From assembly GCA_017442315.1 (NCBI GenBank), contig JAFRZX010000093.1:1-43081 (forward strand): DNA of 43,081 nt. Reading direction: 5' to 3'. The stretch is from Bacteroidales bacterium. GTDB lineage: Bacteria; Bacteroidota; Bacteroidia; Bacteroidales; UBA932. Of this stretch, positions 1-43,081 are shown in pieces; positions within the stretch are counted from its first letter, which is position 1, and each line of letters starts with the position of its first letter. Under the pieces are notes generated by a model. That model was not told the DNA's origin. It ran no database searches and saw nothing but the letters and a program-made list of their open reading frames with translations. The position numbers were made by a program, and so were the translations under genes.

Positions 1-205
1 CTATCGATATTTTTTCTTCTACCGACTTTTGAGGCACTGGAACAGCATCTGATAATGCAGATTCCCCTCCACTCTTATAAAGCGATAGCCATAAGATTAA
101 TGAAGTGTATTGGATACCCAACTCACGACAGATTGAATTGATACTTTTCCCTGACTCGCGCATCAATACTGCTTGAATTTTTAGAGAATAACTCGCTTTT
201 CCCAT
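1..205 (-). CDS. IS3-family transposase OrfA, N-terminal part (partial)
   Basis: An open frame starts with ATG at 205 and runs off the left edge, giving 68 residues. It begins MGKASYSLKIQAV and contains a helix-turn-helix (SINSICRELGIQYTSLILWL) followed by LYKSGGESAL. This layout is typical of the HTH_28/winged-helix N-terminus of IS150-type OrfA proteins, which bind the element's terminal repeats and are normally joined to the DDE catalytic OrfB by a programmed frameshift. OrfB would lie outside the window. The terminal repeat just upstream (220-244) supports the call. Whether the full transposase is intact cannot be judged. Confidence 0.75.
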   Translation of the reverse strand, partial: MGKASYSLKIQAVLMRESGKSINSICRELGIQYTSLILWLSLYKSGGESALSDAVPVPQKSVEEKISI

Positions 206-244
206 TGCATTTGACTTTGTGTCCAACTTTTGGGGCGCAGTTCA
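1..244 (-). mobile_element. End of an IS3-family (IS150-group-like) insertion sequence, cut by the window edge
   Basis: On the minus strand bases 244-220 read TGAACTGC, then a CCCC-AAAA block, then GTTGGACA. This closely follows the IS150 terminal repeat pattern (TGTACTGC...GTTGGAC). A transposase OrfA-like frame starts 15 bases inside this end, at 205, as expected for an IS3-family left end. The element continues outside the window, so the other inverted repeat and the target-site duplication cannot be seen. It lies downstream of the surface lipoprotein gene at 408-1571 and does not break it. The group assignment rests on remembered consensus and was not checked by a search. Confidence 0.75.
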
Positions 245-265
245 CCGATGAATGATATTGAATAC

Positions 266-301
266 CGTCGGTACAAGAAACAGCAATAATCTGTACCGAC
301 G
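266..301. repeat. 10-bp perfect inverted repeat (stem-loop)
   Basis: CGTCGGTACA (266-275) and its exact reverse complement TGTACCGACG (292-301) are separated by 16 bases. It lies between the insertion sequence end and the terminator-like hairpin of the neighbouring lipoprotein gene. No run of T follows it closely. It could be a second folding element in the 3' region of that transcript or a remnant of another small element. Function unknown. Confidence 0.5.
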
Positions 302-352
302 CTGCTTGGAAAGAAGCAGAGGGAAGACAGGAAAGAAAAAAGTGTCTGAAAC

Positions 353-398
353 GCATTGTCAAGGAAGCCTTGCTTGCGCTTGGGCTTCCTGACAATGC
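353..398 (-). terminator. Hairpin downstream of the surface lipoprotein gene, probable terminator
   Basis: Bases 353-369 and 382-398 form a stem of about 16 pairs with one bulged base (GCATTGTCA/GGAAGCC against GGGCTTCCTGACAATGC) and a 12-base loop. Read on the minus strand it starts 10 bases after the stop codon of the gene at 408-1571. A T-rich tract (CTTTTTTC, around 335-342) follows about 11 bases after the stem, a looser spacing than in a textbook intrinsic terminator. Confidence 0.6.
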
Positions 399-407
399 TG
401 ATGAAAC

Positions 408-1571
408 TTATTCTTGAACACAACGGACGGAGCCACCATCTCGATATCCGTTTACCCACAGAGTAACTTTATTATACTTCGAAAAATAAAAATAATATAC
501 ACCGACAAGATCACTGCCGACAGGAGTAGTTGACGCAGACAAATAACATCCATACTCACCGGTACCTTCTATACATCCATTGTAAATACGTCCTCCAGCC
601 GTAGGATACCAGATAATCTGACTATAACCAAACTTAACTGAAAAGTTGACACCTCTGTTATTCATGTCGAATATTCCAGGACATTCGTAACTTCCTCCTA
701 GATAACCCTGAGCTTTTGACCACACCCCATTTTCTCCACCATCGGGAACCCTCCAGCCAACAGGACATGGATCGTATATTGATTTAGTTGTTTCCGACGT
801 AGTCCAAAGGGCATCTGGACGCATGGATGCTGAGGTCCAATCATTACCCCCGTTACCACATATAAAAGTCATCGGATTGGAAATCACGTATTCTATTGTA
901 CTCGTGTTTGAATCAGACTTGACGGAAGAGGGCCAGGTGACAGTTGACTTTGCCTCAACATTGCCATAAATTGACGCAGAACCCAGGAACGGATCCTTCC
1001 TGCCCCACTGATAAAAAAGACCCAAGGCACCGACATCGCCAGGAACTGCTGAAGTCGCACCAAGATTGCGGTCCATCATAACTCCCGCATCATTGTAATA
1101 CTCTTGACCTTCAGGAACATCCGTCATCCATATATGCCACGACCACAAAACATTACCCTCAACATCCTTGGCAGCAATGACAGCATTGCCCTCTTTGAAA
1201 GTTTCAGCGGTACGAAAACGGATGTAACCGTCTTCATAAGAAACAGAAGATATGAGGTCACCAACACTTGGAGATGATGATGTACCAAACGACTCCCATA
1301 ACACTACAGCACAAGCAACAGCACCTACAGAGACAGATGAGTTACCCTTAACCGCCCTGAAAGAATAATTTCCTGCAGAGGAAACAATGTAACAATTGGC
1401 AGAAGCAGAAGATGACAAGTCAACAGGATTACCCCCACCAAAACTTCCTTGATAAATGCTTTTACCATCCTCAGGCTGAATATCTTCACAGGAAACAGTC
1501 ATCTGCACACCAACACTCAAAATGGCCGCACAAAGCACCATATCGAAAAATCTGAATTTAATCGATTTCAT
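408..1571 (-). CDS. Surface lipoprotein with FISUMP-like C-terminal domain
   Basis: The 387-residue protein has a signal peptide ending in a loose lipobox (TVSC, Cys28), which predicts an outer-membrane or surface lipoprotein. A Ser-rich segment (about 50-110) precedes the region VMMDRNLGATSAVPGD and FYQWGRKDPF (about 164-195). Further on are SIYDPCPVGWRVPDG (about 264-278) and the ending GSVRCVQE. These motifs are characteristic of Bacteroidota surface proteins related to the 'major paralogous' (FISUMP) and fimbrillin-associated C-terminal domains; no enzymatic function is known to me. I chose ATG 1571 over an upstream in-frame ATG because it begins the signal peptide and lies about 30 bases after a good -7 box. 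The promoter spacer holds a G8 tract, suggesting switchable expression. Confidence 0.8.
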   Translation of the reverse strand: MKSIKFRFFDMVLCAAILSVGVQMTVSCEDIQPEDGKSIYQGSFGGGNPVDLSSSASANCYIVSSAGNYSFRAVKGNSSVSVGAVACAVVLWESFGTSSSPSVGDLISSVSYEDGYIRFRTAETFKEGNAVIAAKDVEGNVLWSWHIWMTDVPEGQEYYNDAGVMMDRNLGATSAVPGDVGALGLFYQWGRKDPFLGSASIYGNVEAKSTVTWPSSVKSDSNTSTIEYVISNPMTFICGNGGNDWTSASMRPDALWTTSETTKSIYDPCPVGWRVPDGGENGVWSKAQGYLGGSYECPGIFDMNNRGVNFSVKFGYSQIIWYPTAGGRIYNGCIEGTGEYGCYLSASTTPVGSDLVGVYYFYFSKYNKVTLWVNGYRDGGSVRCVQE

Positions 1572-1599
1572 AAAAATGCATCTTTTATAATTTAATTCG

Positions 1600-1632
1600 C
1601 AAATATACCACCCCCCCCGTGACTTTTCCAAA
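1600..1632 (-). promoter_or_regulatory. Promoter of the surface lipoprotein gene with a G8 tract in its spacer
   Basis: On the minus strand TTTG (1632-1629) is followed after 21 bases by TATATTTG (1607-1600), matching the Bacteroidota -33 TTTG and -7 TAnnTTTG boxes. The spacer includes eight consecutive G (C at 1611-1618 on the plus strand). The start codon is at 1571. A homopolymer in a spacer can change length by replication slippage and so alter promoter strength. The boxes are seen; switching is inferred. Confidence 0.65.
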
Positions 1633-1648
1633 TTTTTCAATAAAAATC

Positions 1649-1672
1649 TCCTGACTGCGGCAGCTGTCAGGA
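1649..1672. repeat. 7-bp inverted repeat between divergent genes
   Basis: TCCTGAC (1649-1655) and GTCAGGA (1666-1672) are perfect reverse complements with a 10-base loop. They lie between the promoter of the leftward lipoprotein gene and the -7 box of the rightward DUF4294 gene. A regulator operator or a small 5' hairpin are both possible; nothing distinguishes them here. Confidence 0.35.
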
Positions 1673-1680
1673 TTTTGCAT

Positions 1681-1688
1681 TAAATTTG
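1681..1688 (+). promoter_or_regulatory. -7 promoter box of the DUF4294 gene
   Basis: TAAATTTG fits the Bacteroidota -7 consensus TAnnTTTG. No clear TTTG lies about 20 bases upstream. The box ends only 4 bases before the first ATG (1693), so transcription from it would favour the second in-frame ATG at 1711 or a nearly leaderless message. Confidence 0.45.
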
Positions 1689-1692
1689 CAGG

Positions 1693-2466
1693 ATGAAAGC
1701 GCCGCTTGAAATGAACGTATTCAGATATATCTATGCAATATTGGTTCTGACACTGCTTGCAGGGTCGGGATACGATTGTGATGCACAATGGTTCAGGACA
1801 AAGAAGGCAGACAAAGACACCAGGCAGAAGGCACAGACCGAAAAGACTTCTTCATACGGTACAGGTTCTGATACTGGAAAAGCAGGCAATCTGCTTGAAT
1901 ACATCGTAGAGGGTAAAGACACCATATATATCGATCAGATACGCGCATCAAAGGTGTATTCCCGTCTTCCAAAGCAGAAAGGACGCGAATGGCGCAAGTA
2001 CTACCGTCTTGTACACAATTTCAGCAAAGCTTATCCATACGCGCTGGTTGCAAAGAAACTGGTGGCAGAAGCTGACAGCACAATAGCTGCAGATAAGCTG
2101 AAAGGATCTAAAAGGGACAAATACATCAGCCGGGTACAGAAGGAACTGTTTGAAGTCTTTGAGGGTCAGATGCGGCAGCTGACCGTTTCCCAAGGGGCAC
2201 TCATAATGAAACTGATCGATAGGGAGGCCGGAAAATCATCCTATAACATCATAAAGGACTACAAGAATGGCATTGCTGCCGGATTCTGGCAGGGCATCGC
2301 AAAAATCTTCGGATCAGACCTCAAGGCTCCGTATGATCCGCAAGGGGAAGACAAAGCGACTGAGGAACTTGTGGAAATATGGGAGGCCGGAGACTTTCAG
2401 GCTTTCTATTTTTCCTTGTTCTGGAAAGATCCGCCCGAAATGCCTATACCGGAAAAGTACCTATAG
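1693..2466 (+). CDS. DUF4294 family protein, exported
   Basis: The protein has 257 residues, or 251 if it starts at ATG 1711, which gives a cleaner signal peptide beginning MNVFRYIYAILVLTLLAG. After a Lys/Thr-rich linker comes EGKDTIYIDQI, then the conserved DUF4294 core: KGREWRKYYRLVHNFSKAYPYA, a basic helix (SKRDKYISRVQKELF), LTVSQGALIMKLIDREAGKSSYNIIKDY, GFWQGIAKIFGSDLKAPYDPQGED and EELVEIWEAG. The family is widespread in Bacteroidota and of unknown function; the signal peptide suggests the periplasm. It converges on the lpxH-like gene with 15 bases between the stops. Confidence 0.85.
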   Translation: MKAPLEMNVFRYIYAILVLTLLAGSGYDCDAQWFRTKKADKDTRQKAQTEKTSSYGTGSDTGKAGNLLEYIVEGKDTIYIDQIRASKVYSRLPKQKGREWRKYYRLVHNFSKAYPYALVAKKLVAEADSTIAADKLKGSKRDKYISRVQKELFEVFEGQMRQLTVSQGALIMKLIDREAGKSSYNIIKDYKNGIAAGFWQGIAKIFGSDLKAPYDPQGEDKATEELVEIWEAGDFQAFYFSLFWKDPPEMPIPEKYL

Positions 2467-2481
2467 TGCAACGAGAGGCTG

Positions 2482-3237
2482 TCACTTCCCGAAATCGCCA
2501 CGGATAATCTCAAGACCATCACCTTTGTCAGAGTATCTTGCACAGATGTAAGGAGACGCATTCATCCAATCCTTAAGTATCAGGAAATCAGCTCCTCCGG
2601 GAGTCCTCATCGAGACATCCACATGATAATGCCCGAACAGGAAGTAGTCGACTTCGGCATTCTTTTCATATTCTGCTGCAAACCTGTACAAAGGCTCATC
2701 CTTGCCACGGAAATCATATTCCTCATGACGCGACAGACGGTTGTTGCGAGACCATCCGTTGCCGAAACGGAAAGCTATCCATGGATGAAGCATACTGAAC
2801 AGGAACTGCAGCATCCTACAGTGGAATATTCCTCGCAAGAGACGATATCCCATCGGAACCGGTCCCAGGCCGTCACCATGTCCGAGACAGAAAGATTCTC
2901 CTCCTATGTTCACAATACAAGGCTGCACAAGGCGTTGCATCCCCAATTCTTCAAAATAGCCGTATGTCCACACATCATGGTTGCCCTGAAAGAAACAGAC
3001 TTTGACCCCTCTGTCCATGAGAGCCTGAAGAGCAGCAAACACACGCACATATCCCTTCGGGACCACATCACGGTATTCATACCAGAAATCCCAAATATCA
3101 CCGAGCAGATATAATGAATCGGTGTTTTCCGGCAAAGATTGCAGAAAAGCCACAAAGCGACGCTCCCGTTCTGCCGGATCATTGACCCGAAGACCCAGAT
3201 GAACGTCTGAAACGAAGTATGTAAGTCTGGTACTCAT
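2482..3237 (-). CDS. lpxH: UDP-2,3-diacylglucosamine diphosphatase-like metallophosphoesterase (LpxH type)
   Basis: LpxH removes UMP from UDP-2,3-diacylglucosamine in lipid A synthesis at the inner face of the cytoplasmic membrane. The 251-residue protein carries all calcineurin-like metal-binding blocks in order: SDVHLG (Asp11, His13), LGDIWDFW (Asp47), QGNHD (Asn86-His87), LGHGDG (His120) and FGHYHVDV. The GDIWDFW block is typical of LpxH-like proteins. It has no signal peptide, as expected for a cytosolic peripheral enzyme. It sits downstream of uppP, whose substrate cycle is also envelope synthesis. Bacteroidota may carry more than one such protein, so lpxH identity is likely but not certain. 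Confidence 0.8.
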   Translation of the reverse strand: MSTRLTYFVSDVHLGLRVNDPAERERRFVAFLQSLPENTDSLYLLGDIWDFWYEYRDVVPKGYVRVFAALQALMDRGVKVCFFQGNHDVWTYGYFEELGMQRLVQPCIVNIGGESFCLGHGDGLGPVPMGYRLLRGIFHCRMLQFLFSMLHPWIAFRFGNGWSRNNRLSRHEEYDFRGKDEPLYRFAAEYEKNAEVDYFLFGHYHVDVSMRTPGGADFLILKDWMNASPYICARYSDKGDGLEIIRGDFGK

Positions 3238-3290
3238 GCCTGGAGAATATCCCCGATCAGGTCGGGAAAGGAATTACAGATAAGCGTATA

Positions 3291-4148
3291 TCATGCAAAT
3301 ATGAATATTGCTGAGGCTGCGACAAGGCAGTATAGAGCGAACCAGCTGAGCTTTGCCTTGCTGACAAGGGCAATCATCACCTTGCAAGCAAACAATCCGG
3401 ACAGGAATGCAGACAGAAAACCCAGAATCAGAGCCAGTCCTCCTACGGAAGTTGATCCGAATTCACCTCCGACCAGTTCAAGAAAAGTCTCACCCAGAAT
3501 AGGTACAAGCACCATCAGAAACGAGAACTGAGCCATTACTTCGCGCTTCACCCCGCATATCAGTCCTGTCGATATCGTTGTGCCGGAACGGGACAGACCC
3601 GGAACAACAGCAAACGCCTGACCCAGTCCCACTGCAAATGCCTGCCAATATGATATGCCATTCCTGCTTTCATTGGCCGGGAATATGGATTTTCTTCCGG
3701 GACGTGAAGCATAGTCGGAAAAGAACAGCAGAATGGCGGTAACGATCAAGGCAAAGCCTACTACTTTTATCGAACCGAACAACGATTCCACATGGTCCTT
3801 GAAGAAGAGGCCGACCACCAGCACAGGCAACATGGAAACCACCATCTTGAGAAGATAATCCGTCTGGTCATTGCATGCCAGATATTTTCTTCCGTTCTTA
3901 TCTTGGGCAATATGCCAACCCTTGATTCCGCAGAAGAATCCCTTCAAAAGATCCAATATCTGACTGCGGAAAACCACAATGGTACTCAATACAGTAGCTG
4001 CATGAACCATTGTCGTAAAAAGAAGATCATCAGTAGTCTCTATCCCAAGCAAGGCCTTACCAATTTCAAGATGCCCGCTGCTGCTTACCGGCAAGAACTC
4101 CGTCAGGCCCTGAAGCAATCCGAGAATTATCGATTCATACCACTCCAT
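3291..4148 (-). CDS. uppP: Undecaprenyl-diphosphatase (UppP/BacA)
   Basis: The enzyme recycles undecaprenyl pyrophosphate to the monophosphate carrier needed for peptidoglycan and surface glycan export, and it often confers bacitracin resistance. The 285-residue polytopic protein begins MEWYESIILGLLQGLTEFLP and continues with VSSSGH, the catalytic GLxxGxTEFLPVSSSGH signature. The second signature, VVPGLSRSGTTIS, lies around residues 185-197. Length is normal for the family. The start is 1 base after the DUF3098 stop, so the genes are very likely co-transcribed. The order ftsX, DUF3098, uppP is conserved across Bacteroidota. Confidence 0.95.
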   Translation of the reverse strand: MEWYESIILGLLQGLTEFLPVSSSGHLEIGKALLGIETTDDLLFTTMVHAATVLSTIVVFRSQILDLLKGFFCGIKGWHIAQDKNGRKYLACNDQTDYLLKMVVSMLPVLVVGLFFKDHVESLFGSIKVVGFALIVTAILLFFSDYASRPGRKSIFPANESRNGISYWQAFAVGLGQAFAVVPGLSRSGTTISTGLICGVKREVMAQFSFLMVLVPILGETFLELVGGEFGSTSVGGLALILGFLSAFLSGLFACKVMIALVSKAKLSWFALYCLVAASAIFIFA

Positions 4149-4149
4149 A

Positions 4150-4398
4150 TTACTCTTCCTTCTTCTTGAACAAACCCATTATAGCCACAATTTCTATGAT
4201 TATGCCAAGAATTATCACTACCGGAGCAGCTACAAGTCTGCGGAAATCAAACATGGCATAATCAAAAACCTGAGGATCATCACTGCCTCCACCTATCATA
4301 AGGATATATCCGGACACCATTACCAGAAGTCCGACAAGCAGATATCTCAGCCCTTTAGGCGTCATTGCCATCTTACCATCATTTTCCATAAACCACAT
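4150..4398 (-). CDS. DUF3098 family small membrane protein
   Basis: This 82-residue protein has two predicted membrane helices (about 19-36, LRYLLVGLLVMVSGYILMI, and about 54-75, VAAPVVIILGIIIEIVAIMG) and a basic tail ending LFKKKEE. The segment GYILMIGGGSDDPQVFDYAMFDFRR is typical of DUF3098. Function is unknown, but the gene habitually lies between ftsX and uppP in Bacteroidota, implying a role near the division or cell-wall machinery. An internal ATG at 4389 would give a version 3 residues shorter; I kept the longer one. Confidence 0.85.
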   Translation of the reverse strand: MWFMENDGKMAMTPKGLRYLLVGLLVMVSGYILMIGGGSDDPQVFDYAMFDFRRLVAAPVVIILGIIIEIVAIMGLFKKKEE

Positions 4399-4403
4399 AA
4401 GTT

Positions 4404-5282
4404 TTAATAATACAATTCATCCTTCTTGAGGGAGACCAGCTTACCTACAACAAAATACGTACTTATCAGACAGATAGCCAGTCCGGACACAAGCACTATA
4501 CCCATCACAACCAGCAGAAGTTCAAGACGGAATATTTCAAACAACTGCTGAAATCCGTTCCGAAGAAAGAACAGCATGGCGACAAGAACCATATTTGCAA
4601 GAAATGCAGCAAATACGCCTTGGAAAACAGCCTGAACAAGAAACGGAGCCCTGATGAACGACCTGGTAGCTCCCACAAGCTTCATTGTATGGATAGTAAA
4701 CCTTCTTGCAAAAACATTAAGACGTACCGTATTGTTTATCAAGACAAAGGATATAAAAAGCAAAAGCGCGATAAAGACGCCCAGCACGGCAGAAATCTTG
4801 CCTAGATTTGCATTCAAGGCATCGACAAGGGAACTTTGATATACGACCTCATCAACTAAAGGAGATGCGGATATTTCCGATTTCACGACTTCAAGACTAT
4901 CTGCAGAGACATATCCGGCATTCAACGTTACATCGATGGACACAGGAATAGGAGATGTCTCAAACACATCCAGAAAATCCTCTCCGAGAAGCTCGGCCAT
5001 CTCGCGCTGCCCCTGCTCCCTGGAAACGAACTGAGTCTCTTTTATGAATCTTTCTGACATCAGAGACTCATTGAAGCTCCTCGCAGCATCTTCGTCAACA
5101 CCCTGCTTCATCATCACCGACACCTGCATGTTTTCCTTGAAATAGTCTGAAACGCTCTTGGCATTGACCAGAAGCATTCCGGCAATACCAACCAGAAGCA
5201 GCACAAGACTTATGCTGATGATTGAAGACAAGTAGGCATTTGCCAGCCTTCTGCGCATTATCTTATTGTCAGTTTTACCCAT
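4404..5282 (-). CDS. ftsX: Cell division protein FtsX (permease-like)
   Basis: FtsX with the ATPase FtsE forms an ABC-transporter-like complex that activates peptidoglycan hydrolases at the septum. The 292-residue protein has a first membrane helix (SSIISISLVLLLVGIAGMLL), a periplasmic domain of about 130 residues containing YFKENMQVSVMM and SREQGQREMAELLGEDF, and three C-terminal helices with the FtsX motif RRFTIHTMKLVGATRSFIRAPFL. I chose ATG 5282 (MGKTDNKIMRRRLANAYLSS) over 5321 because the extra 13 residues are hydrophobic and unlike the family's cytoplasmic start, and because a -7 box lies at 5310-5303. ftsE is not in the window. Confidence 0.92.
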   Translation of the reverse strand: MGKTDNKIMRRRLANAYLSSIISISLVLLLVGIAGMLLVNAKSVSDYFKENMQVSVMMKQGVDEDAARSFNESLMSERFIKETQFVSREQGQREMAELLGEDFLDVFETSPIPVSIDVTLNAGYVSADSLEVVKSEISASPLVDEVVYQSSLVDALNANLGKISAVLGVFIALLLFISFVLINNTVRLNVFARRFTIHTMKLVGATRSFIRAPFLVQAVFQGVFAAFLANMVLVAMLFFLRNGFQQLFEIFRLELLLVVMGIVLVSGLAICLISTYFVVGKLVSLKKDELYY

Positions 5283-5302
5283 ATACCAATTCCAATCGGG
5301 CC

Positions 5303-5310
5303 CAAAGATA
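5303..5310 (-). promoter_or_regulatory. -7 box of the ftsX - DUF3098 - uppP - lpxH cluster
   Basis: TATCTTTG on the minus strand fits TAnnTTTG and lies 20 bases upstream of the ftsX ATG at 5282. It supports starting ftsX at 5282, since a start at 5321 would lie upstream of the transcription start. No exact -33 TTTG at the right distance is seen. The same box occurs on the other strand at 5333-5340. Confidence 0.5.
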
Positions 5311-5332
5311 ATGAAAATCAAAAAATAATTCC

Positions 5333-5340
5333 TATCTTTG
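5333..5340 (+). promoter_or_regulatory. -7 box of the GlgA-like / DUF4270 operon
   Basis: TATCTTTG fits TAnnTTTG and lies 29 bases upstream of ATG 5370. Together with the identical box on the minus strand at 5310-5303 it makes a compact divergent promoter. Confidence 0.5.
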
Positions 5341-5369
5341 TAGAGATTTTGTCATTAAAAACACACAGT

Positions 5370-6188
5370 ATGGATAATTCGGTAAAAAGAGTCCTGTTTG
5401 TAAATTCGGAGATATTTCCATATCTCCCTGAAACTGAAATTTCCAATATTGGAAGATATCTTCCACAAGGAATACAGGAAAGAAAGAAGGAAATCAGATC
5501 CTTCATGCCGAGATACGGCTGCATCAACGAAAGGAAGAATCAGCTTCATGAAGTGATCCGCCTGTCCGGAATGAACATCATAATAAATGATGTAGACAGA
5601 CCTCTGGTGATCAAGGTCGCTTCGATTTCAGCAGCAAGAATGCAGGTATATTTTATCGACAACGAAGACTATTTTCACAGGAAAAGTGTGTATTTTGACG
5701 AAAACGGAGAATTCTTCCAGGATAATGGCGAAAGGGCCATATTCTTTGCCCGCGGCGTTCTTGAAACAGTCAAGAAGCTCAGATGGGCTCCGGATATAAT
5801 ACATTGCCAGGGATGGATATCGCAGGTCCTTCCCCTCTACCTGAAGAAAGCATACATAGACGATCCTATCTTCTCAAACAGCAAGATAGTACTTTCGCTT
5901 TATGACGACACTCCTGCAACGGATTTTCCTGAAGACTTCAAAGAAAAAATCATGTTTGGAGGTATCACAGACAAAGATCTGGACATACTTTCCGTTCCTA
6001 CTGGCATCAATCTTGCAAAACTCGCGGCCAGCTATTCCGACGGCATTATCTTCGGTGCCAAGGACATTCCTGAAGATATTGCAGGATTCTGCAGAGAAAG
6101 CGGCAAACCGGTGCTGCCATACAATGCAGAAACCATTAAGGACGGCTCATACATTGAAGATTACAACTGTTTTTACGATCAATTATAA
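5370..6188 (+). CDS. Stand-alone GT5 starch/glycogen-synthase N-terminal domain protein
   Basis: This 272-residue protein resembles the N-terminal Rossmann half of glycogen synthase (GT5). It begins MDNSVKRVLFVNSEIFPYLP and contains IGRYLPQGIQERKKEIRSFM, PRYGCINERKNQLHEVIRLS, AIFFARGVLETVKKLRW and PDIIHCQGW. The C-terminal nucleotide-sugar-binding half is absent, and the KTGGL motif that binds ADP-glucose in GlgA is replaced by LPETE. Such short versions are conserved in Bacteroidales next to DUF4270 genes, so this is likely a family in its own right and not a recent truncation. Activity as a synthase is doubtful. It overlaps the next gene by one base (TAATG). Confidence 0.8.
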   Translation: MDNSVKRVLFVNSEIFPYLPETEISNIGRYLPQGIQERKKEIRSFMPRYGCINERKNQLHEVIRLSGMNIIINDVDRPLVIKVASISAARMQVYFIDNEDYFHRKSVYFDENGEFFQDNGERAIFFARGVLETVKKLRWAPDIIHCQGWISQVLPLYLKKAYIDDPIFSNSKIVLSLYDDTPATDFPEDFKEKIMFGGITDKDLDILSVPTGINLAKLAASYSDGIIFGAKDIPEDIAGFCRESGKPVLPYNAETIKDGSYIEDYNCFYDQL

Positions 6189-7945
6189 TGAACCATCGTT
6201 TCTTCAGCAGAGTCTGCCGCATTGCGGCTATCGGTGCGATACTGCTATGCTCTGCATCGTGCATCACTGTAAACGAAAGACTGGGAGAGAACTTCATCCC
6301 GACTGACCAGAAATGGAATGTTTTCATTCCTGAAGCCGTAGAGCTCAAAGACATAAGGCTACAGATGTCCGACAGTCTTTCCGGATACAGTACAACGCGT
6401 TTCACCTTCGGATCGGTAATGGACGACGTCATGGGGACATGCGACAAAGCAACGAGCTTTACACTCATTCCCATTGCCGAATCCCTGAATTTCGGAAAGA
6501 ATATAAAGGTACGCAATTTCCATTTCACCGCAGTAAGGGACACCGTTTCTACCGTTTTTGACCATCAGCAGAACATTCTGCAGAATGTATATGTCTCTGA
6601 ACTGAAGAAGCCTCTGGATTCAACCGTGCTGTACATAAGTTCCTTGTCTCCAGATACGGAAAAAGGAAGAGAGAACAGAGAGAAATACCTCAACCTTGAC
6701 AACAGGATAACAGTCGGAGTCCCTGTCTACAATGGAGGAGACTCGCTTTCCTTCAATTTCGACAAGACATGGACCCTGGATTTTATAGAAAGAATCAGCG
6801 CAGCAGGCCTCAGCGATATGAAGAAGTATCTTGAGGCTGCACCGGGAATCTACATAGAGACCGACTCCCAGACTGAGCCAGGAGGACGTATAAACATGTT
6901 CGATCTCACCATAGAGACAGACAGTTACGGATACATCGGAGGCAACTATGCTCTTCTGGACATAACTTCAGACTACGGAACAAGGGAAAACGTAGACACC
7001 TCATTTCTGTTCTATTTCGGTCCGACGGAACTCCTCAAATCGGATGATACCCAATACCCGACCCAGTTTGCATTCAACACCAGCAATCATGCTTCCGGTG
7101 ACATATACAGCAGCGAAGGACAGTTGGCTGGCACTGAAATACGCATTGAAGGAGGAAGCGGCGTCAAGCCGGTTGTGAAGGCCTCAGAGATAAAGTCCAT
7201 AGTGGAAAAGGTCATCGCCGATGCCGGAATAACCAATCCTGCGGAAGTGGTGATAAACAAAGCCACCATAATCCTTCCTTACAATGTGGGAACCGATTAT
7301 GATGTATTGGACAAATATCCTATGATCCTCAGCCCTACGGTATGTCTGAAAAGTTCAGACGGCAATTATGTTACATATGCCGGACTTACGGATTCCAGTG
7401 TGGAAAGCGAGAATCAGGGAAACATCAACAGATCCCTGAGCATGTATTCACCGGATATAAGCCATCATGTCCAGGAAATCCTCAAGCTCAAGCAAGGTAA
7501 AGGAGAAGGGGTAAGCAGTTCCGAGACTGATGCTGAATTCGGAAAAAGAGTCTCCAATTACGACATCTGGTTCCTTATCATGCATGAAGAGATTTCCAAG
7601 ACGGCCAGCACCGGTTCATCCTCATATGATGACTATTACAACAATCTCCTGTACAACTCATACTACAACAACATGATGTACGATCCATATGGATATGGCT
7701 ACGGCTATGGAGGATACGGAGGATATGGTTACGGCGGTTACGGATACAACAATTATTACAACTATATGATGATGGCTGCATACGCCAACTCTTCCAGCTC
7801 ATCAGCCAGCGAGACCACCACAAGTATTGAACTTGACAAGGACAGGTATTACAATTGTACTCTTAACGGACCGGACTATGGCGGTACTCTTGAGGAGCTT
7901 CCTCGGCTCAAGATAACATTCTCCGCACCGAAGACGGCACTATAA
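6188..7945 (+). CDS. DUF4270 lipoprotein with a Gly/Tyr-rich segment
   Basis: The 585-residue protein has a signal peptide with lipobox SASC (Cys25). The DUF4270 region follows from ERLGENFIPTDQKW through GSVMDDVMGTCDKATSF to a C-terminal beta-rich portion. The family consists of Bacteroidota outer-membrane or surface lipoproteins of unknown function. Residues about 477-540 form an unusual low-complexity insert: Tyr/Asn-rich, then repeated Gly-Tyr (GYGYGYGGYGGYGYGGYGY), then YNNYYNYMMM and a Ser stretch. The coupled start (TAATG at 6186-6190) ties its translation to the GlgA-like gene. A palindromic terminator follows the stop. Confidence 0.85.
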   Translation: MNHRFFSRVCRIAAIGAILLCSASCITVNERLGENFIPTDQKWNVFIPEAVELKDIRLQMSDSLSGYSTTRFTFGSVMDDVMGTCDKATSFTLIPIAESLNFGKNIKVRNFHFTAVRDTVSTVFDHQQNILQNVYVSELKKPLDSTVLYISSLSPDTEKGRENREKYLNLDNRITVGVPVYNGGDSLSFNFDKTWTLDFIERISAAGLSDMKKYLEAAPGIYIETDSQTEPGGRINMFDLTIETDSYGYIGGNYALLDITSDYGTRENVDTSFLFYFGPTELLKSDDTQYPTQFAFNTSNHASGDIYSSEGQLAGTEIRIEGGSGVKPVVKASEIKSIVEKVIADAGITNPAEVVINKATIILPYNVGTDYDVLDKYPMILSPTVCLKSSDGNYVTYAGLTDSSVESENQGNINRSLSMYSPDISHHVQEILKLKQGKGEGVSSSETDAEFGKRVSNYDIWFLIMHEEISKTASTGSSSYDDYYNNLLYNSYYNNMMYDPYGYGYGYGGYGGYGYGGYGYNNYYNYMMMAAYANSSSSSASETTTSIELDKDRYYNCTLNGPDYGGTLEELPRLKITFSAPKTAL

Positions 7946-7951
7946 CAAACA

Positions 7952-7983
7952 AGAACGGGCAGGTCTGCAGACCTGCCCGTTCT
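7952..7983. terminator. 32-base perfect palindrome, bidirectional terminator
   Basis: AGAACGGGCAGGTCTG (7952-7967) is followed directly by its exact reverse complement (7968-7983), a 16-pair stem with no unpaired loop bases beyond what the fold needs. It lies 6 bases after the DUF4270 stop and 17 bases after the stop of the convergent acpP, so it can serve both. T-rich stretches follow on each side (GTTTATTT on plus, TGTTTGTT on minus) without long T runs. Confidence 0.8.
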
Positions 7984-8000
7984 GTTTATTTCAGACAAAA

Positions 8001-8246
8001 TTATTTAGCGTTTACCTTGTCCTCAATGTACTTGATAGCATCACCCACTGTTGCGATCTTATCACCTGCATCCTCGTCAGGAATCTCGATGTCAAACTTC
8101 TTCTCGAAATCCATGATAAGTTCAACGATATCAAGTGAATCTGCTCCGAGATCGTTAGTGAAGCTAGCTGTTTCAGTAACTTCAGAAGCATCAACGCCCA
8201 ATTTCTCAACGATGATTGCCTTTACGTCTTCTGCAATATTAGCCAT
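8001..8246 (-). CDS. acpP: Acyl carrier protein
   Basis: ACP carries growing acyl chains as thioesters during fatty-acid synthesis in the cytosol. The 81-residue acidic protein has the phosphopantetheine site [13 protein letters not shown] (Ser37) and the usual helices I to IV. Length and sequence are normal. In many Bacteroidales acpP directly precedes fabF; here it is alone, followed by a palindromic terminator and a convergent lipoprotein gene. The upstream region has a near-match TTAATTTG to the -7 box but no clear promoter. Confidence 0.96.
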
Positions 8247-8387
8247 AACGTTAAAATTTTAGTTAATAATTAGTATTTTAATACACGTAATTGCGCTAAA
8301 ACGGCTGCAAATTAAATAAAAAAAATCCGAAAATGAAAATTTAACATGTTTTTAACCAGAATAGCGACACAAATAAGATAAAAACCT

Positions 8388-8395
8388 TATATTTG
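8388..8395 (+). promoter_or_regulatory. -7 box of the three-lipoprotein operon
   Basis: TATATTTG fits TAnnTTTG and lies 25 bases upstream of ATG 8421. No exact TTTG lies about 20 bases further upstream; the region there is A/T-rich. The rest of the 8247-8420 intergenic stretch shows no other recognisable element. Confidence 0.5.
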
Positions 8396-8420
8396 TCTCT
8401 TTCACTTTAGTAACTTGAAC

Positions 8421-9605
8421 ATGATAAAACTTATATTTAAGAGCATATTGGCAATTTCTGTCATCCTTTCAGCCGGATGCACCAAACAGGAAGATCAGCC
8501 AAAGCAAAATATTCCATCAGATCCGAAAGAAGAAACCGGTTTCATCGAAGCCGTTCCAGAAACCATATCATTCAGTAATGCTGAATTCATATATCACGGC
8601 GATGATGTCGGAGAGTCGCTGTCTGACGGATGGGTCATCAAGTTCTACAGCGACATGGAGACTGATGAAAGCGGTGCACCCATAGGTCCGGGATGTGTAA
8701 TACAGCTGCTCCTGAATGTAAGATTCGACCCGCAACAGGCCGCCGACCCTTCGTTTCTTCCCGAAACATACTCCACAATGGCAAGTTCGATAGATTTTAC
8801 GCCTGGTACATTCGTTAACGGCTATATATCATACGTGGATCTTCCCGGAGGAAGGATAGAACTTGCTGATGCAACATTCTATGCAGATGTAAAAGACGGC
8901 TCTACAGAAATGGAGTACGATCTCATAGACGAGGGAATAATCAATATCACTGATGAAGGAAACGGCATATACGGCATAAGCGGGATTCTCATCGGAACAA
9001 AGTTCAAAAAACGGTATTTCACATGGAAAGGGAGCATCACTCCCAAGAACGATACTCCGCAAGAAACACCCAACAGCACCATCACATCAGATCTGACAGG
9101 CCTTGTCCTGACAAAAGGCCAGCTGCAGGATAAAGGAGACTATTTCTATCTGCGTGATGAATCGTACAGATGCTATCTCCTGTTTCTGGGTAGCGACGGT
9201 ATTGACCTTACCACTTCCAAACCTGGAGGCACAGGAGACCTTCTTCGCCTTGAAGTCCTCGTTCCTTGGGAAAACTCATTGGAAAACGGCATTCCTGCAG
9301 GCACATACACAATGATTCCACGAAACCATGATACATCCCTGAACAAAGACGACATCAAGCCTGGAGCTGCAATAACCGGTCTGCCAAACAGATTCAGTTA
9401 TCCATATATAGCAGGATCCTGGTATATATCCATGAACAACGGACAGTGGAGCGACACCTATGCGAGGATAGACAGCGGCACGATTTCCATATCGCGTGAC
9501 GACGAGGGCAGACATACCATATCATACGACCTTCAGGACTGTCAAAATCCTGCGCGAAGCATTAAAGGCAGTCACACTCTGCATGTCGACATATTCTCTT
9601 TCTGA
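8421..9605 (+). CDS. Lipoprotein with two beta-sandwich-like repeats, unknown function
   Basis: The 394-residue protein starts MIKLIFKSILAISVILSAGC, a clean lipobox (SAGC, Cys20), and is predicted to be an outer-membrane lipoprotein. The first unit (about 40-215) contains LPETYSTM, PGTFVNGYISYVD, then GNGIYGISGILIGTKFKKRYFTWKG. The second unit (about 225-394) contains IPAGTYTMIP, GSWYISMNNGQWSDTYARID and DSGTISISRDDEGRHTISYDL. Both follow the order 'G-Y-x-x-x-P ... G-x-I-x-I ... G-x-Y-x-I-x-x-x-L' of all-beta lipoproteins. I do not recognise a named family. It is the first gene of an operon with two related lipoproteins. ATG 8421 is preferred over a TTG two codons upstream. Confidence 0.75.
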   Translation: MIKLIFKSILAISVILSAGCTKQEDQPKQNIPSDPKEETGFIEAVPETISFSNAEFIYHGDDVGESLSDGWVIKFYSDMETDESGAPIGPGCVIQLLLNVRFDPQQAADPSFLPETYSTMASSIDFTPGTFVNGYISYVDLPGGRIELADATFYADVKDGSTEMEYDLIDEGIINITDEGNGIYGISGILIGTKFKKRYFTWKGSITPKNDTPQETPNSTITSDLTGLVLTKGQLQDKGDYFYLRDESYRCYLLFLGSDGIDLTTSKPGGTGDLLRLEVLVPWENSLENGIPAGTYTMIPRNHDTSLNKDDIKPGAAITGLPNRFSYPYIAGSWYISMNNGQWSDTYARIDSGTISISRDDEGRHTISYDLQDCQNPARSIKGSHTLHVDIFSF

Positions 9606-9628
9606 AATAAATAAAAACATTTAATATT

Positions 9629-10891
9629 ATGAAACGGATCAACATCTTGACAACAATGCTGGCAACAGCTGCAATGGCATTCATTTCCTGTGACAAGAAC
9701 GAGGATACACCTGTAACTCCTCAGGAACAACCTGCAACAACAGAACAAAACATAATTACCATAAATGACCAGAAGATAGCGTTCAAAAGCGCTGCTGCCG
9801 GTATGTTCATGGAATATCCGATAATCGCCGCGACTCCTGTCGAAGGCCTTTCCACATATGAAGATATAATCTCTGAAGAAGATGTTTTCTACATCTTCCT
9901 CGCTCAAGATCTGATTGGGAAAGAGTTTGACCTTATGAAGGAAACAAAAGATTTCGGACTCTACATCAGCTATGGAGAGGATATATACGTGGAGTTTTCA
10001 TCCGACTATAAGGAAGGTGTCAAGGATGGTTCGGCTACCGTTACCAACGTAAACGGAACCATGAGCGCTACCGTCACACTTACATTGACAGACGACACCC
10101 AGATCAGGCTGAATGCCACGGCTGCAGCACCTGCCATAGAAGAGAACGAAAACACCATAAGCTGGAACAACGATGAGAAGCCGCTGAGAGCAGCTTTCTA
10201 CACCCAGGAAAATGGTCTGACCGTATTGTACTTCACACCTGGAAACATCAATTGGTTCGAAGAAATCTATGATGCCACATACTACGTGGCGATTGCCGTA
10301 CAGACAAAGCTATGCGACGGAACTGATATTGATGCAGAAGACCTGATGTATGCATTCTACGAGGATGCATACGGAAAGATTGTAGAATCCTATGAAGTGA
10401 ATACTACTGGTACAGTGAATATCCTTACTGACGAGTCTGATCCTACATACTACAAAGTAAGTGCGAATCTTGACTTTGCAGGTGAAACACTTGCAATCAG
10501 CTATGAGGGTAACGCCGTAAGCACCAAAGATAAGGCTCCTGAAGAAGTAAAACCTAACCAGTATACATTGGATGGCAATACTGTAGCTTTGGCATATGCT
10601 GTACTGAATCAGACATTCGGTGATCTCTGGATGCTGGAACTCTATCCTGAAGAAGGTACAGCTGTAAGAATCACCATGCCGAAAACATTCTACGACGGCA
10701 ATGCACATGGTTTCTCACAGAGTGAAGACATGAATGTCAAAATCGGAAGCAGAACATTCAGCAAGGCAAACGGAGATTCCGGCACTGTGACCGTATCTGT
10801 AAATGAAGACAGAGGTGAAATCGAGGCTTCATTCACAGACTATGCCGGATGCAACGTTTACTTCAAAGGCGGAGCAAGCATCGTAAAATAA
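9629..10891 (+). CDS. Lipoprotein with three tandem repeats, unknown function
   Basis: The 420-residue acidic lipoprotein has lipobox AFISC (Cys21). Its body shows three units of about 125-135 residues. They begin NIITINDQKIAFKSAAAG (about 42), NTISWNNDEKPLRAAFY (about 174) and NQYTLDGNTVALAYAVL (about 310). Each ends in a strand pattern such as DGSATVTNVNGTMSATVTLTL, TGTVNILTDESDPTYYKVSA or SGTVTVSVNEDRGEIEASF. The units resemble the single domain of the next gene. A surface or periplasmic binding role is plausible but unproven. The stop overlaps the next ATG (TAATG). Confidence 0.75.
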   Translation: MKRINILTTMLATAAMAFISCDKNEDTPVTPQEQPATTEQNIITINDQKIAFKSAAAGMFMEYPIIAATPVEGLSTYEDIISEEDVFYIFLAQDLIGKEFDLMKETKDFGLYISYGEDIYVEFSSDYKEGVKDGSATVTNVNGTMSATVTLTLTDDTQIRLNATAAAPAIEENENTISWNNDEKPLRAAFYTQENGLTVLYFTPGNINWFEEIYDATYYVAIAVQTKLCDGTDIDAEDLMYAFYEDAYGKIVESYEVNTTGTVNILTDESDPTYYKVSANLDFAGETLAISYEGNAVSTKDKAPEEVKPNQYTLDGNTVALAYAVLNQTFGDLWMLELYPEEGTAVRITMPKTFYDGNAHGFSQSEDMNVKIGSRTFSKANGDSGTVTVSVNEDRGEIEASFTDYAGCNVYFKGGASIVK

Positions 10892-11394
10892 TGAAGACCA
10901 GAATTTTTAGTATCCTGATTTCCGGTATCCTGCTGATTTCCGCAGGATGCCAGAAATCTACTGAACCAGATACGTTTTCTCCTGATCAGGATATTCCTGC
11001 AACACAGACCGGGCCTATCGGCTCTTACCATTATTGTGGACAGGAATATCCTGTATATACTGCAGTCTATGCAGACTCCGACAATCAGATCATCGTACGC
11101 ATATCCCCTTTGACCCTTGACAGACCGATGACCACCTATGCAATCATAGGCATCAATGCTGAACTCGCCGGGATGGTTATCGATGTGGAAAAGGCATGGC
11201 ACAATGATGACTATTATTTCATCTATGAAGATCCTCTGAAGTATTATTCACAATACCATGCGCTCAAGTCCGGTACAATAATGATAAAGAAACTTTCCGT
11301 TCCCGGACATTATACCGTTGACATAGATGTAGTTCTCCCTGACGACGGCACATTCAGTTTCAACTATAGCGGGGAATTCACATCTGCATACTGA
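10891..11394 (+). CDS. Small lipoprotein with one copy of the operon's repeat
   Basis: The 167-residue lipoprotein begins MKTRIFSILISGILLISAGC (lipobox SAGC, Cys20). The mature part, with SYHYCGQEYPVYTAVYAD, IIVRISPLTL, LKSGTIMIKKLSVPGHYTVD and DDGTFSFNYSGEF, looks like one repeat unit of the preceding protein. The one-base TAATG overlap at 10889-10893 fixes the start and implies translational coupling. Its last 31 bases overlap the convergent pnuC. Function unknown. Confidence 0.75.
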   Translation: MKTRIFSILISGILLISAGCQKSTEPDTFSPDQDIPATQTGPIGSYHYCGQEYPVYTAVYADSDNQIIVRISPLTLDRPMTTYAIIGINAELAGMVIDVEKAWHNDDYYFIYEDPLKYYSQYHALKSGTIMIKKLSVPGHYTVDIDVVLPDDGTFSFNYSGEFTSAY

Positions 11395-12095
11395 TTACGG
11401 CTGAGCTGGAGCCAGACGCGAAGGCCGTTGAGTGAATTGAGGAGGTAGAAGCTCCACATTATGACCATTATACCGGCATGAACCTCTCCATGAATCATGC
11501 AGATTATCCACATGGCAACGCTGACTACGTTGGTTATGATCCATAGCACCCACTGTTCCATGAATGCCAAGGCCATCAATGCCTGAGCCACAATACTGAG
11601 GACTGTGGTTGTGGAATCCTTGAACGGCTGAGGATCACCGAAATGTCTGAGTATGAATCCTACAGCAATGACTGCTGCTGCACAGCCAAACAAAAGCATT
11701 CCCCGCTGCTTCCACGTAAAGCGGCGCGCTTTTACCTGAACACCATCCTCATCCGCTTCCGCTTCAGACACCGCAGCCCCTCTCCTGCGCCACTGCCACC
11801 AACCGACAAACTGCATAGGCAGGTAATACAGAGCATTCAATGCAGAATCCCCATATAGGGCAGCCTTATAGGAAATATAAGCATAAAGCGAGACGTTCAC
11901 AAGACCGAACAGATAGTTCCATATGCTTCCCTTGGCAACAAGCACGACACAAACCACACCGGTAACGGCTGCAATTGTACCTATTACATCAAATGTATCC
12001 GTCATAAGCGAATAGATTATGCTTGATGCTATCACTCCTGTAATCAGGAACCAATCGTATAGGTTCAATACACGTGTCTTCATAAAACAGATCAT
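11364..12095 (-). CDS. pnuC: Nicotinamide riboside/mononucleotide transporter PnuC
   Basis: PnuC is an inner-membrane facilitator that imports nicotinamide riboside for NAD synthesis. The 243-residue protein has about seven hydrophobic helices and the family motifs GSIWNYLFGLVNVSLYAYISYKAALYGDSALNALYYLPMQ-type core and GWWQWRRRG, then MEQWVLWIITNVVSVAMWI. The ATG at 12095 overlaps the uvrC stop as ATGA, favouring that start; MKTRVLNLY at 12083 is the alternative. A charged loop (about 100-125) is longer than I would expect. The 3' end overlaps a convergent lipoprotein gene. Confidence 0.88.
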   Translation of the reverse strand: MICFMKTRVLNLYDWFLITGVIASSIIYSLMTDTFDVIGTIAAVTGVVCVVLVAKGSIWNYLFGLVNVSLYAYISYKAALYGDSALNALYYLPMQFVGWWQWRRRGAAVSEAEADEDGVQVKARRFTWKQRGMLLFGCAAAVIAVGFILRHFGDPQPFKDSTTTVLSIVAQALMALAFMEQWVLWIITNVVSVAMWIICMIHGEVHAGIMVIMWSFYLLNSLNGLRVWLQLSRNQYADVNSPL

Positions 12096-13885
12096 TTTGA
12101 GTTAAGGGCAGCGAGGATTCTTTCTGCCAATGCATGACCGACAAGTTCAGCAAGTTCTTCAGATGGGGCCGAAGCGATACGCGCCACACTGCCGAACCGT
12201 AGCAGAAGACGCTGTTCCGTCTTGTCTCCGACTCCTTTTATACCCTTGAGCACAGATTCCACCTGACTCTTGCTTCGGAGTTTGCGGTGGAAGGTTATCC
12301 CGAAACGGTGAGCCTCATCACGAATCTGCTGGAGAACTTTCAATGCAGGGGAATTCCTGTCTATGAACATAGGATATGGATCTCCTACCCTATAAACTTC
12401 TTCCATTCTTTCCGCCAGTGCGATCACCGTCAGTTTCTCAGTCAGTCCCAATTCCGCCAAAGCCTCATATGCATACGCCAGCTGACCTTTCCCGCCATCA
12501 ATGACCACCAGCTGAGGCAGATCGTCAGGATTTTCCTCAAGCATACGGGAATATCTCCTGTTGACAGCTTCTTTCATAGTGGCGTAATCATTAGCTCCGA
12601 CCACTGTCTTCACCTTGAAATGTCTGTAATCCTTTTTTGACGGGACTGCGTTGCGGAAAACGACACATGCTGAGACAGGGTTGGTACCTTGTATGTTAGA
12701 GTTGTCGAAACATTCTATATGAACCGGAAGCACAGGCATCCCTATCTGCTTCTGAAGGGACTCCATAACCATATTGCGATAGGCATCCGGGTCGGTATGT
12801 TCCTGCTGTTTCAAGGCATTCAGACGCATTTCCTTGGCATTTCTGGCACTCAGTTCCAGAAGAGCAAGCTTGTCGCCACGCACAGGAACGCGGAACTGCA
12901 CGCCGTCAATTTCCATGTCTGGCATGAAAGGAACAATGACTTCCTTGGAAAGTTCTCCGAATTTGGAACGGATCTCTCCCACAAACATACCAAGGACATC
13001 CTCCTGCTGTTCTTCTATCATCAGCTTGAAGCCCAGATTAAGCGACTGGACCACAGCACCACCACGTATCCTCATGAAATTTCCGAATGCCTCCGGTCCA
13101 TCGATGATCATCGAAAACACATCCACATCTCCCACACTCGAATTCATTATCACAGACTTGCTGTAATGCTTTTCGAGAGAATGCATCTTTTCCTTATAGA
13201 TCTGAGCCTGCTCAAATTCCATCCTACGTGCCGCATCCTGCATCAAAGTTCTGTAATGCTGGATGATTTCGCGCCCGCCACCACGCAAAAGTGCAACTAT
13301 CTCTTCTATATTTTCATTGTACTCCTTCTGTGAAATGCCGCCTATGCAGCATCCACGGCATTTCTTGATGTGAAGGTTAAGACAAGGACGTATCTTTCCC
13401 CTGAGAATCACATCGGAAGTGATCTTATGCCGGCATGTGCGCAACGGATATGCATTATGGAAGAACTCCACCAGATTACGCGCATGAACAACACTGCTGT
13501 AAGGTCCGAAATATCTAGAACCGTCCTTTACCATACGACGGGTAAGGAATACCCTCGGAAATTCATCTGCACTCACGCATATCCACGGGTATGTCTTGGA
13601 ATCCTTCAAAAGGATGTTATAACGCGGCTTGAATTGTTTTATGAGATTGTTTTCAAGAAGCAGAGCATCTGCCTCCGACTCTACAACGGTATATTGAGCA
13701 TCCGCTATCTTGGATACCATTACGGCTGTCTTCCGGGTAAGCCGTTCCTTTGGTACGAAATATTGGGCCACTCTCTTATGCAGATCCTTGGCCTTGCCTA
13801 CATATATGACATTGCCTTCGGAGTCATAATATCTATATACTCCGGGAGAATGAGGGAAAAGCTTTATTTTCTCATACACATCCAT
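12092..13885 (-). CDS. uvrC: Excinuclease ABC subunit C
   Basis: UvrC makes both incisions in nucleotide excision repair after UvrAB has marked the lesion. The 597-residue protein has the GIY-YIG nuclease domain (about 9-90: SPGVYRYYDSEGNVIYVGKAKDL), a UVR UvrB-binding motif (RRMEFEQAQIYKEKM, about 205-220), the RNase-H-like nuclease (HIECFDNSNIQGTNPVSACV; VVIDGGKGQL) and C-terminal helix-hairpin-helix motifs (LKGIKGVGDKTEQRLLLRFG). ATG 13885 (MDVYEKIKLFPHSPGVY) is the family-like start and lies 8 bases from a -7 box. The stop is coupled to pnuC by ATGA. Confidence 0.96.
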   Translation of the reverse strand: MDVYEKIKLFPHSPGVYRYYDSEGNVIYVGKAKDLHKRVAQYFVPKERLTRKTAVMVSKIADAQYTVVESEADALLLENNLIKQFKPRYNILLKDSKTYPWICVSADEFPRVFLTRRMVKDGSRYFGPYSSVVHARNLVEFFHNAYPLRTCRHKITSDVILRGKIRPCLNLHIKKCRGCCIGGISQKEYNENIEEIVALLRGGGREIIQHYRTLMQDAARRMEFEQAQIYKEKMHSLEKHYSKSVIMNSSVGDVDVFSMIIDGPEAFGNFMRIRGGAVVQSLNLGFKLMIEEQQEDVLGMFVGEIRSKFGELSKEVIVPFMPDMEIDGVQFRVPVRGDKLALLELSARNAKEMRLNALKQQEHTDPDAYRNMVMESLQKQIGMPVLPVHIECFDNSNIQGTNPVSACVVFRNAVPSKKDYRHFKVKTVVGANDYATMKEAVNRRYSRMLEENPDDLPQLVVIDGGKGQLAYAYEALAELGLTEKLTVIALAERMEEVYRVGDPYPMFIDRNSPALKVLQQIRDEAHRFGITFHRKLRSKSQVESVLKGIKGVGDKTEQRLLLRFGSVARIASAPSEELAELVGHALAERILAALNSK

Positions 13886-13893
13886 TTCAAGGC

Positions 13894-13901
13894 CAAATAT
13901 A
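13894..13901 (-). promoter_or_regulatory. -7 box of uvrC-pnuC
   Basis: TATATTTG on the minus strand fits TAnnTTTG and ends 8 bases before the uvrC ATG, implying a very short leader. A T-rich segment but no exact TTTG lies about 20 bases upstream. A weaker plus-strand candidate for the symporter (TAACTTAG, near 13979) is also in this divergent gap. Confidence 0.45.
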
Positions 13902-14008
13902 CAATCAAATCCCGAAAAATACCGACACTTCAATCTAGATTTTTCTATACTCCTGATTTTCGAGACGATAATAGTTGTAACTTAGCAATAACAATAACCC
14001 CATATAAT

Positions 14009-15217
14009 ATGAAAAAAATAAAATTAGGACTCTTCCCAAAAGTCGTGATAGCCATCGCACTTGGAGCAGTCCTCGGACTGATTCTGCCGGACGTGGCTGT
14101 AAGAATCCTCAAGACATTCAATGTATTGTTTGCACAGCTCCTTAAGTTCGTCGTGCCCCTTCTGGTACTTGGGCTGGTGACACCTTCAATAGCGGATCTT
14201 GGACGTGGAGCAGGGCGTATGTTGTTGACTGTCATGCTTGTAGCATATTGTTCAACCGTATTGGGTGCCTTGTTTTCATATACTTGCGCAACCAATCTGC
14301 TGCCTATGTATCTGACCCCTGGAGAACTGTCTGCCGAACATGTTGCGGAGAAAGAGTTCCTTCCTTACATAGACCTGAAGATACCGCCTATCTGCGACAT
14401 AATGACAGCACTGGTGCTCTCGTTTGTAATAGGTGTCGGTATCATCTTCACTAAGGCCACAGGACTTAAGAAAGGATTTGAAGAGTTCGGTGAAATAGTG
14501 AAACTTACCATTGAAAAGGTAATAATTCCACTCCTTCCAATCTATATCTTCACCATGATCTGCGAGATGAGTGCAAAGGGAGTGATTGCTGTGGTAATGG
14601 GAACCGGTATCAAGGTGATAGCAACCGGAGTGGTGCTTTCAATCTGCTACCTCATCGTACAGTTCTGCATCGCCGGCATCATCGCACGCAAGAATCCTTT
14701 CAAGATGCTATGGAACATCATTCCGGCATATCTTACCGGTTTCTCCATCTGCTCAAGCTCAGCCTGCATCCCGGTAACATACGAATGTACGCTCAAGAAC
14801 GGCGTAAGAAAGAACATTGCAGAATTCGTGATTCCTCTCTGTTCCACTGTACATATGTGCGGATCGACAATCAAGCTCACAGTGACCTCTGTAGCCGTGG
14901 CATACATGTTCGGTGAGCCTATAGGCATAGGACTCTTCATCCAGTTTGCACTTATGCAGGCCATTTCTGCAGTTGCCGCACCTGGAGTGATGGGAGGTGT
15001 GCTCATGGCATCTGTCGGACTTCTCGGAACGATCCTCGGATTCTCAGACACCATGACAACCATGATGATGACCATCTATCTTGCTCTTGACGGATATGGC
15101 CCGGCTGTCAATGTATCCGGTGACAGCGCAATCGCCACGATCATTGACGCATTGTTCGGCAAGAAGATGGACCTGAAAGCCGAAAAAGCAAGGGAAGAGG
15201 CATGCGTAACAGAATAA
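14009..15217 (+). CDS. Dicarboxylate/amino acid:cation symporter (DAACS family)
   Basis: The family imports glutamate, serine or C4-dicarboxylates with Na+ or H+ through the inner membrane. The 402-residue protein has eight hydrophobic helices and both hairpin loops. The serine-rich HP1 tip appears as SICSSSACIPVT. The TM7 unwound motif appears as CSTVHMCGSTIK in place of the common NMDGT, and the TM8 motif as NVSGDSAIATIID. The changed TM7 motif suggests a substrate other than glutamate/aspartate; serine/threonine (SstT-like) is one possibility. A longer open frame extends upstream, but ATG 14009 (MKKIKLGLFPKVVIAIALGA) is the family-like start. Confidence 0.88.
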   Translation: MKKIKLGLFPKVVIAIALGAVLGLILPDVAVRILKTFNVLFAQLLKFVVPLLVLGLVTPSIADLGRGAGRMLLTVMLVAYCSTVLGALFSYTCATNLLPMYLTPGELSAEHVAEKEFLPYIDLKIPPICDIMTALVLSFVIGVGIIFTKATGLKKGFEEFGEIVKLTIEKVIIPLLPIYIFTMICEMSAKGVIAVVMGTGIKVIATGVVLSICYLIVQFCIAGIIARKNPFKMLWNIIPAYLTGFSICSSSACIPVTYECTLKNGVRKNIAEFVIPLCSTVHMCGSTIKLTVTSVAVAYMFGEPIGIGLFIQFALMQAISAVAAPGVMGGVLMASVGLLGTILGFSDTMTTMMMTIYLALDGYGPAVNVSGDSAIATIIDALFGKKMDLKAEKAREEACVTE

Positions 15218-16272
15218 TCCTTACAACATCACTTATACTTGCTTCTGTATTCTTATGTACAGCAGCAGATGAAAAAGCAAGCGTGTCGGCAGCGGACAAT
15301 ACCACTGCCGACACGCTTAAAATTCTTGGAGTAGGCAATTCGTGGACCAGAGACTCCATGCGGTGGCTCAGCGCCATCGCCAAAAGCGCAGGACGTCCGG
15401 TAACCGTAGGACATGCTTATCTTGGCGGATCCACATTGGAGCAGCAATACAGAGGCATAGACGACCTCACTTTCACTTATAAGCACAGAGGACAGGACCA
15501 GATTGTACACGACACCTATCAATACTGGAAATACATTTGCTCGGAAAACCCGGTAAAGACACCGTCAGAAGGGTACAGAAACGGACTTGCCGGTATCGGT
15601 GTAACGCTTGAGAGCGTTGTAAAGGATGAACCCTGGGACATCATCGTCTTCCAGCCGCACGTGATAGTAAGGAACCATCTTCCCCAATACGGATTCGATA
15701 TAAACGATCTGGTGGAACGCATCAGAAGCATGATGGCTCCGGAGGTTGCCAATGAAGTCAGATGCGGGCTGATGGTACCTTTTTCATATCCGGAAGGGAA
15801 TACCGACTATCGGCAGAATGTTGCGGATGCATACAACGGTGGCATAAGACCTGAAACACAGGAAGAATGGGATGAGGTCTATGAAAGGATGCATTCCCAC
15901 ATACAGGAAGACATAAAGAAGGTTGCGCAGCATATGGGCAGGAACTGTTCATTCATAATCAATGTAGGACTGGCCATATATAATGCCCGCAAAGATCCGC
16001 ATCTGGCAGGATTCGGATATAAGCTGCAAAGGGCGCAGAACAACACCCATCTTGCCGAAGGGATACCGATGTACATAGCCAGCCTATGCTATGCCTATGA
16101 ACTTCTCGGAATCAGGTGTGAAGATGCTGTGTTCTATCCGGAAAAATCAACGGACAGTCATCTGACGGGAGACACCGGAGATACAATCAGAAATGATGTG
16201 GAAAACACACAGCATGATGCAGAAAGGGCGCGCCGCTGTGCCTGGCACGCCCAGAAAGAGCAAGGACTATAG
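15202..16272 (+). CDS. DUF4886 SGNH-hydrolase-like exported protein
   Basis: The 356-residue protein has an N-terminal signal peptide (about 1-22). The DUF4886 start, TLKILGVGNSWTRDSMRWL, holds the SGNH nucleophile block G-N-S (Ser47), and HAYLGGSTLEQ supplies the oxyanion glycines. A conserved C-terminal NNTHLAEGIPMYIASLCY supplies the His. In most SGNH enzymes the D-x-x-H pair has Asp; here the position is Asn. The family is found in Bacteroidota and presumed to deacylate carbohydrates. It overlaps the symporter gene by 16 bases and converges with the PUL regulator, overlapping it by 6 bases. Confidence 0.78.
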   Translation: MRNRIILTTSLILASVFLCTAADEKASVSAADNTTADTLKILGVGNSWTRDSMRWLSAIAKSAGRPVTVGHAYLGGSTLEQQYRGIDDLTFTYKHRGQDQIVHDTYQYWKYICSENPVKTPSEGYRNGLAGIGVTLESVVKDEPWDIIVFQPHVIVRNHLPQYGFDINDLVERIRSMMAPEVANEVRCGLMVPFSYPEGNTDYRQNVADAYNGGIRPETQEEWDEVYERMHSHIQEDIKKVAQHMGRNCSFIINVGLAIYNARKDPHLAGFGYKLQRAQNNTHLAEGIPMYIASLCYAYELLGIRCEDAVFYPEKSTDSHLTGDTGDTIRNDVENTQHDAERARRCAWHAQKEQGL

Positions 16273-17853
16273 ATTACGGATGAGGTCCTCGAACTCTTCC
16301 TTGGAGTGAAGGGCAGCCCTATGTATCCTGGTCCGATATGTATAGATCGTGGTCGGAGAACAGTTGAGAAAAGTGCTTATCTTGCCGCTTTCCGTAATGC
16401 CGATCCTTATTGCGGCAAGCATCCTCAATTCCGTACACAGCTTGTTGTTGACAGGCAGCGGAAAACGGGCTTCCTCCTTCAAAAGACCATTGACTTTATT
16501 CACGAAATCGGGATACAGGCCAAGAAATATCTCATCGAAGACCTTATAGTAGTCATTATACTCCTTGTAGGTGTCTGACGGAGACCTGAAGATCTTCACT
16601 ACAGCATCGATCCCCTTTGTCTTGTAGACGTTGTTGAGACGCCTCTTATAGTCATCCCTCTTCTTAAGATACTGGAGAGACAGTTCCATATACCTGAACA
16701 CGTAACTGTCCTTGATCTTGTTGGCATCGGCAAGGTCATGATTCACCTCTACCAGCTTGCAGTTCATCTTCTGAAGAATCTGACGTGATTCCTTCAGTTT
16801 CTTCCTCTTATGCATTGAATACTGAAGCAGAAACAGGATCATTACGATGAAGACGACAAGAATACAGACAATCCCGGTCATAAGACGCATTCTTTTGTCC
16901 GCGCTGTCGCGTTCTGCTTCATTGATCATCACATGCGTCTTTCCCGCATTGATATAGCGTGAATTGAAGTTGCCTGCAAATGCATCTGCCAGATTCAGCT
17001 CTACATATCGGTTCGCCTCGATATACATCTGGCGGTCATACAGCATTATGGCAAGTTCGTAAAGCGAAAGATAATCACGGCCTGCCGCCTTGAAATCATT
17101 TTCAGCTGACGTTGCAAGCCAGATGATACGTTCCGTCGCACATTCCTCCTTCATTCCGTACAATGTCGCGATATTATATGCTACCGATGCCTTGGTCTGG
17201 TAATCCGAGGCTCTGTCATACAAATTACGGAATATCTCAAGAGCAGCTTCCGTATCCCCGTTCTCCCTTTCATAGTGAGCCTTTATCTTACTTGCAAGTA
17301 CTGACGTGGAATCCAATGACAGATATTCTTTCCGCAAGGTCTGCAGGGCAGCCTTATGAGGAGACCTTCCGGAAGCAGCTACATCATGCTTATACAGCTG
17401 GTGATACATGGTGATTCCCTCAGACAGATACTTTATGAGCATGTCTTCATCCAGAGATGACCTGTCCAGTGCAAGATACTCATCCAGGGCTTCCATCTCA
17501 TTCATCCTGACCAGCCTCAGTTCCATATCCTTCATCTGCGTCAGCAATATTTCTTCAGAAGTCGAAGCATACCTCTTCATATACTTCAGGTATACCATGG
17601 AGGAATCCAGACTATGATGATAATATGCCATATACAGGTCCTTTGACAGTCTCCACCTCCCTGCATCCGGAGCCGTATCTTCAAAAACCGCCCTCAAGGA
17701 ATCCACGCGTGCATTCAGACAATTCTGCCATTGTTCGTTTTTCTGGATGACCTTGTCAAGGCTCTCCAGCGCCCCGACAATCTCATCCTTCTGGCAGGAT
17801 GGGACTGTCAAGACGAGGAAAAACATTAAAATATATGATCTTAGATTTCCCAT
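16267..17853 (-). CDS. DUF6377 membrane-bound TPR regulator of the polysaccharide locus
   Basis: The 528-residue protein has a signal peptide or lipobox (LTVPSC, Cys20) and a TPR-like all-helical sensor region (about 25-310). A membrane helix follows (about 325-346, LMTGIVCILVVFIVMILFLL), then a basic coiled-coil (347-380). The cytoplasmic C-terminus (about 470-515) has a helix-turn-helix (LAAIRIGITESGKISTFLNC, then SPTTIYTYRTRIHRAAL). This one-component architecture (DUF6377) occurs beside SusC/SusD loci in Bacteroidota, where it is thought to sense a released sugar and activate transcription. It is the last gene of the PUL strand, 31 bases after GH89, with its own -7 box. No anti-sigma/ECF pair is present. 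Confidence 0.85.
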   Translation of the reverse strand: MGNLRSYILMFFLVLTVPSCQKDEIVGALESLDKVIQKNEQWQNCLNARVDSLRAVFEDTAPDAGRWRLSKDLYMAYYHHSLDSSMVYLKYMKRYASTSEEILLTQMKDMELRLVRMNEMEALDEYLALDRSSLDEDMLIKYLSEGITMYHQLYKHDVAASGRSPHKAALQTLRKEYLSLDSTSVLASKIKAHYERENGDTEAALEIFRNLYDRASDYQTKASVAYNIATLYGMKEECATERIIWLATSAENDFKAAGRDYLSLYELAIMLYDRQMYIEANRYVELNLADAFAGNFNSRYINAGKTHVMINEAERDSADKRMRLMTGIVCILVVFIVMILFLLQYSMHKRKKLKESRQILQKMNCKLVEVNHDLADANKIKDSYVFRYMELSLQYLKKRDDYKRRLNNVYKTKGIDAVVKIFRSPSDTYKEYNDYYKVFDEIFLGLYPDFVNKVNGLLKEEARFPLPVNNKLCTELRMLAAIRIGITESGKISTFLNCSPTTIYTYRTRIHRAALHSKEEFEDLIRNL

Positions 17854-17872
17854 TTTCTATATTTTAGAATGG

Positions 17873-17880
17873 CAAAAATA
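17873..17880 (-). promoter_or_regulatory. Possible internal promoter for the DUF6377 regulator
   Basis: TATTTTTG on the minus strand fits TAnnTTTG. A GTTG (3 of 4 to TTTG) lies 20 bases upstream, inside the 3' end of the GH89 gene. The start codon is 19 bases further on. This could give basal expression of the regulator independent of the operon. Confidence 0.4.
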
Positions 17881-17884
17881 AGAT

Positions 17885-20023
17885 TTATTTGCATTCTATC
17901 AACGCAACTGCGGTTTCCAATGGATCAGGATCTGCTATAGATGAGGATTCATACGGAGCAGCAAGCCACTCTTCCTTCCACGGAGCCATGGCAGCCTTAT
18001 CCTGTCCATCCAGATGCTTTTCAAGACGTGGTATGTAATAGTCCTTGATAAGTCCAGCCCACATCCTGGCCGCATAATCTTCCTGAGCGCCACCCCAGAT
18101 GGTGACAAGACGTTTTGCGTCTGCCTCATATTTATCTTTAAGTTCAGGAGTATCTGCAGAAGCACGGGCAACTTCCACCCAATCAGTAAGATTCCTTTCC
18201 GGATGGGCTGCCAGTATACCGTCCACTGCAAGAAGGAGTTCTACCGTCTTGTCCTTTTCAGCACGCGCTTCTTTCATGTTTCCGTTTTCCATGGCGTCAA
18301 GAGCTGCCTTCCAATGACGGTCTGCCAGTTCAGCAATCCAGAATGCAGAGAACTCTATGGCATCTGCAACGTAAAGCGGCGAATCCGAACATTTGTCCCG
18401 ACATGACAGGAAAAGCCTCACGCCTTCGCCGAATGAATCATTCATATCATGCCTGCTGGGTCTTCTCTTGTCAAATGTGACAGTCTGCCACCTGTAGCGA
18501 GGATACGAATACAACGAGCTGTAGACTGTCTCATGGAAGAGCTTCCACGCCTGCAACATAGTCTCGTCAGCACATCCATAACGCGACTCGCACCAGTTTG
18601 CATACCATTCATCAAGGTCAATGGCCCTTTCACTCCAAGCAGCGTCCGCGAGCAGTTCGTAGACGACATCATTGTTGTCGAGGCCTTCCGGTGCTGAACC
18701 GACCCCGACAAGATTGCCCTTGACCGGAGAGTTCAATGCCTCTGCAAAGCCGCTTGCATACATATTCATATCACCTGTAGGCAGATGCTTGCCGCCGAAG
18801 TTCGGAGTAAAGCTGTATATCCATTTCTTGCCATAGAAACCATCGTGACGTTTCCAGGTCAGATCTATGTTCCATACCCACTTCGGATAGTCGTTGGCCA
18901 GATCTATGATTATCATCTTGTCATCAGGAACCTGAGAAAGAAGGGCCTGAAGACTCTCCTTTTCCCAGAACCAGTGACGGTTACCGAATGTCCAGCCCTG
19001 GGTCACCCATACTGCATCAGGATTGCCGGAAGCGATTGATTCGTAGATGGTCTTGCCATACTCTGCCATCAGGCTGCATTTACCTTCAAGGTCATCATCC
19101 GGAATAGGAAGGACCATCTCATTGAAACTGTCAGAAAGATAGAATTCATTCTTCCCGAATTCTTTTTCCCATTCCTGAACGAACAGTTTACCTATTTCCT
19201 TGAATTCAGGTGGGAAAGGAGAAAGCACAGCTGCATTGTAGGTACTGTCCATAGCACCCCACTTCAGATGAAATGCCTGAAGTTCAGGATGTTTCTTCAT
19301 ATATGCAGGAGGAATGAATCCGGCAAATGCCGGAGCGACAGGCCTCATCTGAAGACGCCTCATTTTATCCAGGATCTTGTGTTGAAGTTCTATCTGGCTT
19401 TCATGCCATCCGGCATTGAGAGGGCCGGACCATGTATTGAGATTACCCATACGATGCCATGGGAGATATGCCGCTCCAGTGAAGAATGCCTCAACTTCTT
19501 CCTCGCTGAGTCCGAGCTTAAGCCAGACCCGACGGGCAATGGCCTCGCTTGCTACTGTAGCCAGAGGCATATTGATGCCGTGCAGGGCCATCAGATCTAT
19601 TTCCTCCTCCCATTTCTTCCAGTCCCAATAAGGTGCTGTATATCCGAAAGTACACACATTCAAGAAGTTACGCAGTTCATATGGAGACTCTCCTTCAAGA
19701 AGACCATCCGGCCACTGCTGAGGAACGGTGAAATTTGTCCCACTCCATGATATCATAGCTCCGCAGCATGTCTGAAGATATTCATGAAATCCATAGCAGG
19801 CTGCCGGTCCGCTTGTAGCAGTAACCGAAACATTTCCACCATCCGCCTCAACCTTATAGCTGTCATATGGGCCCGACGACTCTGTGATTTCAACAGAAAG
19901 ACCTTCCGTAGTTCCAAAACGGTTCATTATCACCTCCAGAACAGCTTTTTCTGTCTTTGAAGTACCTGAGCAGGCTGTCAGACAAAGAGTCGTCAGAAAT
20001 ATAATTACAATGTTCTTTCTCAT
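17885..20023 (-). CDS. Alpha-N-acetylglucosaminidase, GH89 (NAGLU family), lipoprotein
   Basis: GH89 enzymes release terminal alpha-linked GlcNAc, for example from gastric-type mucin O-glycans or heparan-derived oligosaccharides. The 712-residue protein has a lipobox LTACSG (Cys18). Its N-terminal alpha/beta domain (about 25-105) has SGPAACYGFHEYLQ. The catalytic barrel has YWDWKKWEEEIDLMALHGIN, ELRNFLNVCTFGYT, LPWHRMGNLNTWSGPL, LSDSFNEM (Glu302) and GVGSAPEGLDNN (Glu446). These two acids match the expected acid/base and nucleophile positions. An alpha-helical C-terminal domain ends at 712. Length matches NAGLU. It is 18 bases downstream of the SGNH gene. Confidence 0.93.
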   Translation of the reverse strand: MRKNIVIIFLTTLCLTACSGTSKTEKAVLEVIMNRFGTTEGLSVEITESSGPYDSYKVEADGGNVSVTATSGPAACYGFHEYLQTCCGAMISWSGTNFTVPQQWPDGLLEGESPYELRNFLNVCTFGYTAPYWDWKKWEEEIDLMALHGINMPLATVASEAIARRVWLKLGLSEEEVEAFFTGAAYLPWHRMGNLNTWSGPLNAGWHESQIELQHKILDKMRRLQMRPVAPAFAGFIPPAYMKKHPELQAFHLKWGAMDSTYNAAVLSPFPPEFKEIGKLFVQEWEKEFGKNEFYLSDSFNEMVLPIPDDDLEGKCSLMAEYGKTIYESIASGNPDAVWVTQGWTFGNRHWFWEKESLQALLSQVPDDKMIIIDLANDYPKWVWNIDLTWKRHDGFYGKKWIYSFTPNFGGKHLPTGDMNMYASGFAEALNSPVKGNLVGVGSAPEGLDNNDVVYELLADAAWSERAIDLDEWYANWCESRYGCADETMLQAWKLFHETVYSSLYSYPRYRWQTVTFDKRRPSRHDMNDSFGEGVRLFLSCRDKCSDSPLYVADAIEFSAFWIAELADRHWKAALDAMENGNMKEARAEKDKTVELLLAVDGILAAHPERNLTDWVEVARASADTPELKDKYEADAKRLVTIWGGAQEDYAARMWAGLIKDYYIPRLEKHLDGQDKAAMAPWKEEWLAAPYESSSIADPDPLETAVALIECK

Positions 20024-20041
20024 TTTCTGTAACTGGTTCGT

Positions 20042-21130
20042 TTATCTCTTCTTGTCCAATATATCCAAAACATCCTTCTTTATCGACTCTGCCCATAAAG
20101 TGTAGCCGTAATCATCAGGATGAGTCGCATCCACAGATGTCTCATGAGATGGAGAAGTGGCGCATGGATGAATGAAATACACATTGTCGAATTTCCTGCA
20201 GACACGTTTCATCATCTTCTCTACAGCCTCCATCTTCTGCTTTTCCCTTTCATCCGCCACGACACTGAAATTGCGGCTTTCGCGATAGATTGTCTGCTGA
20301 AAGATCAGCGGAATGTCAGGATGAGCCTTACGTATCTTTTCCACAAAAGGTATCAGACGCTCTTCTATCTGCTCCACCGTTGGATTTGAAAAACAGTCAA
20401 ACAGGAAAGCATCCACATCAGCATCACAAAGGACATCTGCAAAATATGGCTGCATCTTGCAGTTTCCACTGCATCCCAGATTGAGCATCTGTATTCCTGT
20501 CATGCGCATCAGCTGCATCGGATAGCTCATACCCGGGCGGGATGTGCTTATGCCATGAGTGAAGCTGGATCCGAAGACACCGATCCGATATCTGAACGGA
20601 GATTCAAGCGATTCTATCACCGCCCCTTCTTCAACCCCGATAAGACAAGACTTCACCTCACTGTATATCGGAAGATACAGCATGCACTCCTTCATGGAAG
20701 AATCCATGTTCTTTATGATGACCGTATTCTTTTCAGGAGTGTTTCGTCCCGACACCCCTGACTCTGCATACAGCCATTTCCCATCCTTCCTGATATAGAG
20801 ATCATATCCGCGCAATGATATACCCATAGTATTCTGGCCATGGTTCATGTAGCCGTATTCCGTCTTGACGGAAATGGTCGTAGAGTTGGTCCTGAACAGT
20901 ACGGCAAGACCGGCAGAACAGCGGACCTGAGTGTTTTCTGACTTAGTAAAGCCCTTATATACGGTTGTGTCAACCCTATGATACGGATTGGACGTACCCT
21001 CGATTATCTTACCGATCAGATTCAGATCGGAAGCCTCGGTAAAGACATATCTTACATCCTTGGCTGTCTGGGCCGCCAGCAATGTACCGACGGCCATCAG
21101 GATCCAAAACAATATTGTCTTCTTCATCAT
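20042..21130 (-). CDS. SGNH/GDSL hydrolase with N-terminal beta domain, probable carbohydrate esterase
   Basis: The 362-residue exported protein (signal peptide about 1-21) has an N-terminal beta-sandwich (about 25-175). The SGNH domain has block I FGSSFTHG (Ser189), block II NLGCSGN (Gly219, Asn223) and block V DATHPDDYGY (Asp334, His337), a complete triad with oxyanion residues. Such two-domain esterases in polysaccharide loci generally remove acetyl or other acyl groups from sugars before glycosidases act; the exact ester is unknown. ATG 21130 starts the signal peptide 8 bases after the preceding stop. An earlier ATG at 21154 would overlap that gene. Confidence 0.82.
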   Translation of the reverse strand: MMKKTILFWILMAVGTLLAAQTAKDVRYVFTEASDLNLIGKIIEGTSNPYHRVDTTVYKGFTKSENTQVRCSAGLAVLFRTNSTTISVKTEYGYMNHGQNTMGISLRGYDLYIRKDGKWLYAESGVSGRNTPEKNTVIIKNMDSSMKECMLYLPIYSEVKSCLIGVEEGAVIESLESPFRYRIGVFGSSFTHGISTSRPGMSYPMQLMRMTGIQMLNLGCSGNCKMQPYFADVLCDADVDAFLFDCFSNPTVEQIEERLIPFVEKIRKAHPDIPLIFQQTIYRESRNFSVVADEREKQKMEAVEKMMKRVCRKFDNVYFIHPCATSPSHETSVDATHPDDYGYTLWAESIKKDVLDILDKKR

Positions 21131-21138
21131 TATTCTGT

Positions 21139-23436
21139 CTATTCTGTTGCCCATGGATCATATGCACCAGGGCACATCTTGTCCGAACCCCTCAGATAAC
21201 CACGACAGTCAGTGAACTGACCGTCTACAATCGCTCCGATATCGACAAGCCATTTGTAGAACTCTTCTTTAATACTATCATTTGCCTTGGTTGCGGCAAC
21301 CATATCCTCGGCAGTAACATAATCGAAGCCCTCAATGTTACCGTCCCATGTCCAGTAATTACCGGTTTCAGACCAAGCAAGACCGTTAAGATCAGTGGTC
21401 GCTGCACCTGTTCTGGTAGTATTCCAACCCTCAAGCCCATCAGAAAGTTCTGTCTTCACACCAAACGACATCTCAGTTTTCTGAGGTCCGCAGAGATTTG
21501 ACATGGACTTGAAATTGAAGTTGTCTCCATCTATCCCCTTTGACCAGAAGAAAGCATTCTCCTCATTATTCTCATCCATGATGATGTTGTTCGCCAAGAC
21601 TGCATCGACATCTGTAATACTTGCCATTCGATAAATGCCGGCATCAGTATAGCCGTTATCTATGTCATTGTGTATCAGTGTATTATTCACAAATACACAT
21701 GGACTGCTTATCGTAACCGGAGCACCTCCCTTGGAGTCAACCGTATTCTTTCCGAACGAACAGCCGTTTATGCCAACCTTCGTATTGGCATGAAGCGATC
21801 TGATAACGCATCCATACTGCTTGGCAGCAAGACCGTTTCCAGTAAAACGGCTATTGTTAATATACAGACTTGTACCGGATTTAACGCCCGTGACAGCAGT
21901 ATGGATCATTCCTCTGTTATAGGAAATATTACCGGAAAACAGGGTATTGTTGACATACACCTTTCCTGTTGCAAGGTTGATTGCCGAACCGCAGCCATAA
22001 TCATTGTTTAATTGAACTGTTTCCTTGTTATTTATGAACCTGCAGTTGTTGATTCTGACTCTTGGAAAGAATGCCTCTGTATTATTGGTTACACTTGTAT
22101 TCATCGCAACATAAAGTGCTGCACCATAAAATTTGTCTTTGGCATATAGAGCCTCATTTACAACTGCATCACGCAATGTGATTCCATCAAGAGTAAGGTC
22201 AGCCTTGTTGCGCACCGCTAGGATACCATACGTTCCTTTACCCGTGAATATCGTCTCATACGTTTCAGGATTTCTAGTCTTGTCTTTTCCACCGGAAGCA
22301 GCACAACCGCCAAAAAAATTGACAGGTACACTTCCTGCTTTAGGCGCAAGACCCCAATACAGATCCAGCTTCGGAGCATCTTCAGTTCCTAAGACATATT
22401 CTCCGGCAGCAAACCAGAAATTAGTATTCTCACATTTCTGACAGTGCGCATAAGCACGGCCTGCGTCCGTCTTAGGCGCAAAAAATGCCCTGATGAAATC
22501 TTCTCCTGCGGCATTCTCCCATGAAGATCCATCTCCTTTAGCACCAGGCTTGATGAAGAAATCCGTACGCATCTTATCCTGGATGTTTCCCAGATTGAGA
22601 ATTTCACCTCTTGCGATGGTCAGGTCCTTTTCATAATAGGCAGATCTCTGCTCGTTGAAATAATAAGCAATGAAACCTTCCTCAAAAGTATAATCAGGCC
22701 ATACCGCCACATATGCGACTTCTTCTGGTGAAAGGTCGCTGGCAGTAACATATCTTGTGTGATTGTCATTATCAACTGATGTCGCAGTAAAGGCACCTTC
22801 ATCATCGAAAGAGCAGAGAACATCTCCGGCTACATAATCTCTTACACCAGAATACAGACTCAACCTGTTTATTTTGCCGTTAGCTTTGAATGAATTATCT
22901 CCCATTTGAAATCTTACGATTCCTACAGCATGCTTGAAACTGAATGTGGGTTCTGCCGCAGATGCTTTTGCAACCATGATGTTAGCCGTCTTGAACGAGC
23001 CCGTCTCTGTCGGTATGGTCACTTGCACAGTTCCTGCTTCCGTGTCTGCAGTAGCCTCAACAGATGCCGGATAAACGGCATAGAAATCGGATTCAGCAAG
23101 CTCCGATGGCACAACCACAGAAAGCGTTGCGACACCATCTGCATCAATTGTTATGGTTCCGGTAGCATTGTCTGTCTCAGCGGCTCCCCATATTACTTTT
23201 ACCTCATCCCCATTCTCCCATATCACAGGAACTGTTCCATCTTCTCCGACATCTCCTAATGCCGTCTTGACAGAAGGCTCTCCTATGACAGCGTTGAATG
23301 TCAATGTCTTTACCGGACCATCATATCCGTTTTCTTCATTCCTTGCGGAAGCATCTTCCATTTCTGCCTTTGTACATGACGCGGCAAGAGCTACGATTAC
23401 TGCCGATGCAGCCAAAAATCTTGATATTCTTTTCAT
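21139..23436 (-). CDS. Fimbrillin-like / right-handed beta-helix surface lipoprotein (copy 2)
   Basis: The 765-residue lipoprotein starts MKRISRFLAASAVIVALAAS, with Cys21 in the lipobox ALAASC. Residues about 40-275 resemble the Bacteroidota fimbrillin-like fold (PVIWENGDEVKVIWG, YAVYPASVEA, FSFKHAVGIVRFQM). From FFIKPGAKGDGSSWENAAG (about 290) a parallel beta-helix region follows, with repeated Asn-rich rungs such as INNCRFINNKE, VNNTLFSGNISYN and INNSRFTGNG. It ends CRGYLRGSDKMCPGAYDP. It is clearly related to the protein at 27965-30178. A glycan-binding or adhesin role on the cell surface is likely; beta-helix lyase activity is possible but no catalytic site is evident. ATG 23436 begins the signal peptide. 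Confidence 0.8.
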   Translation of the reverse strand: MKRISRFLAASAVIVALAASCTKAEMEDASARNEENGYDGPVKTLTFNAVIGEPSVKTALGDVGEDGTVPVIWENGDEVKVIWGAAETDNATGTITIDADGVATLSVVVPSELAESDFYAVYPASVEATADTEAGTVQVTIPTETGSFKTANIMVAKASAAEPTFSFKHAVGIVRFQMGDNSFKANGKINRLSLYSGVRDYVAGDVLCSFDDEGAFTATSVDNDNHTRYVTASDLSPEEVAYVAVWPDYTFEEGFIAYYFNEQRSAYYEKDLTIARGEILNLGNIQDKMRTDFFIKPGAKGDGSSWENAAGEDFIRAFFAPKTDAGRAYAHCQKCENTNFWFAAGEYVLGTEDAPKLDLYWGLAPKAGSVPVNFFGGCAASGGKDKTRNPETYETIFTGKGTYGILAVRNKADLTLDGITLRDAVVNEALYAKDKFYGAALYVAMNTSVTNNTEAFFPRVRINNCRFINNKETVQLNNDYGCGSAINLATGKVYVNNTLFSGNISYNRGMIHTAVTGVKSGTSLYINNSRFTGNGLAAKQYGCVIRSLHANTKVGINGCSFGKNTVDSKGGAPVTISSPCVFVNNTLIHNDIDNGYTDAGIYRMASITDVDAVLANNIIMDENNEENAFFWSKGIDGDNFNFKSMSNLCGPQKTEMSFGVKTELSDGLEGWNTTRTGAATTDLNGLAWSETGNYWTWDGNIEGFDYVTAEDMVAATKANDSIKEEFYKWLVDIGAIVDGQFTDCRGYLRGSDKMCPGAYDPWATE

Positions 23437-23456
23437 GATCGTTTCAAATTTTAAAG

Positions 23457-23588
23457 TTACCAATCCAGATCGCGCCATATCGCATCCTCTGTATCTGTCG
23501 TAAAACTCTGACACAACAATCCCTCTGTGTAGAGCATAATCTCACGGCATTCCGGTGAGATGTAATGGGTTTCATCTTTTAACTTCAT
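23457..23588 (-). CDS. 43-residue peptide, short Bacteroidales-type small ORF
   Basis: ATG at 23588 opens a 43-codon frame ending TAA at 23457. It fills the otherwise unusually long gap between the BNR-EEP gene and the second beta-helix gene. The peptide begins MKLKDETHYISPECREIMLY and continues TEGLLCQSFTTDTED, ending AIWRDLDW. The pattern 'Y-I-x-P-E-x-x-x-I ... T-E-G-x-L-C-x-S' followed by an acidic tail recalls the short peptides (about 40-60 residues) often found before fimbrillin-like genes in Bacteroidales, whose function is unknown to me. It has no typical signal peptide. Spacing and strand match the operon. Confidence 0.6.
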   Translation of the reverse strand: MKLKDETHYISPECREIMLYTEGLLCQSFTTDTEDAIWRDLDW

Positions 23589-23627
23589 AGTGTCGAATGA
23601 TTAATTTGTTATTGATTATTGTCGCTA

Positions 23628-25484
23628 TCAGTTTGCAGTCAGCATCTCCACCATTATCGGCAGATGGTCTGAACCGAACCTTCCGTTATAACTGTCCGTT
23701 ATGAGCTTCCACGATTCTATCCTGACAGAATTGGGCGTATAGAATATGTGGTCTATATGCTTTCCCGTTTTCTTTACCGTCTCCATAGGCTTGTAGCGGC
23801 TCATCGAAAAATACTCTGCATTTTCCGGATCATCTACAGCAGTCATAGAGTCATTTATGAATCCGCTGTCAAGAATGATCTTATATGGGACAGTATCCTC
23901 ATCACTGTTGAAGTCCCCTGTCAAGAATGCCGGGTATCCGGCAGCTATCCGGCGTACGGCACTGACAAGGATTTCGGCACTTACTTCACGTGCCTCTACT
24001 CCCTGATGGTCGAAATGGGAGTTGAACAGGAAGAAGATATTTCCGGTCCTCCTGTCCTTGAACTTGGCCCAGGTGCAGCTCCTGGCATACATCGCCCCAT
24101 ATCCGATGGTCCCTGCGACCTCTGAGAAAGGAACCGTGCCATGTTCGAGAACCTCGAGACGGTCTTTCTTGTAGAATATCGGATTATAATGTGTCTTTCG
24201 GGAAGAAGGATCACCGGTACATTCTCCAAGCCATGCATATCTGTCAGATATTTCTTCCATCATGTCTTCAATCTGGGTGATATATGGTTCCTGGGACCCG
24301 AACACATCAAAATCGTATTCTTCCAGCAGGCTTATCACAGATGGGAGCCTGTCATCTGTCCATGACGGCTTTTTCGCACGAAACTGGATATTCCAGGTGG
24401 CAAGCCTCAACGTTTCGGACGCCCATTGCGTCCTTGGTGCTGTCATTCTGATAGAATTCTCCTCTGCCTTTCCTGCCGTACATACTATCGTGAAGCCATC
24501 AGACCTGACCTCCCTCCACACCGTTCCTTCTACAATCCTATCCATTGTTGTCCGACATATCCTGGCCTGTGGAATGCCTTCGGCATCATAGGTGTAGAAT
24601 ATGTATACCGACCCGTCTTTACCGACGGCTGTCCTTGGATCGACAGCCTTTCTTCCTGAGCTGGCGGCAAATCCTCCATACCATGTCTGTCCGTCGTCAT
24701 CCGAAATATATGCAATGATATCAAGCGACGCTCTGTGGACATTATGATCAAGTCTTGAACATTTCACCATGAGCAGGCGTCCGTCAGGCAACCTGTTGAA
24801 GCAGATGTCCCTGTCGGGGTTAGGAATGAATTCGAACGGGGCATTCCAGGTCTGTCCCTGATCATATGAATCAGCACGATAGCAATGTGTGGAACCTGTG
24901 GAACGCATAAAGATGCTCATCTTCCGGTCATCGCCCGATATTACAGGATTATTATCTCCTGAGACCTTGTCCGGAACCCGGATGAATGATTTGCCGACGA
25001 TCCATGACGCCCCGCCATCCATAGAAGAGACAGTGCATACACCTTTCTGAAAAGCAACCGGCAAGACCCAAGCACCATCCGTCACTACAGGGGCGGAAGT
25101 GCATTTCCATGGCCCACGTCCGACATCCGCTCCATTCTCCCACATAGGATCCGACGCCCCGGGATCGGCACATCTTCTTGTCTTTATGTTGCCGTCCGAG
25201 GTAGAGCAGAACATCCATAGGCAATCCGACGGATCTGTCCAAAGGACCGCTTCGATAAAATCTTCTGAAGCCAACGTGTCGCGCTCCCATATTTCCAGAT
25301 CATCCGTCCATGAAAGGATCACAGACCGGCCTTGATTTTCCGACTCTCCGACCACAGTTGTCCACAGACGCCCGTTTCCGGTAAGGGCAACCGAAGATGC
25401 CTTCACCGACACATACTCTTCTGCAAGCATCGGGATATATCCTTCTGCCAGCATTATGACCAATAGAATATATATACGTTTCAT
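23628..25484 (-). CDS. Fusion of a sialidase-like BNR propeller and an EEP phosphodiesterase domain
   Basis: The 618-residue exported protein (signal peptide about 1-21) has two domains. Residues about 25-335 form a BNR beta-propeller with three Asp-boxes: SSMDGGASW (153-161), SYDQGQTW (206-213) and SDDDGQTW (261-268). Residues about 357-618 form a complete endonuclease/exonuclease/phosphatase domain: ATWNIQ (Asn365), GSQEP (Glu399), HFDHQG (490-495), GDFNSD (Asp524, Asn526) and GSDHLP (Asp606, His607). The EEP half resembles the separate protein at 27096-27959. Neither true sialidase activity nor the EEP substrate can be read from sequence. The fusion suggests that one substrate carries both a sugar recognised by the propeller and a phosphoester. 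Confidence 0.85.
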   Translation of the reverse strand: MKRIYILLVIMLAEGYIPMLAEEYVSVKASSVALTGNGRLWTTVVGESENQGRSVILSWTDDLEIWERDTLASEDFIEAVLWTDPSDCLWMFCSTSDGNIKTRRCADPGASDPMWENGADVGRGPWKCTSAPVVTDGAWVLPVAFQKGVCTVSSMDGGASWIVGKSFIRVPDKVSGDNNPVISGDDRKMSIFMRSTGSTHCYRADSYDQGQTWNAPFEFIPNPDRDICFNRLPDGRLLMVKCSRLDHNVHRASLDIIAYISDDDGQTWYGGFAASSGRKAVDPRTAVGKDGSVYIFYTYDAEGIPQARICRTTMDRIVEGTVWREVRSDGFTIVCTAGKAEENSIRMTAPRTQWASETLRLATWNIQFRAKKPSWTDDRLPSVISLLEEYDFDVFGSQEPYITQIEDMMEEISDRYAWLGECTGDPSSRKTHYNPIFYKKDRLEVLEHGTVPFSEVAGTIGYGAMYARSCTWAKFKDRRTGNIFFLFNSHFDHQGVEAREVSAEILVSAVRRIAAGYPAFLTGDFNSDEDTVPYKIILDSGFINDSMTAVDDPENAEYFSMSRYKPMETVKKTGKHIDHIFYTPNSVRIESWKLITDSYNGRFGSDHLPIMVEMLTAN

Positions 25485-25489
25485 AGTGC

Positions 25490-27076
25490 CTATCTGTTAT
25501 ATCGTATTGCTATAGAACCGAAACTTACATTGGTGCTTACTTTGAGTTCAGGACGCATAGCCACTCTGTCTCTATCGGTAAAAGCCATTGAACCGACAAT
25601 CTTCCGGGACGGACGTATCCTCACATAAACCTTCTTACGGCCAAGAAGCTCAACCGGGAGTCTGACCAGATGTTCCGTAAAGCCAAGTCCACATTCCAAA
25701 GAAGTCGGGTATGAAACTCCGTAGACATCGTTTTCCCTCCAGTATGGAAGCGTATTAAGCACATAATCCACATCATTGGCTCTTTCATACAAAAGACCGT
25801 CTGTGGAGTATTCTACACACCAATATACCGGATATCCGAGAGAGTGTTCCGGCTTGCCGTTACCTGCAGCAAATGAAAATCCGAGTATAAGGTTCTTCCC
25901 TTTCAGGCCCTTGGTGGAAAATTCCAATGTGATTCCGTTTCCCGAATCTTTCTCCCAATCCCACCAGTTACAGCTGCGTGCCGATATGTTCAATGCACCA
26001 TTGCTGAGGACACCTTTAGCCTCTCCTTTCCTGTCCGAATCCAGAGACGGGCAGTTCGGTTCCTTTTTTCTTGTCACCTTGCCGATGACATCCGCTTTCA
26101 GAGAACCGGTACCGATATCGGACAGCACAGCCTCCGACGTAACAGTCACCCTTTCTCCTGCATCTGTATGTATTTCCTTCACATTATCTGACCAGTTCCA
26201 TTCGCAGATGCTCTTCCATCCGGAAGGTTCAGTCATGTCGATATTTCTCCTGTTCATGGGACGGATCTGAAGAGCGTTGTCCACATCCTCGCCATAGTAT
26301 CTGGCATTCGGCACATCTGTAACTATTCCGGAAAGTGTACCCGAACCCTGCGGAATCCCTTTACCGTCCCTTCGCCAGAGACATCCCGAATTAAGCATCA
26401 TGTATACCGGAGCGCCCGATGCATCATAGACCAGACTTCCCCAGCCGTCCATCATGCCGTTGGCCTTGCAATGGGCATTCTTATCTGTCTTTACCGTATA
26501 CAGTTCATGTACATTTACATAGGCCCCATCCTTGAACATGAACTCACAATCCGGTAACGTGACAAAAGTGAAGATATCATCCTGAGTCACATCCGAAACA
26601 GCCATAACCTTGCGAGGGAAAGCTTCTTCCGATCCCTCTTTCTGAGATATGATGTTCTTCTTCGTCAGCCCTGAAAGGACATAGCCTCCGTGTTCCTTTC
26701 GGAGAAGCGTACCGTTAAGATTGATTGTAGCCAGACTGAATCGCTTCAACGCCTTTGCATCCTTATCCGTTTCAAACTCCAGCCTGAATCCATAACGGGT
26801 ATCTGCACTCTGGATATACATCACCTTTCGAACCGGCTTCAGGTCCACCTCGGTAAACCTGGTCGGATGCTGAGGGGTGTGCAGTAGATTGGGATTGCCC
26901 TGTGAGTTGATGACATGTCCCACTATCATGATATCGTTCTCTATTCTGGCCGCTTCATTGCTTCCCAAAGCCGAACGCACCGCTTCAAATGACACGATCT
27001 GCGCCTGTAACGTAATAGGAGCCACAGACATCAGCAGCACCAGTATTCCATTGATATAGTTCCTGATAGAAATCAT
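25490..27076 (-). CDS. DUF5689 protein with a C-terminal beta-sandwich
   Basis: The 528-residue protein has a signal peptide ending near ITLQAQ (about 25). Residues about 45-285 resemble DUF5689, an OB-fold-like domain of Bacteroidota surface proteins (IMIVGHVINSQGNPN, RKVMYIQSADTRYGFRLEF, INLNGTLLRKEHGGYVLSGL). Residues about 350-528 form a beta-sandwich (ARSCNWWDWEKDSGNGITLE, LILGFSFAAGNG, YPVYWCVEYSTDGLLYERA, KVYVRIRPSRK) typical of ligand-binding modules. A substrate-binding or targeting role in the locus is likely. It lies 19 bases after the EEP gene and 5 bases before the BNR-EEP gene. Confidence 0.75.
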   Translation of the reverse strand: MISIRNYINGILVLLMSVAPITLQAQIVSFEAVRSALGSNEAARIENDIMIVGHVINSQGNPNLLHTPQHPTRFTEVDLKPVRKVMYIQSADTRYGFRLEFETDKDAKALKRFSLATINLNGTLLRKEHGGYVLSGLTKKNIISQKEGSEEAFPRKVMAVSDVTQDDIFTFVTLPDCEFMFKDGAYVNVHELYTVKTDKNAHCKANGMMDGWGSLVYDASGAPVYMMLNSGCLWRRDGKGIPQGSGTLSGIVTDVPNARYYGEDVDNALQIRPMNRRNIDMTEPSGWKSICEWNWSDNVKEIHTDAGERVTVTSEAVLSDIGTGSLKADVIGKVTRKKEPNCPSLDSDRKGEAKGVLSNGALNISARSCNWWDWEKDSGNGITLEFSTKGLKGKNLILGFSFAAGNGKPEHSLGYPVYWCVEYSTDGLLYERANDVDYVLNTLPYWRENDVYGVSYPTSLECGLGFTEHLVRLPVELLGRKKVYVRIRPSRKIVGSMAFTDRDRVAMRPELKVSTNVSFGSIAIRYNR

Positions 27077-27095
27077 ATGAATTCATTTTGTTTTT

Positions 27096-27959
27096 CTAGA
27101 ACCTGAATGTAGCCATGACCGGATAGTGATCGGAAATGAAACGTACTCCATATCCGTCATGATCAACCACATCAAACTTCAATGCCTCCGCTCCACGGTA
27201 GAAGATATAGTCCAGACATCTGTGAGTTGTGAGGTCATCGCTGTAACCATTGAAAGTCAGCGCAGTATCCGAATCAATCGCAGTATCCTGGGCTGACTGC
27301 ATATAAGCATAGTATGGGTCCATCAGGTAGCCTTTCCCTTTGGTCCTTATTATATTCATGTCACCGCCAAGAAAGACAACACCCCTCTTTCCGGCAATCC
27401 CCCTTATCATTTCAACATTGAGAAGGACTCCATTTTCCTTTGCCACAAGCCCTTTGTGGTCCAGGTGTGTGTCGAAGCAGAAGAACCTGCGGCCGGTGGC
27501 CTTATCTTTAAGTTCAACCCATGCTGTATTTCTGTAATGGTTGGAATCCCAACCCTTGGATGGCTTGTCGGGAGTCTCGCTCAGGAAGAATCTTCCGCAG
27601 TCAAGCAGCTCAAACTTATTCTTCTTCCAGAAGATCACCATCGAGAATCCGTTTTTAGGCAAGGTAACACCCTCCTTATAATCCGGAATATAGAAGTCAT
27701 AATCCTTAAGGTTTTCACGAAGATAGGTGACCCAGGCTTCGCTCTGCTCCTGTATGCCGACGACATCCGGCTGCACATCGTTGAACATATTTATGACTGC
27801 CGGCCTGCGGGACTCCCACGATCTGTCTCCCTCGTCCTTAGGGGTTATGAACCTGATGTTGAAAGACATATATGTCACTGTCGCCTCTTTCTGCGTTTTT
27901 TTTGCAGAAAGAGGTATTGCAGTGAACGCGATGATTAAAATTATGAGCTGCCTTCTCAT
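27096..27959 (-). CDS. EEP-family metal-dependent phosphodiesterase, exported
   Basis: The 287-residue protein has a signal peptide (about 1-19, cleaved near PLSAKK). The EEP fold has all catalytic motifs: SFNIRF (Asn34), GIQEQ (Glu71), DTHLDHKG (His165, Asp167), GGDMN (Asp200, Asn202) and ISDHYP (Asp277, His278). The superfamily hydrolyses phosphodiesters or phosphomonoesters, from DNA to sphingomyelin and inositol phosphates. In a glycan locus a phosphosugar or lipid-phosphoglycan substrate is more likely than nucleic acid, but this is inference. ATG 27959 lies 5 bases after the upstream stop; an ATG at 27983 would overlap that gene. Confidence 0.85.
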   Translation of the reverse strand: MRRQLIILIIAFTAIPLSAKKTQKEATVTYMSFNIRFITPKDEGDRSWESRRPAVINMFNDVQPDVVGIQEQSEAWVTYLRENLKDYDFYIPDYKEGVTLPKNGFSMVIFWKKNKFELLDCGRFFLSETPDKPSKGWDSNHYRNTAWVELKDKATGRRFFCFDTHLDHKGLVAKENGVLLNVEMIRGIAGKRGVVFLGGDMNIIRTKGKGYLMDPYYAYMQSAQDTAIDSDTALTFNGYSDDLTTHRCLDYIFYRGAEALKFDVVDHDGYGVRFISDHYPVMATFRF

Positions 27960-27964
27960 CTTTT

Positions 27965-30178
27965 TTACAATTGAGGATCCCATGAACCCGGAGCCATTTT
28001 AAGTGCATTTCTCGTTTCGCCCCTATAATCTATTCCATACGGATCGCTCTCTATCTCATAAAGCCACTTATTGAAATCCGGGAATGACGAACTCACTTTA
28101 TCAGCCAGAACCGATTTCTCGGCATACTTGCCTATACTCTTGCCTTCATTCAGGGTCCATTCGCGATATCCCTTTTCCATATCCCAATCTTCAAATATGA
28201 AATCTGCGAATGTAAGCATGTTGTCCGGATCCACCTTCCAACCATTTCGTGCAGTCCCCATTACATTACAGTAATCATTCTGGGTATGAAGATTGTCAAG
28301 ATTGATGGAATAGCTTTCAGACTTAGTCTGTAGAAAGAGATTGTTATATATATGGATATTGTCAACAGCAACGTCACGATGAGTCGCCCTGATATTGGCC
28401 ATACTGAAGCCATCTATCGTTGTACTTGCAATCAATGCATTGGCAGATATCAGGCTGACATGTGGAGATCCGGTCTTGTATGTAGTGCTTATTGCATCGT
28501 ATATCGTTGAATTCAACATGCACAGAGTTGTCTTCGTAGTATTATTGCCGACACCAATGTCTGCTGTTATGGAACAGCCCGGATACTTGAGTGAGGATCC
28601 CAGGCCTGCAGCAAAAGCCTGTGCACCATAAAGCATGCATCTGTTAAGATATACAGAGGCTCCGTTTTCTATATGTATGTCACCGGATACATGGCCCTTG
28701 TTGCTATCGAAACGACTGTTATGGATATATACCTTTGCTGACTCTCCTATCGCTCTTATGGCACCTCCCACGCACTTGGCATTGTATACGGTACTTTCTG
28801 AAGCATCAGCTACATTCTCCTTGAAAAGGCAGTTTGTCAGACAGACCGAACCTCCAGACACATTGACGGCTCCTCCACCCGATCCGGCCTTACAGCCGAT
28901 GAAAGAACAGTCATTCAATTCAACATTACCGACAACATCACAATAGAGGCCACCACCGGATTCTTCACCTTCCGCAACACCGTTTTCAAATGTAAATCCG
29001 TCAATTGTCATTTCAAGTACAGCCCCATCCAGGCGGAGTATGCTTCCTGTAGTGGTTGTAAGGATGGTCTTGTGATCTGATGGAGCCCTTCCGTCAAGGG
29101 AAACCAGTGATGCTGTGGAAGGATAACCACCAAGGATTGTCACATCAAGAGGTTCCTGGGATGGTAATGTCAGGGTCACAGGCAGTCCGGTGGTATTGAG
29201 GTCATAAGTACCGGCTGCGACATGGATGGTCTTGCCGTGAAGTCTCCATGCTGTCGTGACACCGTCTCCCTTCACCTCCTCGGATATATTTGTATTCAAG
29301 AGTGAACGGAGCAGGTCCGCACCGGCTGCCTTATCCCAGCTGGATCCGTCACCGGTACCGCCAGCCTTGATGAAATAATCTCCTCCGTTGATGCGCGACT
29401 CCGGAACACCGGCAAAGTTGATCACATCGGCGGAAAGAACAACAGGGGCGGTTGAGAGCACTCCGGAAAGCGGTTCTTCACCCTTATAGAATCTCATTCC
29501 GAAACCGGTAGCCAGATTCACATCCTTAAGAAATGCGACATAATAGGTTCCCTTACCTGAAAGTGTCACGGTAATTTCCTTTTCCTCTGCCCCAGAGACA
29601 TCTGTCGCCGTGATTTCACCGGCTGCATCAAATATAAGTTTCTGTGTTCCGGCTATAGGACATCCGTCGTTTGCGCGTATCACGACCTTGGTAAGGTCAT
29701 CACGTTCAACATCGAAACTTAGAAGACCGGCTGCATTCCTGAATGCAAAATTACGGTCTGACGCATTCGTCAACGCTGCCATTACATTGGCTGACTCGAA
29801 TGACCCATCCTGCTGAGCCGGAATCGTCATTTGCAACCCGTCTGCCGTCAACGAAGATTCAAGCAGAGGATAGACGGAGCCGTACACTTCACTGGCACCG
29901 ACCTCTGCATTGATATAACCGTTCTCAAGCACATCTGCATCCGTATATGTGTCCCCATAGAGAATCCTGACCTTATCGTCTGCATCCCAGTTTACTGTCT
30001 TGTATCCGTCTTCTTCACCGAGAGAAGTTCTGGTATCCTCCACACCAGGGACGCTAGCTGTAAAGGATAGGGAAAGTTTTTCAGGCTGTCCTGCATTCTG
30101 AGCATATTCAGGCTGAATCTCTGTCTTTGTGCAGGCCGCAACCGCAGCAGCTGCCATAATTATATATATCTTTTTCAT
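27965..30178 (-). CDS. Fimbrillin-like / right-handed beta-helix surface lipoprotein (copy 1)
   Basis: The 737-residue lipoprotein (MKKIYIIMAAAAVAACTK; Cys16) has a fimbrillin-like N-terminal half (NWDADDKVRILYG, YGSVYPLLES, FAFRNAAGLLSFDV). The linker YFIKAGGTGDGSSWDKAAG then leads into beta-helix rungs: LNDCSFIGCKAGSGGGAVNV, LTNCLFKENVADAS, IHNSRFDSNKGHVSG. It ends DYRGETRNALKMAPGSWDP. Architecture, linker and ending match the protein at 21139-23436, so the pair arose by duplication. It probably acts as a surface glycan-binding protein in the SusE/F-like role. ATG 30178 begins the signal peptide and lies 17 bases after the BIG2 gene. Confidence 0.8.
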   Translation of the reverse strand: MKKIYIIMAAAAVAACTKTEIQPEYAQNAGQPEKLSLSFTASVPGVEDTRTSLGEEDGYKTVNWDADDKVRILYGDTYTDADVLENGYINAEVGASEVYGSVYPLLESSLTADGLQMTIPAQQDGSFESANVMAALTNASDRNFAFRNAAGLLSFDVERDDLTKVVIRANDGCPIAGTQKLIFDAAGEITATDVSGAEEKEITVTLSGKGTYYVAFLKDVNLATGFGMRFYKGEEPLSGVLSTAPVVLSADVINFAGVPESRINGGDYFIKAGGTGDGSSWDKAAGADLLRSLLNTNISEEVKGDGVTTAWRLHGKTIHVAAGTYDLNTTGLPVTLTLPSQEPLDVTILGGYPSTASLVSLDGRAPSDHKTILTTTTGSILRLDGAVLEMTIDGFTFENGVAEGEESGGGLYCDVVGNVELNDCSFIGCKAGSGGGAVNVSGGSVCLTNCLFKENVADASESTVYNAKCVGGAIRAIGESAKVYIHNSRFDSNKGHVSGDIHIENGASVYLNRCMLYGAQAFAAGLGSSLKYPGCSITADIGVGNNTTKTTLCMLNSTIYDAISTTYKTGSPHVSLISANALIASTTIDGFSMANIRATHRDVAVDNIHIYNNLFLQTKSESYSINLDNLHTQNDYCNVMGTARNGWKVDPDNMLTFADFIFEDWDMEKGYREWTLNEGKSIGKYAEKSVLADKVSSSFPDFNKWLYEIESDPYGIDYRGETRNALKMAPGSWDPQL

Positions 30179-30195
30179 AATCATATGCATCATTA

Positions 30196-31581
30196 CTAGT
30201 CAATCCAACCGTATTCATTGTCTCCATAACCCGGCAGCTGTGAGTCGTTGTCTACAACTGTGACGGTACACGAAGCTTTATGGGTGCCATCGACGACAGT
30301 GGCGGTAACCGTAGTGGTTCCGCTCTTCAACGCTGTTATTCTTCCCATACCGATGAAGCCGGCAACGGAAGCTACCGAAGCGACATCGCCGTCTGACACA
30401 GACCATATGACATTCTTGTCTCCAGCTCCGAGAGGAGTTACTGTAGCGATCACATCATAAGTTCTTCCTACCACGATGATGACCTTCTCCTTGTCAAGCT
30501 TGACGCCGTCTGCCGGAAGATCGCCACGTTTTACGGTGACTTCACATGAAGCTGTGAATCCTCCGTCTTCTGTCGTAACTGTGATTACGGCCTTTCCCTC
30601 CTTGGCTCCGCCGACTACCATACCATCCTTAGTCACGGCTGCCACTTCTTCATTGTCAGAAGCCCAGATGACCGCCTTGTTCTCTGATTCAGCCGGAAGA
30701 ACCGTTGCGGTAAGCTGTTTCCTTTCGCCCATATAAAGTTCTATTTCCGTATGGTCCAAAGTAACTCCAGACACCGGAACAATCACCTCAACGACACATT
30801 CTGCTGTCAGACCATTAAGCGTAGTCACCCTGATTGTCGCTGTTCCTTTCGATATCGCAGTCACCACACCTTCAGAAGAGACAGTTGCAACTGACTCATC
30901 ATCTGTTGTCCATTCAAGTATATAGACTGCTTCTTCAGGGAAAAGTTCTACGGTCAATGTTTCAGATTCTCCGGCATTCAATGTCATTTCTGATTTATTG
31001 AGACTGATGCTTTCCGGCATTGCAATCACATGCACTACACATTCTGCAGTATGACCGCCGTCAGCCGTCCTCACCGTAATGACAGCATCTCCCAAACCTA
31101 CGGCAGAAACGGTCCCGTTTATCACCGTTGCCACAGAAGGCTTTGATGATTCCCATGTCACATCCTTGTTGAGGGCATTCTGAGGGGTGACGACTGCTGT
31201 CAGAAGTTCGGCATCATTGACTGCCATCCACAATTCATCCTTATCCAATGTAACCCCGGATACCGAAGCGATTACGGTCACAAGACATCCCTTGCTGACT
31301 TCACCGACAGTAGCTTTGACATATGTCTCACCGGAAGCTACTGCTGTCACCAGACCATCTGAGACAGTGGCAACGGATGGATCCAATGTACTCCATTCCA
31401 GACTATTGGTATGTTCTTCTGGAGAGACTGCCGCAGTAAGCTGTACGGACTGTCCCTCTGAAATTGTCACCTTGTCCAGACTCATCTGAATCTGCACCTC
31501 TGCGACTTCCTTCTGGCAGGATGACATCCCGAACAACAGGATGACACCCGCAATAATTGAATGTTTCATTATATTTTTCAT
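30196..31581 (-). CDS. Lipoprotein with five bacterial Ig-like (BIG2) domains
   Basis: The 461-residue lipoprotein (lipobox GMSSC) has five BIG2 domains in tandem: about 31-106, 109-189, 191-270, 272-355 and 358-447. Each has the strand pair pattern seen in LSLEWSTLDPSVATVSDGLVTAVASGETYV-type sequence, such as VTWESSKPSVATVINGTVSA, WTTDDESVATVSSEGVVTAI and WASDNEEVAAVTKDGMVV. The C-terminus ends LPGYGDNEYGWID. Such arrays act as rigid stalks that hold binding domains away from the outer membrane. No enzymatic module is present. The ATG overlaps the BACON gene stop as ATGA. Confidence 0.88.
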   Translation of the reverse strand: MKNIMKHSIIAGVILLFGMSSCQKEVAEVQIQMSLDKVTISEGQSVQLTAAVSPEEHTNSLEWSTLDPSVATVSDGLVTAVASGETYVKATVGEVSKGCLVTVIASVSGVTLDKDELWMAVNDAELLTAVVTPQNALNKDVTWESSKPSVATVINGTVSAVGLGDAVITVRTADGGHTAECVVHVIAMPESISLNKSEMTLNAGESETLTVELFPEEAVYILEWTTDDESVATVSSEGVVTAISKGTATIRVTTLNGLTAECVVEVIVPVSGVTLDHTEIELYMGERKQLTATVLPAESENKAVIWASDNEEVAAVTKDGMVVGGAKEGKAVITVTTEDGGFTASCEVTVKRGDLPADGVKLDKEKVIIVVGRTYDVIATVTPLGAGDKNVIWSVSDGDVASVASVAGFIGMGRITALKSGTTTVTATVVDGTHKASCTVTVVDNDSQLPGYGDNEYGWID

Positions 31582-31958
31582 TGTTTTCCTTCTTGTGTTA
31601 CAGTTATTTCTGCCGACTCACCATTGTCGCATGTCAAGGTTATGACAGCGGTACGCTGCCCGACACCATTATTTGATGTGTAATATAATCTGAGCCAACT
31701 TATTCCGGTACCAGATCCGCGACTGAGGAATGCCCAGTTTACAGTGTCGTCAAGCGTAGCAGTCCATGAACCGGAATAGAGCACATTCAAGGAAAGCCTG
31801 CCGCTTTCGTCAGCTATCTCATAGTTTACAGGCATGTTGCAATACTGCCCGCCATCCGGACCGATCCGATATATGCTGTCGTACTGTTCTTCAAATGTCT
31901 TTGTGCATCCGGCCAGCATCAGCACCGGAATGAGCAACAGATACAGTTTCTTCTTCAT
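31578..31958 (-). CDS. BACON-domain lipoprotein in the SusE position
   Basis: The 126-residue lipoprotein (MKKKLYLLLIPVLMLAGC; lipobox MLAGC, Cys18) has a single BACON-type beta-sandwich: GPDGGQYCNMPVNYE, LYSGSWTATLDDTVNWAFLS, GQRTAVITLTCDNGESAEIT and VTQEG. BACON domains in polysaccharide loci act as spacers or carbohydrate-binding modules. The gene follows susD by 3 bases and is coupled to the BIG2 gene by ATGA. It is short for a surface glycan-binding protein, so it may be a small accessory or spacer subunit. Confidence 0.82.
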   Translation of the reverse strand: MKKKLYLLLIPVLMLAGCTKTFEEQYDSIYRIGPDGGQYCNMPVNYEIADESGRLSLNVLYSGSWTATLDDTVNWAFLSRGSGTGISWLRLYYTSNNGVGQRTAVITLTCDNGESAEITVTQEGKQ

Positions 31959-31961
31959 AGT

Positions 31962-33668
31962 CTATTCCTCCGGGGTTTCTGTAACAGTATCATCATCCTG
32001 AATTCCTTCATAAGCCGGATTGTTCAAGATATATCCGGTAATGGCGCATTCAGAATCAGGAATCGGGTAATATTCATGATATGGGCGTATATTGGATTTA
32101 AGCGTCTCATTAGGAGTCCATCTGACGACTTCATCATACCAGATTCCCCAGCGCACAAGATCGAACTTACGGTGCAGTTCTCCGGCCAGTTCGCGCGCTC
32201 TTTCGTCACGGACCAGCTGCATAATGGACTTATTATCAGAATATTCCGACAATTTATAAGGTTCTACACCGGCCCTTATCCTAGGATAGTTAAGGTATTC
32301 CAAAGCTTTCTGAAGGTCACCTTTCATGCAATAGCATTCCGCCATCATCTGAACGGCATCCGCATAGCGGAATATCTTGTAGTTGTTTGAATCATAGTTT
32401 GCCGTCCTGTTCGGTATCCAGAATTTCCTTCCGGCAAACGGACGTCCAAGTCTTTGTACCTCATCGAAGGTTTCCCCTGTTTCAAGGTTGCCCAGACCAA
32501 GCACGTAAAGGATTCTCCTGTCCAGTTTCTGGCCCTTGATCTCCCCTTTTCTGATTGCGTTCATATCGAGCTTGACCCGGTAACGGTTATTGTATGGCTC
32601 GGCAGAAGTGTCATAGGTGAGTGGTAGAGGACGGAAGATTCCGCTTGTGTATGCAGAAGATGTCGTTTCCTCCATTACCGGACCTGAAGCGGGCCTGAAG
32701 CAGCCGAACCTGTAGGATGCACGGACATTGGTATGGCTGGAAAGTTCCGTACCCCATTCAGGCATATAGACCCCGTCTAGTGTTCCATCTGCCTCTATTG
32801 TAGGATAATAATTGGTACAGACGGTACTGGTGAACTGGATGCCGTCCGCCTGCCATTCATGCTGAATCTCGAATATACTCTCGTTTGTATTCTTCTTCCA
32901 CCACACTGTCTCCTCCAGAGGATATGCAGATTCGGTAAGTGTACCATAAAGTGTTTCCAGTTCGGTCAAAGGCTCTAGTGCAAGAGACCAGTCCTGGTTC
33001 CACATTGCGAACTTGGCCATTAGCATCAGGCCAAGTGCATATCCGGCACGATTGCCCTTAACTTCACTTGTTCGTCTCTTCTGACCGTTCTCCTCCGTGA
33101 AATAAGGTATAGCATTCTCCTTGAGGTCCTCATACAGTGTCTGTCTGATTATGGATGCATCAGTGCGGGGCAGCTGACGGATCATCTCCAATGTCTCCAT
33201 ATCCTTGACCATACATGTATAGAAAGGGACACCGTCGAACACATTGGTCAGATAATAATAAAAGAATGCTCTCATGACTCTGGCTTCCGCCTGAAGAACC
33301 AGAGCATCGCTCTTGTCCAGATGCTCGGAAGCATTGATGCATTCTATGCATTCATTACATCTCATGACACCGTTATAACACCTTTTCCATATGTTTGAAG
33401 CTTGTCCTGAACGGGCTGGTGAGATATTGCAGGTCGCATCCACGATGGAAGTGTTCTGTGTCCACAGATCCGTGGCGCTTTCCATCATCATTGCTGATGA
33501 CGAATTGAACAGAAGTTTTGCTGGTCCATATACGGATTTGACCACAGATTCCGCCTGGGACATGTTCTGATATGAATGTTCGCGGTCAGCAAAAGACTCC
33601 CTGTCCTCTTCTAATGAACAGCCGCAGACTGCAAGCAGGGCTGCCAGATATATATAGATATGTTTCAT
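31962..33668 (-). CDS. SusD/RagB family starch-binding-like outer membrane lipoprotein
   Basis: SusD proteins cap the SusC transporter and capture oligosaccharides at the cell surface. The 568-residue lipoprotein (MKHIYIYLAALLAVCGCSLE; Cys17) has the TPR-like scaffold with WKRCYNGVMRCNECI and LVLQAEARVMRAFFYYYLTNVFDGVPF (about 90-150). The C-terminal RagB domain has KIFRYADAVQMMAECYCMKG, LEYLNYPRIRAG, LVRDERARELAGELHRKFDLVRWG and YYPIPDSE. All family landmarks are present. An in-frame ATG at 33674 adds two residues. It lies 12 bases after susC. Confidence 0.95.
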   Translation of the reverse strand: MKHIYIYLAALLAVCGCSLEEDRESFADREHSYQNMSQAESVVKSVYGPAKLLFNSSSAMMMESATDLWTQNTSIVDATCNISPARSGQASNIWKRCYNGVMRCNECIECINASEHLDKSDALVLQAEARVMRAFFYYYLTNVFDGVPFYTCMVKDMETLEMIRQLPRTDASIIRQTLYEDLKENAIPYFTEENGQKRRTSEVKGNRAGYALGLMLMAKFAMWNQDWSLALEPLTELETLYGTLTESAYPLEETVWWKKNTNESIFEIQHEWQADGIQFTSTVCTNYYPTIEADGTLDGVYMPEWGTELSSHTNVRASYRFGCFRPASGPVMEETTSSAYTSGIFRPLPLTYDTSAEPYNNRYRVKLDMNAIRKGEIKGQKLDRRILYVLGLGNLETGETFDEVQRLGRPFAGRKFWIPNRTANYDSNNYKIFRYADAVQMMAECYCMKGDLQKALEYLNYPRIRAGVEPYKLSEYSDNKSIMQLVRDERARELAGELHRKFDLVRWGIWYDEVVRWTPNETLKSNIRPYHEYYPIPDSECAITGYILNNPAYEGIQDDDTVTETPEE

Positions 33669-33680
33669 ACTCATAATGTA

Positions 33681-36600
33681 TTAGAATCGCATCTGAACTG
33701 AAAATACAATCTTCCGTGAAGTAGGATATGAGTTCATGTCCACACGACGAAGGGTAGAATCACCGCTTTCCGTAGATACATCCGGGTCAAATCCGGGATA
33801 TTCTGCCCAGAGCCACAGATTGCTGCCCGACAATCCCAAGGTAAGACTACGGCAGAATGCCTTCCTCTTTTTAGCAAAATTGAATGTATACTGAAGACTC
33901 ACATCCTTTATACGGAGGTATGACGCATCGTACACGAAATTGTCTCCAGGCATCATGATGTCAGAAGTTCCCGGCCTTGGAATATCGGATGTAGGGTTCT
34001 CCCATGACCACGCATCAAGCATATACCTGTACTGGTTTGTGTACTGGCCTCCTCCCATATAGAATTCGGAATAGTTATATATCTTTCCGCCAAGTGAATA
34101 TGCCAGATATACAGAAAGTTTGAAATTATATATGTTGAAGGTGTTCTGGAATCCTCCATGGATTATCGGATCTGCTGATCCGAGGTATACAAGGTCCTTG
34201 TTGGAAAGTACGCCGTCATGATCCTGGTCCACATAACGGGGCACACCAGGACTGTTTGCCACAGAAAGGTTCACATCCCTATAGGCATATTCCTTGGTGA
34301 TCTTGTTTTCCTGAAATTCCTCCTCATTGTGGAAGACGCCAGCATACTGGAACCCCCAGAGCGCATTCAGTGGATAACCGGCCTTATATCCGTAGATCAT
34401 GAATGGATTGGCTCCCGGGGATTTTACACTTGATACATAATCCTCATGTCCGATATCCTCCACCATCTGCCTGTTGTGGGATACAGTAAGCACTGTGGTC
34501 CATCCGAAGTTCTTTCTCTCAACATTATGTGTCTCCAATGTCAGTTCCACTCCCTTGTTGCTTGTCTTTCCAAGATTCTTGAAGACACTGGTATAACCGG
34601 TTGAATGAGGGGTAGAGACCGACAGCAACAGATCTGAAGTCGTTGAATAATATGCCTCAAGTTCCATATTGATTCTGCCGGAAAGAAACGATCCCTCCAG
34701 AGCAGCATTGTACTGGTCGGTCTTCTCCCATGTAAGATCCGGATTGGCAAGCCTGGACGGATAGTAAACAACTCCCATGGTGCCGTCAAAGATGTAGTTT
34801 GAGGTCGATGAACCATACTGTTGAAGAGACCTGTATGCTGAAATCGCATCATTTCCGCTTCGACCGGCACTCAGTCTCAAAGACAGATCGTCTACCCACC
34901 CTGCCTTTTTAAGGAAAGGCTCGTTCTTGATGTTCCATTTGAATGCGGCAGACGGGAAGAAACCCCATTTTCTGTTGGCTGCAAAGTTGGAAGAACCGTC
35001 GACTCGGCCTGTGACAGTAAGATAATAGCGGCTTCGGTAATTATAGTCGACACGGCCGAACACTGACTGGCGTGTAACCTGAGTCTTTCCTGAACTGATT
35101 GTATAGTTCTCCTTGCTGGAGATACCGTTGAGGTTATTCCACAGCAGGTCGTCCATAACAAGGCCGTCTGCCCTGACTGAAGTATTGGCATTGGTATTCC
35201 TGGATGCGGAATATCCGGCCATAACCTTGAGATTGTGCCTTCTGTTGAACTTGGCCGTATATGTGATCGTGTTTTCCGTACTGAGGAGGAGACCTTCGCC
35301 TTCTGTCTTCAATGCCTCGGAACCCTCCTCATCCCGTCTCTTCGGAAGATCGTTCGGCCAGAAATGATACAGGTGGTTCTGGGTCAGTCTCACAGAATTC
35401 TGACTGTTTATGACAAGACCTTTCACCGGTTTTATGGTGAACTCCATCGCATCTGTATTATACCACTGGGTCTTGTAATAGTCTTCATATTCAATTGAGG
35501 CTACAGGGGTATTGATGAGAGACCCGTTCTCGACCCTAGGGTTGGTAGTATCCATCGGACCAATGATAGGAGGGAGATATATCGCTCCATTTGAATATCC
35601 AGAACCACTGAATACAGCCTTGCTGAGGTCTGTTTTCCTGTAGCTTGTGGATATCTTCCATCCCACCGTAAGCCATTTTGTGAAATCGTGAGAAAAATTG
35701 AACCTTCCGGAAACCCTCTGTACCCCCGTATCCTTGACTATACCACGCATATCCGTAAATGACAGCGAAGTAAACCAGGTATGTCCCTTGGTCTTGCTGC
35801 TGGCACTCACGTTATAGTTCTGATAAGGCGCTACTTGAGAAATCGCACCAAGCCAGTCTGTATCTGCGGAATAGTCTTCAGGATCCTCGACTGGAGTGAA
35901 TACCTTGCTGACTCCTCTTTTGTAAGCATTCCAATAGCGCAGATATTCATCCTTATTCATCAGGTCCAGTTTCTTGGCCAGCCATGCAGCTCCGGCTTCC
36001 GCCTTCACATTCACATTGACCTTTTCCGTCTTTCCTGTCTTGGTGGTGATGAGTATGACTCCATTGGCGCCACGCGAACCGTATATCGCTGTCGAGGATG
36101 CATCTTTAAGCACTGATATGCTCTCTATGTCATCTGAATTCAGATCGGCAAGGTCATCAATGGCATCCATCACTCCGTCCACTACAATGAGAGGCTCGTT
36201 TGATGCTGTGATGGAACGAGTTCCTCTGACGCGTATGGACGTAGTTGCTCCCGGTTCTCCGGTAGTGCTCATAATGTCCACACCTGCAATCCTACCTTGC
36301 ATGGCCTGGTCGATGGAAAGGACAGGAGTATCCGCCACTTCGCTCATCTTGACAGTAGCTACCGAACCCGTCAGGTCCTCTTTTCTGGATGTTCCATAAC
36401 CGATGACCACAACCTCTTCCAATGCCGTATGGTCAGGAACAAGGAGTACATCAACCTCCGTTCTGTCTCCGACGGCGATTTCCTGTGACAAGTATGAGAG
36501 AAATGAAAATACCAATACGCTTTCTCCTGACCCTAAAGTAATCGAATAGCGTCCATCCAGATCGGTCACGGTTCCGCCGCTACCTCCCAGAGGCACGACA

Positions 36601-36746
36601 CCGGCTCCGATAAGAGGCTCTCCATGCTCATCTGTCACCTTTCCGGTAATCGTACGGGACGATTGGGCATACAACCCGGCCGGCAGAAGGGACAGCAGGA
36701 CAAGAGCCACTGAACAAATTTTAATTTGAAATAATTTCATATTCAT
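33681..36746 (-). CDS. SusC/RagA family TonB-linked outer membrane transporter
   Basis: SusC proteins import oligosaccharides across the outer membrane with energy from TonB-ExbBD. The 1021-residue protein has a signal peptide (about 1-28), a CarboxypepD_reg-like domain (about 32-112, TITGKVTDEHGEPLIGAGVV), the SusC hallmark EEVVVIGYGTSRKEDLTGSV (about 115-135), and a plug domain with SIDQAMQGRIAGVDI and SISVLKDASSTAIYGSRGANG. A 22-strand barrel ends in the C-terminal Phe (FSVQMRF). The ATG at 36746 overlaps the preceding stop as TAATG, so that start is preferred over 36740. No N-terminal STN domain is present, which fits control by the DUF6377 protein and not by an ECF/anti-sigma pair. Confidence 0.96.
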   Translation of the reverse strand: MNMKLFQIKICSVALVLLSLLPAGLYAQSSRTITGKVTDEHGEPLIGAGVVPLGGSGGTVTDLDGRYSITLGSGESVLVFSFLSYLSQEIAVGDRTEVDVLLVPDHTALEEVVVIGYGTSRKEDLTGSVATVKMSEVADTPVLSIDQAMQGRIAGVDIMSTTGEPGATTSIRVRGTRSITASNEPLIVVDGVMDAIDDLADLNSDDIESISVLKDASSTAIYGSRGANGVILITTKTGKTEKVNVNVKAEAGAAWLAKKLDLMNKDEYLRYWNAYKRGVSKVFTPVEDPEDYSADTDWLGAISQVAPYQNYNVSASSKTKGHTWFTSLSFTDMRGIVKDTGVQRVSGRFNFSHDFTKWLTVGWKISTSYRKTDLSKAVFSGSGYSNGAIYLPPIIGPMDTTNPRVENGSLINTPVASIEYEDYYKTQWYNTDAMEFTIKPVKGLVINSQNSVRLTQNHLYHFWPNDLPKRRDEEGSEALKTEGEGLLLSTENTITYTAKFNRRHNLKVMAGYSASRNTNANTSVRADGLVMDDLLWNNLNGISSKENYTISSGKTQVTRQSVFGRVDYNYRSRYYLTVTGRVDGSSNFAANRKWGFFPSAAFKWNIKNEPFLKKAGWVDDLSLRLSAGRSGNDAISAYRSLQQYGSSTSNYIFDGTMGVVYYPSRLANPDLTWEKTDQYNAALEGSFLSGRINMELEAYYSTTSDLLLSVSTPHSTGYTSVFKNLGKTSNKGVELTLETHNVERKNFGWTTVLTVSHNRQMVEDIGHEDYVSSVKSPGANPFMIYGYKAGYPLNALWGFQYAGVFHNEEEFQENKITKEYAYRDVNLSVANSPGVPRYVDQDHDGVLSNKDLVYLGSADPIIHGGFQNTFNIYNFKLSVYLAYSLGGKIYNYSEFYMGGGQYTNQYRYMLDAWSWENPTSDIPRPGTSDIMMPGDNFVYDASYLRIKDVSLQYTFNFAKKRKAFCRSLTLGLSGSNLWLWAEYPGFDPDVSTESGDSTLRRVDMNSYPTSRKIVFSVQMRF

Positions 36747-38392
36747 TATTCTGATCTGTATTTTTCTATTGTGAATTCCTTCGGTCTGGACATTCTTTCC
36801 GTAAAGGTCCGGCCAAACTCATCAGTGACATTGATCTCAATGGTACTTTTGGCCTTGGATGCCTTTGCACTGAAGATATTCACCGAGCGAGACGGTTGTG
36901 TATCACTCAGGCCCTCAGTGTACATCAGCATATACAACGGGTCATATGATGTCTTTCTCGTCACAGGCAGCTCCTTTGTACCCTCCTTTACGGATATCTT
37001 CCATCCCGGGCGGTAATCCCAGATGTTGATAAGTATTTCATTGCCGTCGTCTGCACCCCAGATTCCGTCCGTATACTCCATCTCCGGCAGATTCATCATA
37101 TTCCTGTCGTATGAACGGAAAGCATACGAATCAGGTTTGCCGAACGCCTTGAAACCGGCTGTCATCGTTTTGCCGTTCCAGGAAAGAAGACGATAGCCTC
37201 CAGGGGCACCGGACGTACATATGTTCAGACCGGACTTGACCGATGTAGTCCAGAAGTTGCCACATACAGCGCCACAGTTCCACTCCGTGACAGTCCACAT
37301 ATCTCCTTCAGGATTCTCGACAGGCATATTGTGATTGGAATACATCGTATGCGTATGGGCGCTGAGAAACAGGACATTCTCATATTCCCTGAAAGGGGCT
37401 GTGATTTCTGCAACGCTGGCATTTACAGATTTTGGATATGAACCGTAGGATCCCTTTGCCGTAAACAACGGTATATGCAATGATACCACTATAGGAGTAT
37501 CCTTTGATACAAAGGAAAGATCCTGTCTCAACCATTCCATATCCGTTTCGGTCACTCCTCTCCAGCAACCTCTGCTGTCCTTGTCTGTTGTCCCACCCGT
37601 ATCGATAGTGATCACATCATCTAAAGATATATAGTGGACGTGACCTATGTTGTAGGAATAACAGGTCGGTCCCTGCTGCTTCCTGTATGACTGCTGGCAT
37701 GTCCAGTCCTCACCGGTAAGATTGAACTCGCTCATTGAGTCATATTGCATGTCGTGGTCGTGATTTCCGACAGTATTGAAGATGGTCAGGCCGGCTATAC
37801 GGTCTACCTCTGTCAGATATTCCGGAATACCATAATCGTTGGCATACCAGTACCAATCCCAGGTCATATCACCCAATGTCAAGCCATAAACGACACTTCC
37901 TGCCATATCCGAGACCAGATCATTCAGTTCCGGAAGTACAGTATTACGGAAAGCTGCAGCTGACTTGCTGTTGTAAAGATGTATATCTCCCATCACTACC
38001 ATAGTGTGGTTTTCCTGGCTGGTTTCCTTTCGGAGATTGAAATCCATCCTTTCGGGAACACTCCTGTCCTGCTTCAGATTTCTCCAGAAACTTGCAGAAT
38101 TTCCGATAGCAGATTCCATCCTGTATCCTCCCGGCAAGGATATGAATACATGACCGTTCCTCTTCTCCGAATCAAGCCTGTAAATACCGTTACGGTCTGT
38201 TGCCGTCACAAGCACTCCGTCAGAAACGACTACACCGGCCAGAGGCGAACCGCTGCACATGACACGCCCATATATTGTAGCTCCTGCGGCATCTATGGTG
38301 TCCGCAGATTCCCTGGATGGCATCTCATTGGCGCAAGACAATACGACAAACGGTATAAGCAGGTAAAATAATATGATGTTTCTGGTCTTCAT
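36746..38392 (-). CDS. Calcineurin-like phosphoesterase lipoprotein (three-domain)
   Basis: The 548-residue lipoprotein (lipobox VVLSC, Cys20) has an N-terminal Ig-like domain (about 38-120, GRVMCSGSPLAGVVVSDG). The metallophosphoesterase core is about 128-355: GDIH (Asp136, His138), LGDMTWD (Asp174), GNHDHD (Asn210-His211), SLHIP (His305) and SAHTHTMYS (His346, His348). A C-terminal beta domain follows (about 390-540). This architecture is common in Bacteroidota polysaccharide loci and removes phosphate or cleaves phosphodiesters on unknown substrates. Its ATG overlaps the GH3 stop as ATGA. Confidence 0.88.
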   Translation of the reverse strand: MKTRNIILFYLLIPFVVLSCANEMPSRESADTIDAAGATIYGRVMCSGSPLAGVVVSDGVLVTATDRNGIYRLDSEKRNGHVFISLPGGYRMESAIGNSASFWRNLKQDRSVPERMDFNLRKETSQENHTMVVMGDIHLYNSKSAAAFRNTVLPELNDLVSDMAGSVVYGLTLGDMTWDWYWYANDYGIPEYLTEVDRIAGLTIFNTVGNHDHDMQYDSMSEFNLTGEDWTCQQSYRKQQGPTCYSYNIGHVHYISLDDVITIDTGGTTDKDSRGCWRGVTETDMEWLRQDLSFVSKDTPIVVSLHIPLFTAKGSYGSYPKSVNASVAEITAPFREYENVLFLSAHTHTMYSNHNMPVENPEGDMWTVTEWNCGAVCGNFWTTSVKSGLNICTSGAPGGYRLLSWNGKTMTAGFKAFGKPDSYAFRSYDRNMMNLPEMEYTDGIWGADDGNEILINIWDYRPGWKISVKEGTKELPVTRKTSYDPLYMLMYTEGLSDTQPSRSVNIFSAKASKAKSTIEINVTDEFGRTFTERMSRPKEFTIEKYRSE

Positions 38393-40698
38393 CTGACTGT
38401 CAATTTTTCGTGCATAAGGTCTTCGTCCGCTGATGACGGACCAATCATGACCGCAAAATCGCCCGGTTCAACAACATACTGCATGTCAAGGCCGCAGAAA
38501 GCAAGTTTGTCTGGAGTGACAGTAAATTCCACCGTACGGCTCTCACCTGCCTTAAGACTCACCCGCATGAAATCCTTGAGTTCCTTGATTGGTCTGGCAA
38601 CCTGGGATACCATGTCACGGATATACAACTGGACCACCTCTTCACCGTCCATCTTACCGGTATTGGTAACAGTCACATATGCCTTAACCGATCCGTCGAC
38701 ATCCATATAGTTGCTGCTGAGGTGCATGTCTGAATATTCATAAGACGTATATGACAAACCATATCCGAAGTTCCATAAAGGTCTGGATGATGTCACCCTG
38801 TACGGATGATAATAATGCATGGCCTTATGATTATAATAAGATTGAATCTGGCCCACAGAACGCGGGATGGTTATCGGAAGACGGGCAGATGGATTGACAT
38901 CTCCGAACAGGATTTCAGCAACAGCCTGACCACCGTACATTCCAGGCTCCCATGCCTCAATAATGGCCGGTATATGTTCTGATTCCCACTCGATGCTCAA
39001 AGGGCGTCCTGATGCGAGAATAAGGATAACAGGCTTGCCCGATGCTTCTACACGGCGTATCAGTTCATGTTGCAGACCAGGAAGATCTATATCGGAACGG
39101 TCTGCATTTTCTCCGGCAGTCTTCATCTTGCTGTCCTTCCCTCTGAACGAATAGTCTCCGGCCACTACTATGCACACGTCAGCCTTCTTCGCCTCTGCCT
39201 CCGCCTTTAGTATCTTGTCCATGGTCATGCGTGTCGGAAAACGTCCTTGGTCCACATGAATATAATCATTGCCGGGCGCCACCTGACGCAGTCCTTCAAG
39301 TATCGTAGTATAGTTGTCAGGATGCTGGTATGACACCCAGTCACCCATCATGTTTATGTCATCCGAATTGATTCCGGTCACAAGAATCCTCTTCTTTTCA
39401 TATTTATCCAAAGGAAGCAGGTCCGCTTCATTCTTCAGCAGTATGATCGCTTTCCGCGCGGCTTCAAGAGCAGTCTGGCGATGCTCTGCACATAATCTGT
39501 CGCCACCTTTGGCCAAGGTATCAGCATAAGGCTTTTCAAAAAGGCCTAGACGGAATTTCGCATTAAGAATTCTCCTTACCGATTCATCGATACGATCTTC
39601 GGATATCTTACCTTCGCGTACAAGTTCACATACAAGTACATTCCATTCAGGACCGTGCATATGCATGTCGACACCGGCCATGATTCCTTGATAAAAGGCG
39701 TCCTTGTGGTCAACCGCTGTGAAATGGGCATCTGACAATTTCTCAAGATCCTTCCAATCACTGATGACAAAGCCGTCAAACCCCCATTCGTCGCGCAGAA
39801 GATCTGTCAGAAGCCATCTGTTGCTGTGGCATGGAACTCCACCTATGTCATTATGTGACGGCATCAAAGTAAGGGCCCCAGCCTCTATACCTCTGATATA
39901 AGGGGGAAAAAACTGGTCCCGGAGCGTTCTCTCTGATATTTCAGCCGGAGCACAATTGGTTCCGTTGACGGGTTGACTGCCGCCTGTAAGATGTTTTATG
40001 CAGGCAAGTACATCCTCGTCCGAATTCAGAGAACCCTGATATCCCTTTACCGTCTCAGCACCCATGACTCCTACCAGATATGGATCTTCCCCATAAGTTT
40101 CTCCGCATCTACCCCATCTGGCATCACGTGCGATCTCTATATTGGGATTGAATGTCCAATGCATGTTCATTGCACGCATTTCCTTTGCTGTCTGGCGGGC
40201 TATTGTGTATGCCAGCTGCAGGTCAAAAGAAGAAGCAACTCCTATATTTGTAGGATAAACCGTATTATCCGGACAATATGCATTGCCATGTATGGCGTCA
40301 ATGCCGAAAAGCAAAGGGATACCCAATCTGCTGCCCATCGCCATCTTCTGAAGTTCCTCTGCTTCTGATGCAGTCTGGACGTGCAGAAAAGATCCGACCT
40401 GACCGGTACGTACCATTTCCTTTATATCTTCTGTAGTGAATCCCGGATAATAGGCAAATTCATCACCCTGCATCATCTGTTTCTGAGAGAGTTTCTTCTG
40501 ACGCGTCTGCTCCATCATTTCCAGTCCGACAAACTGATTCATCTGACCGACCTTCTCCTCAAGAGTCATTCTGGACAAGAGGTCTTCCACTCTGGAATCA
40601 ACAGATGCATCGGGATCGAGATAACGACATTTTTCCTCTGTGCAGGACAAAAGGAGCAGCACAGGAATACAAACCAATGTCCAGATTCTTGATTTCAT
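38389..40698 (-). CDS. GH3 family beta-glycosidase (BglX-like), lipoprotein
   Basis: GH3 enzymes remove terminal beta-linked glucose, xylose or GlcNAc. The 769-residue lipoprotein (lipobox LLLSC, Cys19) has the (beta/alpha)8 domain with RLGIPLLFGIDAIHGNAY, FNPNIEIARDARWGRCGETYGEDPYL and FDGFVISDWKDL (nucleophile Asp314). The alpha/beta sandwich follows (AARKAIILLKNEADLLPLDK), then a fibronectin III-like domain (about 660-760). Domain order and length match BglX-type beta-glucosidases. The common KHFAGYG segment reads KHLTGGSQPVNGTN. It is the first gene of the operon, behind the -7 box at 40737-40730. The exact linkage cannot be told from sequence. Confidence 0.93.
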   Translation of the reverse strand: MKSRIWTLVCIPVLLLLSCTEEKCRYLDPDASVDSRVEDLLSRMTLEEKVGQMNQFVGLEMMEQTRQKKLSQKQMMQGDEFAYYPGFTTEDIKEMVRTGQVGSFLHVQTASEAEELQKMAMGSRLGIPLLFGIDAIHGNAYCPDNTVYPTNIGVASSFDLQLAYTIARQTAKEMRAMNMHWTFNPNIEIARDARWGRCGETYGEDPYLVGVMGAETVKGYQGSLNSDEDVLACIKHLTGGSQPVNGTNCAPAEISERTLRDQFFPPYIRGIEAGALTLMPSHNDIGGVPCHSNRWLLTDLLRDEWGFDGFVISDWKDLEKLSDAHFTAVDHKDAFYQGIMAGVDMHMHGPEWNVLVCELVREGKISEDRIDESVRRILNAKFRLGLFEKPYADTLAKGGDRLCAEHRQTALEAARKAIILLKNEADLLPLDKYEKKRILVTGINSDDINMMGDWVSYQHPDNYTTILEGLRQVAPGNDYIHVDQGRFPTRMTMDKILKAEAEAKKADVCIVVAGDYSFRGKDSKMKTAGENADRSDIDLPGLQHELIRRVEASGKPVILILASGRPLSIEWESEHIPAIIEAWEPGMYGGQAVAEILFGDVNPSARLPITIPRSVGQIQSYYNHKAMHYYHPYRVTSSRPLWNFGYGLSYTSYEYSDMHLSSNYMDVDGSVKAYVTVTNTGKMDGEEVVQLYIRDMVSQVARPIKELKDFMRVSLKAGESRTVEFTVTPDKLAFCGLDMQYVVEPGDFAVMIGPSSADEDLMHEKLTVR

Positions 40699-40729
40699 AA
40701 TTATGTGGATTTTCGGTTAGAGATTGCAA

Positions 40730-40737
40730 CAAAGTTA
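40730..40737 (-). promoter_or_regulatory. -7 box of the 15-gene polysaccharide utilization operon
   Basis: TAACTTTG on the minus strand fits TAnnTTTG and lies 31 bases upstream of the GH3 ATG. A run of eight T (from 40753-40760) sits at about the -33 position in place of TTTG. No other strong promoter is seen until the possible internal one at 17873, so this probably drives the whole locus. A regulator site would be expected just upstream. Confidence 0.5.
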
Positions 40738-40901
40738 TGTCTATACAATATGAAAAAAAACACTCCTTTCTTAAAATCTATATACTTTTTCTCATTATTT
40801 AAATATGCAAAAGTGCCACTGAGAATACTCTGCGACACTTTTTATTACAAGTCTCTCCCTGATTTGTCTATCCGGAAATCTAGATTAAAACAACGATAAA
40901 A

Positions 40902-40931
40902 AAGCCTGCCATTTATATAAATGACAGGCTT
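40902..40931 (-). terminator. Intrinsic terminator of the TlpA-like gene
   Basis: On the minus strand AAGCCTGTCATTTA pairs with TAAATGGCAGGCTT, with one mismatch and a very small loop, followed directly by TTTTTTATC. It starts 29 bases after the stop of the gene at 40960-42015. Confidence 0.85.
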
Positions 40932-40959
40932 GCAAGCACTTGCTATCTATACTGTTTTA

Positions 40960-42015
40960 TTAGTCCAGATGCTCCGATACAACAGATTGTATACCTTCAA
41001 GTCCGTGGAAACCACGCGCTAAGATAGTTCCGTCCGGTCCGATCAGCATCAGATGAGGTATACCTCCTATACCATAGATTTCTGTAGGAACCGAGCCGGC
41101 ATTATTGATATGATGCCAGTCCATTCCAAGTTGGCCGGCAACCTCAATAGTATGAGACTGAGGCTTCCTCTCCCATACTGCGATGCTCAGAACTTCAAGA
41201 CCTTTATCCTTATACTGCTCGTATACATTCTTGATGTTAGGAACCTCTCTGCGGCATGGACCACACCAAGGAGACCAGAAATCCACCAGCACATATTTTC
41301 CTTTTCCCACATAATCTGAGAATCTGACTTCTTTTTTCAGAGGCTGAGGCTCTACGCTTCTGTCATATCCATAGACATGCTCTACGGCAAAGTCTGTAAA
41401 CATCATGCCTTCACGGGTATTCAACTGAGCATTTGCTTCCTTGATACGGGAAGCCACAAATTCATTTGACTTGACAGGCTCCTGAATATTGTCAGTCAAT
41501 TCAATCATCTTTTCAGGCGTAAGCGAATACATTGCATCTGCAACCACCAGAATCGACACGCCATTGTCCGGATTTGCCTTTACCGTCTCAATCCAGAGGT
41601 TTTCCATATCACTCTCAGACACCTCTGTCTTGTTTTCATAGATTGCAGCTGCTGCTTCGTTATAGGCATTATAGGCATGCTGCGCATCTTTCTTATCTGA
41701 TGATACTACGAGTTCCTCTCCTTCCTGGGTAACATCGAGCCTTGATCCATCTGAAATATAATATGTCCCATATTTGCCCTGTCCGTCTGCCATCAGCAGA
41801 ATCATTCCATAGCTTTGTGCATCGACAGGCATTTCAATATAGAATCTGCCTCCATCCACAGTTACGGTAGTATCCAGTTTCTGCGAAGCAAGTGTTATTC
41901 TGGCAGCTGTCACTGTACTGTCAGCTACAGTGCCGCTTATCCTGGTTACCGGCTCGCTGCATGACACTGTCAATGCGGCGGCAACAATCGTAAAAATCAA
42001 TGTACGTATATTCAT
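40960..42015 (-). CDS. TlpA/ResA-like thioredoxin lipoprotein with N-terminal DUF4369-like domain
   Basis: The 351-residue lipoprotein (lipobox LTVSC, Cys19) has an N-terminal beta domain (about 25-105) typical of Bacteroidota DUF4369 (RISGTVADSTVTAARITL, GGRFYIEMPV). After a helical linker (about 110-215) comes a thioredoxin fold with VDFWSPWCGPCRREVPN (Cys251, Cys254) and the cis-proline GGIPHLMLIG. Such proteins act as periplasmic thiol-disulfide reductases or oxidative-stress factors. It has its own -7 box and terminator and is separate from the polysaccharide locus. Confidence 0.9.
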   Translation of the reverse strand: MNIRTLIFTIVAAALTVSCSEPVTRISGTVADSTVTAARITLASQKLDTTVTVDGGRFYIEMPVDAQSYGMILLMADGQGKYGTYYISDGSRLDVTQEGEELVVSSDKKDAQHAYNAYNEAAAAIYENKTEVSESDMENLWIETVKANPDNGVSILVVADAMYSLTPEKMIELTDNIQEPVKSNEFVASRIKEANAQLNTREGMMFTDFAVEHVYGYDRSVEPQPLKKEVRFSDYVGKGKYVLVDFWSPWCGPCRREVPNIKNVYEQYKDKGLEVLSIAVWERKPQSHTIEVAGQLGMDWHHINNAGSVPTEIYGIGGIPHLMLIGPDGTILARGFHGLEGIQSVVSEHLD

Positions 42016-42048
42016 GATATCATCTGTTTTAGTTTATACAAATTCTCT

Positions 42049-42056
42049 CAAAGATA
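42049..42056 (-). promoter_or_regulatory. -7 box of the TlpA-like gene
   Basis: TATCTTTG on the minus strand fits TAnnTTTG, 33 bases upstream of ATG 42015. No exact TTTG lies at the -33 distance (TTTTATG is near). The rest of the 42057-42241 gap shows only a weak 6-bp stem (42186-42213). Confidence 0.5.
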
Positions 42057-42241
42057 ATCATTTTGCATAAAATGACAAGCAGTGTTCAAACAGATCACTT
42101 TTTCTTATATTCAGCACACCGTTCCGCAGCCACCATCTCTCTTCTACATTATCCGCGGCTTTTTTACGCCTGATGACAATAGCATCTGTCAAGGGGATTT
42201 CAAATACTGACAGAACAAATCATTTCTGTGTTTTTATACAA

Positions 42242-42275
42242 AAAAATCGGGCCAGCAACTGCAGACCCGATTTTT
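42242..42275 (-). terminator. Strong intrinsic terminator after rpsC
   Basis: AAAAATCGGG (42242-42251) and CCCGATTTTT (42266-42275) form a 10-pair stem with a 14-base loop. On the minus strand the stem ends in a run of T (GATTTTTTTGT). It begins 18 bases after the rpsC stop, so ribosomal-protein transcription stops here. Confidence 0.88.
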
Positions 42276-42293
42276 ACTATAGAATTTACAATA

Positions 42294-43037
42294 TTACTTG
42301 TTGTCTCTGCGACCACCGCGACCACCGCGACGACGCTCATTGCCACGGCCACCACGATTGTTACCTGACTGCTGAGCCTGAGCTGCAACACCAGCGTTAG
42401 GAGAGAGGTCTTTCTTACCATAAACCTCACCGTTGCAGATCCACACCTTGATACCGAGAACGCCTACCTTTGTGTGAGCCTCTGCAAGTGCATAGTCGAT
42501 ATCAGCACGGAATGTGTGGAGAGGTGTACGACCTTCCTTGAACATCTCGCTTCTTGCCATTTCAGCACCACCGAGACGGCCACTGATCTGAACCTTGATA
42601 CCTTCTGCACCAACACGCATTGTAGTTGCTACAGCCATCTTGATTGCACGGCGATAAGAAACACGACCCTCAATCTGACGAGCTATGGAGTCTGCTACGA
42701 TATGAGCATCTACCTCCGGCTTCTTAACCTCATAGATGTTGATCTGAACATCCTTCTTGGTTACCTTCTTGAGTTCCTCCTTAAGGAGGTCTACTGCCTG
42801 TCCGCCCTTACCGATGATCACACCTGGTCTTGCAGCGTGGATTGTTACAGTGATGAGCTTAAGAGTTCTCTCGATAACGATCTTTGAGAGAGAAGCCTTT
42901 GCAAGACGGCTTGAGAGATACTTACGGATCTCAAAGTCTTCTGCGATCTTCTCTGCATAGTTACCACCTACCCAGTTAGAGTCCCAACCACGGGTGATAC
43001 CGATTCTGTTGCTTATAGGATTAGTTTTCTGTCCCAT
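42294..43037 (-). CDS. rpsC: Small ribosomal subunit protein uS3
   Basis: uS3 lies at the mRNA entry of the 30S subunit. The 247-residue protein has the start [20 protein letters not shown], the KH domain ([20 protein letters not shown], about 70-90), and the S3 C-terminal signature ([48 protein letters not shown]). The tail from about residue 222 is Arg/Gly-rich ([19 protein letters not shown]), longer and more repetitive than in enterobacterial S3. It lies 2 bases from the preceding gene. In the usual S10 order rplP follows; here a terminator does. Confidence 0.97.
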
Positions 43038-43039
43038 GA

Positions 43040-43081
43040 TTATGCCTCCTTAACTGCTGCTGGTTTAACATCGAGGATAAC
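43040..43081 (-). CDS. rplV: Probable 3' end of rplV (large subunit protein uL22), partial
   Basis: The last 13 codons of a frame entering from the right edge read [13 protein letters not shown], then TAA at 43042-43040, 2 bases before the rpsC ATG. In the S10 cluster rplV directly precedes rpsC, so this is probably the C-terminal extension of uL22. The short segment alone would not identify it. Confidence 0.6.

Follow-up and report, generated by a model that had tools for sequence, protein, structure and literature searches.

A Bacteroidales operon joins SusC/SusD, GH89 and GH3 with three phosphoesterases: a putative utilization locus for a phosphorylated, alpha-GlcNAc-bearing glycoconjugate

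An ORF and domain scan of the window (the whole stretch of Bacteroidales DNA that was analyzed, 43,081 nucleotides) identified 14 genes on the minus strand between positions 16267 and 40698, where the original prediction had counted 15. The 13 junctions between these genes range from a 19-base overlap to a 113-base gap, and 12 of them measure 31 bases or less. Upstream, a terminator-like hairpin on the minus strand (40931 to 40902; one found against 0.1 expected in 40600 to 41000) stands between these genes and a TlpA-like gene. Given the tight junctions and the hairpin that splits off the TlpA-like gene, the 14 genes likely form a single operon. The neighboring DUF4886 gene (15202 to 16272) is convergent, on the opposite strand, and lies outside the operon. 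No Bacteroidetes-type promoter pattern was found near the operon; the only match in the window is at 1600 to 1632, with 0.64 expected.

The operon, all on the minus strand, opens with a GH3 enzyme carrying an Fn3-like domain (38389 to 40698), whose nearest NCBIfam models, beta-glucosidase BglX and exo-beta-1,3/1,6-glucosidase, are both under the cut-off. It is followed by a calcineurin-like phosphoesterase (MPE) with MetallophosN and MetallophosC domains (36746 to 38392); both proteins have lipoprotein-type signals. The SusC-type TonB-dependent transporter (33681 to 36746; TIGR04056, 832 bits, above the cut-off) and the SusD-type surface protein (31962 to 33674) precede a BACON-domain lipoprotein of 126 amino acids (31578 to 31958) and a lipoprotein with five Big_2 Ig-like domains (30196 to 31581), in which HL_N-beta, a non-catalytic, lyase-associated domain, also scores above the cut-off. 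A further surface lipoprotein (27965 to 30193) has no Pfam hit and is beta-helix-like by resemblance only; its relatives are present in other loci of the same SusD type. Downstream are a free EEP phosphoesterase (27096 to 27983), a secreted DUF5689-like protein under the Pfam cut-off (25490 to 27076) and a BNR_2-type propeller fused to a second EEP (23628 to 25484). The structure model of the DUF5689-like protein (pLDDT 79.7) gave weak jelly-roll matches (cleaved adhesin and CBM4), with TM scores by query length of at most 0.21 among the 50 matches listed; that of the propeller-EEP has a pLDDT of 73.1 and a pTM of 0.52, and a second copy of this protein, 42% identical over the matched part, is encoded in the same genome. 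The next gene encodes a surface protein with an Mfa_like_1 match under the cut-off (21139 to 23514) that is kin to the relatives of the 27965 to 30193 lipoprotein; its true start probably lies downstream of the GTG listed. The last three genes encode an SGNH esterase (GxDLY and Lipase_GDSL_3; 20042 to 21154), a GH89 alpha-N-acetylglucosaminidase with a lipoprotein-type signal and with the NAGLU N, TIM-barrel and C domains all above the Pfam cut-off (17885 to 20023), and a DUF6377 protein (16267 to 17853) that may be the regulator of the locus. The GH3, the MPE, SusC and SusD, both EEPs, the SGNH esterase and GH89 thus lie where the original prediction had placed them. The adjacent susC and susD genes, together with the co-directional GH3, GH89 and SGNH esterase genes, have the makeup of a polysaccharide utilization locus (PUL).

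In a motif search, both EEPs carried the family-defining motifs of the metal site and of catalysis (N, E, H, DxN, D and SDH), and the MPE motifs GDIH, GDMTW, GNHD, SLH and AHTH were all present. Each EEP has matches to the PDB entries 3g6s, 3mpr and 4c1r, of which 4c1r bears the name mannosyl-6-phosphatase (E values of 1.2e-22 and 5.9e-32); phmmer found no PDB relative of the MPE.

The SusD protein was used as the query for a comparison across eight genomes of the same genus, which yielded 14 loci of its type: 13 scored rows, at most three candidates per genome, and the locus at C171 102.8 kb. In the searches behind the counts, three short fragment rows were omitted and three rows under the cut-off were retained. 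Genes for EEP, MPE or S1/P1 proteins lie within 18 kb of all 14 loci, compared with 40 of 139 other SusD genes among the matches listed (a background of 29%; controls drawn from 150 of 222 SusD matches). At least two phosphoesterase classes are nearby in 11 of the 14, compared with 2 of the 139 among the matches listed, and because the compared loci are mutually related, statistics on such counts overstate independence. S1/P1 nuclease-family genes occur near 7 of the 14. Glycoside hydrolases were found in 9 of the 13 loci examined for content (all but G361 C25), some of their GH3 enzymes being only 22 to 29% identical to that of the window; the scanned parts of the other four (G254 C79, G357 C21, G321 C49 and G361 C16, the last at 11 kb) contain none. 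Genome G321 harbors an orthologous locus, with identities to the window of 68% for SusC, 70% for SusD, 75% for GH3 and 54% for the MPE. There, the orthologue of the free EEP (49% identical) is fused to GH13, and two further proteins follow: one of the GDPD family, and one of the MFS whose nearest models, those for phosphoglycerate, glycerol-3-phosphate and hexose-phosphate carriers, it matches under their cut-offs. This GDPD neighbor may be incidental, since 7 of the 8 genomes have GDPD genes and a search of the window's genome gave none.

The association of GH89 with EEP was examined across 103 GH89 rows, for 74 of which (including the window) the genomic context was taken, the 29 omitted being from the 30 weakest. 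The ORF caller gave no GH89 ORF at L135, L139 and L149 and a fragment at L131, and several contexts end at contig edges. With HMMs built from these same loci and a cut of 8 kb, an EEP is absent from the neighborhood of 58 of the 71 GH89 ORFs that were examined within the family. The GH89 of the window falls in a clade of 10 members from three families (support 100), and by the same measure an EEP is nearby or fused in all 10; outside this clade, 12 of 78 are EEP-linked, and 8 of these 12 come from the clade's own loci, as their second GH89. Among further GH89 relatives, 12 of 15 rows were examined (the other three, the window and two G041 rows, being part of the set above): four, at 56 to 58% identity, are EEP-linked and eight, at 38 to 44%, are not, two of the latter sitting on contigs of 5 to 6 kb. 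In four cases (L092, L099, L100 and L167), GH89 and EEP are encoded in a single frame, as confirmed with Pfam. In the GH89 tree, these fusions are spread over three distinct regions, although the number of origins is not unusual by itself (21 of 500 shuffles were equally low).

The other nine members of the clade belong to a locus type different from that of the window, with the layout SusC, SusD, one to three EEPs, GH89, glycerate kinase, GntP permease, in some cases an HGSNAT-like gene, and a second GH89. Glycerate kinase and GntP permease are present in eight of these nine sister loci, L095 having only fragments. In the three compared, SusC is only 26 to 30% identical to that of the window, so GH89 and EEP are paired again on a second backbone. 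The sister-locus EEPs belong to a different EEP subfamily: of two from a single sister locus, neither showed significant similarity to the free EEP of the window, and one had only a weak similarity (2e-5) to the propeller-EEP. The GH89-EEP link of the sister loci therefore carries over to the window by analogy. For one sister-locus EEP, no PDB relative was found. Taken with the enrichment at loci of the same SusD type, the EEP linkage of the GH89 clade suggests that the phosphoesterases of the locus are not incidental.

On balance, the locus is probably a hybrid of a PUL and a phosphate utilization system, directed, as far as sequence can tell, at a phosphorylated, alpha-GlcNAc-bearing glycoconjugate. 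SusD, the BACON, Big_2 and DUF5689-like proteins and the other surface proteins would hold the substrate on the cell surface, and SusC would take in fragments. By their families, both EEPs, like the calcineurin-like enzyme, are predicted to remove phosphate, the SGNH esterase to take off acyl groups, GH89 to cleave terminal alpha-GlcNAc and GH3 to trim a beta-linked sugar. Phosphate removal and GH89 action would be coupled steps on a single molecule; this coupling appears to be the best supported step, given the repeated fusion and adjacency of GH89 and EEP. The original prediction that phosphate or phosphodiester groups and alpha-GlcNAc occur on one substrate gains from the four GH89-EEP fusions, the nine sister loci and the EEP-GH13 protein, and of its candidate substrates (teichoic acid, GPI and mucin), neutral alpha-GlcNAc mucin alone fits worst.

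A somewhat unlikely alternative is that the operon scavenges phosphate from organophosphates or nucleic acids, with GH89, GH3 and the esterase serving elsewhere or trimming attachments. According to the available parts of the respective reports, SusCD-like loci with phosphatases are induced by phosphate depletion in Flavobacterium (PMC8115612), 576 of 14,713 susC/D loci lacking known CAZymes, sulfatases and peptidases hold phosphodiesterases (Lapebie et al., PMC6499787), and a DUF5689 protein is among those essential to natural transformation in Riemerella (PMC8459023). The S1/P1 genes and the four loci without glycoside hydrolases are also consistent with such scavenging; however, the fusions to GH89 and GH13 tie EEPs to glycans, and most of the examined loci of this SusD type do encode glycoside hydrolases, including the divergent GH3 enzymes. 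It is unlikely that the substrate is a glucosaminyl-inositol phospholipid of the GPI or GIPC kind, from which GH89 would take alpha-GlcNAc (GlcN being acetylated beforehand where needed) while the phosphodiester would be cut by a sphingomyelinase/PGAP2IP-like EEP. Five of 10 scanned sister-locus EEPs score above the Pfam cut-off for the nuclease-like domain of PGAP2IP, a protein with a role in GPI lipids, but the domain is matched neither by the window EEPs nor by three of the four GH89-EEP fusions. HGSNAT_cat, whose family acetylates terminal alpha-GlcN in lysosomes, is found in three sister loci, with a relative in a fourth, and one fusion adjoins GH125; however, HGSNAT gave no match in the genome of the window, and the short contig L171 pairs HGSNAT with a GH89 lacking EEP, so HGSNAT tracks GH89 more than the GH89-EEP pair. 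Moreover, neither an inositol nor a ceramide enzyme was found in the locus of the window, and a GPI-like substrate leaves the glycerate kinase and GntP permease of the sister loci unexplained.

Similarly improbable is a teichoic acid, or another phosphopolymer of bacteria, that bears alpha-GlcNAc or alpha-Glc substituents. Such a substrate would suit the G321 locus, where the EEP-GH13 fusion takes the place of what in the window is an EEP with a GH89 further along, and where the GDPD and MFS proteins follow; the SGNH esterase could also strip esters such as alanyl groups. The possibly incidental nature of the GDPD gene argues against it, and titles and abstract openings of the papers found to join teichoic acid with polysaccharide utilization loci gave no such locus. 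Very unlikely is a plain locus for mucin or heparan-type alpha-GlcNAc in which the phosphoesterases are present by chance or as relics. The BNR_2 repeats of the propeller do occur in sialidases too, and characterized GH89 enzymes act on GlcNAc-alpha-1,4-Gal and heparosan oligosaccharides (available text of PMC8225759). Yet the locus has no sulfatase or lyase catalytic domain above the cut-off, and phosphoesterases as chance passengers or decayed genes were rejected on their intact motifs and the SusD-type enrichment, to which the GH89-EEP fusions add.

Beyond the favored hybrid locus, GH89 and EEP may tentatively be regarded as a two-enzyme module that recurs within this bacterial order and is the hallmark of a so far undescribed type of locus for alpha-GlcN(Ac) phosphoglycoconjugates. 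Fusion would have assembled it in three or more parts of the GH89 tree, and two or more SusC/D backbones carry it; the sister form suggests a natural substrate bearing alpha-GlcN(Ac) and a phosphoester, perhaps together with glycerate. Glycan foraging in the gut has been studied chiefly on neutral, uronic and sulfated glycans, and the fusion of both enzyme kinds in related bacteria suggests an unrecognized food source. If the module recurs, glycoconjugates that carry phosphate, whether lipid anchors, phosphopolymers of bacteria or a kind still unnamed, would be regular food. The module also offers small, testable enzymes for substrate finding, including the single-chain GH89-EEP proteins.

Among known systems, PULs for yeast alpha-mannan are recognized by GH92, GH76 and GH99, and those for heparan sulfate by lyases and sulfatases beside GH89 and GH88. 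BT3783 is the EEP mannosyl-6-phosphatase of the yeast mannan PUL. This EEP in a glycan locus resembles those of the window (PDB 4c1r), but GH92, GH76 and GH99 are lacking in the window locus, the three GH92 genes of the genome being on another contig, and the yeast-mannan type was therefore ruled out, as was the heparan-sulfate type given the absence of sulfatase and lyase catalytic domains. CpGH89 and Bt3590 belong to the same GH89 family as the window enzyme, but no phosphatase partner is described for them in the available text, from which the string "phosph" is absent (PMC8225759). The original prediction that no such locus had been described agrees with a literature search that found none, with subscription journals mostly beyond its reach; the principle of combining SusCD with phosphatases, however, is known (PMC8115612; PMC6499787). 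Lapebie et al. (2019), in the text available, likewise reported SusC/D beside phosphodiesterase-type proteins and suggested nucleic acids as the target, but their set is CAZyme-less and of PF00149/PF01663, whereas the window has EEP and MetallophosN/C proteins beside CAZymes (PMC6499787). Similarly, the Flavobacterium PUS I and II, in which PusCD occur with phosphatases and which were set against CAZy-bearing PULs, share with the window SusC/SusD beside phosphomono- and phosphodiesterases but are CAZyme-free as described in the accessible part of that report, whereas the window operon has GH89, GH3 and an esterase (PMC8115612). Thus, SusCD loci with phosphatases are already published, and the window adds CAZymes in the same operon.

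The minus-strand operon spans positions 40698 to 16267 of the window and, according to domain searches, encodes a GH3 enzyme, a calcineurin-like phosphoesterase (MPE), SusC, SusD, a BACON protein, a protein with five Big_2 domains, a surface lipoprotein with no Pfam hit, a free EEP, a DUF5689-like protein, a propeller-EEP fusion, an Mfa-like protein, an SGNH esterase, GH89 and a DUF6377 protein, in that order. These amount to 14 genes, where 15 had been predicted; apart from this count, the locus described in the original prediction, combining GH89 and GH3 with three phosphoesterase domains, is borne out. The 13 gene junctions range from a 19-base overlap to a 113-base gap, and a terminator-like hairpin is located upstream of the operon. 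A DUF4886 protein gene (15202 to 16272, plus strand) converges on the operon end, and a ribosomal protein S3 gene (42294 to 43037, minus strand) lies at the end of the window, placing the locus close to a ribosomal gene. The source genome measures 2.80 Mb and is 88.6% complete. Metal-site motifs were identified by motif search in both EEPs and in the MPE. Both EEPs match PDB entries 3g6s, 3mpr and 4c1r; the last is named as a mannosyl-6-phosphatase, an enzyme of a yeast-mannan locus.

The window SusD (31962 to 33674, minus strand) was searched against 398 family genomes (E ≤ 1e-90; at most three candidates per genome scored), and matches were found in at least 8, all from one genus. Three further loci of this SusD type are present in the window genome, two on contig C171 (100 to 129 kb and 133 to 146 kb) and one on C23. 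The C171 region (100000 to 146000; L039, L040 and L055) contains two paralogous SusC/D loci in succession, which encode a member of the S1/P1 nuclease family, several proteins of the DUF5689 type and a second copy of the propeller-EEP. Across the further loci, varying mixes of DUF5689, S1/P1 nuclease-family, EEP, propeller-EEP and MPE genes are found, along with GH3-like, GH30, GH39, GH97, GH28 and FAD-oxidoreductase genes. In one of the eight genomes (G254), our own HMMs detected a tandem pair of EEP domains in a single protein (L103:8319-10478) and GH3 plus GH97 within one frame (L103:3-3728).

Among the matches listed in the same eight genomes, an EEP, MPE or S1/P1 gene lies within 18 kb of the SusD gene in 14/14 loci of this type compared with 40/139 other SusD genes, and within 8 kb in 13/14 compared with 27/139; two or more of these classes occur within 18 kb in 11/14 and 2/139, respectively. 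Because the compared loci are related, P values on these counts were not relied upon. Glycoside hydrolases are present in 9 of the 13 retrieved loci; none was found among the ORFs scanned, a subset of all ORFs, in G254 C79, G357 C21, G321 C49 and G361 C16 at 11 kb. This SusD type thus follows phosphoesterases more strictly than glycoside hydrolases, which favors the phosphate-utilization side of the hybrid reading.

The nearest orthologous locus (G321 C28) shares 70% identity with the window in SusD, 68% in SusC, 75% in GH3 and 54% in MPE. It encodes an 852-aa EEP-GH13 fusion (L071:12775-15333, minus strand), the first domain of which is orthologous to the free EEP of the window (49%). Downstream are genes of the GFO/IDH, GDPD and MFS families; the MFS product comes nearest to carriers of phosphoglycerate, glycerol-3-phosphate and hexose phosphates, each match scoring below its cut-off. 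Little weight is given to the GDPD neighbor, since a search of the eight genomes found GDPD genes in seven of them but not in that of the window.

GH89 was searched in 299 genomes of the family and 393 of the order, and gene contexts were then examined. Of the 71 GH89 ORFs from the family, 13 are either fused to an EEP or within 8 kb of one. They comprise the five closest relatives of the GH89 in the window, four GH89s that are the second copy in those loci, three fusions and a single further case. Among the order genomes, the four GH89s nearest that of the window (56 to 58%) are EEP-linked, whereas eight more distant ones (38 to 44%) are not. A FastTree phylogeny of 88 rows places the window GH89 in a ten-member clade (support 100; three family codes), all ten EEP-linked. 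On this tree the EEP-link label requires a minimum of 5 changes, whereas shuffled labels averaged 19.7 and 0/500 shuffles were as low, a result that near-copies help. Pfam-confirmed GH89-EEP fusions occur in three parts of the tree, with the EEP C-terminal in L092:9320-12073, L099:7753-10590 and L100:7892-10870 (beside GH125) and N-terminal in L167:8915-11773; this scatter is not unusual by itself (21/500 shuffles as low).

The other clade members reside in nine sister loci, usually ordered SusC-SusD-EEP(1-3)-others-GH89-glycerate kinase-GntP permease. In the three compared, SusC is only 26 to 30% identical to that of the window, so the GH89/EEP pairing recurs on a different backbone. Counting against this line of evidence, the sister EEPs compared show no significant similarity to the free EEP of the window, so the pairing is a case of repeated recruitment of the EEP fold rather than the inheritance of a single pair. 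A second GH89 is found in 8/9 sister loci, as are glycerate kinase and GntP (L093-L096 and L164-L167; fragments only in L095), which are absent from L097. In three sister loci a gene of the HGSNAT family scores above the Pfam cut-off, and L097 contains a relative; in L171, a short contig, an HGSNAT-family gene adjoins a GH89 without an EEP. The PGAP2IP-domain cut-off is passed by 5 of 10 sister EEPs scanned. With the eukaryotic roles of HGSNAT and PGAP2IP as background, these matches and the glycerate kinase and GntP genes jointly give a hint of terminal alpha-GlcN(Ac) beside a phosphodiester, perhaps with glycerate. This hint is not carried over to the window, because its genome yielded no HGSNAT match and neither of its EEPs matched PGAP2IP in Pfam.

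The structure predicted for the DUF5689-like protein is of fair quality (pLDDT 79.7), and its weak matches to the jelly-roll folds of adhesins and CBMs would fit a glycan-binding role but do not count as evidence of one. In Riemerella, natural transformation has been linked to a DUF5689 protein (PMC8459023), which keeps a nucleic-acid alternative in contention. The original proposal of phosphate or phosphodiester and alpha-GlcNAc on one substrate is strengthened by the GH89-EEP clade and the fusions.

The sequence itself shows which enzymes are encoded, the motifs, the close packing of the operon, the recurrence of GH89 with EEP and the single EEP/GH13 fusion. For a phosphorylated alpha-GlcNAc substrate, we infer capture at the surface, import through SusC, and removal of phosphate, acyl groups, alpha-GlcNAc and beta-glycosides; the fusions further prompt the guess that GH89 action might depend on dephosphorylation, or dephosphorylation on GH89. 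No GH89-EEP locus was found described among the literature matches listed, a scope that leaves out most subscription journals. Characterized GH89s are active on GlcNAc-alpha-Gal and heparosan (PMC8225759).
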